A model generated the notes under the pieces. The model did not search any database and was not told the DNA's origin. It saw only the letters and a list, made by a program, of their open reading frames with translations. Shown piece after piece: positions 1 to 64,000 of a stretch of 64,000 nucleotides of DNA; position 1 is the stretch's first letter; the number at the start of each line of letters is the position of its first letter. The position numbers and the translations under genes are program-made. Source of the stretch: Nereocystis luetkeana (Eukaryota > Sar > Phaeophyceae > Laminariales > Laminariaceae); the NCBI GenBank assembly GCA_031213475.1, contig JARUPZ010000003.1, forward strand, positions 7,618,740-7,682,739, written 5' to 3'.

Positions 1-11
1 ATTCAACACCC

Positions 12-117
12 TTAACCCTTCTAGGACTGCAGTCTCGTTTGGGGACAATTGGGGACAACTTACTAGGGATTAGACGGGTTTGTCACCAAAACGAGACTGC
101 AGCCGTAAGAGGGTTAA
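12..117. mobile_element. piggyBac-type MITE (family A), intact ends
   Basis: This 106-bp hairpin-like element is bounded by TTAA at 12-15 and 114-117. The inner ends start CCCTTCTAGGACTGCAG and finish CTGCAGCCGTAAGAGGG. Both arms contain a core like GTTTGGGGACAA / TTGTCACCAAAAC. A TTAA target with CCC...GGG ends is the hallmark of the piggyBac superfamily. There is no coding capacity, so it is a non-autonomous copy. Related copies lie near 7305, 13141, 18548, 23797, 54265, 54415 and 62621. Confidence 0.7.
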
Positions 118-427
118 GTGAAAAGGAGAAAAACGATATGAACGGCGCAAAAAAAAAACGGCCCAAAACCTGAATTTACACACAAATTCCGAGGCCCTGG
201 ACATGAAACCCTGAATAGAAACCCGAACAATAATAGCTACCTGGTACAGTATTTAATAATAGCTAGACCTAAAATGAGGCACGCGCCCTGAATGAATGCC
301 ACAAAATAGACCCCTACAGTGCTATCATAAGCCTGAAAATCAAGTTCCTGAATCATTGCCCTGAATGAACCACAGTCCTCAACCGAAGCCCTACACGAAA
401 AAAAGAACACAGGGCGCATTCGTAAGG
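118..427. other. gene-free stretch, no structure beyond one footprint-like motif
   Basis: No exon was recognised here. A TACCTGGTA palindrome lies at 238-246. The rest is A-rich sequence without clear repeats. Confidence 0.5.
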
Positions 428-886
428 GTATATATGCCCGGTCCTTACTCCGGGTGTTTTGGTGGGCGTACCGAAGTTACCAAGGTGTCGGGTGCCGGTA
501 CCGAGTTCATACCGAACCTTGATACCGGAGTGTTCGGTAGGGTATATATACCGGTACATACCCGGGGTATTTTGGTGGGCGTACCGAACTTACCGAGGTG
601 TCGGGTACCGGTACCGAGTTTATGGCGAACCTTAATACGGGAGTGATCGGTAGGGTGGTACTTACTCGGTATACTTTGGTGGGCACCGAGGTGTCGGGTG
701 CCGGTACCGAGTTCATACCGAACCTTAATACCGGAGTGATCGGTAGGGGTATATATACCGGTACATACCCGGGGTAATTTGGTGGGCGTACCGAACTTGC
801 CGAGGTGTCGGGTGCCGGTACCGAGTTCATACCGAACCTTAATACCGGAGTGATCGGCAGGGTGTTGAGGCCGTACCGAACCTTTT
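428..886. repeat. tandem minisatellite, about four degenerate units
   Basis: Units of roughly 85-120 bp repeat the phrase 'GTACCGAGTTCATACCGAAC' followed by 'TACCGGAGTGATCGGTAGGG' and, in three units, 'TATATACCGGTACATACCC'. The units are rich in TACCGG/CCGGTA palindromes. All reading frames across them are repeat shadows. The array lies upstream of the first recognisable WDHD1 exon, probably inside an intron. Confidence 0.75.
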
Positions 887-1134
887 ACCGAAGACCTCGG
901 GGGGGGGTGCTTACCGAGCGAACACCCCCGGTATGTGCCTCGGTACGTACCCTCTACTGTACCTACCGAACACGCTCTTGCGGAGTACCTCCGCCCCTGT
1001 TGATAGAGCAAACCCTGGACTGCTCACCCTAAGGTGAATCACGTGAAAACGAACCCGCATCCCAGAATGTGATCACATCCCTTGGACCACAGCCCTGTAT
1101 ATATGCACATAACTATACCTTTTTTTTTTCGCAG

Positions 1135-1287
1135 AGATGGAAGGCGTTTTGATGGCGCAACACGCCCAGCTGGACACCATGGTGGTGAAGCGCATCCAGC
1201 AAGCTTGCGCGAACGAGAACGCCGAACGCGCCATGGACCTTGCATCGCTGCTGAACCTCGAAAAAATCCTTCACCATCGCTATCAAG
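1135..1287 (+). CDS. WDHD1: WDHD1/Ctf4 replisome adaptor, internal exon (conserved C-terminal helical region)
   Basis: WDHD1 (yeast Ctf4, AND-1) is a nuclear replication-fork scaffold that links CMG helicase to DNA polymerase alpha. This exon follows a pyrimidine-rich acceptor ending at 1134 and stops before GTGATT at 1288. It encodes MAQHAQLDTMVVKRIQQAC, then ANENAERAMDLASLLNLEK. This matches the Ctf4 C-terminal pattern 'hydrophobic-I-x2-AC-x5-ERAhxLhxLL'. As written, the frame after LEK reads ILHHRYQ. If the A6 run at 1261-1266 had five A's it would read SFTIAIK, which is the family pattern (yeast has K-S-F-x-x-A-I-K-I-A), and the exon would end in phase 0 to match the next exon. An extra A, from sequencing error or mutation, is therefore likely. 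The start methionine and the WD40 part are outside the window. Confidence 0.78.
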
Positions 1288-1321
1288 GTGATTTTTTTTT
1301 CGGTTTGCGTGTTTGGGGTGG

Positions 1322-1381
<60 letters not shown>

Positions 1382-1420
1382 GGGGAGGGGGGGGGGGGGG
1401 GGGGGGGGGGGGGTGTACTC
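1288..1420. repeat. poly(G) runs in the intron
   Basis: The donor-side part of this intron holds two nearly unbroken G runs (about 1324-1378 and 1387-1412). They abut the poly(C)-tailed repeat on the minus strand at 1421. The true run lengths are doubtful. Confidence 0.8.
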
Positions 1421-1995
1421 GGTAGGAGAGGTGTGGGGGGCGGGAGGACGGGGGGAGGTGGGGGTGTACTCGATAGGAGACGTGTACTCGATCTCATGGA
1501 TGGCCGAAGTCGAATGACCGTAGGCCCTCGCAACCCTACAATGCCGGGACGGAGCATGTCGGGTTTTCACCGACCAGCAAATATTGCTTGCACCGAGCGC
1601 GAAGCGCCGTGAGGTGTCCGACGGGTCGCGTGAAGGGTGAGCTGCATCCCACCACGTAAGAACCGCTTGCGAGGCGGACTTGCATATGGATGACAGCTTC
1701 AATGAGTTATGTTATTTTCCGGTGTGTCTACTTCCAGAGACAGCAATGGGAGTACTATGTAGTTGCCTCTCGGGTGCCTTACCTTAAAACACTTACGTGA
1801 TAGGGCAATTCCACTTGTGCGGAATATAGGTTGTTCACCTCGCACAAATGATCTAATTCGACTACCAGCTGTGACCGACCGCGAAAAAAAAAAGAGAGAA
1901 ACGGTACGCTGGTTGTCTAGCTCAAGTAGTAAGCGGCGTGTTTTACAGCGGTGCGGTGTCGTTGCCAGCCCACGCCAACCCAACAATATATAATA
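1421..1995 (-). repeat. poly(C)-tailed dispersed repeat (family C), near full length
   Basis: Read on the minus strand, it starts near TATTATATATTGTTGGGTTGG. It passes through an oligo-T stretch and 'CGGTGAAAACCCGACATGCT', then 'GGGTTGCGAGGGCCTACGGT', and ends GAGTACAC followed by C-rich sequence and the C run at 1324-1412. It is the most complete minus-oriented copy of a family with about a dozen members here. No protein is encoded. The copy lies inside the WDHD1 intron. Confidence 0.75.
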
Positions 1996-2475
1996 AGGGA
2001 GGGGGAGGGGTCAAGGGTGTGCGGGGGATTGGAAATAAGGAGGCAGGAGGGGGGGGGGGGGGGGGGGCGGGGTAACTCGATGTCACTCATGGCCGTAGTC
2101 GTATGACCAGGGGGGGGGGGCGGAGAACTGTCTAATATTTCTTGTGTTGGATTTAAATCCCGAAGTTCCGACCTAACGAAGTATCGAACTTACGATGACA
2201 GTAGCAGTACTGCAGCCACGGGCGTGTGTTTCCGTCTCCGTGTTTGGAACAAAAGTTCCACGTATATGTCGAACATGGAAATCGTAAGCATCGATTAGAT
2301 TCTGTTGTTGGTCGACGGCGTGCACTATCGTACTCGTAGTCGGACCGGGTTGGAGCAGTATTGAGGACGGATCGAGTTTGATATCCCCCACTAATCCTAA
2401 GAATTGCTGTATCAAACCTGACGTCTCCGCCGTACTTTTTTTGCTTCCTTTTTTGGGTGTTTGTCGACCCGGCAG
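1996..2475. other. intron sequence with a short family C fragment
   Basis: A G run at about 2049-2068 is followed by a 40-bp minus-strand piece of the family C 3' end (about 2070-2110). The remainder shows no structure and ends in the acceptor GGCAG at 2471-2475. Confidence 0.55.
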
Positions 2476-2538
2476 GTGGCGAACCACCACGGGCTGACGT
2501 CGCTGGCGGCCAGTATGGAGGACGCCATGATCGCAAAG
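2476..2538 (+). CDS. WDHD1: WDHD1/Ctf4 exon, phase 0 to 0
   Basis: This 63-nt exon lies between acceptor CCCGGCAG and donor AAG|GTAAAA, an almost ideal 5' splice site. It encodes VANHHGLTSLAASMEDAMIAK split as VANHHGLTSL and AASMEDAMIAK (21 residues). In Ctf4 proteins the SF..AIK segment is followed by an 'hA-x-x-x-x-L-x-x-LA-x' helix, and this exon supplies it. It joins the preceding exon in phase 0 only if that exon's A run is shortened by one base. The splice sites and the family pattern both support the exon despite its small size. Confidence 0.75.
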
Positions 2539-3344
2539 GTAAAAAAAGAAGTGAACACGTTGTTTTGCCTGGTACTGTACTGTACTGTGCGGGGTGGATG
2601 CTAGCTTTGCTCTCACCGTTTTTGCTTCCGTGTTTGTTGCAGTATGCGTGAGTCTTGGTGCTGCTTGCGTTGTTGTTGTTGTTGTTGGAAGCTTCGTTGT
2701 CATTCTTATGTTTCTCCTCTCTTGTTTTTGTGTTTCGTGTTTTGTGTTTTTTGCTCGAGGTTACTATTAAGCAGCACGTACACATTTGTGCGTTTTGTTT
2801 GTGGTAATTTTGTTGTAGTGATTTTTTGGGCTTTTCGTTGAGTGCTTGTTTCGCGTTTTGCGGTTTTTGTTTAATCTTTTGTTTTCTTGTCTCTTCGCTT
2901 GTGTTCGTGTTTTTTGTTTTTGTCATATCAGTTTTTTTCGCGTGTTAACTTCCTTGTCGTTTTTTGTTTTGGTGAAATGCTGTGTTGTCGCGTTTTATTC
3001 CCACGTGTTTATGTTTTCCTCACGGAGTTATGGTGGTTTTGCTGGGTTTGCTGGGTTTTGTCCCTGTTTCTGATTTTGTTGTTGTTGTTGTCGTTGTTGT
3101 TGTTACCGTGTTTAATTTATTTTTGATGCTTCTGTCGTGGTTAGTCTGTCCTGTTTTTTTGTGTCTGTATACGTCACCTCTGGTATCATTATACATAGGC
3201 ACGTACGTGGTTGTTTTTCGTGTGTTTTCATGTATATATATACTGCTACTTCGTACGTCGGTGCGTGCTTTTTTTCTTTTACTTTTTTTATTTTGTGGCT
3301 GGTCTTCCGTCACCTTACACTCTCACACGAGCGGAGCTTTCGTT
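2539..3344. other. T-rich intron sequence
   Basis: This is a T/GT-rich stretch with many TTG and TTT words, starting at the GTAAAA donor. The long frames on either strand are compositional (Phe/Val/Leu or Lys/Thr). Nothing else was seen. Confidence 0.6.
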
Positions 3345-3760
3345 GTCGCCCCCTCCGCCACACCGGGAAATAAGTCAACTCATTGACACTGCTGCGATCC
3401 TCACGCAAAAATCCGCCTCACAAGCGGTTCTTGGTAAGATGCAGCAGCTCACCCTTCATGCGACTCGCCGGACACCTCGCGTTTCGCTTCGCGCCTGGTG
3501 CAAGCAATGCCTGCCTGGTCGGTGAAAAACCCCGACGTTCTCCGTCCCAGCACTTTGGAGATGTGAGGGTCTCTACGATCACACGGCTACGGCCATGCAT
3601 GATATCGAGTACACCCCGGCCCGCAAGCAATGTGTTGCCTGTGTGGTCGGTGAAAAATCCGACGTGCCCCGCCCCCTGGCATCGTAGGGATGCGACGGTT
3701 TAGTTATGTTTTTTACGACTACGGCCGTGCATGATATCACCCCCCCCCCCCCCCCCGCCC
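3345..3760 (+). repeat. family C repeat with an internal duplication, poly(C) 3' end
   Basis: The copy begins at 'CACACCGGGAAATAA', inside the consensus, and runs through the usual CGCTTCGCGC and CCCCGACGTTCTCC phrases. After 'CATGATATCGAGTACACC' near 3600-3618 it repeats the segment 'GCAAGCAATGTGTTGCCTG' to 'CATGATATCA', ending in C runs at 3739-3760. It is 5' truncated like most plus-strand copies. Confidence 0.7.
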
Positions 3761-3802
3761 CCCCCCGCTCGCCCGCCCCGCCCGCCCGCCCCCCCTCCAC
3801 AG

Positions 3803-3948
3803 TTCCGGTCTGAAGAGGAGGAAGACCATAACGATGAGGACGCTAACGATAACGAGGAGTGGATGGGTGGGAGGCATCCTTCCGGGGGGGTCAGGGACCG
3901 GGACAGCAACGACCTTGGACCCCTCGATCGCGCGAGGCTTCTGCAATC
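3803..3948 (+). CDS. WDHD1: WDHD1/Ctf4 exon encoding the acidic linker
   Basis: The acceptor CCTCCACAG follows a long C/T tract, and the donor is CAATC|GTGAGT. The exon enters in phase 0 and leaves in phase 2. It encodes FRSEEEEDHNDEDANDNEE, then WMGGRHPSGG and a mixed-charge stretch ending RARLLQ. WDHD1 orthologues have an acidic, disordered linker after the helical C-terminal domain, so this exon is in the expected place. The sequence itself is too simple to identify alone. The call rests on order, splice sites and phase. Confidence 0.62.
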
Positions 3949-4797
3949 GTGAGTTAACACTCTTCCCCGCGCCAATCACAGTGTCTACCTGGCTTGAAGG
4001 CTATGATGATGTGGGACGCGGGCTGGGGTGGGCCGCGGGTAGGGTGGGGGTGGACTCGCTGGGGGATGGGGGGGGGGGGGGCGAGAAGGATGGAGGGCAG
4101 GGTAGGTGCAGTTGAATCGTTTGCAGGTGGTGTGGGGTGGGGCGACTGCACGTGGTGTGGTGTGGGGTGGTGTTGTGTTGGTGTTGGTGTTGTGTGGGGT
4201 GGGATGGGGGTGGGGTGGGGCTAGGCCTTTCCTCATGCATTTTGTGTTTCGGTCTGTGCCGTGCTCGGTGTGTTTTGGGTCGTTTTTCGTGTGTGTACAA
4301 TGCGGGTTGCCCGTGTCTCGGCGTCTTGTGTGATTGTGTCTCTTGTGGTATTTGGTGGGTCTGTGTATTGTGTTGTGTTGTGCTGTGCTGTGCTGTGCTG
4401 TGTTGTGTTTGTGTTGTGTCTGTCTGTGCTTGTCTCGTGTTTTGCGTCTGTGTGCGTCTTGTGTGTTGTGTCTGCATGTGTTGCGATTTTTCGTGCCTCC
4501 GATATATCCTTGTGACTGAATACGTGTTTTTCCGCATCTCTGCGCCCGCGCTGTGTCTCGTGTTCTGCTATATATACTGTTCCTTGGATGAAGAGCTATC
4601 CGAACGAACATACATAACCCCCCGCTCCTTGGGATAAAGAGCTATCCGAGCGAACATACATAACCCCCCGCTCCTTGGGATGATGAGCTATCCGAGCGAA
4701 CTTACATAACCCCCGCCCGTTCCCCAAAACGAATGAACCAACGCACGGACGAACTAACGAACCTTTTGCGCACATGATCGCGCTCGGTCACGCGCAG
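3949..4797. other. intron with GT-rich stretch and 46-bp tandem repeat
   Basis: About 4010-4470 is G/T-rich on the plus strand (repeated TGGGGTGG and TGTTGTG words). Its A/C-rich complement gives artificial His/Thr frames. From about 4573 to 4712 a 46-bp unit, 'CCTTGGGATAAAGAGCTATC' followed by 'CGAGCGAACATACATAACCC', is repeated three times. The intron ends in the acceptor CACGCGCAG at 4797. Confidence 0.65.
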
Positions 4798-5159
4798 GAA
4801 ACCCGCCGGTGCCGAAAGCAACGACAACGTCAACGTCAACGATGAAAACGGGGGCGGCGTGACCCTTGATGACGCTCTCGCCGTCGACAGCGATGCCGAG
4901 GGAATTAGGCAGTTCCGGGGAGGGTGGTGGTGGTGGTGGTGGTGGGGGCAAGAGGAGCTTGGAGCGCGGCAGCGTCGGGAGGGGGGAGGGGGGGTGCTGC
5001 AGGAGATAGCGAGGAAGGGAGAGAAGGGGGGGGGTGGAGGAGCAGGAGGAAGAGGAGGAGGAGGCGCAGGAGGAAATGGCAGCGCCAGCAGCATCAGCGC
5101 CGAGAAATCCGTTCGCACGCGGAGCGACGTTCTCTTCTCCGCCGCGGAAGAAGCGCAAG
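4798..5159 (+). CDS. WDHD1: WDHD1/Ctf4 exon: acidic tail with NPF motif and basic NLS-like motif
   Basis: It enters in phase 2, matching the previous donor. It begins KPAGAESNDNVNVNDENGGG, continues through VTLDDALAVDSDAEGIRQF, and meets a (TGG)n tract at 4923-4944. After a run of nine G's (5026-5034) another frame becomes the sensible one: EEQEEEEEEEAQEE, then APRNPFARGATFSS, then PPRKKRK before a possible donor at 5160. RNPF recalls the NPF motif in the WDHD1 tail, and PPRKKRK resembles a classic nuclear localisation signal. Shortening the G run by one base would join the two frames. Alternatively an unrecognised intron lies at the TGG tract. If translation reads on past 5159 it soon stops, so this may be the last exon. 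Confidence 0.5.
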
Positions 5160-5610
5160 GTGGGCATGGGGAGGGGAGTGGGGGGGGGGGAGTGAGGTGG
5201 AGTTGAACGACAGCAAGGGAGGCAATCACTGAGCCGTCCAAGTACTGTACCGTCCTTCCTTTGCCTCGCCTTGCCTTTGCCTTGCCTTGCCTTGGATTTC
5301 GCCCCTCTCTCTGGTCATACGACCACGACCATGCATGATATAGAATACGCCGCCCGCCCCCCCCCCCCTCTGCCTCCCACCACCTCCACCACCACCACCA
5401 CCACCACCACCACCACCACCACCACTGTCATCACCAAACACCACCACCACCAACGTCAACAACACCAACAACAACAACATCACCAGCACCAACACCAATT
5501 CCACAATGAATGCGAACGCCCTACCAACACCAACCAGCTGCATTGTTCAACTAGCAGCAGCTATTACAGCGCTCTTACCTTAGCCCCATCTCTGCTCCTC
5601 GAAACCTACC
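5160..5610. other. post-exon sequence with C-rich and CAC repeats
   Basis: It contains CCTTG/CCTTTG repeats (5255-5295), a family C 3'-end fragment (about 5313-5350, 'GGTCATACGACCACGACC'), and a (CAC)n tract at about 5386-5424 running into CAA/CAC words. No exon was recognised. Confidence 0.55.
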
Positions 5611-5710
5611 NNNNNNNNNNNNNNNNNNNNNNNNNNNNNNNNNNNNNNNNNNNNNNNNNNNNNNNNNNNNNNNNNNNNNNNNNNNNNNNNNNNNNNNNNN
5701 NNNNNNNNNN
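5611..5710. other. assembly gap (100 N)
   Basis: One hundred N characters. The round number suggests a scaffold gap of unknown true size. Confidence 0.99.
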
Positions 5711-6168
5711 AGAGTGCCTGCGCATAATATTTTTTCTTGTGTTTACTACGTGATTACCGTTTGGTTCCTCGGGTCGCGAGGTCCAGAGCGTTTCGCACCA
5801 TGACCGTCGAGTTTCTCTTTATGACCTTTAGGTTGTGTCGTGCGATGGTCATGGGCGGGGGGCTGGTGGGAGGGAAGCGGGGGGGAGGGGGGCGGCTAAA
5901 AGGGGAAAAGCGGCGCGATTTTTTAGTGGGGTGACGGGTGGACGAGTCATCGACGGCGTGGACGCCGGAAGTTTTTTGTTGTTGGTGCTGTTGTGTTCTC
6001 TGGGGTGCTATTAATAGTGAAGTTTGTCTTTGACGGCATGGCGGTATGGGCTACTGTTGGTGTAGGTGCTGCTCTGCGGACGTTTTGCACGTATGATACT
6101 ATTAAAAAAAGCGCAGCGAAGAAGCAAGAAGACCCCGTCGTTCTCCACCACACGACTATTAATAACTG
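5711..6168. other. intergenic sequence, nothing recognised
   Basis: No repeats or exons stand out apart from a G-rich patch near 5856-5900 and TATTAATA motifs near 6000 and 6160. Confidence 0.5.
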
Positions 6169-6273
6169 TTACGGGGAGCCATAGTTAACAGGACCAAATA
6201 TTATTCGTAAAAATGGCAAATATATGGGTTTTTATGTATACCATAGGTCCTATTAACTATGGTCCCCCCGTAA
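6169..6273. mobile_element. TA-flanked hairpin MITE (family B)
   Basis: Ends TTACGGGGAGCCATAG and CTATGGTCCCCCCGTAA are inverted repeats. The interior carries 'ACCAAATATTATTCGTAAAA' and 'TGTATACCATAGGTCC'. It is about 105 bp with no coding capacity. Family B copies are usually flanked by TA. Confidence 0.8.
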
Positions 6274-7088
6274 TAGTAAAAACGAGAAGAAGAGGGCTTC
6301 AAGGAAGTCAGGGTAGTGTACTACTTAGTAGTGATGCTGGCTGGGTGTTGCTGCCGCTGCTACGGCTTAGAGCGCTACAATCGAGCACACCTACGTACAG
6401 CAGGAAGACGCGCTGCTTCTGGTTGGTGCCGCTCACGGTTCATGACGACTTGTTTCGTTTTCACGTCCGATGGTGGCACTTAGGGTCACTCTTGTCGGAG
6501 AGCTTTTCCCCCATATTTTCGACCTTTTTTTCGCGCAATTTTTCAATCTTCCTGTCCCCCCCCCCCCCCCCCCCCCATTTTTTTTTTTTGTGAAATTACA
6601 CATTTTTTTTATTATATCATGCGATAGGCAAAAAAAGGGGTATACACGCCGCATGAATATATCATGCGATAGGCAAAATAGGGGGTATACATGTATTATA
6701 TACATGGTACCTTCTTCGGGCCCAACCATAGTACGAGTATACCTGGTAGATCCTCTGATTGTGGCGCGGGTTTGTTCTCAACTGAGGCAAATTATATCTT
6801 CTGATGATATTTCTCGTAACAGCATACCAGGTACCTGATATTCGTAACTATACAACTACTACTACTAATACTACTAATACTATTATACAGTCTGTACGCC
6901 TGCGTACGAAAACTTTGCCCGAGCAATCTCTTGATCGGGTGGGTGGCGCAATGTGACGGGCAACAAATACAGTGCTGCACCTACAGCAGTAACTACTGCT
7001 ACATTTTTGGGAGCCTGAGAAAACTCAGGTACTTTTAATACCACTACTCTGTACTTACTTGCTACTATTAAATACTCTACTACTAATA
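6274..7088. other. intergenic, partial family D end, C run and 55-bp duplication
   Basis: Near 6480-6510 the phrase AGGGTCACTCTTGTCGGAGAG matches one end of the 240-bp TIR family at 24858 and 38708; the copy is interrupted by poly(C) at about 6557-6576. At about 6610-6692 a unit 'ATATCATGCGATAGGCAAAA' is present twice. TACCWGGTA motifs lie at 6740 and 6825. Confidence 0.55.
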
Positions 7089-7190
7089 TTACGGGGGACC
7101 ATAGTTAATAGGACCTGTGGTTTACAATAAAACCTATATATTTCAACATTTCTACTAACAATATTTGGTCCTATTAACTATGGTCCCTCA
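7089..7190. mobile_element. family B MITE
   Basis: It starts TTACGGGGGACCATAGTTAA and ends TATTTGGTCCTATTAACTAT followed by GGTCCCT; the last few bases of the right end are eroded. Confidence 0.75.
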
Positions 7191-7304
7191 AAACTGTGGC
7201 ATGAATCGAATGACTGCTTGCTGCTGCTGCATACCCATGGCACATTTTGCCTTGGTTCCCCTGACGCTGAATAGATAAGTATTAATTAATAGGTTATGGA
7301 TCCA

Positions 7305-7431
7305 TTTAGAACTAACTGCAGTATCGTTTCAGTTTAAGTATGCTATATCATCGTATACTCGTAGACAAATTCCAAAAAAAGTCGTTTGCCCCCCAAAACG
7401 GGACTGGACTGCAGCCCTAAAAAGGTTAGGT
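7305..7431. mobile_element. degenerate family A (piggyBac-type) MITE
   Basis: The right arm, CCCCAAAACGGGACTGGACT then GCAGCCCTAAAAAGG, is clear. The left arm (ACTGCAGTATCGTTTCAGTT) is diverged and the TTAA flanks are lost. Confidence 0.5.
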
Positions 7432-7500
7432 ATAGGTAGGATAGAAAAAAGCGAGCAAATACGAAGAAAGAGAGAGATAAAAGGGATAAGGGAAAAAAAG

Positions 7501-8487
7501 CAGGGATGCGTATTTCCTCACCCGGAACCCAAAAATTTCCGGGAAACAGCCTTTTTCAGCTTTTCCAAAAAATTTCCCCTATTTCCTCTCGTTCGAGGAA
7601 AAAAAGGCGTAATTTTGGGGGGGGGACAAAAAATATCATCCCCGGGTGGCCCATGCACTACATAAAGCACAAGTATAAGATTCGTTCAGGCCTTCGGACA
7701 GACATTTTCGATCATTTTCACTCTACCGGCACCAGGTGCACAGCAGTAGTAGCAGTTGCGCACAATGCAAGTACTTTAGTAAATGTTCATCGGTTTCAGT
7801 TGATTTTTAATTGTTCATGTCCTCGTTGATTTCGTCCTGCAGCAATTTGATACTGGAATAGTAGGACTACTGCCGTAGTACTGATAGCGATCTCTCATGT
7901 ACGAATATACTTATGATATGTCGCGAGGTAAATCAGCAACACAAAGCGCAAAGCAGGAAGTGAGCAGTTACAGCAGTGCGCTGCTTCGTACGCGTGTAGC
8001 GATCGCGACCTTATCCGCGACTAGAAACTGTAAACATGGACGCTGGACGCCTCAACGAAATCCCAGCGTCCCAGCTGCATCTGCGCCGAGTTCACCCTTT
8101 CCATTCGAATATGTCAGCTCATATATATGATTATATTTTATATTGTAAGCGCGGTGCGGTGCTCTTCGTAGCTCTGGGGCTGGCCATCGGATAAATCGAC
8201 GACGGCGCTACGCCTGAACGCCATAGTATGCTACTCCGTCACAACGACACACAGCTGTTGTGTCCTGCGTGTGGCGTAGCTCTCGGTTGCCTGTGGGCGC
8301 CTACGTAGCGCTCTGCTCTGCTGCACAGCTTAGCAGCGTTTGAAAAAAAAAACGGGGGTTTCCATTCTATATGGAGGCGTTATTTGCCCGGGGATAGGGG
8401 ACGCAAAGAATTTCCTCTGAAAAATATTATTACCTCGAGCCCTATTAATTTCGGGTAATTACCGCTACCGGGAAATACGCATCCCTG
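7501..8487. mobile_element. complete non-autonomous hAT-type element
   Basis: The 17-bp terminal inverted repeats are CAGGGATGCGTATTTCC (7501-7517) and GGAAATACGCATCCCTG (8471-8487). The 8-bp sequence AAAAAAAG occurs immediately before (7493-7500) and after (8488-8495), which is the target-site duplication length of hAT elements. The CAGGG start also fits hAT. No transposase frame was found in the 987 bp, so it was mobilised in trans. The intact duplication argues for a fairly young insertion. Confidence 0.82.
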
Positions 8488-8504
8488 AAAAAAAGCAAGC
8501 GGTC

Positions 8505-8512
8505 AATCAATC

Positions 8513-8575
<63 letters not shown>

Positions 8576-8800
8576 AACAACAACAAAAACAACAACGACA
8601 ACCATGTATCCTGATGTGAAATGTGAAACCGACAACCAGAACAAAAAAAGTGAAACGCACGAATGGACGACGAACGGGCGAACGAACGAACGAACGAACG
8701 AACGAACGAACGAACGAACGAACGAAAGAAAACGAACGGACGCACGAACACAGGCGAACGAACGAAACGGGGACGGGAGTACGGACGAGCCGGCGAACGG
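8505..8800. repeat. (ATCA)n and (AACG)n microsatellites
   Basis: ATCA repeats run about 8505-8573 and GAAC/AACG repeats about 8669-8728. The Arg/Thr/Asn-rich frames over them are artefacts of the repeats. Confidence 0.85.
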
Positions 8801-9373
8801 AGACGAACGGACGAACAAACGCACGAGTTAATACTTCAGTAGTAGTGGAGGAGTGGTCAAATAAATGTAGCTACGAATTCACGCGCTCTGAGTTCCGAGT
8901 GGCTCGGTATATGCTGAGGTCCGCAGATCTCGGAATATGTAATACCAGGTATACAGCAGTACCACGGTTGTATTAAAAAGGACAAAGAGCGGCCCACCAT
9001 CCACCCACGTTTTTCCCGCCCGATTCTGGTCGTTTTTTTTTGGTCCGGGTTTGGATCAGGGTTTAGGGTAAGGCCAGGGGTTTTGGGTTGTTGTGGGTGC
9101 ACGCCCGTACCTTGATCCCACCAGGAAGGAAGCAGTCAGTGCTTCCTAGCCTGAAAAGGCGAAAAGAGCCTTTTGTACCCCAACAAGACTCAATCACTAT
9201 CAAGGTGTGTCCACCGCTCAGTTATAAGCATGTATGTATGTAGTGACAGTGACAGGTAATACCACTATTAATACTGTAACTAAATACCTGGTAGGCCCTA
9301 AAATGAAAACTAAACTCAATCCTCGTCGCTACCAACGGCCGATTATAAGTTTGAAGAACAGCTATGAATACTA
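8801..9373. other. intergenic, nothing recognised
   Basis: Only footprint-like motifs stand out: TACCAGGTA at 8943, TACAGCAGTA at 8952 and TACCTGGTA at 9285. Confidence 0.5.
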
Positions 9374-9503
9374 TTCCGGGGGGCCATGATAGTAAATAGG
9401 ACCTACGTTAGATACAAAAACCTACCAGGTACATATTTTGCTACTTTTACCAACAACATACCAGGTATAATATATGGTCCTATTTACTATGGTCCCCCCT
9501 ACC
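9374..9503. mobile_element. family B MITE carrying two TACCAGGTA insertions
   Basis: Ends 'TTCCGGGGGGCCATGATAGT' and 'TTTACTATGGTCCCCCC' mark a family B copy longer than its relatives. Two TACCAGGTA words, at 9423 and 9459, sit where other copies have a plain TA (CCTATATATTT and AACAATATTTGG). Confidence 0.7.
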
Positions 9504-10510
9504 TAGTAATACTTCCACCATCTACACGCCCCGCCTGCCTGCCCTTTGCTGTTGTTTTCGTCGTGTTACTGTTGCTTGTGCCGCTTAGCTCTTTGGTTGT
9601 GATATTGTTTGTCGTTATCTATCATCGCTGTCGTTTTTGTTGTTGTTGTTGATGTGCTACAGCACAACATAAGAATACCAGGTATTAGTATGTACCAGGT
9701 ACCTGGTATATACTATTAATAGCAGGCTTCGCGCTGCGGGCTGATGCCCGCCTGCGGCTCCCGCTTGAATGCTTCCGACAGACGGCTAGCTACTATGGAT
9801 GCAGGCGGTGGTGTAGATAGATGATGTGAGCTGGCGTGGGTTGTAGTGGAGTAGGTGTGGGCGTAGGATGTACCAGTACCGGTTTTAGTGTGGGGCCGCT
9901 ACGAACACACCGCTGTGGACTGCTGTGCAGCTGATGACCGAAACTATCTACGACAGCGTACAGCAGTACTATATACTGCGGTGGAGACACACACCTACCT
10001 GGCACTGCTGTGCAGCTGACGTCTGTTGTTTTGACGTATCCGCAGACGGTAGTTTGTACTGGTATGTATGTACACGCCTTGGTCCAAATAAATGCCAAGC
10101 TTCCATATCCAAAGGATTCATATTAAAAGGAAATAGTCTCCCCAAGACAGATATAAATGTCGAGTTTTTTTCCGAGCTCATAATCCTATCAGCATAGTTG
10201 AGGAAAATGCAGCCCCCACCGTAGCCCGTCGACATGCTACTTATACACTGCTGCACGAGGCCGTATGAGACCCGCGGTCCGCACGGTCGAAGTATCGTGA
10301 CACACAACAGGCTGCGAAGATGATTTCCACGAAATCCTCCATCTCACATCTAATCTATGGCTGTTGTTTTAAAATATACTTTACTTGTAGGAGCACTCAT
10401 CATGTATGTCGTCAGTAGTTTTGTCTGTATCAATCGCCATACAACACGTTCACTTGCCATACTTACTTGATGATTACACCTCTGCCTGCCTACCCGAAAT
10501 GCTGCTGGAA
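9504..10510. other. intergenic, nothing recognised
   Basis: The stretch holds three clustered TACCWGGTA motifs (9676, 9693, 9700), a TATTAATA at about 9714 and a TACAGCAGTA at 9959. No exon could be supported. Confidence 0.5.
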
Positions 10511-10835
10511 TGTCGTTCCAGAAACACCGGGAACGGGTGGTGGGGGTGTGGGGTGGGATGCATGGTGAGGGGTGGGAGGGTGTGGGGCGCGGGTTCGAGT
10601 GTGAGAGTGAAGAAAAATGAAACAATGCGCTGACCGAGGATACACGTGAGTCCTGCCGGCCAGTCTGCCGACCTGCTTGTCTGTGCCTGCCTGCCCCAAA
10701 GGCCCCACGGTCAATCACGGGAACGGGGTGGTGGGAGGTCGTGCATAATGGGGGTGGTGGGGGCGCGTGGGGTGGTGACGGGCGGGCGGGCGGGCGGGAC
10801 ATACGGGAGGGGGGGGGTGCGAGTGAAGAAACGTA
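10511..10835. repeat. G-rich direct duplication
   Basis: Two related G-rich blocks (about 10515-10620 and 10716-10835) each begin with CGGGAACGGG, contain GGGGTGGG words, and end GTGAAGAAA. The GGGC repeat at about 10785-10798 gives Arg/Gly shadow frames. Confidence 0.55.
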
Positions 10836-10866
10836 ATATTATACCACAGGTCCTTCCGCCACAGCA

Positions 10867-11487
10867 TCATTGCCCCTCGCCTCCAACCCCATGCCACACA
10901 CTCGTACCCCGCCATCGTACGAGTACCTCGCGCAAAGGGAACACTGTAATGACTGCGTTGTTGCTGCACCGACAGTTTTTTTCTACCTGTACGATCGGCG
11001 CATCGGCGCATTTGTTTCGTCTGCCCGAATTCGGATAATAAATTATTGACTCTATTTCCAGTAGTTAGTGTACTCGTACGTACGATCCCTTATTTTCTTA
11101 TTTTTTTTCGTCCCACGAGATGGTACTGCACCGGCCGAAATCAATTGGAAGTCGAGCCTAAAAGTATGATCGTCTCGTCGATCCTGGTGCAATGATCCAG
11201 GGGGAGTCACACCGGACAGCACTCAATCGCGGGAGGCAACAAATGAAATTGAAAAAAAAAGAGGGGATCGTGCTGGAAATAGAGTCAATTATATATTTTC
11301 CGAGTTCGGGCAGACGAAAAATTTATGCGCCGACGCGCCGATCCTGCTTTTACGAGTAGAAAAAAAAAACAGTCGGTGCAGCAACAACGCACAGGCATTC
11401 ATTGCTGTGTTCCCTCTGCCCGAGGTACTTGCGATGGTGGGTACGAGTGTGTGGCATGGGGTTGGAGGCGTGGGGCGATGGGGTTGG
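10867..11487. mobile_element. foldback element with about 190-bp arms
   Basis: The arm at about 10867-11056 (including CCTCCAACCCCATGCCACAC, CGTTGTTGCTGCACCGACAG and CTCTATTTCCAG) reappears in reverse complement at about 11274-11487. A 215-bp spacer separates the arms. Divergence between the arms is moderate, with small indels. No coding frame is convincing, so this is a non-autonomous inverted-repeat element. Confidence 0.7.
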
Positions 11488-11564
11488 GAGAGGGCGTGGG
11501 GGGGGGGGGGGGGGGCGAGGTATATGGAAGACAACATGCGCGGATCAAGGATACAAACACACAG

Positions 11565-11635
11565 CACACCAGGCACAGGACACAGGACACAGAACACAGG
11601 ACACAGGACACAGGACACAGGACACAGGACACATC
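11565..11635. repeat. short tandem repeat, CACAGGA unit
   Basis: Ten or so copies of a 7-bp ACACAGG unit with minor variants. Confidence 0.85.
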
Positions 11636-11639
11636 GTGG

Positions 11640-12034
11640 AGAATACACGACGCGACTAAAAAAAACACACACACAGAAGTGACGGTTTCATAAAACGGTT
11701 AGCACTTTGCTTGCGAACAGTTACATCGGCCTGCCTGTCACGGAATCCGAACGGTTCCACATTCCAGATATTTTATTTTTTTGATTTTTTTTGAAAACTT
11801 TTTTTGACAGCAGAGACTTGGGGAGCCTGGGAGTCAAACGGAAGAGAAGAAAGACCGAGAGTAGACTTCTTCTCCCGCACTAAAGCTCCACCGCAGTGTG
11901 TCGCCCTGCCCGGCGGCCTCCCCTATCGGCGACGTGGCGAGCTCGGTGCCCCCGCTGGTGAGGAGTACGCCGTCGCTCTAGAGGAGAAAAAAGGGTCGCT
12001 GCTACTCGCTGCCTGCTGTGTCTTCTAGAAAGGG
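11640..12034 (+). other. leader region upstream of the 7TM-RGS start codon
   Basis: A T-rich tract at about 11771-11808 ends in GACAG (11808-11812), a possible 5'-leader splice acceptor. From there to 12034 the sequence is compositionally like transcribed DNA. It has stops in the frame of the downstream ATG, including TAG close to the start. No core promoter motif was recognised. Confidence 0.35.
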
Positions 12035-12286
12035 ATGGCGTCGGATGTTGCCAATCGGAATAGACCGCGAATACTAGCAGCAGCAGCAGCAGCAGCAGCA
12101 GGAGGAGGAGGAGGAGGAGCAGCAGCAGAATGGGACGAGCTGGGAAAAGGAGATCTAGCGGCGCTTGGCATAGCTTCGTGTGTGGACGTCGCGATAGCTC
12201 TCGTCGCCATTCACGTCGCCTTCAAGCGCACCTGGCCGCCTTATCGGGCCGTCATTCCTGAGCTTGTGATGTACACGGGGTTGGCG
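12035..12286 (+). CDS. seven-transmembrane RGS protein, exon 1 (N-terminus, TM1 and start of TM2)
   Basis: 7TM-RGS proteins such as Arabidopsis RGS1 are plasma-membrane proteins that speed GTP hydrolysis by G-alpha and so keep G-protein signalling off. This exon starts MASDVANRNRPR, then a polymorphic-looking Ala/Gly tract (GCA and GGA repeats), then TM1 (LAALGIASCVDVAIALVAIH) and the loop FKRTWPPYRAV leading into TM2 (IPELVMYTGLA). The donor is TTGGCG|GTGAGTCGG, in phase 0. The ATG at 12035 is the first in frame after a nearby upstream stop. The following intron is about 13 kb. The identity comes from the assembled exon series, because this exon alone is only a generic membrane segment. Confidence 0.72.
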
Positions 12287-13140
12287 GTGAGTCGGCAGTC
12301 CGCGTTCAAAAATAGATCGTACCAGTAGTCCGATAAAGGAGCGAGGGTTCAAAATCGTGTAATACGTACTGCCAGTTGCTCACCATTCGTAGCTCCTAGC
12401 ACGACGTAGCACGTACTCGTACGTATGTGCGATGAGCTCTACGAGTACCAGGTACGTTTTTGTGTAGAGCAGTAGCACTCTCTGTACTTCACTGCTGATG
12501 GTGCGTGTGACGTCTGACGCTTTTTTTTGTGGCCCATTCTGTATAAAGGTAAAGTTGTGGCATGTGGCTTGCTTGTAGCATTTGGTTTCATTCGCGTTGT
12601 GCCATCTTTATCTTTGTCTGGCGCCTGTGGTACTTTGGTGCAGTAGTGGCCGCAGAGGAGCTGGTACCTCTGTTCGAGTAGGGTGAAGAACCGGCACGGA
12701 CACTGCTGGGTGTGTTATGCGCTGGATGCCTAGGGGTGCAGAAGAACACATGCCGCCACCACACAAAAGTGTACGCGAAACAACGCCGTAGAAGAAGGCA
12801 AGAAAAAATCCGGCAACAAGCAGCAGTCCAACAAAATCCAAGCCTTGCATGTTTATGTTTGTGTTTGTCATTGGGTCGTGGTCCCATGTATGCCCTATTA
12901 TCATTATATCGCGTTGTTGGCGCAGTGACCGCAACCCAAACGTATGCGAGCAGTACTCGTACCTGTACCTGTTATGTATACTACTGCTACGTACGTACAC
13001 GTAGGCGGGAAACGTAGGGGTGGGCGGGTCGAGCACGAGGGTAAATATTGGTGTCGCTCCGGCCCGAGCGAGTCGCATGCACCTATTGTATCGTATCATA
13101 CGTTCATCAAACACCAGTACAGCAGTGTGGCAGAGATCTT
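12287..13140. other. 7TM-RGS intron 1, first part, no recognised element
   Basis: Intron sequence with scattered GTAC-rich palindromes and a TACCAGGTA at 12446. The long open frames at 12600-13110 on both strands show no family resemblance. Confidence 0.5.
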
Positions 13141-13236
13141 CACCCTTTTAGCACCGCAGTCCCATAAGTGGGGACAAAGCACATAAATTATGAGTAGTTT
13201 GTCCCCAAAACGGGACTGGGGTCCTATAAGGGTTAA
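13141..13236. mobile_element. family A (piggyBac-type) MITE
   Basis: ACCCTTTTAGCACCGCAGTC on the left pairs with GACTGGGGTCCTATAAGGGT on the right; TTAA survives only at the right end (13233-13236). Confidence 0.65.
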
Positions 13237-13664
13237 TAGCGTACCAGGTACCAGGTACCAGTATACACTTCGAAGTATCATGGACGGGTTTCGAGCGCCA
13301 AGATCGGATCGTGACATTTTTTTTTGCATCTCCTGTTGCTTCCTGCGAAACCGCCGTTCGATTAAAAAATCTGGGAAATATTTAAACAATAATGGGAATT
13401 TAGTATGGAATGTACCCCTGATTCAACAAGATTTTGTTGTGCTCATGGTTGATTCTGGCGGGAAGGCGGCAAATGGTTGAAATGTCTGGCCGAGAAGTGT
13501 ATGAGGAATACTGATTATTTACGGGAGGATATTCGGTTTATATTGGAATGGCATCTGCGCTATGTTGTCGGAAGGCAAGCATAAACAATGGTAATAAATA
13601 AGGTCATCATAAAAACAGAAAACAGCGTCAACAACACAGCAGCAGTACGTAGTATTGCGGGGGA
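13237..13664. other. intron sequence, two overlapping footprint motifs
   Basis: TACCAGGTACCAGGTA at 13242-13257 is two overlapping copies of the 9-bp motif sharing a TA. Nothing else was recognised. Confidence 0.5.
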
Positions 13665-13759
13665 CCATAGTTAATAGGACCTGTGGTATACATAAAAACC
13701 TGCATATTTAACCATTTCTACTAACAATATTTGGTCCTATTAACTATGGTCCCCCGTAA
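13665..13759. mobile_element. family B MITE with TA on both sides
   Basis: It runs TTGCGGGGGACCATAGTTAA to TAACTATGGTCCCCCGTAA with TA directly outside each end (gtagTA...TAgtag). It is one of the best preserved copies. Confidence 0.8.
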
Positions 13760-13849
13760 TAGTAGTCGTCGACATGTTCACACTTGCATCTTGTCGACAG
13801 CAGTTGGTTCTTATTTTCGGATACTCTACTACTGCTGCTGTAGTATGGG

Positions 13850-14487
13850 ATGAAACAGCTTGGAAAGAGTGGAAACAACTCCACGGAGGAGGTGCTTCCG
13901 CTCCGTCGGCGAAAGAGTAAAGGTGGTGACATCTCGTGCATGTCACCTACTACTCTGTTATTTTCTACGGCGATAAAGAACTCTGCCTACAGCAGTATTA
14001 TTACATTAATACGACGTGCGTACACGTTCCGTGACTTCTTCCATGAGCTACACCAGGGAAATATGTCGGGAGACAGCACTTTTTGTTTTACCCCTTGCTT
14101 GACAGACTTCGTCATGGCAAATGTCTTGATGGATAGCCTCCACAGCCAAAACCCGGCGACGCCAAGAAAAATCGCTGTTATTCCGGGAACGCCTGAAACT
14201 GTTGTCGAAAGTAGTGCGTTTCCATGTGTTCTTGCTTCTCCCGGGAACGATGTATTCTGCAATTCAATTGCATTGCTGTTTGTCGAGGGGTGAAAGGGAT
14301 GTCTCCTAACATCTTTGGTGACATCGGCACGGACGCCATGGATGCCTATTTCACGGGCGGGGTCGATCGACCAGCAGCGAGCGGCGCTAGAATCACCACC
14401 GCCGCCACCACCTCCACCTCCACACAACCACCAGTAACATAGCGCATACACAACAATCAGAACGGCCACCATGAGCTGGCACCGCAA
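13850..14487. other. overlapping open frames on both strands, unresolved
   Basis: Plus strand 13850-14293 (147 codons, MKQLGKSGNN...) and minus strand 13987-14487 (166 codons, starting MRCQLMVAVLIVVYALCYW and containing a second hydrophobic stretch, GITAIFLGVAGFWLW) are both open. They overlap, so at most one is real. Neither shows a recognisable domain. The region lies within intron 1 of the 7TM-RGS gene. The minus frame could be a small membrane protein, but a chance frame is as likely. Confidence 0.25.
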
Positions 14488-14689
14488 TAACAGTGGTACT
14501 TGGGGCAGGGGTGGGAATAAATCAGGAGAAAACGTCGCCCGTGTAGTGGCAGCACTTCTCGGAGCTTGTGGGTCGCAGGTCGAGAAGAAAAACGTCTGCG
14601 TCGGGCCGGCTCCCTTCGCGCAATCAGCAGTGCGGGAAAGTCCTCACGTACAACCGCGCCGACCTTGCAGCAGGAGGAAAGAAGAAAAA

Positions 14690-15020
14690 TACATTTACCG
14701 TCCCGTTCAGCCGAGGAAATAATATTTACCGTCCCGTCCCGCCGAAGAAAAAGAAAATTATCGTCCATTCCCGCCGTGGGAAAAATATTTACCGTCCCGT
14801 CCCGCGGAGAGAAAACATATTTACCGTCTCGTTCCGCGGAGGGGAAAAATATTTACCGTACCGTCCCGCAGAGGGAAAAAATATTTACCCTCGCGTCCCG
14901 CGGGAGGAAACAATATTTACCGTCCGTCCCGTCGTGAAAATCTGTCCCGTTGAGTTTTTCCGTCCCGTCCCGTCGAGAAATTATGGACCCGCTGTCCCGT
15001 CCCGCCAACTTTTATATCTT
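14690..15020. repeat. degenerate minisatellite, about 30-bp unit
   Basis: The unit 'ATATTTACCGTCCCGTCCCG' plus 'CNGAGGGAAAA' is repeated about nine times with drift. The Arg/Pro/Tyr-rich frames over it are repeat translations. Confidence 0.8.
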
Positions 15021-15380
15021 CGTTTTACCGTCATGTCCCGTCCCGTTGCCATTTGTTTTCCCGCCAAACAAGTTAAGCCTGTCCCGTCCCGTCCCGCCAC
15101 GATTCTCGGTCACTGTGATAAGCCTTGGGATTTTGTTCCGCCATTTAAAAAACAAAAAAAAATCTGCCTTTTTGTTTCCGCGTTCGGAGTTCAGATCTAC
15201 TGGCAGTATATTACCAGGGCTTTTCGCGGGTCGGGTCAAACCTCACGGGTCGGGTCAGGTCGGGTCAGCTGACCCGACCCGACCCGCGACAATTTTGAGG
15301 TATGTTACATTGACCCGACCCGACCCGCGAGATTTGAAAGCCTCTTGACCCGACCCGACCCGTGATATTTGAAAAAATCC
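15021..15380. repeat. GACCC/GGGTC pentamer array with hairpin centre
   Basis: GGGTC pentamers (about 15229-15268) meet GACCC pentamers (about 15269-15296) at a CAGCTGAC centre, giving a perfect hairpin. More GACCCGACCC blocks follow at 15313 and 15345. Confidence 0.75.
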
Positions 15381-15911
15381 TGACACGATTCTCGACCAAC
15401 GAGGCCTATGCATGACCCTTCCAAAAACATGCCAGGAAAACCCTGGACTGGAAAAAACCGCCGTCGTCTCGTTCCGCCTTGTCCGCAACACCACGCAAGC
15501 CCTTCGCTGTTCCGGCTGTCTTGGTGTTTTGAGCGATTTCAACTGCTGCAGCCGGGGGTTTCGGGCACTTGGTGGTGCCACCTCCCGTGATCCCGAGCAA
15601 GTGCGGCGCAGATAAATATACGGCCCTGCCTAGTGGAGATCGAGCGCCTGCAAGTCTTGTGCACTTGCCTCTGAGAGCACTCGCCGCCTTGTTTGGCTTG
15701 GGATCATATCGAAAAAGCGGCGCAGAAGCTCACTCGAGGTCGGGGGGGAACGTTTCCCCAGCCCCAGAAATACATCCACGGTGGTCTGATGCTTATTCTG
15801 CTTGCTGGCTACCGGCTGTCTAAGTCTGCCTCGGCAGCGCTGCTGCTACTCGTGTGGTGTGCTGGTGCTCTGGTGCTGGCACACAGCACGCAGCAGGCAG
15901 CAACAACCGTA
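15381..15911 (+). other. unresolved open frames, possible decayed coding fragment
   Basis: From about 15569 to 15830 two overlapping plus-strand frames are open with mixed amino-acid composition (for example SKCGADKYTALPSGDRAP and MAWDHIEKAAQKLTRGRGG). No domain or splice structure was recognised. The frames could be remnants of a mobile-element or host gene, or chance. Confidence 0.2.
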
Positions 15912-15992
15912 TTACGGGGGACCTATGGTAGACACAAAAACCTATATATTCCGCTATTTTTACTAGCTATATTTGGTCCTATTTACTATGGC
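15912..15992. mobile_element. family B MITE, shortened
   Basis: The left end TTACGGGGGACC is followed by a deletion relative to the other copies (directly CTATGGTAGACACAAAAACC). The right end TTTGGTCCTATTTACTATGG is present. Confidence 0.7.
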
Positions 15993-17131
15993 CCGCAGCA
16001 GCACAAAAAAAATAAAAAAATAAATGTGGTGGAAATCGAGTTTATCAGTCTTAAAATATTGTAGCGTTTGTTACGTAACATTTTCGGTCTACGTTTCCCT
16101 ACAATAGCGTCGTCGGCAGGACGTGAGATTATGAAGAGCGAGATCCGTGGTTCGATGCTCGCCTTCATCCCCCGAAAAAAGGGGAAAAAAGGGGAATATC
16201 TCACTCGTAGGACGAATGCTCAAGAACCTGTAAAACTCACTCACTTATCAAACATCCATCCGGAACGAACGATGAGAGCAATGCGATCATTGCATGGCTG
16301 AGTCCAGTACCGAAAAATCGGAGGTAAAAGTTGGATACTCCAGAGTCTCATCGGGGTTCCTGACTTACTTGCAAGATATACTCGTAACTCAGGTTTAGTG
16401 AGGGAGAATGTGCCATGCGTGGTAGAAGTCTGTTTTATATTCATGTACGTACAGCAGTAGCGTTTGTTCCGTAACATTCACATTTATTTGTAGTCTACAT
16501 CAACCTCCAATAATAGTCAAAGTTTGTTTTTTCCTGGTATTGTTTTTCTAGGCAGAATAGTATCTACCACTGGTCTTTGTAGTTTAACGAGTTGCATACC
16601 CTTCATGGGGAATAACCCACGCAATTTTCAGGGACGTGATATCATCACTGTGCTACACCTTTTTTGTGTCAGGCAGCCCAGGAAGAGATGGCGATCGTTG
16701 ATATCCGTGTGGTAGTAAGGTTCGATTGCTCATTTTTCCCTGCATATTATCCGCGAGTCTTCACTCTGACAGCACTCCAGATAGCAGGCAGGTGTGTTCC
16801 TCTTTCGTGTTCACGACTACCGTGCGTTTCGTACGGTGCAGGCAGCACTCCAGACAGCAGCCAGCCGCTGTTGTAGTCAGCAGCCACATCTTGGTTAGAC
16901 TAATAGTGGTGAAAACGGGGATACTCTGTTATGCTAGTATAGTTGAGAGGATATACCCGCGGCCATGTTATTAATAGTTCAGTTTGCACATTGGTTTTAT
17001 CTTGTGTGCGCTTTCTTCGTCTCGTGTATTTTTAGGCAGCCGAATTTCGATCTTTGTGGTTTTTCGGATCTCCCTAGGGCTCCAGCACCTTTGTGTGACC
17101 ACGGACTCCTTCGTCAGAGAGTTAATGTGAG

Positions 17132-17163
<32 letters not shown>

Positions 17164-17400
17164 CGATATAAGTGGTGGAAAGCGGGTTTGTAAGCCTTAA
17201 ATCAGAGTAGCGATTGTTACGTAACGTTTTTAGTCTACATTCCCTACAAAGGCGTCGTCGGCAGGACGTGAGATTATGAAGAGCGAGGCCCGTGGTTCGA
17301 TTCTCGCCTTCAAACATCCACCGAAAAAAAAAGAAAAAAAGGTGGATACCAAAAAACCTGCAAAACTCACTCACATAGAAAACACCCAGGAAGGAACGAT
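15993..17400. repeat. intron sequence with two copies of a 200-bp repeat
   Basis: About 16040-16300 and 17175-17400 share 'GCGTCGTCGGCAGGACGTGA', 'GATTATGAAGAGCGAG', GTGGTTCGATNCTCGCCTTC and 'CTCACTCAC', each after a (CAA)n or A-rich stretch. Both copies include TTACGTAACATTTTCGGTCT-like starts. No coding potential is evident. This is a dispersed repeat of unknown class. Confidence 0.6.
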
Positions 17401-18234
17401 GATAATATGTGCTGGTACCAGGTACCTGGTATTTGTTTCCGGCATTTTCGTAGGTACCAGTTTTTTTTTTTTTTTTCCTTCTGATGTCTCGATCGGTGAG
17501 TTTGTGTTGCTCTTGCAAATTTGACCCGACATGCGGGTGCGTTGACGCGGTTTGGTGTTGCTGCTGCTGTACGTACACGCGACAAGTTCGCCGTCTCGTC
17601 GGCACACCGGTAGTTACAGCAGCAGGCTTGGTAAGTCGACTGGTTCACCTGGTGTGATATACATGGTAGACAAGTACGAGAGTACTCTGTTCAGAAAACT
17701 ATATCCGGTACTCGTACCTGGTACGTTTCTAGAAGGCGCTTCGCTCCGCGGGCGGCCTACGCCGCCCGCTACGCTCGCTCAGAAGGAAAAATACAGCAAA
17801 AGTATTTATGCGAAGCGGACAGAGGTCCATGATTGAATATAGTTTCTTTTTACTTGTATGATTAAAAAAATCATGATTGTAGTATTGTAGTTGCAAACTG
17901 GCGACTTGATGTCATGTGCCTAGACTCCGGCCTTGACGAGAAGACAGCTCGGACGCTACATACGCTTCGCGTCGCGGGCGGTTCCGCCCGCTACGCTCGC
18001 TCACATGCCGTACGTAGGTATATACCCCAGGTAGGGTATAATACTCGTACGAGTGCCTATTTTCTTATTTTGAGAAACTGCTGTATGTACGAAAGACGAT
18101 TAACAGCACGGCACAGCAGCACCGCAAATAAATACAATGAAAATGAAACCGAAAATTCGGAAAGAACCCCCCCCCCCCCCCCCCCCGCCGCCCCCTCTGG
18201 TAATATTTTGTCCACACCCTGTATAACTATGTTA
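17401..18234. other. intron sequence with footprint motifs and a duplicated 45-bp GC block
   Basis: Overlapping TACCAGGTACCTGGTA lies at 17416-17431 and TACCTGGTA at 17715. The block CGCTTCGC...GCGGGCGG...CCCGCTACGCTCGCTCA occurs at about 17741-17780 and 17960-18003. A C run lies at about 18168-18186. Confidence 0.55.
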
Positions 18235-18425
18235 GTTGGTAGTTGTTTGCCAGACAACTATTCGTCCAGAATCGTGTGCAACTAGTTGCCTGCAGACAAC
18301 TATTGATTCAGAATCGTAGGCAACTAGTTGCCTGTAGACAACTAACTATGGGTTCAGAATCGTGCGCAACTAGTTGTCTGTAGACAACTATCCGTCCAGA
18401 ATCGTAAGCAAGTAGTTGTCTATAT
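18235..18425. repeat. tandem repeat, about 57-bp unit
   Basis: Four units contain GCAACTAGTTGCCTG, AGACAACTA and TCAGAATCGT. The GCAACTAGTTGC core is itself a palindrome. Confidence 0.8.
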
Positions 18426-18547
18426 AGGTGTATAATTCGTATCTTCCAAAAAAAGGCGGGAGAACGAAGACACAAGACCCCTACGTAACTTTCCAGCTAT
18501 TTTTTTGGCAAGTTAAATACTCGTACAAAAGCTCACTCCGTCCGTGT

Positions 18548-18644
18548 TTAACCCTTTTAGAACCGCAGTCCCGATTTGGGGACAACCTACTTGAAATTTG
18601 AGTGGATTGTCCCCAAAATGAGACTGCGGTTCTAAAAGGGTTAA
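18548..18644. mobile_element. family A (piggyBac-type) MITE, intact ends and TTAA
   Basis: It reads TTAA-CCCTTTTAGAACCGCAGTC ... GACTGCGGTTCTAAAAGGG-TTAA, with perfect 19-bp inverted ends and duplicated TTAA. This is the cleanest copy of the family. It sits against the 3' side of the minus-strand open frame at 18645-19107. Confidence 0.8.
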
Positions 18645-19107
18645 GAGTGGCTTTCGCGAATTGGATAACGTCCTTGAAATAGACGTCCTCGTTCGCCCGT
18701 AGCTCCGCTAAGCGCGCCCTCGGCTCGAGGGAGAAGTCGGTCCCCTCCACAAAACGCATGGCGGGAGGAAGCTGCCGGCGCAGCCCTTCACGCTCCCCGA
18801 GGAACCCACTCTTGCCACGAAGCCAGTGATAAGCCCAGTGCAGGACGAGTTCGCCCAGCTCCGTCGCAAAGCGTGCATTCACCCGAATGAATGACCGGGT
18901 CCTGTAGCATGTAGGCCGCTTGCAACCAGTACTTACTTCTGGAACGGGGTACCAAGAAAATTCCCCGCCGCCCACGTGCAAAATGCCCACTTGGGTTCCT
19001 CCCAGCGTTTGTCCAGAAGCGCGGCGCCCATCTAGATTACCACCCACCGAGTCTCGGCAGGCCTGACAAATTGCTTCGTCACCAGTTTTTGGAAGGTAAA
19101 TGGTCAT
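18645..19107 (-). CDS. unrecognised open frame with Cys pairs, truncated by a MITE
   Basis: The minus-strand frame starts MTIYLPKTGDEAICQACRDS. It carries CxxC (CQAC) and a later CKRPTC, plus segments such as FATELGELVLHWAYHWLRG and FVEGTDFSLEPRARLAELRA. Composition is natural and free of simple repeats, unlike most long frames here. The frame runs into the family A MITE at its 3' side, so the protein end is lost or this is an exon. It might be a fragment of a host gene or of a mobile element. No family is recognised. Confidence 0.35.
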
Positions 19108-19745
19108 ATCGGGGCATGTCCCCTCGACGTTTTAGCCATAAGGTGGTATAGGCTAAATGTGCCCGCGGGAGGCGTTCCCACGTGCCCCAATCGGCGCCGA
19201 ATTCAATTCTGACGAGCTGACAAGGTGCCCGCAAGCCATGCCTAGCACGCCCGCCTTTTCCTTCTTTTTTTTTTTGTCGGGCACGCTGTTGTTGGGGCTA
19301 ACGGCACCGCCGCGCAGGAGGGGTCTAACGAACTTCCCCTTTGGACCAAATATTTGCGGCGGTATCCCCCCGAAACTCTACTATTACGGGGGACCATAGT
19401 TAATAGGACCTATGGTATACATAAAGACCTATATATTTAACCATTTTTACTAACAATATTTGGTCCTATTAACTATGGTCCCCCGTAATAGATTTAGGAA
19501 TTAATAGTACCCCCGCGTGACCACCATCTTTTAACCCCCTTTGACCGAGTGCACTACCCCGCGATGAACACTTGTACACGTCACCCTGTTCAGCAGCCCG
19601 AACAGCCCAAGGGCGGAACATCCAGCAGTTACGAGTAGTTTCCATCCAAATTCGGGGGAACACAGACGGGGCAACAAATGACATGCAACATGCAGAATCA
19701 ACTCTTCATCATAAATGTACTCGGAGTACAAAACTTTGAAGTGGG
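19108..19745. repeat. left copy of an inverted duplication (about 550 bp plus MITE)
   Basis: This block, CCTCGACGTTTTAGCC... through GCACTACCCCGCGATGA to CAAATGACATGCAACATGC, recurs in reverse complement at 21075-21640. The copies differ by point changes and small indels. A family B MITE (19384-19488) is present only in this copy. Confidence 0.75.
19384..19488. mobile_element. family B MITE with identifiable empty site
   Basis: It runs TTACGGGGGACCATAGTTAA to AACTATGGTCCCCCGTAA with TA outside each end. The sister block at about 21330-21345 reads ACTCTACTGAATTTAGG with no insert where this one has ACTCTAC-TA-[MITE]-TA-GATTTAGG. This supports TA target duplication. Confidence 0.82.
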
Positions 19746-20379
19746 TCGTGTGTGCACCGCGTACCAGGTCTATGATTACCTGTAATTAGTTGCCTTCTTC
19801 GTGCTACCGTTTTCCCATAAATGACAACATAGACTTTACAGCTGGTACGTGTCGTATTAATAGTCAACTTACAGGTACTTTTCGCCCAAAGGAAATGCGA
19901 AAAATCTCAAGAACATACCCTACAAAAGCGAGAAATGGAGACAAACGACAACCACAACCACGGAAAGGAACAGCGTCCCTTCCTCCTTCCACCGAACACA
20001 TGCATGATGCTTGCATGGGCAGGAAGAGAAGCCCCGAAAGCTCCAACACATGAGGGAAGACAAGGGGAAAACAGACAGACCAAAAACAAACAAGAACGAC
20101 AACGGAGACCGCAAACAAGGCAGACCAAACCAAACTGAATCGTACAGACAGCAAGCGGCGGCGCCAGTACTCTCGGACGGAAACGAAAGCGTCGCCATCA
20201 TGCCAGAGATTTCCTCCTGTGTCCTTTCGTTCGCTTTCGTTATTCTTCATATTTCGCTGCGCTCAGTCATCGCCTCCTTATAGACCTGTTAAGCACGACC
20301 CACGTCAAAGGTTTGTATATTTACTACCTGGTATGTAGAATGTAATGTGAAGACTTGATTTTGAATGCCATTTGCATGG
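19746..20379. other. intron sequence between inverted copies, nothing recognised
   Basis: Frames on both strands at 19860-20280 overlap and show no domain. TACCTGGTA lies at 20325. Confidence 0.4.
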
Positions 20380-20740
20380 GTATGTTCTGTAGGGTACCTA
20401 CAGAACCATACCCGGGGCATTTACCTGGAAAATACCTTACAGAGAACTCCTGTGAGTTCTATAAGGGTTTTATACCCGTACCCGGAACTTCTGTGAGTTC
20501 TGTACGACCTTCATACCCGTACCGGGAACTTCTGTAAGTTCTGTACGCCCGGTTTCACAATACCCGGGGTACCGGTACAACGTTTTTATACCTGACCGGA
20601 ACTTCTGTGAGTTCTGTACGCCCGGGTCTCAATACCCGGAACTTCTGTGAGTTCTGTAAGGGTTTTATACCCGTACCCGGAACTTCTGTAAGTTCTGTAA
20701 GACACCCATACCCTAAACCTAAATCCACAAACCCTACAGA
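20380..20740. repeat. minisatellite, 40-60-bp unit
   Basis: Units contain 'GGAACTTCTGTGAGTTCTGT' and 'TTTATACCCGTACCC', repeated about six times with drift. Confidence 0.75.
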
Positions 20741-21074
20741 ACCTAACCTTGGTCATTTGTGCCCCCGTGTGTTTTCCCTCAATTTTTTTATGAAGACTAC
20801 TTGCAACTTGCAACTGCTGGGTTTTCCGCCCCTGGGCTGTTCGGGCAGATTTGGTATCCATACCAATTTCCATACAAATTTTGTTAGACATCTCGTGGTG
20901 GAGATAACCTATTGTGGAGATGACCTGCTTGGCAGGCGTTCACGCTCGAAGCCGCTGGGTACCCGTGTGCTGTTCGCTGTTGCCGGGTGTGCTTTAAATG
21001 GTTCGTTGCGTTTCTTGGTTTGTGGCCTGTGGTTGTCTGCTCATGTCTCGTTTTAGACCTGTTGCAAGCGACCC

Positions 21075-21640
21075 ACTCCAAAGCTTCATATATTTATGTA
21101 GAATATGAAAATTTGATTTTGCATGTCATTTGTTGCCCCGTGTGTGTTTTCCTCAAGTTTGGATGGAGACTACTCGCAACTGCTGGATGTTCCGCCCTTG
21201 GGCTGTTCGGGCTGCCGAATAGGGTGACGTGTACAAGTGTTCATACCTGTTTCTGGGGCTGTGACAAGTGGTCATCGCGGGGTAGTGCACTCGGTCAAAG
21301 GGGGTTAAGATGGTCACGCGGGGGTACTACCTAAATTCAGTAGAGTTTTGGGGGAATACCTCCGCAAATATTTGGTCAAAAGGGGGAATTCGATAGACCC
21401 CTCTCCTGCGCGGCGGTGCCGATAACCCCAACAACTTGCCCGAAAAATAAATAAAAAGGTGGGCGTGCTAGGCATGGCCTGCGGGCACCTTGCCAGCGCG
21501 TCAGAATTGAATTCAGAGCCGGTCGGGGCACGAGGGAACGACTCCGGCGGGCGCATTTTGCCTATGCCCCCAAAATGGCTGAAACGTCGAGGGGTATACC
21601 CCCATAAGACCATTTCCCTTTTTGGAACTGCCGGAAGGTG
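21075..21640. repeat. right copy of the inverted duplication, without the MITE
   Basis: It is the reverse-complement counterpart of 19108-19745. It carries the empty insertion site for the family B MITE and has an additional 25-bp segment near 21250. Confidence 0.75.
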
Positions 21641-21833
21641 GAATTGCATGTAGGTGTTGGATCTGCTGATGTTGTACCACACAGACCTCAGAAGCGCCAC
21701 CAAGTGGTTCTCTTCTCACTCCCGCTAACTGGCTACATCGAGAGGGCCCATGAAGCAAGGACTTGTCAAACCCGCAGTCACGAAGATGTGCACGATGTGC
21801 AACACGCAACATCTTGTACCGCAGCAGCAGGAT

Positions 21834-21877
<44 letters not shown>

Positions 21878-22963
21878 GGGCCAGCAGCGCCAGCAGCCGC
21901 ACCAGGATCAGCAGATCCACCTTTAACCAGACCCGGTAGGGGCTACGCTCGCGGGCTGCCGACCATCGAGGCCGTGGGTCCACCAGTAAATCCCCCTCAC
22001 GCTCACGCGCCCGTTTGTGCGCTGCTGCTCAAGCACTCGTCGTGGTGTGCCGGGCGAGAACGACACCCAATTTGACATTTTTGTGTGTGTGTGTGCTGCT
22101 CCGCCCTTTTTTAGCGAGACGCTGCAGCTCCTCTACCGTACCCTGGTATATGATACCACATGAACAGTTTTTTTTTGTGGCGTGTCCATTCTTTCCCCAG
22201 CGCTGATTGGTTCATTTCTTAAAGATGATTTTTTCCCAGCTAACGACCGCTGACAATTTTTGGGCCTTGCTTATGTCTAAAAATATTTCAGTCCCGCCCC
22301 TGGTCCAGTATCATGTGATACATACTCTATACTGTAGTTGCGCCCGTGGGGTGGCTGGGTGGAGTCTCAACTCATCCTCTTGTTTATTTCTTTGTTCGAA
22401 GAAGAAAGCAAAGGCTTGCTAAAAGTGAATCTATCTGCAGCGTCAGACTGCCTAGGATGAGGCCTCCCCTCGAGACGGGGATAGGCAATCGTTTTTCTTC
22501 AGCTTTCCTCGATCTCCTTCTTTGATGATCCGTTTGTATCTTGTCGACAAATATTTTCCTATATGAACAGTATGGGATGAAAGAGTGGACACACCTCCTA
22601 CCGTTGTCGGTGGTACCACTCCTCCCTCCCTCCCTCCCTCCCTCCCTCCCTCCCTCCACAGGTTGTATCATGATCCAATCTCTGTACCGAAAAGGGCTGT
22701 TTTCCCGTACTTCGTTTCTTCCTCAGTGTCCGATCGATTCTTAACTATTGTACTGCGTATACCACAAACAGGCGGCTCGTCCTCCGGTGTACTGGTATTT
22801 TCATGGTGGCTAAAGTTAGGCGTGTGTCGGAGCATGCGTCTCGAGACATTTCATGCGGCTTTCGTCGATGCGTCGCCCTTTTCTGGTCTCTCGGTCCTTC
22901 GATCATCGCCCCCCATAAGAAGAATCACAGTTATAGTATTTGTACGCTGGGCAGCAAACAGAA
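21641..22963. other. intron sequence with CAG and CCCT microsatellites
   Basis: A (CAG)n tract runs about 21824-21880 and (CCCT)n about 22620-22657. Frames overlapping the tracts are artefacts. Nothing else was recognised. Confidence 0.5.
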
Positions 22964-23080
22964 TTACGGGGGACCGTAGAAAATAAGACCAAATATTGTT
23001 GGTAAAAATATGTAAATATATGCCGGTAGGTTTTTTGTGTATACCGTAGGTCCTATTTGCTATGCTATGCCCCCCCCTAA
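22964..23080. mobile_element. family B MITE with a TA-TGCCGG-TA insertion
   Basis: It runs TTACGGGGGACCGTAG to CTATGCCCCCCCCTAA. Inside, ATATATGCCGGTAGG replaces the usual ATATATAGG, a variant of the short-insertion pattern seen elsewhere. Confidence 0.7.
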
Positions 23081-23237
23081 GAGTTGTTTGCCCTCTTTTC
23101 GGCGAAAGGCGGAGAGGAATACGGTATAATATGCTGCTGCTGCTGCTGTAGATCACGAAAAAAACAAAACCGCACAAGAACGCCCGCTTGTTGTGATATC
23201 ATACGTACATATCATACAAACATACGCGCGGGCACGT

Positions 23238-23796
23238 TCACAGTAGTCTCAGTTGGAATGCTGAGCCCTCTGGCCCATCGCGCGATGAAAACGAAAGGAC
23301 GTAAGTTGATGGGGAAAAGGGCAGATGCCTACCTGGTACGTGGTGGTCGCAGTTTGTACAAAATTGTTGCCGAGCGTAGATCTCTCTCTGCACGGTGCAA
23401 CTTTGCAACAGCAACAGCTGACCTTGATGGCCTCGGGGCACATAGTCTACCGCAGGTACATGATCGTACAGCACGTATCTCCTTCTATAATGGAGCAAAT
23501 TGTATACGAAAACACGAAAATGGCAGATGGAAAACGGAGACCGTCGACGAGAATGCGGGCGGCATGGCCCTGCCCGGCCACGTCTAGGGCAGCAAATAGG
23601 TGCTTGTCGAACCTCAAAAACGAAAAGCGCTTGCTGTGCTCGATGGTACACTTTAGTTGTATCGCTGGGCAGCGAGCGGTGCCAGGTACAATCCTGCCAT
23701 TAGATATCCTGACAGCCGGCAGGAACTCGCGCTGCCGTCGATTTCTGTGGAGTTGGTGGATGGTGGACGGTAATAACGTACACCCTCGCGCGAGAA
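23238..23796. other. long open frames on both strands, possible decayed gene
   Basis: The plus strand is open for 185 codons (23325-23882). One minus-strand frame also reads naturally over most of the same stretch (for example AIQLKCTIEHSKRFSFLRFD and AALDVAGQGHAARILVDGLR), though it is not fully open. No domain is recognised. A family A MITE bounds it at 23797. It could be a gene or mobile-element fragment lying in intron 1 of the 7TM-RGS gene, or chance. Confidence 0.25.
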
Positions 23797-23877
23797 ACTG
23801 CAGTCCCGTTTTCGGGACGAACCACTCAATTTATATACTTTGTCCCCAAAATGGGACTGCGGCCCTAAAAGGGATAA
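23797..23877. mobile_element. family A (piggyBac-type) MITE, ends eroded
   Basis: AACTGCAGTCCCGTTTTCGG on the left pairs with CAAAATGGGACTGCGGCCCT on the right; TTAA flanks are lost. Confidence 0.65.
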
Positions 23878-23940
23878 TATAAACCGCTTCGGGCGGAAAC
23901 ATAAAGGACGATTTCTATTCCTATTAATGTACAAACATTA

Positions 23941-24045
23941 TTACGGGGGACCATAGTAAATAGGACCAACTATTGTTAGGAGAAATAGGAAATGTATAGG
24001 TTGTTGTGTTTACGGTAGGTCCTGTTTACTATGGACCCCCGTATT
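23941..24045. mobile_element. family B MITE
   Basis: It runs TTACGGGGGACCATAGTAAA to TTTACTATGGACCCCCGTA and is preceded by TA. Confidence 0.78.
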
Positions 24046-24857
24046 AGTTAGATTTTCGACCAGAGTGTCTTGAAGCAGCGTGGTCACAAGATCGTCAAAA
24101 CAGGCTGACCTGTCCTGGTTTCGTTCGAACATCCCCTTCTTGTACAAGTATTTCAAGGGATATGTGCTCCGGTCTATTTCCGAAAGGAGTCTCTATTTTT
24201 AGGTATCGTCAAGATTAAAAACTCCGAAACTAAAGAAATCGTACCTGGTGCGTAGCTACCGGTGGTGGGGGGATGGATGAGTGGGTGTGCGCGTAGAAAT
24301 ACCGTTCACACCCAGTCTGCGGTGCAGCTCCACTGCTATATAGTTTGTTTGTAGTACGGAAGGTCACACCACGAGAACTCTGCAACTACGGCTGTCTGCA
24401 GTTACTACTATTAATAGTGTACACTTTATTATATGGAGGAAAAAAAGAATTCTTGCCAACTGGCTCCTCCCACCGTCGCCTACTGCGTTATTACATGTAA
24501 TGCCTGAGCGCGTACAATCAATCGCACTATCGACCACGACAGACCGACCTCTCACGCCACACCTACCGGTATTTATCTATCTATCTATCCACGCCTGGGC
24601 GCGTAACACAATCAGTCGCGGCCCAGCCATGACCGACCGACCACGCTACACTTTTGTTAGTAGTCTGCCGAAGCATCCATCTAATATTATTTCCCTTGCC
24701 ATCCGACAATGTGCAGCATGATTTTCAACATTGAACACTCATCAACTTTCCTGAAAGAAGAAAACCTCGGAAATAAAAGGAAACCCATGCACCAAGTCCA
24801 CCTCCCTTCATCCATCTCCTGCGGTAGACCTGTGCGCATACAGCCAATCGTGGCCTA
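24046..24857. other. intron sequence, nothing recognised
   Basis: There is a short TCTA/ATCT repeat near 24571 and a TATTAATA near 24410. No exon or transposon end was seen. Confidence 0.5.
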
Positions 24858-25101
24858 CTAAGGTTCATTCTTATCGGAGAGCGTTTTTTCCAAAATTTCC
24901 AAAGTTTGGAAATAATTGGAAATATGTAACAATATACGGAGGCGTTCTGTCACTATTCGTGAAATTCTCCAGAACCAAAAATATCAAGTTCGTTAACATT
25001 CCAATATTTGGGAAAAAAACCCCAGGAAAATATGGAAGATTGAAAAATTGCGGGGATGTCTCAAATTTGGAAAAAATAGCTCTCCGATAAGAATGACCCT
25101 A
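24858..25101. mobile_element. 240-bp TIR element (family D)
   Basis: Inverted ends AGGTTCATTCTTATCGGAGAG and CTCTCCGATAAGAATGACCCT enclose an A/T-rich body containing CCAAAATTTCCAAAGTTTGG. A second full copy is at 38708-38964 and a partial end is near 6480. There is no coding capacity; the superfamily is not certain. Confidence 0.78.
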
Positions 25102-25329
25102 GTAGCACTAACTCTAAAACCCTACGTATCCCTCCGGGCGTCGATCTATCTAACATGCCTGTAGCGCGTACGAGTACAATCAATCACACAGCCCTTTCCC
25201 TAGCCCTGACCCCACCCCAACCCCAACCACCTGTATGCCTGTGCCTGTTCGCCTACGACCAATCACCTTTCAACGACGACCGACCAATCACCTTACAACG
25301 ATGACCGACCGATGGGTACCGACCGACAG

Positions 25330-25539
25330 GCGATACTGTCTACGCTCGCCATGGTGATGCGATACGGCATGTGGGGGCAGGAAGGGCGAATGGAGTCACA
25401 CCCCTTCGGTTGCGGGGTGGAGGCGTGCTTCACTTGGCTGGCCTTCGGGGCGCTCTTCTCCTGCGGGTTCCTCCGGGTATACCGGTACCACGACGTCCTC
25501 GTTCGGCACAACGGTATCATGTTGGGGATTCCCCTCCAG
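25330..25539 (+). CDS. 7TM-RGS protein exon 2 (rest of TM2, TM3 and intracellular loop)
   Basis: The acceptor ACCGACAG ends at 25329 and the donor CTCCAG|GTGCGC is at 25540. The exon is 70 codons, phase 0 at both ends. AILSTLAMVMRYGMWGQEGR completes TM2. HPFGCGVEACFTWLAFGALF plus SCGFLRVYRYHDVLVRHNG gives TM3 and a basic loop with RVYRY, in the place where Arabidopsis RGS1 has its third helix and following basic loop. It joins exon 1 as YTGLA|AILS and exon 3 as GIPLQ|LATLL without any frame change. The only feature against it is the weak pyrimidine tract before the acceptor. Confidence 0.72.
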
Positions 25540-27124
25540 GTGCGCACTGCGATACAACTGCTGTAGTGGTGATCCCTCTGTAGTGCCGGCATGCGCCAGG
25601 CCAATACACAAACACCGGCTTTGTAGAGGGCAACCGGCGTTATTCCCCGCACTGCCACAAACTGGTCAAACCCGATACCTGGTATGTGCCAAGCGATCCC
25701 CCCCCCCCCCCCCGGCAATATATCGGGCATCGGCATCAACAAACCGGCATTATAGAGGGGCATTTACTGCTGTACTGCGCGGAAATACGAGGGGAGGTAT
25801 ATATATATAGATATATATATATACGGGGCAGCATATATGGCGCGGTGGTTGATCGCGCATTTACTCTTGCGCCTTGACGGACCGCCGTACAGCGTCAGGC
25901 ACCAACCCGGATTAAAACTACCAATGGTATTAGTTGGAGGACCCTTGGAACGGCATGCGAAGTACATATTTTTGTTGGGTTTATACGGTAGCGCTACTGT
26001 ACCAGTTGGCGTGCTCACTCAGTCACGTGGCTTTGTGACTGTATGTAGGCCTGTGGGTAGTGCTATGCAACCGACGCTGTACGAATTGCAGATATTGTAT
26101 TGAGTCTGTTTTTTTTTTTTTTGGGGGGGGGGGGCGAAAGTAGACTGGGATAGAGTGTGACCAATGTAGGATCCCTGCTGCTGCTGCTGCTGCTGTGCAG
26201 GTCGTATCTGGGAATGCTACGGTCTTTTCACTCACGCGGGTTAGTAGGTTGCGTGCTTGGGGTCTTTGCTTGGATGTGTTTCGTACGCACAGTATATAGC
26301 TATCAATACCTGACATTTTTTCCGTTGCTTGTCTCGCGCCCAGATGCCTTCTCGCAGGCGGCCACACGCGACTTATTTGTGATGTATGTATGGTACTCGT
26401 GCCTGAGCCGCATAGTTTCGCAGGCCGCTGCTTTCGCGACAGCAGTGGCAGTAGTTCTCCACCCCGCAAGATTTTGGGGACTGGCAGGCATCGCCGGTGA
26501 AGCAACACCTCACCCCCCCCACCCCTCCAAACGTCCCCCGCGCCCCCAACGAAAGCATTTCCTCCTTCCTGCTCCCCTACCCCACAGTCGATACGTGACT
26601 CCTGTGCCACGCCGTAAAATCGAATACCCTATGCTGTACCTCGACCGCCTCATGCCGGCTGTTCACCTGCGCGTAGACGGCAAGCCGACCAACATCAGGT
26701 AGTTTCGGCAATCACCGTCTTCCCAATCGACGTTGCCATCCATCCACATGCAAGAACATCCGCCTATAAAGCGGTTATTTAGCAGCATACAGCCCACTCT
26801 TCATGCGACTGGCCGAACACCTCTCGGCGTTTCGCGCGCGTTGCAAGCGATGCCTGTCCGGTCGGTGGAAACCCGGCGTTGCTCCGTCCCGGCATTGTAG
26901 GGGTGCGAGGGTCTACGGCCATACGACTGCGGCCACGCATGACATGAGTACCTCCACCCACCCACCCAGCCACCCACCCCACCCCACCCCACCCTTCTCC
27001 CACCCTCACCCCATCCCCCCGCGTGCACGCACCTCGTACATACTACTGGAAACACACACACACAACACTAACTCCAAGTAGTTTGTCCCCTGTCAACGAG
27101 GATGCGAGCTCTAAGGGAGATATA
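25540..27124. other. 7TM-RGS intron 2 with a 181-codon open frame and family C copies
   Basis: A plus-strand frame is open at 26157-26702 (hydrophobic stretches VGCVLGVFAWMCFVRTVYSY and FATAVAVVLHP, ending in MLYLDRLMPAVHLRVDGKP). It cannot be spliced in phase with the neighbouring 7TM exons. A minus-strand frame covers much of the same stretch. Family C sequence lies at 26790-26975. Whether the open frame is a nested gene is undecided. Confidence 0.35.
26790..26975 (+). repeat. family C repeat, 5' truncated, C-rich end
   Basis: It contains CACTCTTCATGCGACTGGCC, CCGGCATTGTAGGGGTGCGA and 'ACGCATGACATGAGTACC', followed by CACC/CACCC repeats instead of pure C. Confidence 0.7.
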
Positions 27125-27243
27125 TTATGACGGGGGTGCTGCAGGAATCAGGATCTACATTGCTCACAAAAGCCCATATATACCTGATTTTTTCACTACA
27201 GTAATAATATTTTGTCCTGATATTACTATACGCTCCCCCGTAT
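27125..27243. mobile_element. diverged family B-like MITE
   Basis: ATGACGGGGGTGCTGCAGGA on the left is weakly complementary to TATACGCTCCCCCGTATT on the right. The interior 'AATAATATTTTGTCCTGATA' resembles family B. Confidence 0.4.
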
Positions 27244-27359
27244 TGGAATACATACAATTCTCTCTGTGGGACAAAAACAGCCAGCAATGCACCCACGGAG
27301 AATAAAAATAACTGATCCCGCGCCTGCCCCCTCCCCCCCCCCCCCCCCCCTCAGTGCCT

Positions 27360-27605
27360 ACACCGGAAATTAAATTAGCTCATTGAAGCTGTCATCCATA
27401 TGCAAGTCCGCCTCACAAGCGGTTCTTAGTAGGATGCAGCTCGGCCTTCATGCGACTTGCCGGACACCTCACGGCGCTTCGCGATTGGTGCAAGCAATGT
27501 CTGCCTGGTCGGTGAAAACCCGACATGCTCCGTCCCGGCATTGTGGGGATGCGAGGGTCTATGGTCATACGACTACGGCCATGCATGATATCGAGTACAC
27601 CCCCT
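27360..27605 (+). repeat. family C repeat, C-rich at both ends
   Basis: It starts at 'ACACCGGAAATTAAATTAGC' after a C run (about 27330-27350) and ends 'CATGATATCGAGTACACCCC'. It is a well preserved 3' half of the family. Confidence 0.78.
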
Positions 27606-27774
27606 CCCCCTCTTCCCACACTGACCACCCACCCACCCACCCATCTACCCGCCCACCCGCCCGCCCACATGCTGTCCCATGCGCTTGCAACATACCCTCC
27701 GGCAACCACATTATCTCCCCCATGGTTGCCGCGCGTGTCGTCTGTCGTGTATCATTTTTTTTCCCGTTCTTCTT

Positions 27775-27868
27775 CCTTTTCTTCTTCTTCTTCTTCTTCT
27801 TCTTCTTCTTCTTCTTCTTCTTCTTCTTCTTCTTCTTCTTCTTCTTCTTTTTCTTCTTCTTCTTCTCC
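27775..27868. repeat. (TTC)n microsatellite
   Basis: About 28 near-perfect CTT/TTC units lie upstream of 7TM-RGS exon 3 and could serve as an extended pyrimidine tract. Leu, Ser, Phe, Glu, Arg or Lys runs in the frames are artefacts. Confidence 0.9.
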
Positions 27869-27963
27869 TTCTCTCGACGTGATATGGTGTGCACCCCCCC
27901 CCCAACCGGCCGTTGTTGACGCTCTCTCCAACCAATATGCTACGAACACGGCACGACTTCCAG

Positions 27964-28161
27964 CTCGCGACGCTTCTGCTGCCTTTCTCGCTAACGCCGG
28001 CCGTATTCCTGGCGAAGCCTAGCCTGGTCGCCTTCGACCCGGTGACGCAGGAGTGCATCACGCAGTCGGACGTCCCGGAGAGCTTCGGGATCGGAATCGC
28101 GGCCGTCATGGCGGCGTCGTCCGGGTTCCTGACGTTAAGGCTCCGAAGGGCGCGCGCGCAG
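27964..28161 (+). CDS. 7TM-RGS protein exon 3 (TM4, extracellular loop, TM5)
   Basis: The acceptor ACTTCCAG ends at 27963 and the donor GCGCAG|GTATTT is at 28162. It has 66 codons in phase 0 at both ends. LATLLLPFSLTPAVFLA is TM4. The loop FDPVTQECITQSD carries one Cys. FGIGIAAVMAASSGFLTLRL is TM5, ending in the basic RRARAQ. Arabidopsis RGS1 has the same layout (a Leu/Pro-rich TM4, a Cys-containing loop, then TM5 ending in basic residues). An in-frame ATG at 27937 exists, but no AG lies between it and 27962, so 27964 is the preferred exon start. Confidence 0.75.
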
Positions 28162-29197
28162 GTATTTGTTGGTTTACCTAATGTACGTATGTATGCAATG
28201 GCGTTCGTTCTTCGAATCGGCACCGCCTGAGATTTTTGGGGGAGGGAGGGACGAAAGGAAGGGAGGGATGGGAGGGAGGGATGGGAAGGAGGGGTTGGGG
28301 GGGGAGGGAGGAGCGGGAGGGGCGGGAGGAGCAGGAGGGATGGGAGAGTGGGACTGAGTGATGAGAGGGAGGGAGGGAGGGAGGGAAGGGGGGAGGCGGA
28401 GGGAGTGGGGGGAGGGATGGGACCGAGGGGTGGGAGGGGGGGAAGAAGGGAGGGATGGGAGGGAAGGAGGGAGGGAGGGAGAGATCCACTCGTGGCAGTT
28501 TCTTGACTTTTCTATGGGGTCGCCCTGGCGAGCGGGCGTGCTCTGTACCCTCCAGGCCTTGCGCGTAGTTGACCCTGTCGCTAGACCCATACCGGATTGA
28601 AATTACGGGGGCGGTTTTCTGCTATTTGTACGAGGCGTGTCTCGTCATCTTGCGGCGCAGAGTCGAACAAGTACCCGGCGGGAAGTGCCCGCGACGAGCT
28701 GTTGTTCTACCTGGTGAAGAACAGACGAACAGAGGATGTGACAGCACGCGGCAGGAACTGCAAACGGGGTATATGTTGCTGGATATCAGATATCAGCCTG
28801 AGGACAAACCCATAGAGTAGGCGGACAACGTGCGGACTATACGCAATTACAGGAAAAACATGCACTCCCCGCAAGGCGGGACACTGAGGTTGTAAAAATC
28901 GCGGCTACCTATGTTGTTTGTCGCGTGTGTTTGCCGACAGCTTCTGGAGGTCCGGGATTCACTCAGGTCTTGCTGCACACGACAGTCTGTCCATCGAAAT
29001 ATTTCAGCTATATATAGATATGAATAACCAGCTGATATCGACTCCCTCCACCCCCCCCGTCCTCCCCCCTCGCACCGCTCGCCACCCCCCTCCCCCCGCC
29101 TCCCTCTCGGCCCTTTCTCGACCGAACAAACCGTGCAACAAAACTGTTGGTTGAATTCCTTGCAAAACTTGTGCAACAAACGCTGAACAAAAAAAAG
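28162..29197. other. 7TM-RGS intron 3, G-rich repeats
   Basis: About 28225-28490 is a GGGA/GGAGG-rich simple-sequence stretch. A possible cassette at 28569-28667 has phase 0 ends but would add an eighth membrane helix. A C/T-rich tract at 29040-29120 precedes the exon 4 acceptor. Confidence 0.5.
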
Positions 29198-29415
29198 GCT
29201 CCCGAGGAGTTCAATGTCGCCGCCGCGACTTCTGTCGTTCTGGGTTTGGCCGTCGCCGCTCTCCCGTCCGTCCACGAGGACATGGAGAACGATCGGCAGG
29301 GTCGACGGACCGCGATGCTGCTGGCGACGGCGGTGGCCGCGCTCGGCGTCGTCGTGCCCCCGGTGATGCGGCCCTTTGCGGGGTATCTCACCGACAAGCA
29401 AGGTTTCGAGAGCAG
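29198..29415 (+). CDS. 7TM-RGS protein exon 4 (TM6 and TM7)
   Basis: The first AG after the pyrimidine-rich tract is at 29196-29197, and the exon starts in phase 0. It begins APEEFNVAAATSVVLGLAVA (TM6), then LPSVHEDMENDRQGRR, then AMLLATAVAALGVVVPPVM (TM7) and RPFAGYLTDKQ. Arabidopsis RGS1 has the same order: an acidic turn, two helices, then the cytoplasmic linker to the RGS domain. Two donors are possible: CAAG|GTTTCG (exon end 29402, phase 1) or AGCAG|GTGCGT (end 29415, phase 2, stronger consensus). Each matches a different acceptor of exon 5. Sequence just upstream (FLAKLVQQTLNKKK) is also open, but no AG would allow it to be included. Confidence 0.7.
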
Positions 29416-30559
29416 GTGCGTGCGTGCGTGCGTGCGTGTGTGTCAAGACTGTGTGAGAGTGTGTCGAGATGGTGGAGATTGATTGCGTTTTGGGGGAGAG
29501 GTGGGTGTGCGTGAGAGTATGTCTAGACGGTCGAGATTGTACGTGTTTTCGACGAGTTGTGTTTGTGAGTGAGGGTGCGTTGAGACGACGAGGGTTACGT
29601 TGTGGGAGCGGCGAGGACCGTACGTAGCGTTTCGCGTGCGAGTTCGAGCTTTTACCCCTCCCTAGTTTCAGTGCGCATGCAGACGGTTGCCGTTTGTGTT
29701 ATCATTCCATTTACCACGCCTGGATGCGCAAAGTTTGCTTGCGAGTTCGACTTTCCCCCGACCCGTATCACCCCCCCCTACCCCCCCCCCCCCCCCCGCC
29801 CATGTTGTTTCTTGGTAGGTATTGCTTTTTTTCTTTCTGCACGTCTGGACGTGTGCACGCGTGTACCCGGAGGCGGATTTTAACCTCTTCTTCAGATTTG
29901 GGGTTAGAATATCGAAAACAAATCGAAACAAAAGGAGACGGTCACCGCGTCGGCGACCCCGCGAGAGCCGTAGCCCAGGTCGCTGAGGGGAGGCGGGTGG
30001 TAAAACTGTAGGGCCCGAAGTACAATGCAAGGGGTTGTGGGATACGAACTCAGGCGCTACGCATTGCATTATGGTAACTCGTCCTGCCGTGCCCTCTACC
30101 CGAGGTACTTCGTGGTAGCGGTCCAAGGAGTTGTGGGATTCTCGCCCGGGGCAGCGTGATGGTGGTGCGCATCGCCCCACTGGGAGTTCACACTCTACCG
30201 TGGGCAGCAGTAGACAAGAACACTGCAACCTACTGCTGTAGTGCTATTTGTTTTAGGTTCGGTTGAAATATCGGTAGCTAGGTAGGTCCCCACCCAAGAG
30301 GTATTTTGACGCTCTCTCTTGCAAGAACGCACACGCAAAACACCTTGCAGACTTTCTCAGACGACCCCCCCCCCCCCCCCCCGCGAGTACACCCCCCGAC
30401 CCCTCCCGTCTCTCCTCACCAATACCACTCCGCATAGTGTTCTAACATCTATATAATCGGTTTCGTCTATGTCATGGCCGCGTTTTTACCCCCCCTCCCC
30501 CACCCTCGCCCGGCCTCTGTCTCTCCTACAACACTACTGTTGTAAACTTAACCCTTAAG
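29416..30559. other. 7TM-RGS intron 4
   Basis: It begins with GTGCGTGCGTGCGTGCGTGT repeats. It contains C runs (about 29772-29800 and 30365-30383) and a TACTGCTGTA at 30231. No repeat family or exon was recognised. Confidence 0.5.
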
Positions 30560-30743
30560 TGGTGACTATGGTTTTGTCGAGCGGGAGCCAGAAGAGGTGA
30601 GAGACATGTCGACAAAGAGCCGAAGGCTTAGCGCCCTCGTCAGTGCCCAGGCGGGAAAGGCGACGGTGGCGAACGCCCAGATCGCCAAGTGTTACATGGA
30701 AACGCTCGCCCGCGAGCAAGTGCGCGACCACTTCCTGCTTCAG
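30560..30743 (+). CDS. 7TM-RGS protein exon 5 (linker and first half of the RGS domain)
   Basis: The exon may start at 30560 (phase 2, after TTAAG) or 30592 (phase 1, after GAGCCAG). It ends at CTTCAG|GTGACC, phase 0. It encodes FVEREPEEVRDMSTKSRRLS, then ALVSAQAGKATVANAQIAKC and YMETLAREQVRDHFLLQ. The segment KCYMETLAREQV lines up with CYAGETLHFYEEV in the Arabidopsis RGS1 RGS box, and LSALVSAQAGK with the helix before it. The first half is shorter than the usual RGS box and on its own would be a weak match. The next exon makes it convincing. Confidence 0.62.
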
Positions 30744-30869
30744 GTGACCGAGCTTCCCCCCCCCCCTTCCAGCCCCGTACATATATGTATTGCATGTACC
30801 GGGATGCCTTTCACCATGTTTCTCTCTAGAATATGACAAGCCACGTTTGCCCCCCCCGCCCCCCCCAAA

Positions 30870-30985
30870 CAATGCCTGCCTGGTCGGTGAAAACCCGGCA
30901 TGCTCCGTCCCGGCATTGTAGGGATGCGAGGGTCTATGGTCATACGACTACGGTCATGCATGATAATGAGTACACCCCCCCCCCC
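30870..30985 (+). repeat. family C repeat, 3' portion
   Basis: It runs from 'ACAATGCCTGCCTGGTCGGT' to 'CATGATAATGAGTACACC' and a C run. Confidence 0.75.
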
Positions 30986-31265
30986 CCTATTATATATAGG
31001 TTGGGTTGGCGTCGGTTGGCAACGGCGCTATAACATATGGCGCTCAATACATGTGCTAGACAACCAGGGTACCGCTTTTTTTGTTTTTCGGCGGTCACCC
31101 ACAGCTGGTCGTCGAGTTAGATCATTTGTGCGCCCTGCACGAACCGCGCCGGGCCTATCGTCGAATCCATCCGCGAATTCATTCGCTCGTTCGCGCCAAG
31201 AACAGACTGCCCGGCCGGGGGGACGTGTGTCAGCCAGCGCTGAGAACACCCGAGCGGCGGGTATG
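30986..31265 (+). repeat. family C repeat, 5' portion
   Basis: It starts CTATTATATATAGGTTGGGT directly after the preceding copy's C run. It continues through GTTGGCAACGGCGCTATAAC and a T-rich stretch before diverging near 31150. Confidence 0.7.
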
Positions 31266-31531
31266 GTCTAACATCTCCGCCACGCCTCACCCTACCCCCC
31301 CCCTGCCCGGTCCCGCCCCGCCTTGCCCCGCCTTGCCCCGCCCCGCTTCGTCCCTCGTTCCACCTTGACCCGCCCCGCCTTGTCCCGTCCCGGCCCCCCA
31401 CGCCCCGCCGGGCCCCGCCCCGTTTCGTCTCACCTTGTCCCACCCCGCCCCGCCCCGGCGCACACGCCTTTCTACCGGTGAACACACGGCGATTGGGTTC
31501 GGCATGATACACGCTGACGCTTTTCTGCCAG

Positions 31532-31705
31532 GCCTCAACGATGCACATCGTGGACACGTACTTCCGGGAGGGCGCGCCCGACTTCGTGCCTCTTTCCTCC
31601 GAGTGCCGAGGCGCCATCCTGGCGTCCAAGGCGTCTTCGACCTTGATCTTCGGAAAGGCTAGGGAGGAGATGATGGAAAAGCTGAGAGGCAGCAGAGAGA
31701 CGCCG
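31532..31705 (+). CDS. 7TM-RGS protein exon 6 (second half of the RGS domain)
   Basis: The acceptor TTTTCTGCCAG and the donor ACGCCG|GTGAGA are both strong, with phase 0 at each end and 58 codons. It encodes ASTMHIVDTYFREGAPDFV, PLSSECRGAILASKASST and LIFGKAREEMMEKLRGSRE. This is the classic RGS pattern A-x2-I-x3-Y/F-h-x3-A ... V-x-LS-x3-R-x2-I ... F-x2-A-x2-E-h. The last RGS helix is missing and must come from a later exon. If unspliced, the frame would stop after VRE. RGS domains bind G-alpha switch regions and speed GTP hydrolysis. Confidence 0.8.
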
Positions 31706-32494
31706 GTGAGAGAGTAACTCAAAAGAGGAGGGGATAGACCAGTAGTTTCAAATACGTGTCGTACATTAATAGGTTGTTTCGGTTTGGTGGTCACTTGTTT
31801 TTATTGTTTTGATGGGAGTTTAGACTTTTTAGACATAATCCGAAAGCTGGCCTATCAAACCATTGCTGCGCTGAGATGTACTGATGCACTACGTACCAGG
31901 TATACGTTTTGATGTTCTCGGTCACGTTTGGTTGCCGCTGACTCCACCAACGTTGTTTCATAGCGCTATCCAGTGCATTCGTACGCACCAACCTGATACG
32001 GCACCCCCCCCAACCCCCCTTCCCCCCCATGCCCCCCTTAAGGCCCTCTCAGAACCACGCCCCCGTTTTTTTGGGGGCTACACACTTGACATTAGTGTGG
32101 AATATTGTTTCACAGTGGTGGCACATCAAGCATAAGGTTGACGCCCATCCTCCGGCGCCGCTACCTTTCTTTTGTATTGAACGAAGCGTAATTCAGCCGT
32201 CCGCGTAAGCACATCCAATCAACTCACTCAGGGGTTTACTTCCGGGTCTCCCGCAATATAAGCGCCTCCGGACCCTGATGAAAAAGCAATTCTCCGAGAC
32301 GTAAATCGTAAATCCAGGGGGCCCACAAGGAGGCAGACACTGCAACGCTATCTTTTGGCCCGGCCATGCTTCAAAGCGGTGGCACGTTTTCGACACGATT
32401 TGTTTGTCTCACACGGAACCGTCGTCAAACCTCTCCGCGTCGTCCGCTCCCACCCCCCCCCCCCCCCTATCCACCGCTGTAACACCAAAACCAG
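31706..32494. other. intron or intergenic segment with a possible 7-codon microexon
   Basis: At 32116-32136, between TTTCACAG and AAG|GTTGAC, lie seven codons (WWHIKHK), phase 0 at both ends. They could supply the last RGS helix, but the donor is weak. A C run at about 32451-32467 precedes the next acceptor. Confidence 0.35.
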
Positions 32495-34063
32495 CTATCG
32501 GCAACTGGAACAGCCGCTTCCCTCAGCTACTGCACCGACAGTAGCAAAGATGGCAAGAGCGGGAGCAAGAGCGGTGGCAGCAGCAGGAGCGACCGAAGCA
32601 GAAGCGGCAGCAGCAGAAGCGGCAGCAGCAACAGGAGCGGAGGCAGCAGAAGAAGCAGAAGCAGCCGCAGCCGAAGCCGCAGCCGCAGCCGAAGCCGCAG
32701 CAGCGGCGGCAGCAGCAGCAGCAGCAGTAGCCGGAGCCGCAGCAGCGGTAGCAGCCGCAGCAGCAGCCGCAGCAGGCGCAGCGGCAGCGGCAGCAGCGTC
32801 ACCGATTACGATCCGTCGACAATGTCCGCCGCCCCTAGTACCGATCACAGCGCCGACAGGAGCGGCGATCTCCTCATCCACAGCCGAGGCCATGCTGACA
32901 GCGGCGGCGGGGGGGGCGGCGTCTACCACCACGGCCGCGCTGACGCCGAGGAAAAGGGGACCACACCGAGCGCGACGCCGGCCTCGTCGTTTAACAACCC
33001 ACCCTATTCTCAGACGACAGCGGCGCAGCTTGCTACTGCCGCCGCCGCCGTCGCGCGCAGCATGGGTGAAGCATATCAAGCGAAAGACGCGACGGTCCAT
33101 CATGATTCGTCTGTCGACATGCGGTACGGCAAGGCTCCCCGCGGTAGCCAGGGAGGAGGGGGAGGAGGAGGAGGAGGAGGAGGAGGAGGAGGAAGAGGAG
33201 AAGGAGTGAGAGGAAGAGGAGATCGAGAACGAGAAGGAGGCAGCCTTGGCGCGAGTGGCAAGGAGTACCCAGCCCCCCGCGAGGCACAGTACGGCGTAAA
33301 GGCAGGGGGCGCACCGGCAGGAGCAGCAGCGGTGGGAGACGAAGGTAACAATGACAACACGAACAGGTCGGGGGTGGCAACGACGACAGCAACGACGACA
33401 ACGACGACGACGACGACGGCCGGCGGCGGCAGCGAAGTTAAACGTTTGTCCGCCGTAGCGAACGTGCACGCCGCGTTCGGGATTCGGGCGGGCAGCGACT
33501 CCTCGGAAGAGGACGACGAGTACGTGGTGAATGCCTCCACGGGAGTTATGGAGAAGAGGAAGCGGAGGGTGCCCGTCGGTGGCGGCGGCAGCGGCAGCAC
33601 CGGCCGCGCCAGGGACCCCGGCGCCGCGACAGATCTCGCGGAAGCGGCCAAGGCCATCTCAAACCCCCTCTTCGGGAACAGTTCCAGGGCCGTGGGTCGC
33701 CAGGCCGGGGGCAAGGTTCGCCCTCCGGCCGCGTCGAGCCGCCGGAACTTGGCCGTGCACAAGAGTAAAGGGTCCGCGGTGAATCGGTTGTCTCTGGCAG
33801 GGGCTACTGGCCGCGGCGGTAACGGCGGCGGCGGCGGCGGCGGCACAAGGGTACCCCCTGCTGGTGACACAAAAGGCGGAGGCGACAGTGAAACGGCCGG
33901 TGGGAAAGGCGAGGGAGGGGGCGGTGGACGCGGGGATAGTGGTCGTGGTGGTCGGGGCGACGGTGAAAGCGGCAAAGGGACGGATCCTTCCGGCGAATCG
34001 TATCTTACCGTTGGGGGATATTTCGTGGTGTCGGAGAAAGAGGGCGACCACGGGGAGATCTGA
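32495..34063 (+). CDS. Arg/Ser-rich, Gly-rich terminal exon (tail of the 7TM-RGS gene or a separate gene)
   Basis: A continuous 523-codon frame runs from an acceptor (ACCAAAACCAG, after a C/T tract) to TGA at 34061-34063. It enters in phase 0, compatible with the RGS exon. It starts LSATGTAASLSYCTDSSKDG. A long RS/SR-dipeptide region follows (about residues 20-105, RSRSRSRSRS core), then SVTDYDPSTMSAAPS, poly-Gly tracts, an acidic patch (AGSDSSEEDDEYVVNA) with a basic KRKRRV beside it, and a terminus SYLTVGGYFVVSEKEGDHGEI split as SYLTVGGYFVV and SEKEGDHGEI. RS regions are typical of splicing-related nuclear proteins, which would be odd in a membrane RGS protein. The frame is certain as coding style, but the owner is not. 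Confidence 0.6.
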   Translation, partial: LSATGTAASLSYCTDSSKDGKSGSKSGGSSRSDRSRSGSSRSGSSNRSGGSRRSRSSRSRSRSRSRSRSSGGSSSSSSSRSRSSGSSRSSSRSRRSGSGSSVTDYDPSTMSAAPSTDHSADRSGDLLIHSRGHADSGGGGGGVYHHGRADAEEKGTTPSATPASSFNNPPYSQTTAAQLATAAAAVARSMGEAYQAKDATVHHDSSVDMRYGKAPRGSQGGGGGGGGGGGGGGRGEGVRGRGDREREGGSLGASGKEYPAPREAQYGVKAGGAPAGAAAVGDEGNNDNTNRSGVATTTATTTTTTTTTAGGGSEVKRLSAVANVHAAFGIRAGSDSSEEDDEYVVNASTGVMEKRKRRVPVGGGGSGSTGRARDPGAATDLAEAAKAISNPLFGNSSRAVGRQAGGKVRPPAASSRRNLAVHKSKGSAVNRLSLAGATGRGGNGGGGGGGTRVPPAGDTKGGGDSETAGGKGEGGGGGRGDSGRGGRGDGESGKGTDPSGESYLTVGGYFVVSEKEGDHGEI

Positions 34064-34875
34064 CGTACTGGCTGGCTTTTGGGGTTCCATTCGCTGGATA
34101 CAATCGCATCTCGCCGCGTGGCACGGTACGGTACGGTCGGGTTTTGTTTTTGCGGTTTGTTGTCGCCAGGAGTTTGTATCGGGTTTTTTTACCGTCGGGA
34201 GGTTGTATTAAGGTTTCGGGAGTACGTCGTCACCTACCTGTAGTAGTAGTAGGGGTTTCCAAAAACACGGACAGACGAGGAGGGTCAACAATGCCCTAAC
34301 AATGTCCCACTCTGTACGCAGTGTCCGTGCCGGTCGATGTTGTTGTCTATAAGGTTTACCGAGGTATGGATCAAGTAAATATCATACAGTATGTTGTTCG
34401 ATGAGAACAGTGGACAAGCGTCATTGCACGACGTGTATTTAGCGTTGCCGAAGGCTTGGTGTAGGTACAAGTAGCCAGACGAGGAGAAGGGGAGGAACAG
34501 CGGGAAAAGTACATACAGCAAGCCGGATAACGGCGGGTGCTTTGCTGGCGCCTTCCTTTCCCGCTATAACCTTGTCCCGAACATCGATCGAAGGAGCAGA
34601 CTAGACAAAAAGGGCGGAGCTGGTCCGGTTCCGGTCCCTCTTTTCAACGGCGTTCCCCCGGCGTCTTCTGTTGCGAGGGAGTTGTGAATAGTGCATCGCG
34701 TGTGATTCGTTAAGGGCGCACAAGGCACTAGATGAATACTGCGCGACCTGCCAACCCTATCCTATCGTGCCGGTATTAATCCCTTTGGGGGCTTAAAGGC
34801 ATACATGCTCAAGGCGTTTGCCTTACGGGGGAAAAGTCAATCAAGTGTGTCGAAAACATGTGACGATCACAACAA
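34064..34875. other. downstream region, possible 3' UTR, nothing recognised
   Basis: Follows the TGA. No AATAAA-type signal stands out and no repeats were recognised. Confidence 0.4.
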
Positions 34876-35420
34876 GTGACAACAACAACAACAACAACAA
34901 GAACATCGATCGATTCCACGACGCTGCCCGAACGGTGCGGCGAGGATCGTGAGGGGGGGGGGGGGGGGGGGGGGGGGGTTGTACTCGTACCCGAGCTCTA
35001 CTATGCAAGCACACCATCTACCTTCTATATCCTCCGGCACACCCTAACAATAGTCGCGCTCTGCGCACATGCGGCGGTTAGGTCGACGGGCAGACCGTAC
35101 CTGACATATCAATCTGCTGTAGCGCTGGTGTCAGCCTCTACACCAACCTGGATCCCCTTGGGGCTAGGGGTAGCAGCAGTGTCTTGGTAAGAAAAAAGGT
35201 GGAGAGGTGCGCACTCAAACCCCATAACGTTTGTGTGGAGCGCGGTGGCACTTACTTGGTGCCAGACAGGAGGAGGAGGTAGGTGGTGGCGGTTTTGGTG
35301 GTGGTCAATATGTGGGGCTGGTATCATTACCTAGGTTACCCGCGAGCAGGAGGGTATCTCGAAGCAAAATTAACATCCTGTTCCACTGGGCAAGGTGCCC
35401 AAAAACGGTACAACAGTGTT
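34876..35420. other. intergenic with poly(G) run
   Basis: A (CAA)n tract lies at about 34877-34900 and a G run at about 34953-34978. No exon was supported. Confidence 0.5.
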
Positions 35421-35700
35421 TTGTTTTGCCAGTTTACGGTACACAACATGAACACCAGCAATCAGGATACACCAAACCCAAGTTAGATGACGTTTTATGT
35501 CAAGGTATACCGTTTTCTGATGAAAAGTCAATGTCCGTCCACGTCACAAAAGTGACAATAAACGGTAAACCAGTGAATTTTGTATTGCCAGTTTACGGTA
35601 CGAAAAAATAAAACGAGGTGATCAGGGCACACTAAACCCAGGTTAGATGACGTTTTCTGTCGTGGCATACCTTTTCCTGGTAAAAAAGTAATGTACTGGT
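35421..35700. repeat. two tandem copies of a 160-bp repeat
   Basis: 'GTTTTGCCAGTTTACGGTAC' and 'AGTTAGATGACGTTTT' occur in both copies (35421 and 35579 onward). The 126-codon frame over them is internally repetitive for that reason. Confidence 0.75.
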
Positions 35701-35829
35701 ATGATGTAGCTTATAATTACGAACAAAAACCGCGTTCATGAATACAAGCGCCTTCTTGTACACTATTCATGCGAACATACCAGGTACGAATAGGCAAGCA
35801 AAGCTTATATTTCTGGAGAAAACTTATTT

Positions 35830-36640
35830 CTTAAAACGTTTAGAATCGGGGAAAAAAAACGAAAACAAAACCCCCAAAAAAATCGAAGAACAATGATCAA
35901 CCAAAACTACTACTCCAAAACAAATGGGAAACAGTCAAAACTGAGCGAGATGTCCGCGGAAAACGGATAAAAACGATAAAAAATCGCAAAAATGGGGTAA
36001 ACATCGTAAATTCTTCGAAAACGAACATGCAAGCGGTGCTTTACGTGCGTCCCCTTCTACAACCCATACGAATAGTCAAGCATAGCTCATATCTCAGAAT
36101 AGGTACCTGACGAATGACAAAAATATTTCAAAAACAAAAGAAACCGAGGAAAACGATAAAAATCGACAAAAAAAACGAAAACGAAAAAAAGCCGCGAAAA
36201 AAATAAAATAACCAGAACTCGAAAAAAAATAATGGGATACAATCAAAACTGAGCGAGATGAACGCGGAAAACGGATAAATACGATGAAGGAATCGCAAAA
36301 ATGGGGTAAATGTCGTGAACTCTTCGAAAACGAACATGCAAGCAAGCGGTGCTGAACGTGCGCCCCCTTCTATAGTTAGTTCCGGACCATACATCATGCG
36401 TACTGCGAGCTCGCACACGAACAATCCCAAAAGCAGGACGCGACTCTACGGAATAATGTTAATAATCGGCAAAAAAAGCGAAAAATATACGAAAACGAAA
36501 AAAACAGGCGACAAAATCGATGGATCATCACTCCAAAAAATGGGAAATAATTTAAACTGAGCGAGATAATCGCCAAAAACGAATAAAAACGATAAAAAAA
36601 ATCGCAAACTTGGGGGTAAATATCGTGACTGCTACTATTA
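35830..36640. repeat. A-rich tandem repeat, three units of about 250-350 bp
   Basis: Each unit has AACGATAAAAATCG-like words, 'CAAAACTGAGCGAGATG', 'AACGGATAAA' and 'CGCAAAAATGGGGTAAA'. The first two also have 'CGAAAACGAACATGCAAGC'. The third is shortened. Confidence 0.75.
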
Positions 36641-36860
36641 ATACTACTGGTGTACGTGTAAACGGATGTTCTATGTGCACACGCACGTGTATGTATGTAA
36701 GTTCGTGTAGGGTGTTGTACGTGTATATATAGTGCTGTCTTGTGTTGAGACAATAGAAGAGGTAAAAAAGGTGCACACTATGTATGTAAGTTTCGTGTAT
36801 TGTGTTCTACGTGTAGCGCTGTCTTGTGTTGAGACAACGGGTAAAACACACAGCAATGAA
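36641..36860. repeat. tandem duplication of a 115-bp segment
   Basis: 'ATGTATGTAAGTTTCGTGTA', TACGTGTA and 'GCTGTCTTGTGTTGAGACAA' occur twice (about 36690-36760 and 36780-36840). Confidence 0.7.
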
Positions 36861-37101
36861 GCGCCCATACGAAATGCCCATGTTGGGGCCAGCAATTTCC
36901 CGTCCGACAATGTGCGGCCCGAAGGAAGAGTTTCGTTGTCCATCGCTCATAAAAATCCCCAGGAAGAAAAAAGGTTGAAGGGAAACAATAAAGGGGGAGC
37001 AGGGGGGCTGTGGAGAGAGCGGGGAGCGGAGAAGGCAAGGTGGACCGAGGGATCGAGAGGGATGACGAGGACGGGAGAGGTGGGGACGGGTACAAGGAGC
37101 G

Positions 37102-37707
37102 ATGCTAGCGGAGAGGGAGGGGGGGGGGTATAGGGAAGGTAGAGGAGAAGCGGAAATCGGAGGGAGGCAAACCAGTGGTGGAGAGAAAGAGAGACGCAGG
37201 GAGAGGGACGAGCCAGAGAGAGAGGAACAGAGAACGACATGGGGGCATCAGACACCAAACGGCGAGGCTCCGGCAGGAGGATCTCCCAGGTCGCAGGGGA
37301 GGAGAACAGGGAACGGGACGCGCCCCCGGGCCTTCATTGGCAGCACCACAGGTAGAGTGGCATGCGGAGTCTGCGGTGTAACACTTCAGCTAGGGCACCG
37401 GGCGGTACGTTTTCCATGTGGGCAAGGGCGCCACGTGCTCCACGCTCGTTGTGTGGTAGAGGTCCTAGCGAGAGGCACGGCACCGGCACCACCCCGCTGT
37501 CCAGCCGCCGACTGCGGAGCCCGGCGTCACAGACGGGACGCACTTGAGGCAGCGGTCCAAGCTGACCCGGCACCCATGGGGACCCTCAAGCGCAGACACA
37601 CCTGCGAGGAGGCAATACCGACCAAGATGGATCAGCTGCTCTACCTCCGAGGCGCGCAAGCGCCAACATTTTACGCTCGTCCGGGACATGACATATGTGT
37701 CCTCTGA
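37102..37707 (+). CDS. predicted RING-like zinc-finger protein
   Basis: A 201-codon frame without introns. The first 80 residues are Glu/Arg/Gly-rich. The core reads RVACGVCGVTLQLGHRAVRF, then PCGQGRHVLHARCVVEVL, then PRCPAADCGARRHRRDA. The Cys/His order (CxxC, then C with H-x2-H-x2-C, then C-x4-C) resembles a RING-H2 finger, the fold of many ubiquitin E3 ligases. The spacing inside the third and last pairs is longer than canonical. A later segment is HTCEEAIPTKMDQLLYLRGA. The start could be later than 37102. It lies alone between two convergent genes. It could be a small host gene or the zinc-finger part of a mobile element. Confidence 0.42.
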   Translation: MLAEREGGGYREGRGEAEIGGRQTSGGEKERRRERDEPEREEQRTTWGHQTPNGEAPAGGSPRSQGRRTGNGTRPRAFIGSTTGRVACGVCGVTLQLGHRAVRFPCGQGRHVLHARCVVEVLARGTAPAPPRCPAADCGARRHRRDALEAAVQADPAPMGTLKRRHTCEEAIPTKMDQLLYLRGAQAPTFYARPGHDICVL

Positions 37708-38707
37708 CAAACGGAGCCACAAAATTGTCGCTTTAGCAGTCACTAGTGGAAAGCTTTGGGCGTCTCGGGATAGAGTGCAGTAAGTTCATCGACCAGCTGG
37801 CTGCTAGTGTAGTGGGGGGGGGATGGTGGGTCGATGGGAAGGAAAGGATTGGTGAAGGAACGCCTACTCCTAATCGTCTCGGTGACTACACAGGTCGCCA
37901 TTTCGAGGAGGGTATCACGATTTAGACTCCAGCTTATATAGGGGTCGTCAGGAATCGAGAAGGAGCAGGGGGGGGAGGAGATGAAAGACCCACATCGATG
38001 GCGTGGGGACGGAGCTTGAATGCGGGTTAGGATTCAAGTCTTAAGAGTAGAAGCAAACGAGTACCTGGTACACATTAATATTTAGGATTGAGCAAAGACA
38101 ACACTTAAAGTATCGTAGATAGAACACAAAAGCGATTTAGGATTGAGCAAAGGCAACACTTAAAGTATCGTAGATAGAACACAAAAGCAATAGACATAGA
38201 AGCTAGAGAGACTTTTGGTGTATAGGTTTCCTTCGTATACGGAGATTTCAGGAATGTTTTGATTGATCAACGTGAAAGCTCGTGCAGCAAATTGTCGGAT
38301 GGCAAGCCTAATAACAATTGATAATAACTATTTCCAAGAAAAAAAAGGCCGACTGCTACGAAAGAGCAACTTCAGTCACTACGTAAACGGCCCACGACAA
38401 CAACGGCCGACAACAACAAAGGACGACAGACAACCTACATTACCACTTATATACAGGACAAAACAAGACAACAACAGAAAGCAGTGATACTATTAATACT
38501 GACTTCTCTAAAGTACCTACAACCCGTGGTACCTTCTCTGCATCCAAGCACAGGTCACCCCATAGTGTTCGGGTTAGGGTTCGGGTGGTCAGCGTCTGCT
38601 GGATGCCTGGTATCTCCTGCCGCTGTTATCACTCCTGCTGAGATCCACGCAAGGAACAATGAATAGCGGCAACAACGGCAGCATCTTCAATCAAGTAGAA
38701 TTCTACC
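37708..38707. repeat. intergenic with a 57-bp tandem duplication
   Basis: TTTAGGATTGAGCAAAGNCA with ACACTTAAAGTATCGTAGAT is duplicated at about 38081-38195. TACCTGGTA lies at 38062. The rest shows nothing. Confidence 0.65.
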
Positions 38708-38964
38708 TATTATTAGGCTCATTGTTATCGGAGAGCGTTTTTTCCAAATTTTCCAAAGTTTGGAAATAATTGGAGATGTGTATCGCATCGATATACGGAG
38801 GCGTTCTGTCACTATTTTTGAAATTCTCCAGAAGCAAAAATATCAAGTTCGTTAACATTCCAATATTTGGGGGAAAAAAACAAGAAAATATGGAAGATTG
38901 AAAAAATGCGCGAAAAAAAGTCAAAAAATTGGGAAAAAAATGCCCTCCGATAAGAATGACCCTT
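38708..38964. mobile_element. 240-bp TIR element (family D), second full copy
   Basis: Ends TTAGGCTCATTGTTATCGGA and CCTCCGATAAGAATGACCCT; the body contains TTTTCCAAAGTTTGGAAATA and a line of homology to 24858-25101 along its whole length. Confidence 0.78.
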
Positions 38965-41097
38965 ACTAGCAAATATCTCTTTCGCGAGGGAATTGCCGCA
39001 ACTCCGTCCAACCACCGAGGGAAGAACAGCAGGGCAACTCTTGCCCTGCTCCACAACGATACACGATGGCGCTCAAAATCCCGCCTGGTAATTACGACTT
39101 TCTTCTCGGTGTCAGTCATTATTATCATCCTGCCTGTCCTGCCTGCACACAGCGGCTGCCGAACAATTATTGGGGGCACACTATACCCGTGTACCCGTGT
39201 AACAGGCAAGATATTTGGCAGTAGTAAGTAGTACTGTAGTAAGTACAGCAGTAGTAGTAATAGATGTATTTGCTTTCAGCGGGCACACACCGATGACCAT
39301 CAATCACCAGATATATCGGGTACTCAAGACCTCAACACCCATGCTATTAATAGGAGTTTAGTACCAACACCAGACCTTCTTTTCTCTCGGGTGTCCTCGC
39401 TTCTTTTTGTCGCTGCGACCCTAGAAGGTGGATGGATCGGGTGACAACACTCATTATGTATTATTATTATTAAGTGCGCACGGCGAAACTTGTATCGTCT
39501 CTTATACGAGAAGACCAATGGACCCAGCTGCGAGACACCTTCCCCCCTCTCCTGCCGTGCTGTTGTCAGCGGCCTTCATGCTTGCTATAGGGATTATCTT
39601 CAGACCGGGCTGCCAGTAGCTCCTCCTCCTCCTCCAGGACCTGCTGCTTGCCGCAGGGATCTATAACCGTAGCAGTAGTATCAGTAGCTATCGCTCTGCA
39701 TACCCCAATAGCAACCACAGGAAACATAAATAATGCAATCAGACCACCAACAATGCTTTCAGACATTCTACTGCTATTGCGTACTACTGTAAATAGTAAC
39801 AGTGGCCGTTTTATCGGGCTTCCGGCAGCAGCAGCAGCTGCTGCTTAGCTAAGGCGCGCCTCGAAAGCTGAAAAAAAGCGCAGCATTTCATTTACCAAGA
39901 AAGGGGGTGGGCGTACTCGCGATCAGAACAACCACCACCGGAACGTTTCGGCGTGACAACTCTCATCCCGAAGCTCCCTCCGCCCCGGTCACCGCCGCCG
40001 CCTCCGTCACGGCCGCTGCTGTTGCCGCCGCCGCCGCCGCTGCGACGCAATCCAGCAGGTACTATCTGCTCAAAGCGAAGTTTTGCAACAACACCTTCTT
40101 TACACCGGACTACCCCCGCGCGCTGTCACCGGCACCTTTTTAATTGCCGCAGGGATCTATGACATCCATCAGTCTCTGCATGCTGGACTTCACCAACAAT
40201 ACAAACCACCGGACACCACTTCTGCCACTCACTATTGGTACTACTTGCTGCTGCTCGTCGCAGCGGGCGCCCACCCCCCAACACGATCAGACACAACATT
40301 CGCTTCTTCCACCGCTGCTACTACCTGCGTAGCAGTGGCCGACTTATAGGAGTCCCTGGAGCAGCAGCAGCAGCAGCAACAGCCCTTCTCTGCCGCCGCG
40401 GTTGTATCGAGCAGGACGGCGCGACCCAACCCTTCGATGGAAGAAGAGCCCACCAGGATGAAGGACCTAGTGGTGGTGCTCATGAGAGGGGGGGTGGGGT
40501 GGGGGTGGTTCTCTGTTGCGCCGTGCTGCTACGTAGGGTAGCCCTACTCTGCAGCAAGCACCGTCCCGCAACAAAATTCGAGCGGGACTTCACAACGTGC
40601 CTCCATTCATTCCATATATTTGCATCTCTTGCACATTGCCCCAGACAAGACCCAACCCCAGACCCAACCCGATCCCAACTCCATAAACCCCAACGCATGC
40701 CTGTTGGGAGGCTCGGGAGGTCCTCAGCGGCGGCCGCACTTGCCTCGGTAGCATTTCTCCGAAAAAATAAAATAAAAATGCCGGCCTCAGGACGGCCTCG
40801 ACCAATCAGGGCAACGCCCCACACGAGTGTCGTTGCAGGGCATACTGCTACTGCTGCTGCTATTAAGGGCCTCTCGCGCTGCAAAAAATGAGCCACGAAC
40901 ATAGAAGGCGGCAGTACTCAAGGCAAGGGGCGGGCACGCTCGCGATCAGAACAGCGGCCACCGGAAACCCATCCCGCGAGGGACGGGCACACTACTCACG
41001 ATCGGAACAGCAACCACCGACAAACGTTTCCGCGGGAACAGTCAATGAGAAGCTTCCGCCTGCCCGGTCGCCGCCGCCGTCAGCACCGTCGCCCCCC
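38965..41097. other. intergenic, degenerate repeats with GTAGCAGTGG phrases
   Basis: Short phrases recur at irregular spacing: GTAACAGTGGCCGTTTTATC (39797), GTAGCAGTGGCCGACTTATA (40330), and two ACTCGCGATCAGAAC blocks (39915, 40940). They appear to be diverged members of the array at 41846-42670. Ala/Pro-rich frames at 39907-40140 and 40235-40891 are not supported by splice structure or domain. Confidence 0.45.
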
Positions 41098-41425
41098 AAT
41101 GGCAGTTACATAGTGTACTCCCATTGCTGTTTCTGGAAACGCCTGCACCGGAAATTAGATCAAGTCATTGAAGCTGTCACCCATGTGCAAGTCCGCCTCA
41201 CAAGCGATTCTTAGTAGGATGCAGCTCACCATTCATTCGCGACTCGCCAGACACCTCACGGCGCTTCGCGATTGGTGCAAGCAATGTCTGCCTGGTCGGT
41301 GAAAACCCGATATGCTTCGTCCCGGCATTGTAGGGATTCGAGGGTCTATGGTCATACGACTACGGCCATGCATGAGATCGAGTACATATCTCCTATCGAG
41401 TACACACCCCCCCCTTCCCCCCCCC
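41098..41425 (+). repeat. family C repeat, 5' truncated, poly(C) end
   Basis: It starts at GGCAGTTACATAGTGTACTC and ends with ATCGAGTACATATCTCCTAT and CGAGTACACACCCCCCC. The doubled ATCGAGTACA end is shared with the copies at 1421 and 44052. Confidence 0.78.
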
Positions 41426-41845
41426 TCGCCGCCGCCTTCGCAGCCACTGCCGCGGCCACAAAAAAACATGAAAATACAAAATATCCATAATACTTACCTA
41501 CTTACTTGGGAATATAGAACATGGGGCGGCCAACGTATCACGCAGCTCACAAATCTGAGTATCAACCACTCAAGCAATCGGTTGAACTCACGGCAGCGCG
41601 GACGATTGTATTCGTAATCAGTTTATAAAAATGTTCACGTCGACCCCTGTAAAAACACGCAGAAAAACACAACATACAGATCGCTGGTGCCACCTTGAAA
41701 AAAAAAAAAAAGAAGCAAAATTAAACCGCTATTTATACAAGCAAACTAAACTATTGAACAGTAGCGTGTCGGTCCAGTCACTGACGCGCAAGCAACCCAA
41801 CCTCGCCGCTGTCCCTACCCACGGTAGTACAGCAGTGAGTGACTC

Positions 41846-42670
41846 GTGACCGTACGCAGCCAAAACAAAAAGAGCCGATGGCTAATCCTACGCACTCCCC
41901 TTTCGCTATAGCCTCTTTGAAGCTCCAAACACCGACACGCCTACCACCTACCACCAAAACCGTCACTTCTGCCGCTCACTGCTGCAACTGCCGTAGCAGT
42001 GGGCGTCTTGCCGTCGATGGTGTGCGCAAGCATCCAAAAGCTCGTCGAACGCCCGTCCCCGTACGTACCACAGCAGCAGCAGCAGCAGCGCGTGGGTGTG
42101 GTGCGTGGCCGTACACAGCAGAAAAAGAGCAAACGGAGAGCAATCTTATGAACCGTCTCTAGCTACCCTGGCACTCACCATAAACACCGACACGCCTACC
42201 TACAACCAACCATCAATAGCAGACGCCACTTCTATCACTCACTACGAACTGCTACTGGCGTAGCAGTGGGCGTCCTGCTATCAGTGACGCGCAGAATATC
42301 TAACCGCGTCGACGCCTCCCCGTCGAAGCAGAGCAGCGAGGGAATGGTGACCGTACACAGCAGCAGAAGGCGGCAAGGAGAGCAATCCTACCCTCTCACG
42401 GCACCCCTCCTGCGTCACCAAACAAAGCACCGACAACGCCTCCATCAACCATGTAGTATGTTCAGATGTCAGTTTCTACCACCAAAAAACTCCTGTACCA
42501 GCAATAGTAGCAGTAGGCTTCTTGGCCGTGATTCGACGCTCGAGCACCCAACTCCGTCGCCGCCTGCCCCGCGCGGCCGTACACGGCAGCAAAACGAAAT
42601 CGTGATGGAAGGCCAATCCCTACCTCTTTCGACACCCCTCCCTGATCACTAGAAACCAACACGCCACCCC
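41846..42670. repeat. degenerate tandem array, about 240-bp unit, four units
   Basis: Each unit starts near CCGTACACAGCAGNNNAA (41850, 42110, 42350, 42580). Units then carry GAGCAATCCTA-like and ACACCGACACGCCTACC-like phrases and, where complete, 'GTAGCAGTGGGCGTC'. No coding is supported. Confidence 0.65.
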
Positions 42671-43362
42671 CCAAGCAAGCGAGGACATCCTCATCCACGG
42701 GGCATCGCTAAGGGTAAAACATTCCTGACGGAACATTTTTTTAGCCACGAGGAAAAGAAAAAAAAACGAAAGTTGACATTTTTCGCGAATCGTGATCTTT
42801 TTGACACGAATCGTGACAAACCGCAAACGTTCTGGGAAAAAAAAACCCCAAGACAGATGGATGCCAAGAAATATTCATGATAAACCATCTGTTTTTTTGG
42901 TTTTTGTTTTTGTGGTAAAAACGTTACGTATATAAAAAAAAACGACGTACTGAAGAAACGTTATTGTACGACTTTTTTTTTTTTGGTTGTCGTCACGAAT
43001 TAATCGTGCCTTAGTTTTTAGCGTTCAATAGGAACGACCACAAGCAGGTCGAGGGGACGCCTATTACTGGACAATCCTCAAGCACGCAAAAAGAGGATGC
43101 CCTCTACAATGCTACGAGAGCACCAATCAATCCATCCATCAATCAATCAATCACTCACTCAATAAGCAATGCGAGAACAACCTCTACAATATTTGCACCC
43201 TGCCGCCCCGCCCCGGCTTGGTACCATGATCCCATATCTTTTTCCCACCCGGATCTGAGCCGTCCTAACCGACCCTGTGGGCGTCAATTCGGCAATGCAC
43301 CCCGCTCCTGAAAGATCAAATGCGCGCGGGGGGGGGGGAAGGGGCACCCCTGACCAAGTGGG
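42671..43362. other. intergenic, downstream of the minus-strand gene
   Basis: It holds A/T-rich sequence with an ATCA/TCCA microsatellite at about 43123-43160. It would contain the 3' UTR of the minus-strand gene whose stop codon is at 43363-43365. No signal was recognised. Confidence 0.45.
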
Positions 43363-43492
43363 CTAGCGTGTGAGGCCGACGTCCCACTCTTGGAGCATCT
43401 CGGAGGCTGGCAGGAGGGCTAGCGCCAGCGAAGCTTCCCTCGCCACCCGCACCCGGCGGCGACACGCCTCCAGTTCGGACACCAGAGAAACC
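43363..43492 (-). CDS. unrecognised minus-strand gene, last exon (helical C-terminus)
   Basis: The acceptor CCCTCTCTCAG lies at 43493 and the stop TAG at 43363-43365. The exon enters in phase 2. It encodes VSLVSELEACRRRVRVARE then ASLALALLPASEMLQEWDVG and LTR. The Leu/Ala/Arg spacing suggests an amphipathic helix. A neighbouring frame is also open here, but this one has the more protein-like sequence and a terminal stop. It is the end of the gene that begins near 62269. The donor that should join it from 47.3 kb could not be fixed. Confidence 0.5.
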
Positions 43493-44051
43493 CTGAGAGA
43501 GGGAGGGAGGGAGGGAGGGAGGGGAAAACGCCTGGTTAGTAGCCGAGGAAAGAAGGAAGCTTGAACGTACATAAATCTGGGGTTTGTGGAGTGGTATTTT
43601 AAATCGAACTATCAATAGATAGGAGACTCGCTTCTTCGACTGTGGGGAGCTGCAGTTTTACAAGTAAAAAAAACTGGTCGGAAGTTTGGGATATATATAC
43701 ACAACACTAGACAAGAGGCACAACCCCCTGACGGAACGCTTGCACGTCACTTGTGGACAGCTACAGCTTGCTCCGCACCGGCAACCACAACCCGGCCGAA
43801 AGTTTTTGAGGCACGCTCCGTATATGGGGGACACATGTTCGGATGTACTGTATTAATAGGAGCGATGGTAACCGAGGTTGAACTCGCGTGAAGAAGGGGA
43901 GGCGAAGGGCACGGTGGGCTACTACGTGGTGGCAAGAAAACGAGATAAGTCGCTCACAGCGGCACCTAAAAAAAAAAAAGCAGAAGAAGAAAAAAAAAGC
44001 GGGTTGAGATCATGACCCCCCCCCCCCCTCCCCCCCCCCCCCCCCCCCGCC
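43493..44051. other. minus-strand gene intron, C-rich end
   Basis: A (GGGA)n tract at 43500-43522 supplies the pyrimidine tract for the last exon on the minus strand. C runs at about 44016-44048 abut the next family C copy. Confidence 0.5.
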
Positions 44052-44315
44052 CCGAATTTAAATCAACTCGTTGAAGCTGTCATTCATGTGCAAGTCCGCC
44101 TCACAAGCGGTTCTTAGAAGGATGCAGCTCACCCTTCATGCGACTCGCCAGACACCTCGCGGCGCTTCGCGCGTGGTGCAAGCAATGTCTGCCTGGTCGA
44201 TGAAAACCCGACATGCTCCGTCCCGGCATTGTAGGGATGCGAGGGTCTATGGTCATACGACTACGGCCATGCATGAAATCGAGTACATCTCTCCTATCGA
44301 GTACCCCCCCCCCCC
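44052..44315 (+). repeat. family C repeat flanked by C runs on both sides
   Basis: It starts at 'CGAATTTAAATCAACTCG' after a C run and ends with ATCGAGTACATCTCTCCTAT and CGAGTACCCCCC. Confidence 0.78.
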
Positions 44316-44774
44316 CCCTCCCCCTCCTCTCCCCCGTTTTTCACCCTGCAACCCGCGTTTCTAGTGAAAAAAATCCTTGGAATCATAGTCGTGAAAACAA
44401 TGTCAGGTATCGTTTTTTTTGGCAAAGTCAGCAACAAGGGGTTTCATGCCCGTCGACAGTTCTGAAGCCCACGGCGACTTACTCGAAGACGGGCAGTCCA
44501 CACCTTTCACAGATCATGATCTATCTGTCCATCTATATGCAGATCACCCACGTACGTACAGTAGCCCCGCACCCGCCGTTTTGTTTTTAGGGATTGTGCA
44601 GGGTCTGCACACGCAGTGCAACATCCAACCCAGGAAACACGGTGCAACATGCCGTAGTGTAGATCGGGCAGAAGAAAATATGGGGTCCCACCCGGCAAAA
44701 AAAGCTACATTGCACATACAGATCACACAAAAATCGGGAACGTATATATCTGTATGCAAATATCTCGATCATCG

Positions 44775-44940
44775 TGGAGTGGAAATCGATGATCTGTAGA
44801 TGATCTGTTGATGATCTGCACCAGGTGGGCAGATAGTCTACGGTCGGCAGCAAATATCTAGCTTATCGTGAAGTGGAAATCGATGATCTGTTGATGATCC
44901 GCACCAGGTGGGCAGACAGTCTACGGTCGGCAGCCAAACA
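44775..44940. repeat. tandem duplication of an 85-bp segment
   Basis: 'GTGGAGTGGAAATCGATGAT', 'TGATGATCTGCACCAGGTGG' and 'AGTCTACGGTCGGCAGC' occur twice. Confidence 0.75.
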
Positions 44941-45106
44941 GCCGACATAACCAACTACAAAAAAGAGTAGAAGCCGAAGGAGGGAGACGCGCTCTTGTCC
45001 GGAACTCCAGCTGAAACCGTCCCCACAACGTCGGCCAGCCCACGACGAATTATGGGGGGGGGGGGACATATGCGCAATCAGGACCAAAATATGCCTACAT
45101 GCAGCA

Positions 45107-45219
45107 TTACGGGGGACCCTACACTGGTAAATAGGACCAAATGTTGTTAGTAAAAATACATGAATATACAGGTTTTTGTGTGAAATCGCAGGTCCTATTT
45201 ACTATGCCCCCCCGTGATA
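45107..45219. mobile_element. family B MITE
   Basis: It runs TTACGGGGGACCCTACACTG to TTTACTATGCCCCCCCGTGA. TAG follows the right end. Confidence 0.72.
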
Positions 45220-45280
45220 GTAAAAATACTGGAATAAATCCATTGTTGTGTATATTATGATGGGTCCTGGCTGCTGCTAC

Positions 45281-45386
45281 TGCGGGGGGCCATAGTAAAT
45301 GGGACCTACGGCACAGACAAAAACCTATTCATTTTCCCTATTTTTACCCAACAATATTTGGTCCTACTCCTGCCACGGTCCCCAGA
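45281..45386. mobile_element. family B MITE
   Basis: TGCGGGGGGCCATAGTAAAT on the left pairs with a changed right end, TTTGGTCCTACTCCTGCCAC then GGTCCCC. Confidence 0.65.
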
Positions 45387-45519
45387 AGAACCATCCACAG
45401 CAGGGGGTGTCTAACTCGCCGGTATGGGAGGTTGTGCGGGGGAGCTGAATAGTCACACAGACCCAACCCAGGCAACATGCCCTACACGCGGCACAGGTTA
45501 TACGGCGCTCTCGTCCGGC

Positions 45520-45769
45520 AACATGGAGATGATGGCGATGATGATGATGATGATGATGATGATGACGACGACGGTGATGATGATGACCACGACGGTGATG
45601 ATGATGATGATGATGATGATGACGATGGTGATGATGATGATGATGATGATGCTGAGGGTGATGGTGATGATGATGATGATGATGATGATGATGCTGATGC
45701 TGATGATGATGATGATGATGATGATGCTGATGGTGATGGTGATGATGATGATGCTGATGATGATGATGT

Positions 45770-45810
<41 letters not shown>

Positions 45811-45825
45811 GTGGTGGTGATGATG

Positions 45826-45857
<32 letters not shown>

Positions 45858-45860
45858 GCA
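45520..45860. repeat. long interrupted (ATG)n microsatellite
   Basis: About 340 bp of ATG/GAT units with GCT, GGT and ACG interruptions. It lets all six frames stay open (Met, Asp, His, Ser, Ile runs), none of which is meaningful. It lies in an intron of the minus-strand gene. Confidence 0.92.
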
Positions 45861-46089
45861 TCGTACCACTCACGAGGCGTCCAGCGACAAAGGTTCTTGC
45901 GTACTGATATCAAATTTGAGAAATAAATAAATTTTAACAAATTTGAGCCTCCACGGCGTCCTTACCGGGCAGATTTTGTACTCGTATGTAACTGGGCATG
46001 ATGCGCACGTATACGTATTACGAGATGCGTGTAGCAAGCATCAGTCGGGTTCAAACGTTCGTCCCAGTTGAATTCCGCATTCTTCTTAC

Positions 46090-46285
46090 CCTGGGGGTGG
46101 GGGGGGTGGGGGGGTGTACTCGTTATCATGCATGGCCGTAGTCGTATGACCATAGACCCTCGACCCTCGCATCCCTGGGGGGGGGGGGGGGGGGGAGGGG
46201 GGGGGGTACTCAATAGGAGAGATGTACTCGATCTCATGCATGACCGTAGTCGTATGACCATAGATCCCTGGGGGGGGGGGGGGGA
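46090..46285 (-). repeat. two minus-oriented family C 3' ends between G runs
   Basis: Two copies of the last 60-80 bp of family C ('CATGCATGGCCGTAGTCGTA' and 'CATGCATGACCGTAGTCGTA') are separated and flanked by G runs. Confidence 0.75.
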
Positions 46286-46574
46286 CATATGACTGAAGCC
46301 TCAGAAAAATAGGGTGAACCTCTATCGTGGAACGTCTCACACCAGATAATTATCCGCCCTCAAACAACCACTGTAGAACAATCGAGCGGGAATCGATCAG
46401 AGCAGGGGACTTGGAAAGATTAAAACGAAACAAAACAAAAAACTCTGCCCCAGTTACCTCGAAGCATCACTGTACCCGGCCCTCTTCTGGTACCCCGACC
46501 GGTAGGAAGGTTGGCAGGTTTTCTCGTACCGACTGCAGAATTGACGGCGGGAACCCCCTCCACCCCCTTCCCCC

Positions 46575-47120
46575 CCTATTATTGTATAGGTTGGTTTGGC
46601 GTCGGTTGGCAACGACACTGTAAAACATGCCGCTCACTACATGAGATGGATCACCACGGTGCCGCTTTTGTATTTCTTTTTCTTTCTTGGCGGTCGGTCA
46701 CAGCAGGTTGTCTACGTGGATAACTCATCTGTGCGAGGTGAACGACCTTTACTCCGCGCAAGGGGGAATGGTCGTATCAAGTAGTGTTCATGGTGAGGCA
46801 CCCAAGAGGCAGTTACATCGTACTCCCTCCCCATGCTGTCTCTGGAAGTGGCTACACCGGAAATTGAAATAACTCATTGAAGCTGTCTTCCATATGCAAG
46901 TCTGCCGCACGAGCGGTTCTCGGTAGGATGTAGCTCACCCTTCATGCGACTCGCCCGACACCTCACGTTTCGCTTCGCGCTTGGTGCAAGCAATGTCTGC
47001 CTGGTCGGTGAAAACCCGACATGCTCCGTCCCGGCATCGTAGGGATGCGAGGGGCTATGGTCATACGACTACGCCCATGCATGAGATCGAGTACACCCCC
47101 CCTATGGAATACACCCCCCC
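46575..47120 (+). repeat. family C repeat, near full length
   Basis: It starts CTATTATTGTATAGGTTGGT after C-rich sequence and has GGCGTCGGTTGGCAACGACA, a T-rich region, 'TACACCGGAAATTGAAATAA' and 'GGTCGGTGAAAACCCGAC'. It ends 'ATCGAGTACACCCCCC'. At about 540 bp it is the reference copy for the family in this window. Confidence 0.82.
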
Positions 47121-47129
47121 CCCCCCCAA

Positions 47130-47245
47130 CTGTTGGATGTATCCCAATTAGGAGTAGGAACGGTGCTCCGTCTCGAAAGGGATGCGTGGTCAATGGTCAA
47201 ATGACTAAGGCAAGCAACAAATGCGTACGCCCCCCCCCCCCGCCC
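47130..47245 (+). repeat. second poly(C)-ended repeat (family E)
   Basis: It contains AGGAACGGTGCTCCGTCTCG, 'GGATGCGTGGTCAATGGTCA' and CAACAAATGCGTACGC, followed by a C run. Other copies are at 50640-50712 and, reversed, 51160-51262. Confidence 0.72.
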
Positions 47246-47291
47246 CCGCCCCCGCCCCCTCCCCTACCAAACCCTAACCCCAACCCAACGC

Positions 47292-47415
47292 GTTCTCCTC
47301 GTGGAACGCCGATTTCGAGGCGGTGCGTTTCTCTGGCTTGCCTGTTGTCGTCGCCCGTCCGTTGGGACAGGTCCAGCGGGAAAGCCCGGTCTAGGGCACC
47401 CTCCAGGTCTTGGTC
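47292..47415 (-). CDS. unrecognised minus-strand gene, exon 7
   Basis: A strong acceptor (TTTTTTTCGGCCGCGTTATTG then CAG) lies just above 47415. Phase 0 entry matches the 49770 exon. It encodes DQDLEGALDRAFPLDLSQR, then TGDDNRQARETHRLEIGVPR. The lower boundary is uncertain because several weak GT sites follow near 47260-47300. The sequence is charged and probably helical. No domain was recognised. Confidence 0.55.
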
Positions 47416-47484
47416 CTGCAATAACGCGGCCGAAAAAAATCGACGAAACGCAACGCAAAAAGGGGAGTCACATATACATCACTA

Positions 47485-47790
47485 AACATATATATATAGT
47501 ATATATATTATATATATATATAGATGTATACGTATGCTTGTCAAATTTTCGTACTTTTGCCAACTTTTCTCGTCGTACACAGCACTTTTCGGCGAAACAC
47601 CAATTGCTCGGGCACATGAAGCCCTGCCGGACACATTGGTCCAGGTCTCGGCGCGATCCGTGCACTCTTATATATATAATATATTTATATATGGGGGCGA
47701 CGGGTTGGACTGACACACTCGGGCACGTTGAAGTGTGGTTAGCTTCAAAGCTACCTGGTATATATATATATATATATATCATCTATGTTC
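47485..47790. repeat. (TA)n stretches in intron
   Basis: TATATA tracts lie at about 47491-47525, 47668-47690 and 47758-47780. Confidence 0.8.
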
Positions 47791-48030
47791 ATTTTTAAAA
47801 CATACTGCAACCAATCCGCGGGGTGATGAACAAAACAAAAAAACAAGCTTACATACAAATGATGGACGTTGGAAGTTTATCTCAACAGCTTTATTGATTC
47901 CAGTAAACGCCCCGTGGTGGGAGAAAAAAACTGCCCCGTGCTTTCGGTTGTCCTTAAAGATCTATCTGGCGGTATTTTTGTAGACAGGGGGGTATACTCT
48001 CGTATGGAGTGGTCCGTACGAACTTTTGCC

Positions 48031-48531
48031 GGTTAGGCCACTTCTTATGCAGTCGGATTTGCGGTCAGTTGGAAAATGGTGCTATCAGCACGTTCGCACG
48101 AGCTTTTGCCCCGAAAAGGTGCGAAACTGCTGTTTCTCGCCTCAGAATGACTATTAGGACTCTTCTCCAATACCTATCTAGAGCCGCTTCCCGCTTCTCC
48201 CGGTGCCTAGTTGCAAGAATTCACCTTCGGTGCTTTTCCGATCCAACTGGGTCAAATACGATTACGATCAGGGATCGGATCGCAAAAAACGTTTTTTTCC
48301 GATCCAATCGGGGATTGTAATCGTATTTGACCCATTGGATCGGAAAAACACCGAGGGTGCCTGGAGAAGCGGGAAACGGCTCTAGATAGGTCTTGGAGAA
48401 GAGTCCTAATAGTCATTCTGAGGCGAGAAACAGCAGTTTCGCTCCTTTTCGGGGCAAAAACTCGTGCGAACGTGCCGATTGCACCATTTCCAACAGACTG
48501 CAAATCCGACTGCACAAGAAGCGGCCTTACC
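48031..48531. mobile_element. 500-bp foldback palindrome
   Basis: The left arm, starting GTTAGGCCACTTCTTATGCA, is matched in reverse complement by the right arm ending GACTGCACAAGAAGCGGCCT. Both arms contain GAGAAGAGTCCTAATAGTCA-type sequence and CGATCCAA/TTGGATCG near the centre at about 48285. Arm divergence is low, and there is almost no spacer. The right end runs into a TACCAGGTA (48528). No coding capacity; it is a non-autonomous foldback or an inverted duplication. Confidence 0.75.
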
Positions 48532-49769
48532 AGGTACTTATTGATTTTCCCGGAGGTTTGTACCTTTTTTTTTCCTTCATGTTCGAAACCATGCAAACTT
48601 CAATACTGGCGCTTTTCGGACCCTCTCTTGCTGTCTTTATCTTCGAAGAATGTTTTGGCGTTCATCACCGTGGCGCGTTATCACCCCCCCGCTTTCGAAG
48701 CTCTCCCGTTTTTCTCCTCATTGGAAACGTTTAGACGCAACGCCCCCACGTACGTGCTGTGATGTGCTCCTGATGGAAGTAGAGACCAGTGTAGACAGCA
48801 TACGAGCACCATGCGCCCAAGGTGCGGGTACCGCCAAAAAATCGGTTGATACGCGCAGTTTTTGCGGGCTGCGTCCATGCGTCGGTCGAGCGTGTTCTAC
48901 GGTAGGAGCAGTGGTAGTACAAGCAGTAGTGCTGTAGTACGGTAGTAGCTTCCTCAAGGACCAAAATACATGCATGATCGAGGACATACAGTAGTGAGTG
49001 GGTATGCGCATATAGTATTAATCGTGGCTTCCTCGTCAAGGACAAAAGGACATGCATGGCCGAGGACATACACAGTCCCTGGTAGGTATGTGACCACACC
49101 TTGGACGCGGAACGACTGTACCCGGTAAAACCATTGCCAGCCAGTGCGACCCTCTCGCTCCCACTCGCACCTCGGGTCATATACGGCCCCACAGCAGCAG
49201 AGTACAGCACTCTGGCAGTATGGCTGTGAGGCAAGCGTACGCATAATGCGCCAGCAGCTGGAGTCGGCTGCTGCTTCGATAGCTCTAGGCATGACAGACA
49301 CGCTTCTCTCTCAACCCCGACGAAAGGGCTGGCTTTCGCCCACGTCTGCGTACATACATGTGTGTGTGTTCTTCACATGAAATCGTCCCTTTCTACCCAT
49401 GTTTGTTTTTCAAGCAGGGCAAAAAATCATCGTCCCGATTTTTGCCGATTCCGATTGCGATTCCGATTCCGATTCAAATCGCTCCGACGAATTGGGTGGA
49501 TCGGCTCAGATTCACAGCCCCACTTTACGGGGATCATGTCCCAGACCAGATAATCGGGCGCATGATAGGTGTACACCGGAAATAGGCATATATGGATACG
49601 GACGCAAGGAGCAATCACAAACAGCGGACAACGCGGCATCCAGATAGTCGGGAGGGGGAGGAGGGGGAGGAGGAGGAGGAGGAGGAGGAGGAGGAGGAGA
49701 AGGAGGAGGAGGAGGAGGAGGAGGAGGAGGAGGAGGAGGAGGACGAACCAAAAGGAGACGGCCGCTTAC
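48532..49769. other. minus-strand gene intron 6, GGA microsatellite
   Basis: It includes two related 70-bp segments with CATGCATG(A/G)(T/C)CGAGGACATACA (about 48970 and 49053) and a (GGA)n tract at 49655-49742. Nothing else was recognised. Confidence 0.5.
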
Positions 49770-49839
49770 CGCACGAGTCGCCGCCACCTGGAGTTGCCGC
49801 TGCGCCACCCCTCGAGACGGCGAAACCATGCGCGCTTGG
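49770..49839 (-). CDS. unrecognised minus-strand gene, exon 6
   Basis: The acceptor CCCCTGTGCAG and donor GTGCG|GTAAGC are both good. The exon enters in phase 2 and leaves in phase 0, matching exons 5 and 7. It encodes QARMVSPSRGVAQRQLQVA then ATRA and continues into exon 7 as ATRA|DQDLEGALD. Another open frame across this stretch (Gly/Ala-rich) is longer but does not match phases on both sides. Confidence 0.58.
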
Positions 49840-50139
49840 CTGCACAGGGGCCGCGTGTTGGTCCAGACCACCACCAAAAACGACGCGAGACGGACGGAGG
49901 AAAACAGGAACATATGGGAGGGAGGGGAGGGGGGAGGAGGGGCGGGGGAGGGAGGGAGGGAGGGAGGGAGGGAGGGAGGGAGGGAGGGAGGGAGGGAGGG
50001 AAGGAGGGAAAATAAGCGTGTTGACGCTATGACCGTACACCATTTTACCTGTCCGAAATAGACTTGTCGACCAGAGATACACTAAGGTCGCTGTGTGCAA
50101 AATACCAGGTACTCTTCGACCCCCCTCCCCTTTTAATAT
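49840..50139. repeat. GGGA microsatellite
   Basis: GGGA/GGGAGGGA units run 49916-50010, giving Glu/Gly/Arg or Pro/Ser/Leu shadow frames. TACCAGGTA lies at 50103. Confidence 0.8.
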
Positions 50140-50640
50140 TTATAGGTTGGTTTGGCGTCGGTTGGCAACGACACTGTAAAACATGCCGCTCACAACGTGA
50201 GCTAGGCAACCATTGTACCAGGTACTGTTTTTTTTTTTCTATTCCGGAAGGTCACTGGCGATAGAGCTATACCTCGTTTGCGCGGGGTGGGGCACCTTTA
50301 CTCCGCACAAGGGGGGTGATCGCATCACGCACCAGGTAGTGTTTATGGTAAGGCACCCACCCCATTTTGGTATCTAGAAGTGGTTACACGAGTAAATATT
50401 TAACTCATTGAAGCTGTCATCCGTGTGCAAGTCCGACTCATAAGCGGTTTTTAGTAGGGTGCAGTTCACCCTTCATGCGACTCGCCAAACACCTCACGTT
50501 TCGCTTCGCGCTTGGTGCAAGCAATGTCTGCCAGATCGGTGAAAACCCGACGTGCTCCGTCCCGGCATTCTAGAGACGCAAGCGTCTATGATCCTACGAC
50601 AACCACCATACATGATATCGAGTACACCCCCCCCCGGTTG
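50140..50640 (+). repeat. family C repeat, near full length, with two TACCAGG insertions
   Basis: It starts TATTTATAGGTTGGTTTGGC and ends ATATCGAGTACACCCCCC. Compared with the copies at 1421 and 46575 it carries short insertions at 50216 (TACCAGGTA) and about 50330 (CACCAGGTA). Confidence 0.8.
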
Positions 50641-50775
50641 GAAAGGGATGCGTGATCAATGGTCAAAGAACTAAGGCAAGCAACAAATGAGTACGCCCCC
50701 CCCCCCCCCCCACCTTCACGTCTGTGGTCTAACGACTGCGGCCATGCATGACATGAGCCTCCCCTCCCCCCCCCC
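50640..50775 (+). repeat. family E repeat followed by a family C 3' end, each with a C run
   Basis: 'GGATGCGTGATCAATGGTCA' to GAGTACGCC plus a C run (50640-50712), then 'GGTCTAACGACTGCGGCCAT' to ATGAGCCTCCCC and a second C run (to about 50785). Confidence 0.65.
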
Positions 50776-51159
50776 CCCCCCCCCGCTGCCCGGGTGGTTT
50801 CTTTGCTGTACGTACCGAACGCACCAGGCACGGCCCACCAGTTGGAAGATCTTGCGCGCGCGCATATTTTTCTGGCGGGGAAATTTGTTTTTTCAAAAGG
50901 CAATAAACGGCCCGGCCCGTGTTCTATTTTGGTTCGGCTATTTTGTCCAGACGACACCCACTCCCTTTTCCCGGACACACCACGCCGAACGCAACACAAC
51001 ATACGCCCGACCGACTCGCTACGAGAGAAAAAAACAAGAAAACACGCAATTCAAGCGGCAGCTACCTGAAAGAGCAATATCACCCCATCATGAACGCCCG
51101 AGCAACTACTGTACGTACAGTACCAAGGGCCCGCCTGTCATACAGGGGGAGGCGTTAGG

Positions 51160-51262
51160 GGGGGGGGGGGGGAGGGGCGTACTTCTGTGTTGCTTGCCTT
51201 CGTCCTTTGACCATTGACCACGCATCCCTTTCGAGACGGAGCGCCGTTCCTACTCCACATGG
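51160..51262 (-). repeat. family E repeat, minus orientation
   Basis: A G run at about 51155-51172 (C on the minus strand) precedes GGGGCGTACTTCTGTGTTGC, 'TTGACCATTGACCACGCATC' and CGAGACGGAGCGCCGTTCCT. Confidence 0.7.
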
Positions 51263-51409
51263 AGACACTTCCACAATAGTTGAGGCACTTACTACGTTGG
51301 TTCCATATATTACATAGAGACTTTGCGCTAGTCTTATCCCCTTTCCTGTTTTTCACCGCTTGTGGCCACCATCTATCGCCCACAGTGGGATGCCGATCGT
51401 TTGCTCGCT

Positions 51410-51673
51410 CGGGGGGGGGGGGGGGGGGGGGGGGGGGGAAGCGTGCCGCAACGGTCTTCCTCAGTAGTTAGGGGCATACCATCCTGGGGAAAAACACAAA
51501 GGACCGTTGAAGACCAAGCGGACCTTAATGTTCATCGCACAGAGTCGTAGAGGTAAACGATACAGGGAGGTGGTAGCACTGGTTTGACCATAAATATTTC
51601 TGGGTGGGGGCGTGCTCCCAACCGAGGATCTGCCCTAATCTACCTACCTACCCACCTACCCCCACATGCGTTG

Positions 51674-51738
<65 letters not shown>

Positions 51739-51745
51739 CACTACT
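51410..51745. repeat. poly(G) run and (CTA)n microsatellite
   Basis: A G run lies at 51412-51438 and CTA/TAC repeats at 51675-51740. Confidence 0.9.
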
Positions 51746-51802
51746 ACGAGAGAGAGACCCCCCCCCCTCTCCCCTCCCCTCCTCCCCCGCCTGTCCGCCT
51801 AC

Positions 51803-51940
51803 CTGAAGCATCGCGCCAAGGACGTCAGGGCGCGAGCGCGCCCGAGGTCGCCGGGAGCGCTCGAGCGCGGCGCGCCGGCGTTAAAACCCTTAGGCGACAA
51901 CCAAGAAGGGATAGGAGATTCGGTTCCCACCCAGCTGGAA
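51803..51940 (-). CDS. unrecognised minus-strand gene, exon 5
   Basis: The acceptor follows CTTCTGCCGGATCTCTCGCCAG, split as CTTCTGCCGG and ATCTCTCGCCAG. The donor is CTTCAG|GTAGGC. Entry and exit are both phase 2. It encodes SSWVGTESPIPSWLSPKGF, then NAGAPRSSAPGDLGRARALT and SLARCF. Ser/Pro/Arg-rich and probably disordered. A shorter alternative starts after CGCCTAAG in the same frame. Confidence 0.52.
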
Positions 51941-52564
51941 CTGGCGAGAGATCCGGCAGAAGGAAAAAACGGGGGGGGGGGGGGGGGGGGGGGAGAGCGG
52001 AGGGTTAGGATATTATAAATTACATACCTCGTGTATTTTCGGAGACGTTTCCGATTCGTACTATTAATATCTACCAGGCATGTCTGTGTTGAAAGTTTTC
52101 GAAACACATTTTTGAGGTTTTGTGATGGCTTACTGGACTACCGTACCCGGTCATGCCTTCACGTCTTCAGCCATGTTTTGTTTTGCCCTTTTCCCCTATG
52201 TCCTCTTCGTTCCTCGGCTTGCACTCACTTCTCCCGTAGGCGTAGGTCAGGGCCAGTCACTATCGTAGGTCAGGGCCCATACATGCTGCCTCAGCACGTC
52301 GAGTGATAGGGTTAGGGTGGGTTTCGGTTTCGTGTCGGACGGCCCTCGACCAAAGCCACTGCCAAGCGCCGCGATACCGTGCGCTGGGGCACACACCGCC
52401 TGCCAAGGCACTCGACTCCGCACCCCCCCCTCCCATTAACAGATTCGATGAAAGCTACAAAAAAAAACACACACACACACACACACACACATCTTTTGCT
52501 TCGCTACGCATGCACACGTGAATGCATTGCTGCTCCCTCCCGACGCACGCGCAAATACAAAAAT

Positions 52565-52613
<49 letters not shown>

Positions 52614-52859
52614 TACGTATATACCATACACGAAGACAAGTCATTCGCGCACAACACAAAAGCGGTTCGAACAATGTCTCGACGAAAGCCGGCAAAAACG
52701 GCCGACACACATCCGTAAGAGGGCAGAAAAAAGGCGCCCTCTCGCTCACCATTGCCCTCCACGCGACGCCTGCAGACCATCGCCACCACCACCACCACCG
52801 CCGCCACCGCCGCCAGCACCACCACCACCACCAGCACCACCACCAGCACCACCACCCCC
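51941..52859. repeat. minus-strand gene intron 4 with CA and CT microsatellites
   Basis: A G run lies at 51970-51992, (CA)n at 52467-52490 and (CT)n at 52567-52611. Nothing else was recognised. Confidence 0.6.
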
Positions 52860-53107
52860 CCCCCAACCCCCTCCTCCGCCCCCGATTGCGATCGAGCCCC
52901 CTTGCCCGTGCGGCGCGCTGCCGGAGAAGCCACCACCGCCGCCGCCGCCGCCGCCGCTGCCCCGGTAAGACATGTCAGAAGCGCCTCGTTTAACGCGCAT
53001 CCACTGCCCTTCGCCGTCCCTAAGCAGGAGCACGTGAGACCCGTACACGAATTCGTCCCAGGCGTCGAGTCGAGATCGGAGCCCTCCGTTCCGGCCTTCG
53101 ACGAGGT
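52860..53107 (-). CDS. unrecognised minus-strand gene, exon 4 (lower boundary uncertain)
   Basis: The acceptor CTCGCTTTGTTCAG lies just above 53107, and entry is in phase 1. It encodes LVEGRNGGLRSRLDAWDEF, VYGSHVLLLRDGEGQWMRVK and RGASDMSYRG, then a long Gly tract written in GGC/GGT repeats (52780-52975 region) with FSGSAPHGQGG inside it. The first 60 residues read as ordinary folded-protein sequence. A plus-strand frame over the same stretch ends in a GTAAGA donor-like site, so the strand choice rests on phase matches with the neighbouring minus-strand exons. No convincing donor was found. Confidence 0.5.
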
Positions 53108-54264
53108 CTGAACAAAGCGAGGGTCGATAGGCACACGGTGCGCAGCGAGGTCGCGCACGCGTGTCGTGCACGCGCGAGAGAGACATTATATACACATGCA
53201 TGTATATATAGAGAGAGACAAGAGATAGAGAGAGAGAGAGAGGGGGTGGGGGTTGGGGGGGGGGGGGGGGGAGAGAGGGAGAGAGAGAGGAAAAAAAAAG
53301 AGAGAAAGCGAAGGGGGGAAAAAAGGGAAAGAGAGAGAAAAAAAACGCCGTTACCTCCTCTTCTTTTCGATCCCTAAGAAGTACCAGGTAAATCTTTCGC
53401 CTGTGTTTTTTTTTTCAACACAGCCGTCGCCAATGCGCGGCATGCCCCCCCCCCCCCCCCCGCCCCTCTCTTCCCCGCCCAAAAATCTCATGTACCAGCC
53501 TCAGTCAATGCTCCCACAAAAAGCACCCGGGAACAGACAACTAGGGGTACCTACAGAGGCACCTCATGCCCCCCCTTTTTTGAAGGGGGCTCCTGAAAGA
53601 AGAAACCGCTCACATTTTGTTGGAAATCTCATTCACAGCACGTCCTACTAACTACAGCAGTCGCTTTCTATGGCATACCCGGCGCTCGGAAAGGCAAGAG
53701 GCTTTCGTTATCTTCACAACTAGTAACATAATTTGGGCTGGTAGGCGACTCTAAAAACCTGTGCACACACCACGTAGATCGCGGGATCGAACGGTCCCAC
53801 CAAGCCTGCAAATGGGAGTTCAAGCTTTACAAAATGCGAGTTAAAAAAAAAAAAAAAAACGATCGCACAGGCGCTTTTTTCGGTTTGTTCGTTTGTCTGT
53901 TTGTTTGTTTGCTTGCATTTTTTAAAAATAATATACCTTGTTTGTTCGTTGTATATCAACTACATGTCATAAAATATATCATCGGGATAGGATAGGCGTG
54001 CCATTTTCCTAAAAACACAACTCTTTTTTTTTCGGCGAGGTACCGTATAGACCGTTGAGTTCGAACATGGGGGGGGGAGGGGGGTGGTGCGGCCGTTTGC
54101 CAATAATGCCGAGCACGGTGTTTTCGGAAAAAAATCATGATGGTCGAGAGAACCCTCTCCGACCACGTAACGTTTCGGCTTTTTAGCACCCGTCAGCACC
54201 GATTGTCGAGACAACGAGCGCTGTGGGAAACGGTCACACCCCTCCGCGAGCTCAACGCTTTTTC
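53108..54264. repeat. intron with GA microsatellite and homopolymers
   Basis: GA/GAGA tracts with a G run cover 53203-53340. C runs lie near 53450. TACCAGGTA lies at 53383. (TTTG)n lies near 53885-53910. Nothing else. Confidence 0.6.
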
Positions 54265-54362
54265 TTAACCCTGTTAGCACTGCAGTCCCGCTGTGGGGAC
54301 AAACCGCCCAATTCCCATGTAATTTGTCCCAAAAACGGGACTGCGGTACGAAAAGGGGTTAA
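54265..54362. mobile_element. family A (piggyBac-type) MITE, TTAA on both sides
   Basis: TTAACCCTGTTAGCACTGCA on the left and GCGGTACGAAAAGGGGTTAA on the right, 98 bp. Confidence 0.78.
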
Positions 54363-54414
54363 GGTGCCTACTGCGGTATATCAACCATGTCCCGAAAGTT
54401 CAGGACCGTTTCAA

Positions 54415-54513
54415 TCTCGACCCTTTTCGAGCTGCACTTCCGTTTTGGGGACAAACCAGTCAAATCCTGAGTAGTTTGCCCCCAAAGTGGGACTGCAGTC
54501 CTGTAAGAGTTAA
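54415..54513. mobile_element. family A (piggyBac-type) MITE
   Basis: GACCCTTTTCGAGCTGCACT on the left and GCAGTCCTGTAAGAGTTAA on the right. It lies 52 bp from the previous copy, so two members sit almost side by side. Confidence 0.7.
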
Positions 54514-54794
54514 CGTTAAAGGCTGAAAAGTGGGGGCACACAGCAGTGGCACACTGGTATGCCACAACAGCGTTCATCGGCCTTGGGCGGGTACCATTTC
54601 CCCCTCAAAAGTCCGTTTTTTTTTTTTTGGTCGTGAGGTACTCTATACAACAGCTAACAGCGCTAAAAAGATACCTGGTATAGTAGTAGCACAGACTTCC
54701 TCGAGCGAGCAAGAAGCCCCGGAAAAAGAAGGCTGAGTCCCTTACCGCCGCACGCCTCCATACCCACCGTCGACCACCACCTTAAGGGCGGCCA

Positions 54795-55275
54795 CACCAG
54801 AAAACAAAATCAATTCATTCGATGCTGTCCTCCCTGCGCAAGAACGTCCTCCTCACGAGCGGTTCTTACACACAGTAGGATGCAGCTCCCACCCCCCTCG
54901 TGGGACACGCTCAACACCACCAGACGGGGCATCGCGCTTGTTCGCGAAGCAAAACAAGCGTCTACCCGCTCGGTGAAATGACCCGACGTGCATCCGTCCC
55001 GACATTGTAGGGGTGCGAGGGTCTACGGTCATACGACTGCGGCCACGCATGACATGAGTACCGGTACACCCCCCCCCGCGCTCCCCACCTCCCCCGCCTG
55101 ACCACGATCCAAACGTAACCAACTTACTCTTCGCGAAGCAAAACAAGCGTCTACCCGCTCGGTGAAATGACCCGACGTGCATCCGTCCCGACATTGTAGG
55201 GGTGCGAGGGTCTACGGTCATACGACTGCGGCCACGCATGACATGAGTACCGGTACACCCCGCCCCCCCCCTTCC
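54795..55275 (+). repeat. family C repeat with its last 140 bp tandemly repeated
   Basis: The body starts 'ACACCAGAAAACAAAATCAA' and ends 'ATGACATGAGTACCGGTACA' plus C's near 55080. The segment from TTCGCGAAGCAAAACAAGCG to that end is repeated at 55135-55275 almost unchanged. Confidence 0.75.
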
Positions 55276-56470
55276 CCCGCGCTCCCCACCTCCCCCGCCC
55301 GACCACTATCCGAACCTAACCAACTAACTCACCAGCACGTGTCAGGCCTTCCGTCTCTAGTGGAGACCCTCCGCCCGCGGGGGTGGCTGTCGAGGAAGAC
55401 AGACCCTTCAGCATTTCGCCCACTACCCCGTGCATCCTCGCCACAGCCCCCGTCCTTGCGCCCGCGGCCGGTTCGCCCTGCCACGGCGTCTGCCAGGGGT
55501 AGCGGTGGAGGAGGCGGCGGCGGCGGCAGGGTGGGCGAGCGCGAGGATGAAAAATCGACGGCACATGCGAATTTTGGTCCAAGAAAACAGGGAAGGAGGG
55601 AGGGACGGGGGGAACGTTTTTCCCGAGGCATTTATCGGACTACCCGCGGCACTTTCCCACCTTCCACCAGCGCACTATCATCACCCCCACCACCACCACG
55701 AACCGGGAAATACGAGCGAAAAAATGGGTAATAAAACAACCTGGGGGTTTCTCCTCCGGCCGGCAACATAGCAAGATTTTGACATGGGCCACCGCCCGGT
55801 ATTGTACAGAGGCTTCCACTACAGGCTTCAAACGGTACCTAGGTGGGGACGGTTGCTGATACGTCTCAAACAAACAGGGTGGGTGGGGGGGGATCAGTTG
55901 CTTATTTGTATCACAGCAGTGGTTACTTCAACTGTCACCCCCTCCTGGTCCCCCCCCCCCCCCCCCCCCTCCACATACACACACTCATCCGCACACACCC
56001 GCGCCTTCCAACTCGTCTCACCCAGAATTTAAGGAGCACGCCAGGAAACAAGAGACCGCAGAACGGCACATCGGTCGCTCCGTCCTCGCTCCCCGAGATG
56101 CTCCCCCCCCCGCGGCCTTCCGAACGATCCTCGTGGCTAGTCGCCGGCGACCTAGCCACGGTAGCTGCTGCCGCCGCCGCCGCCGCCGCCGCCACCCTCA
56201 CCGCTGCCGCTGCCGCCGCCGCCACCCCAATCGAACCATCCACATTGACTCTCGCGACACCTCCACCTCCTCCCGCCACGCTACGGGTGTCTCGAGCGCC
56301 GGGCCGACCCCGCTGTCCGCCACCATCCCTGCAGACGGCATCGCTGCCGATGCCGATGCCGCCGCCGCCGCCGCCGCCTCCGCCGCCGCCACCGTGACCG
56401 GCCCCGCGAACACGGGGGCGCCCAACTCGACCTTCGAAGGCGGTACCGGTGCTTGCGGCTGCGGCTGTAC
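55276..56470. other. minus-strand gene intron 3, Ala/Gly-type simple sequence
   Basis: Much of 56160-56400 is GCC/GGC repeat. The minus-strand frame remains open through it (to 55935), so a longer exon 3 is possible. A plus-strand frame at 55177-55731 shows no domain. A C run lies near 55950-55970. Confidence 0.4.
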
Positions 56471-56704
56471 CTGCTGCGCTGGCTCCGCTGCTCTCGTTGG
56501 CAGCATCCAGTTTCCTCTTGTTCTCGCTGGCGGTTATCGCCTCCAGCAGCGAAGGACGGCCGCTTACCCTGGCTGGCGATTTTTCTGGTCGGTATATCCC
56601 AGCACCCCGGCGACCGTTCGGACCACCGAGGCCAGGGCGAGCACCTCGGGTGGCGCCAGAGGCGCCTGGGGAACGGCCCGAGGATCCAGAGGCGTCAGAA
56701 GCGG
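56471..56704 (-). CDS. unrecognised minus-strand gene, exon 3
   Basis: The acceptor CCGCTTTGGCAG lies above 56704. The donor GCAGCAG|GTACAG is at 56471. Entry and exit are in phase 1, matching exon 2 before it and exon 4 after it. It encodes ASDASGSSGRSPGASGATRG, PNGRRGAGIYRPEKSPARV, then SGRPSLLEAITASENKRKLD and AANESSGASAA. The LLEAITASENKRKL piece looks like a short conserved helix in an otherwise disordered protein. The intron above it is only 81 nt and a multiple of three, so it may be retained or may not be an intron. Confidence 0.5.
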
Positions 56705-56785
56705 CTGCCAAAGCGGTAAGCATGGGAACGGGGATGGGTTCCTCCACCGAACGCCTCTTTCCTTGGTCTACGAGCGAGTTCTTAC

Positions 56786-57258
56786 CACTCCGTGCCGTTG
56801 TTGCCATCGTCGCCCCCATCACCACGGCCGATGTCGCTTTCCTCGGGGTTCTCGGAGGCGGTTCCCCTCGCACGCTGACACCACCTCCACCTCCACCTCC
56901 ACCACCCAAACCACCGCCGCCGCCACCACCACCACCTCCACCGTCACCGCCAATCCCGCCGCTCACGCCGCTTCCACCGGCGCCACTACTGCCACCGCGG
57001 CATCGTGGGTACGATATACTCCGAATAAGGGTGTGCTCTGCTTCGTAGACGTTTCCGTCGATACGAAGCAAAAGGCTGCCGGCGCTGCTGCTACCGCTGC
57101 CGCTGCCGCCGCCGCTGCTGCCGCTACCGCTGCTGCTGCCGCTGCTGCTGCTGCTGCTGCTGCCCCCACCCCCGCCGCCGCCGCCGCCGCCGTCACCACC
57201 ACTGCCACCACCACCGCCGCCACCGCCCCCTTCTGCTGGAAGGCGGTCGTCGGCAACT
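56786..57258 (-). CDS. unrecognised minus-strand gene, exon 2
   Basis: A pyrimidine-rich acceptor (CTACTCGGACCAG) lies above 57258 with phase 2 entry, matching exon 1 as GCAAG|A. The donor CGGAGTG|GTAAGA at 56786 is strong. It encodes VADDRLPAEGG, a Gly/Ser tract, GSLLLRIDGNVYEAEHTLIR then SISYPRCRGG, another Gly tract, and RTPRKATSAVVMGATMATTA. The LLLRIDGNVYEAEHTL segment is the most protein-like part. No family was recognised. Plus-strand frames here are complements of GGC/GCT repeats. Confidence 0.58.
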
Positions 57259-58216
57259 CTGGTCCGAGTAGATGCGTTGGGGGGAGCGGGAGAGGAGAGC
57301 GTGAATACGATTTTCGGCACGTGCTCGAACGACAAAGAAAAGGGCATACATATTTTGATGTTTTCTTCGGTAAGGGCCCATCTTAACGGGGAGGCTAAAT
57401 TTCGCTATTTGGATTTTCTTTTTTTTTGTTTCAGTGAGTTTTAATTCGATTTCGAAAAAAAACGTGTTTGTGTCCTTTCGGGAAACGGTGTATCAATTGC
57501 AAAACAAAAAAGGAATTCGGAACAGCCTGGAATGACGCACCACGCCGCACAACGTCCAGCGACAAGCGTAGACGAGAGCGAAGGTTTGCGTTATCGCGTG
57601 CGTGCCGCCGCCAGCCTCTTTTTTCTTTTTGGTGGCGCAGGATAGGAAGCTATCACTCTCAGGGTGTCTTGGGTGGGCAGAGGGAGCCCTCAAGCGCCAC
57701 GTGCGGAACAGCAATGGTGATGCAGCTATCGAGGTCTCGCGCACACCCTCTGTTTTATTGCTCGTTTGCTCAGTTTTCGTGATGGTTGGCCGATCGAGCA
57801 AGCCGAAAAATTGGGCTTGCGGTCGCCATGTTTTTTTTCGAGGCGCCATCGCCGGGGTACGATGTGCCATGGTCTGTGGGCGTGGGCGCGGCTATTGCTC
57901 CGGTCGCCTCTCGTTGAGGTTCGCGCTTTATCGCCTCGATCGTGGTCACCGAAACAACATATAATCACCCCAGACTCCACCGAGGGTGTTGACCCACCAT
58001 GAGCATGCTACATCAACGCTGATCGACTCCCAAATTCCAAATTGAAGTGAAAAAATCACACGAGAAAAGTCCCAAAAGACTTTTCACTTGAATTAAAAAT
58101 TTTTAATTGGCCTTGAAAACGCCTGCTTGGTGATTCACTCTTCGGCCAATCGGACGCAAATTAAAAATCGAATCAAATTTAATTGAAAGAAAAAAAGTCC
58201 TCGATAGGATGGCCCC
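57259..58216. other. minus-strand gene intron 1, lower part, nothing recognised
   Basis: Open frames at 57493-57870 (minus) and 57602-57964 (plus) overlap each other and show no domain. Confidence 0.4.
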
Positions 58217-59055
58217 TAAGACCTATGCCAATGGTACAGCGAAGTTCAAAAGTGTTTTTTCAAATATATCGCTTTAAAAAAACAGCCGAAATTTTTCTCG
58301 TACCGCCGCTGTGGGAAAAAAAGAGAAAAAAGTTTGATTTTTTATTTTTTTCCCCCCCAACGGCTGCAGGCGGCGCAATTAGTTTTTTTCTGGTTGCAAA
58401 TTGTCAACACGGTGATAGAAACCAGCTCGTGCGACGATCGACGCTCGATCTCGACAGAGACTCAGTCCACGGCCAACCCGCTCAGGATCTGGCAAGGCCA
58501 ACGAATATAGATGACGGCTTCGAAGATATCAGGTGGTCCCATGGTCTAGGGAGCGAGAGCTTGCCGGCGGCGTCCTACGGTATCCTCCCAAACCTGAAAA
58601 AAAGTCTATTTTTTGCCATTCGAGACGGATGGAGAAGTTTTGTCTTCTGTTTTGTGCAAACCAGCGACCAAATGTTTTTTTATCGTACGCCTGGTCAGCT
58701 CCCGCCACGTGACACCGCCCATGGTGTGAAGACATTGACCCTAGGGTGGGTCGGAGCCCCTAACGAGCGCACTCCGTTCAGAATTCATGACGCAATCGTT
58801 GGTTTTGTTGATCGATATCTGTCGAGGGCTCGGAATCTCGCCGCTTCGAACCAAAGATCGGCCTGAGTTTTTCTCAAGCCGATGTTGGGCCAACATCGGC
58901 CCCAGATTTGCTTTTTCCGGGCTTTTCCAAAAGTTAGGAACTTTTTTTTTTTTTTACGTGGCCCATAGGAAGCGTCTTCTGTTTTTTTTTGGCGGGTATC
59001 TTTGAAATTCAAACTTTTTATTGAAACTTCGCTGTACCATTGGCATAGGTCTAAG
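58217..59055. mobile_element. 840-bp TIR element, copy 1
   Basis: Terminal inverted repeats TAAGACCTATGCCAATGGTA / TACCATTGGCATAGGTCTAA continue as CAGCGAAGTTCAAAAG / an almost complementary TTTTATTGAAACTTCGCTG, so the inverted ends are about 38 bp. The body has TCGACAGAGACTCAGTCCAC and a plus-strand frame of 227 codons (58183-58866) that starts outside the element. The same frame is broken in copy 2, so it is probably not a conserved protein. Superfamily unknown. Confidence 0.75.
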
Positions 59056-59893
59056 ACCTATGCCAATGGTCCAGCGAAGTTCAAAAGTTTTTTTCAAATA
59101 TACCAGGTATGGCTATAAAAAACAGCCGAAAACTTTCTCGTACCGCCGCTGTGGGGAAAAAAGAGATTTTTATTTTTATTTTTATTTTTTTTCCCCCCAA
59201 CGGCTGCAGGCGGCGCAATTTGTGTTTTTCTGGTCGCAAATTGTCAACACGGTGATAGAAACCAGCTCGTGCGACGATCGACGCTCGATCTCGACAGAGA
59301 CTCAGCCCACGGCCAACCCGCTCAGGATCTGGCAAGGCCAACGAATATAGATGACGGCTTCGAAGATATCAGGTGGACCCATGGTCTAGGGGGCGAGAGC
59401 TTGCCGGCGGCGTCCTACGGTATCCTCCCAAACCTGAAAAAAAGTCTATTTTTTGCCGTTCGAGACGGATGGAGAAGTTTTGTCTTCTGTTTTGTGCAAA
59501 CCAGTACCAAATGTTTTTTTATCATACGCCTGGTCAGCTCCCGCCACATGACACCGGCCATGGTGTGAAGACATTGACCCTAGGGTGGGTCGGAGCCCCT
59601 AACGAGCGCACTCCGTTCAGAATTCATGACGCAATCGTTGGTTTTGTTGATCGATGTCTGTCGAGGACTCGGAATCTCGCCGCTTCGAACCAAGGATCGG
59701 CCTGAGTTTTTCTCAAGCCGATGTTGGGCCAACATCGGCTCCAGATTTGCTTTTTCCTGGCTTTTCCAAAAGTTAGGAACTATTTTTTTTTTTCACGTGG
59801 CCCATAGGAAGCGTGTTCTGAAAATATTTGGCGGGTATCTTTGAAATTCAAACTTTTGATTGAACTTCGCTGTACCATTGGCATAGGTCTAAG
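59052..59893. mobile_element. 840-bp TIR element, copy 2, abutting copy 1
   Basis: The same element in the same orientation begins where copy 1 ends, the two sharing the palindromic junction GGTCTAAGACC. Differences from copy 1 are few point changes and small indels. They include a 7-bp gain that creates TACCAGGTA at 59101. High similarity implies recent duplication or insertion. Confidence 0.78.
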
Positions 59894-60973
59894 GGCAGGA
59901 TTGCACTCGAAAAAGAAACCCCACCACCCCTCACGAAGCCCACTTTTTTGAGACCCAGGCAGTGGGGTGGGGGGAAAAACTAAAACCACTTTGAAGAAAA
60001 AACAAGCATTTTGGGGGAAATTCGTCAATCAAGACGTCCTACGAACCCCACTGGTTCTTTGTTGATTGTGGCCTCTCCAGGAGTGTGGTGTCTCTATCTG
60101 TTTTCGGCGCGCACCTCCGGTAGCGGTGGAGGTGCTGGAACAAGTGAAACGGCGGGGGGAGACGGACGGACGGGGCGGGGTAGAGTTGCCCTTCTTTTGT
60201 GTGTGTGTCCGCGTACGCCCCCCCCCTACACACAACTTCTCACGCACACGAACACACACACACTCAAAACACAAAAAGACTCATGGAACCGAGTCAGGCA
60301 CCTATACGGGTATGAATCTAATCAAAAAGGAAAAGGTGCTCAATACTACACTGAAAACCACAAGAAAAAAAAAACGCGAAAAAAATAAGTCGTCGGGACA
60401 CCAGGTCATTCATGCACGAGCCACGGGTTCCAAGCTTACAGCGCGAAGTATACAGTGACTACCCACCGTATGACACTATCACACGGGTGGTAAAGATGGA
60501 ACACACCCCCTCCGATGGAAGTCAAAGCCGATATTTTTGACAACGGGGAGGAGTGCAATCGACGAGAAGGACGCGTATAAGGGGGAACAACTCGACGAAG
60601 AAGTCTTCCCATAATCCGTCATTTTCGTGTGTGTGCGCCCCCTCCTTCCTGGTTTGGGATCGGTGCTGAAATTCGTCCTAGGGTGTGTGTTATTGCATCG
60701 CCCTAGGGTGATACCATGATGGCAAACACCGTATGCTGTACAAGGGTTTCTTGCGCTGACGCGCACCGCTCAGCAATGAAAGCGAATCCCAAGACGGGCG
60801 AGAGTGCGCACAACGCTACGTGTGATATATATCACGCGCGCGTTAATGTTGCTCATTCTACGAGTGCGACCATGAGTTACACAGTCGGTGGGGATATAAC
60901 GGACGTGGGTGGTTGGCTCTACTGCTGTTCAGAATAGCGATGCGCGCGGACCGACCGCATTGACGGGCAGTGG
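59894..60973. other. intron or intergenic sequence, nothing recognised
   Basis: CACA-rich and A-rich patches lie at 60229-60390. The remainder is unremarkable. Confidence 0.45.
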
Positions 60974-61267
60974 TCAGGCGATGGCCCGAGGGCAACCATG
61001 CATACTGAAATTATCGAGAGTACGCTGACTCGCTCGTAAAGGCATGTTGCACGTACACCCAGTTCCGAGGAAATGCGTTACAGTATCGCCACATGTACAC
61101 GTCGGAGTGTCGCCGCATTCGTCGACCCCACCAGCTCGTTCGCGGAGCAGATAGAGAGCGTGCATCCCTCCTGTTATATGTTTCCCCTTCCCCGGCTGGA
61201 TTTGCTGCTGAAGTTCAGCGAGCCAACTCAATAGGGACAGCCGCGGCTGACACGGCAAGCACGGCAT
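60974..61267 (-). mobile_element. non-LTR retrotransposon (LINE) 3' coding fragment
   Basis: The minus-strand frame contains HITGGMHALYLLRERAG, then CGDTPTCTCGDTVTHFLGTG and CTCNMPLRASQRTLD. A 'C-x-CG-[DE]-x-T-h-x-HhL-x-x-C ... R' pattern close to the protein end is typical of the region after the RT or RNase H domain in LINE ORF2 proteins. The usual upstream G-H/LRTGH-type motif is only loosely present, and no RT motif was found nearby, so it is a short 3' remnant. It sits in intron 1 of the minus-strand gene. Confidence 0.45.
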
Positions 61268-61328
61268 ACGCGGCGCAAAGTCATCTCATGGGGAGACGGG
61301 ACGGGCGTTCGGTACCGTATACACACAC

Positions 61329-62093
61329 CTTGCGTCGGTAAGTCCTCCCCCCCCCCCTTCTCCTCCTCCTCCTCCTCCTCCTCCCGCCGCCGCCACCGCC
61401 GCAACCACTGGCCCCGTTCCTTCCAGCTGCCCTCTCGGCCCTCTAGCGATGGCCAGGTCCAGATCGAACTCGGACGCGAGCCTGACTCGTAGGGCGTCCG
61501 GGCTCGTTCGCGCTGAGCTGCCGTTCCCTACCCCCCCTCTGCCTCCGCTCCCGCCCCCCTCACCCCATCGATGGTGGCCATCATCCCCAACTCCACTACC
61601 TCGTCCATGTCCCTGCCTTTGCCCTAAGCTGCTGCCGGCCACGGGATCAACCTCCATCGGTTCTTCTCCGCGCGCTCCCCCGCTCCCGCCGGGACTCCGA
61701 CCTTTTCGCCACAAGCCCGGGCCGTTGATGCGAGATCGCGAGGCAGAGGCGTCGGCGGTAGCGCGGGGGGGGGAAACCGGCACAGATAGCTGGAGCGGGC
61801 GGCGCTCTCGTGGGGTTTCTAGGGGCGGCGGCGGCGGGAGCAGCAGCCCGGCATGGTTGTCGGTCCTCCTCCCCGGAGAGCCACGCTTCCGATTTTGGTC
61901 GGTAGTGGCGGTGGCGGTGGTAGAAGGAGGAGGCGGGGTCGGAGCTGAGCCATTGGCGGGCACCGGGCCTGGTAGAACGAAGGAGCACTTCGCTCCCGCT
62001 AGGATTACTTCGCCGTGGTAGTGGCCGCCGCCGCCGCCAACGCCACCATTGATGCCAATGCCACCGCCACTGTCGCCGACGCCGCTGCTGCCG

Positions 62094-62133
<40 letters not shown>

Positions 62134-62269
62134 TGCTGCTGCCGCCGCCGTCGCCACCGCCGCCGCTGCTGTCGCCGCCGCCGCTGCGATCTCTGGCTGG
62201 TCCGGGCCAAACGTCGGCAGGGAGCCGGCGGAGCCACAGCTGGGCAGCGAAGAAGGCGTCGGCATCCAT
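61329..62269 (-). CDS. unrecognised minus-strand gene, first recognised exon (low-complexity N-terminal part)
   Basis: The likely start is ATG at 62269-62267 (MDADAFFAAQLWLRRLPADV then WPGPARD). The frame is open upstream to 62368, with a possible acceptor near 62304, so an earlier exon may exist. Poly-Ser/Gly tracts written in AGC and GGC follow, then HYHGEVILAGAKCSFVLPGP, Pro/Arg-rich disorder, EEPMEVDPVAGSS and SPDALRVRLASEFDLDLAIA then RGPRGQLEGT. The donor GCAAG|GTGTGT is phase 2 and joins exon 2. Function unknown; the Arg/Pro/Ser-rich content suggests a nuclear or cytosolic scaffold, which is inference. The gene spans about 19 kb and converges on the 7TM-RGS gene. Confidence 0.58.
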
Positions 62270-62620
62270 GTGGATTCGGTCTCTCGCACTTGGTGGGCTT
62301 GGCGGGCTGGTGACCGTAGCGGCGGCAGCAGCGATGGAAAAAGCAAGTAAAACAATACCTGGTGCCAAGTACCTGGTACCTGGTACGCACGTATGATAGT
62401 CCAGTTTACCGCCTGCTGACGCGTCGGTACGGGACGGGACGCAAGAGAGGAGAGGAGGTGCTGCAAGAGTTGAAATGCGATGCTTTTTAATGTGCGCGTC
62501 GGTCGGCGGGCAAGTCAGAGTGTGCTCGCTGCCTGCTGGTGTTGGTTGCGTGCGACGTTATTATCGGCTCCTTTGTGGTGCGGGACCGATATGTGTTGTG
62601 TGTGTTGTGTGTGTTATTCA
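62270..62620. other. upstream region of the minus-strand gene
   Basis: It contains overlapping TACCTGGTACCTGGTA at 62370-62385. No promoter element was recognised. Confidence 0.35.
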
Positions 62621-62714
62621 CAACCCGTTTATAACTGCAGCCCCGTTTTGGGCACAACCTACTCCAATTCCAAGTAATTTGGCCCCAAAACGGGACTGCG
62701 GTCCTTGCTACCCG
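62621..62714. mobile_element. family A (piggyBac-type) MITE, ends eroded
   Basis: AACCCGTTTATAACTGCAGC on the left and CGGGACTGCGGTCCTTGCTA then CCC on the right; the TTAA flanks are lost. Confidence 0.62.
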
Positions 62715-64000
62715 TCGACATCCAAGACAATCGGTGTCCGTGCCGATTCTTCAATCCTATTAATAGAGACACTACCGAACTTGTGGTCGCAACACTATTA
62801 ACACTATAATATGACAAGAGGCAAGAGATACCAGGTAAATCAGTACAATTAATATTAATACCCTGGTACACTGCTGTTTTGCAGTAAGCAGAGTAGACTG
62901 CGCACTGCCTTGTCATTCATCTACGTACTGGATACGACAGGCACGACATAAAACATTCAATGCAAAGAGAGCAGACTCATTACCAGGTACTTGAGAGGAG
63001 CATGTGCATTAGCGTAAGCTGCATCAATAGATGCACTACCGCTTGTGCTCGCTTGCTCGCTTGTGGGCTGAGAGTCAAGAGCCGGCCGCAAAAATGCCAG
63101 TCAAAGCGCTGGGCACGCATCCAAGCAGCAAGCAAAGAGCCCTCACCGCCGCATACAGGCGAAGCGGGGTATGATATTAGACATGGACACATGGACATAT
63201 AGATGCCTCATGGCTCATTCCCCACCACAGGCAGCAGGGCGTATGCACCGGCGATGCCTCTGAGTGCAGCAGTCAGAGTCGGCATCCGTAGCTTCAAGCA
63301 ACATCGATGCACAGCCAGACGAACTGTCGACGAAGCAAGAGGAAGCGGCTAGTTTGCGAGAATTTCAAATATTCAAGACATGACGGCCAGGCACCAGACA
63401 CCAGGCACAGCAGTCAGATGAAGCGTCAAACAGAAGAACCACCCTCTCGTAAAAAAATCGAACTACTTCGTGAACAAGGGTTTTCCTTACCGATGAAAGT
63501 GATTTCTCCACCGCGCCGCACACATGCAGAGTAGGCAGCTGCAGGGTACCGACTGGTTGTCTACTGTGGGAGCCGTGGAAACTATTGCTCCATGTGCTTC
63601 TCCGCAGCAGCAGTATGCCGCTGCAAAGCGCAAACACGACAGACATTTTGTTTGGTTCAGTTGAATCATAGGTTTCCACTCATATGAAAACGCGTGCTTT
63701 TGGAGGGATTCAACAAGAAACACCCCCTTATACAATCAGCGGTTCCCTGCTTCCAACTCCTCAGGAAGAGGTGGAGTGCGCCTTTAGCGCTGCCGGCTTC
63801 TTCTGCCACCATCCGCGACCCTCGGGCGAGATCGGTTCATCTCCTTGTGTCCTCCATCGATGAAGTCAAGGCTAGGATAAGCCAGCGCACCGAGCGTGCA
63901 TTCAAAACGAGCCGTGTTCGCGCGGCCGGCGCAGAGCATCCGTTGCGCGTGGCATCGTCGACACAATACACAGCAGAAGGCGGGGGCTGTCGAGGGGGAC
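62715..64000. other. intergenic, nothing recognised
   Basis: TACCAGGTA motifs lie at 62829 and 62981 and a TATTAATA lies near 62849. Short frames on both strands have no domain or splice support. Confidence 0.45.

Follow-up and report, generated by a model that had tools for sequence, protein, structure and literature searches.

TACCWGGTA words in the Nereocystis luetkeana genome as probable footprints left by the excision of a TA-specific DNA transposon

Introduction

Why should a single nine-base word recur throughout a stretch of brown-algal DNA? The question is raised by a 64,000-nt window (the whole stretch analysed here) from Nereocystis luetkeana, in which an exact word count on both strands finds 33 copies of TACCWGGTA. 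A preliminary description had listed these 33 copies, with exact coordinates for 32 of them (53383 should read 53382), and had called the word a palindrome. It is not one: the word has an odd length and its two forms, TACCAGGTA and TACCTGGTA, are reverse complements, that is, one word on two strands. The accompanying statement that no described feature explains the word was too strong, given that transposon excision footprints at TA have been described and fit well. Here, we examine the abundance of the word, its mode of origin and its possible source.

Results and discussion

Abundance and distribution of the word

Under an order-3 Markov model of the window, 0.53 copies of TACCWGGTA are expected, and the observed number represents a 62-fold excess, in agreement with the initial estimate (about 65-fold over an expected 0.5 or so). 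Among the TA-N5-TA words of the window, the runner-up is present in 7 copies. In a 264-kb sample, consisting of the window and 20 further 10-kb stretches taken at preset positions, 109 copies were found versus 2.3 expected, whereas 20 order-4 Markov simulations produced 2 to 8 copies per run. The genome-wide comparison with a background that had been proposed at the outset yielded a count far above it: the 465-Mb genome contains 182,395 copies, about one per 2.5 kb, versus 1,744 of the reversed word, and 15,917 tandem doubles versus 2 (overlapping places within triples were each counted). Taken together, the Markov models, the simulations and the genome-wide count rule out a chance origin. The possibility that the word is common to other organisms was also rejected: the tandem word was found in 9 stretches of viral contigs versus 34 for its reverse, and prokaryote genomes yielded at least 118 stretches, where equal base use predicts about 240 in 257 Gb. 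Some of the prokaryotic stretches carry word copies at 7-bp spacing.

Within the window, single words, referred to below as scars, were recognized by word match on the plus strand (TACCAGGTA) at 6825..6833, 8943..8951, 9676..9684, 12446..12454, 31894..31902, 35778..35786, 48528..48536, 50103..50111, 53382..53390, 62829..62837 and 62981..62989, and on the minus strand (TACCTGGTA) at 238..246, 6740..6748, 9285..9293, 17715..17723, 23330..23338, 25676..25684, 38062..38070, 47752..47760 and 54672..54680. Word matches also revealed tandem doubles, namely, TACCAGGTACCTGGTA at 9693..9708, with the middle TA common to both words, and again at 17416..17431 (neither with an assigned strand), TACCAGGTACCAGGTA at 13242..13257 (plus strand) and TACCTGGTACCTGGTA at 62370..62385 (minus strand). 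Scanning 10 ORFs against Pfam produced two matches, each below its cut-off, and scans of the window with Rfam (at the gathering threshold) and for tRNA genes produced no match.

Origin by a 7-bp insertion

Comparison with paralogues shows that TACCWGGTA arises as a 7-bp insertion, consisting of CCWGG and a second TA. The clearest picture is provided by the scar at 59101..59109 (TACCAGGTA, plus strand), which is a clean 7-bp insertion relative to an empty-site paralogue identified by alignment at 58216..58326 (plus strand; ...CAAATATATCG...); all three paralogues that span this site are gap-free and scarless. The same holds for 6 of the 8 paralogues spanning the scar at 50216..50224 (TACCAGGTA, plus strand). 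Two further plus-strand scars (TACCAGGTA) reside in one copy of a MITE-like repeat: at 9423..9431, 12 of the 15 paralogues across the site lack both gaps and scar and one has the same scar within 2 mismatches, and at 9459..9467, one of four is gap-free and scarless, the rest aligning with small gaps. The minus-strand scar at 20325..20333 (TACCTGGTA) has a diverged paralogue without a scar at 21041-21132, but the alignment is gapped and the site is outside the set considered next.

Across the sampled DNA, a paralogue spans 15 of 112 sites, and for 13 of these 15, at least one paralogue is gap-free and scarless. At 10 of the 13, the scarless paralogue has TA at the site (alignments read by eye); at L022:8092, the gap-free relative has GA instead. 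For 6 of the 15 spanned sites, a paralogue carries the same scar within 2 mismatches and, accordingly, not every copy of the scar represents an independent event.

The core of the word is strict and its central base is almost always A or T, as would be expected of a functional motif (a protein-binding, origin or methylation site) that selection maintains. This interpretation appears extremely improbable, given that individual repeat copies gained the word through a 7-bp insertion, and that forms with one mismatch are over-represented. These forms, which exceed the background and include changes in the core, also indicate that the scars are inherited. Inheritance bears on programmed DNA elimination, whereby TA-bounded germ-line elements would be excised somatically, leaving a fixed scar. 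The internal eliminated sequences of Paramecium are TA-bounded and very numerous, and they are removed to a single TA without extra bases, whereas here an inherited five-base scar stays behind. The TA boundaries, the very large number of scars and the failure to recognize a resident element in the sampled DNA all accord with programmed elimination. Nevertheless, excision in every generation with an uninherited scar is not the pattern seen here: core mutations accumulate and tandem series look re-hit, which places the scars in inherited DNA and makes such elimination improbable to a high degree.

Target preference, tandem doubles and repeats

The scars lie in a palindromic target context. At 102 sites, A is preferred at positions -6 (51% versus 22%) and -3 (47% versus 25%), W at -7 (80% versus 47%) and R at -1 (77% versus 60%). 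A target-preference model reached a leave-one-out AUC of 0.83, compared with a mean of 0.50 and a maximum of 0.585 for 100 sets of random TAs. AYR half-sites are present at 48 of the 102 scar sites versus 16% of background TAs, a preference that resembles the Tc1/mariner superfamily consensus AYATATRT.

The model also predicts that the TAs of existing scars are hit at about 7.3 times the rate of the average TA. By simple arithmetic, this rate yields about 17,500 tandem doubles versus the 15,917 found, which supports the suggestion in the preliminary description that TAs from earlier events served again in later ones. Among the possible orientations of the doubles, TACCTGGTACCAGGTA is predicted to be the rarest (0.136 versus 0.364 for TACCAGGTACCTGGTA) and indeed is, with 5 against 14 occurrences of TACCAGGTACCTGGTA in a hand count of 59 listed plus-strand places. 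Same-orientation doubles occupy 40 of the 59 listed places, above the predicted half, and a part of the doubles may thus have arisen by tandem duplication.

This excess would also fit a dispersed repeat family or minisatellite carrying the word, as would the scar-sharing relatives described above and the variant TACCAGRTACCAGGGTAGTATGGTACGAGAGGAGC, which is present in some repeats. However, 95 of the 102 sites are single copy, and the overlap of scars with dispersed repeats (26 of 102) is not above that of random TAs (292 of 1000). Thus, dispersed repeat families, which had been named beforehand as an explanation that would undermine the observation, do not account for the copies, and we consider a repeat origin very improbable.

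A model of transposon excision

We conclude that TACCWGGTA is likely to be the footprint left on excision by a DNA transposon that is specific for TA and works like Tc1/mariner elements. Such a transposon would enter at a TA, duplicate it and later cut itself out, leaving a healed scar. By analogy with Tc1/mariner-type transposases, its transposase would cut one strand at the tip of the element and the other strand 5 nt further in, so that each flank would end in a 3' overhang, 5'-CCAGG. These overhangs could then pair, CCAGG over CCAGG, with four of the five bases paired and A:A in the centre, and ligation followed by mismatch repair would give TA-CC(A/T)GG-TA, as in the footprint of Sleeping Beauty, which likewise has a W at its centre. 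We dropped the central W alone as proof of mismatch repair because one word read on two strands looks identical.

The number of bases between the TAs is five in 182,395 copies and six in 11,422. For Tc1/mariner footprints, the known range is 2 to 4 bases; the five-base scar exceeds it, hence our wording 'works like' Tc1/mariner rather than 'member of'. The six-base form is itself asymmetric, with 11,422 copies of TACCAGGGTA versus 1,578 of TACCTGGGTA genome-wide (reversed controls, 409 and 362), that is, a CCAGGG:CCTGGG ratio of 7:1. Slippage in the GG run predicts equal numbers of the two forms. The extra G on the A-bearing strand hints that the terminal repeat of the element might begin with CCAGGG.

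Search for the source element

If the scars are excision footprints, copies of the element might still reside in the genome. We searched for them through half-sites of the word. In 342,751 bp of the alga's own DNA (some loci overlapping), none of the 122 half-site pairs matched at 8 or more of the 12 inner bases, and no terminal repeat was common to the 100 half-sites listed in favourable context, except for dispersed repeats with shared flanks. Two half-site pairs at locus L017 match at 20/20 and 18/20 bases, but do not count as an element, being scars within inverted copies of one repeat, other copies of which are scarless.

Profile searches gave 28 matches to PF03184 (DDE_1), showing that transposase domains of the superfamily are present, as a candidate link to the scars only. 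One of these matches (E 1.5e-5) is inside a TA-flanked element inserted at the TA of a scar. The only TA element near a DDE_1 gene whose terminal repeats are clear was rejected as the source: it begins with CAGTACCGG and would leave a different scar. Terminal repeats in the flanks of the DDE_1 genes included nothing fitting (4 of the 28 matches extended; the best 10 with 1.5-kb flanks). PF13358 had no matches among 30 scored candidates, and PF01359 had none with a profile that was silent in the controls too.

With no element that has CCWGG ends recognized in 343 kb, scars far outnumber elements. Such an excess is unusual for cut-and-paste transposons. It would also fit direct 7-bp insertion, with the element never resident: a transposase or nuclease would open the TA and repair would add a fixed CCAGG, as in abortive or end-only transposition. 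That no resident element was recognized despite a scar per about 2.5 kb agrees with this scheme, but a fixed five-base core would need a template, which the terminal bases of an element would supply, and the target preference and TA duplication are as integration would give. Hence, we regard direct insertion as unlikely and prefer excision of an integrated transposon. More tentatively, and as a possibility rather than as our expectation, this might have been a TA transposon of the hit-and-run type, with a 5-nt stagger and CCAGG overhangs that anneal to each other, which made on the order of 10^5 jumps in one brown-algal lineage and left a near-uniform scar per about 2.5 kb, its resident copies being rare or gone.

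Comparison with known systems

Sleeping Beauty leaves the footprint TAG(T/A)CTA (PMC2874221), its 3-nt 3' overhangs being identical to the footprints (PMC7827188). The scars resemble these footprints in the TA duplication, the few, presumably terminal, bases between the TAs and the central A/T, but differ in having five bases rather than three and in occurring naturally about 182,000 times in a single genome. For Stowaway/Osmar5 elements of grasses, short terminal fragments between TAs and insertion of a new element into the TA that an earlier footprint had left are described (PMC1925063), and the scars resemble them in both respects, with putative terminal fragments. As far as that account goes, however, Stowaway/Osmar5 left several footprints with fragments of 1-4 bp at single loci, whereas here one fixed footprint predominates across the genome. 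According to PMC3770610, other mariner elements often leave variable footprints, a point against the footprint interpretation. In the brown alga Ectocarpus, Mariner-Tc1 elements comprise 17 families with almost 12,000 copies (PMC12477816); the main text of that report does not contain the word 'footprint'. A literature search found neither this 5-base footprint nor its copy number described. Thus, the kind of mechanism is known, and the scale, the five-base scar and the missing element are, to our knowledge, apparently new.

Implications

If the footprint interpretation is correct, a single genome preserves about 180,000 past insertions and excisions in a form that can be counted and from which target preference can be read, with the doubles as an internal check. 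The real jump frequency of a cut-and-paste element would then become a counting problem, the copy number of an element could lie orders of magnitude below the number of its transpositions, and, in genomes of this kind, 7-bp indels at TA would not be random mutations. Should the hit-and-run reading also hold, host repair could use the overhangs to close the donor site accurately, permitting frequent moves at little cost, and the scars would record the sites, the order (through the doubles) and the age of insertions. Discovery of the element might also yield, through its matched overhangs, a useful, clean-sealing excision system.

Abundance of the TACCWGGTA word

The preliminary description listed 33 copies of a supposed palindrome; the number stands and 32 of the 33 coordinates are exact, the copy placed at 53383 lying in fact at 53382, whereas TACCAGGTA and TACCTGGTA are reverse complements and thus a single word in two orientations. 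The 33 copies of TACCWGGTA in the window (central A in 19, central T in 14) compare with an order-3 Markov expectation of 0.53. The centre of these scars, as we call copies on either strand, is A or T almost without exception, TACCSGGTA being found once in the window and 7 times in 264 kb (1.6 expected). The same 264 kb contain 109 copies of TACCWGGTA versus 2 to 8 across twenty order-4 Markov simulations, and 20 preset 10-kb stretches hold 76 copies, with 0 to 9 per stretch. Across the assembly holding the window (1987 contigs, 465,085,209 bases), there are 182,395 copies versus 1,744 of the reversed control word. The genome is probably that of a brown alga, given that a 205-aa reading frame on a different contig (L011) matches a Laminaria digitata protein at 67% identity over 54% of its length and an unnamed protein at 99% identity over 88%. 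The excess is real, genome-wide and quantitatively coherent.

Two other words, TACCGGTA (18 versus 3.8 expected) and TA-CGAG-TA (51 versus 16 expected), counted in the sampled loci L005-L024 plus the window, are possibly additional scar types. In the bacterial loci L112, L118, L125 and L134, TACCWGGTA copies lie 7 or 14 bp apart; inspection of the letters in L118 and L096 revealed tandem arrays of TACCTGG/TACCCGG, and the spaced bacterial copies look unrelated to scars.

Scars as insertions at TA

For an empty-site test, the inserted bases were deleted from each of 112 scars, leaving a single TA, and relatives of the flanks were sought in sampled DNA of the same genome; part of the set came from L001-L004, loci chosen for having doubles, that is, two scars sharing the middle TA. 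Site-spanning relatives were found for 15 of the 112 sites (16 in an earlier run under slightly different rules), and 13 of the 15 had at least one scarless relative aligned gap-free across the site, the number of these alignments ranging from 1 to 23. The script counted gaps, and the letters at the site were read separately by eye in alignment views: a scarless relative carries TA in 10 of the 13 sites, the gap-free scarless relative of L022:8092 has GA, and at two sites the scarless relatives are displayed with nearby gaps only. The sole relative of L007:9563 has the same scar and that of L015:2622 is gapped. Six of the 15 spanned sites also have a relative with the same scar (two mismatches at most), so some copies were duplicated after the insertion event, which counts against the simplest view.

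Within the window, comparison of the scar at 59101 with 58216-58326 displays a clean 7-bp step, and the scars at 9423 and 9459 represent two insertions within a single copy of a MITE-like repeat; the 9459 scar is absent from all eight aligned window copies of this repeat and the 9423 scar from seven of the eight. The copy at 22993-23076 has TACCGGCA at the 9423 position, possibly a decayed scar. Repeats show no enrichment for scars: 26 of 102 scars overlap them, compared to 292 of 1000 random TAs. The scar is a 7-bp insertion at TA.

A MITE-like repeat (~105 bp, TA-flanked, terminal repeats ACGGGGGACCATAGT) is numerous in the sampled loci as well as in the window, where it is found at 19382-19490, 13653-13761 and in other copies. 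A dispersed repeat (TTTGTCCCC...GGGACTG...CCTATAAGGGTTAA) forms the flank of the scar at 13242; it is present in several copies in both orientations, with relatives at 12-48, 7380-7407, 18548-18644, 23801-23879, 54265-54513 and 62638-62705.

Target preference and doubles

Insertion is selective for certain TAs. Counting away from the TA in both directions, base composition is biased at positions -1, -3, -6 and -7 (102 sites). With a symmetric weight matrix, discrimination of scars from 15,094 other TAs reached a leave-one-out AUC of 0.83, compared to a mean of 0.50 and a maximum of 0.585 for 100 random TA sets. This matrix, trained on the same 102 sites, 7 of which are doubles, predicts that scar TAs are hit at 7.3 times the rate of an average TA; given 182,395 scars, each offering two TAs, and a frequency of 0.0066 hits per TA, ~17,500 doubles are predicted. 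The genome contains doubles at 15,917 places, a triple counting as two, versus 2 for the reversed pattern. Thus, doubles occur at the number predicted from the preference. By orientation, TACCTGGTACCAGGTA is predicted to be rarest (0.136 versus 0.364 for TACCAGGTACCTGGTA), and a hand count among the matches listed gave 5 and 14, respectively, of 59 plus-strand doubles. Same-orientation doubles (40 of 59, among the matches listed) exceed the predicted half, suggesting that some doubles may be tandem duplications.

Proposed mechanism and the six-base variant

Most likely, these are excision scars of a TA transposon. Such an element would have inserted at TA and later excised, leaving 5-nt 3' overhangs; the CCAGG overhangs would anneal with one central A:A mismatch, yielding CCWGG. 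The central W alone is no proof of a mismatch, because a single word on two strands gives the same appearance. Alternatively, element ends differing at base 3 would produce perfectly matched overhangs and an identical scar.

A six-base variant is also abundant, with TACCAGGGTA found 11,422 times genome-wide (control, 409) and TACCTGGGTA 1,578 times (control, 362); the local counts are 11 versus 1. Slippage in GG would give the two forms equally, whereas the counts are unequal, indicating that the extra G belongs to the A-bearing strand. Under the excision mechanism, cut flanks would end in 5'-CCAGG and less often in 5'-CCAGGG, which fits this asymmetry. Part of the 11,422 copies sits in one dispersed repeat and one 528-bp tandem array, so that the event ratio is less certain than the count ratio. 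In the array (G000:C1:1305185-1308362, on a contig of this assembly), TACCAGGGTA recurs seven times, among the matches listed, with an exact 528-bp period. A dispersed repeat with TACCAGRTACCAGGGTAGTATGGTACGAGAGGAGC, present in many places on the same contig, is perhaps itself built on scars.

Known footprints of Tc1/mariner elements comprise two to four bases. The scar works in the same way but has five, and we provisionally count it as a new variant rather than a member. Sleeping Beauty 3-nt overhangs are described as turning into the footprint (PMC7827188), given as TAG(T/A)CTA (PMC2874221); the proposed mechanism follows the same logic with a longer stagger. Searches of open-licence PubMed Central found neither TACCAGGTA, TACCTGGTA nor TACCWGGTA as whole words, and the listings and abstract openings retrieved for excision footprints combined with algae, palindromes and genome-wide terms held no description of such a scar. 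The Ectocarpus element paper reports 17 Mariner-Tc1 families, and the word 'footprint' is absent from its main text (PMC12477816).

Candidate source elements

None of 122 pairs of CCWGG half-sites (possible element ends) in 342,751 bp of the genome's own DNA, including some overlapping loci, had at least 8 of 12 inner bases matching. Looser pairing, with scars also admitted as ends, gave good pairs in L017 (20 and 18 of 20 bases), which proved to be scars carried by inverted copies of a repeat; further copies of that repeat are scarless. Zero finds in the 264-kb sample set a 95% upper bound, by our arithmetic, of ~5,000 copies genome-wide for elements that fit within the stretches and have alike ends. 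Except for dispersed repeats with shared flanks, no shared terminal repeat was found, among the matches listed, for 100 half-sites in favourable context.

Profile searches of the genome yielded no matches for PF13358 or for PF01359, the latter also giving none in control genomes, and 28 matches for PF03184 (DDE_1), four of which were extended. The genome therefore encodes a Tc1/mariner-superfamily transposase domain, whose tie to the scars is putative. One of the four extended DDE_1 matches (E 1.5e-5) lies within a 1,974-bp element that is flanked by TA and has ends CAGTACCGGCCCGCTAGTAAGAAAC (L199:2409-4386). This element is inserted at a TACCAGGTA scar, in the TA on the right-hand side, so a scar TA can be a target for another element; as a scar source it was rejected. 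TACWGTA occurs 18 times in the window (6.6 expected); CAG-ended elements such as this one may have left these copies as 3-nt footprints.

Decay and inheritance

One-mismatch forms of the scar number 196 on both strands versus 104.7 expected, next to 218 intact. If this surplus consists of decayed scars, mean divergence is estimated at ~5% per base. Changes at core bases are present among the one-mismatch forms, which disfavours somatic elimination of an element in each generation and indicates that scar insertions are inherited.
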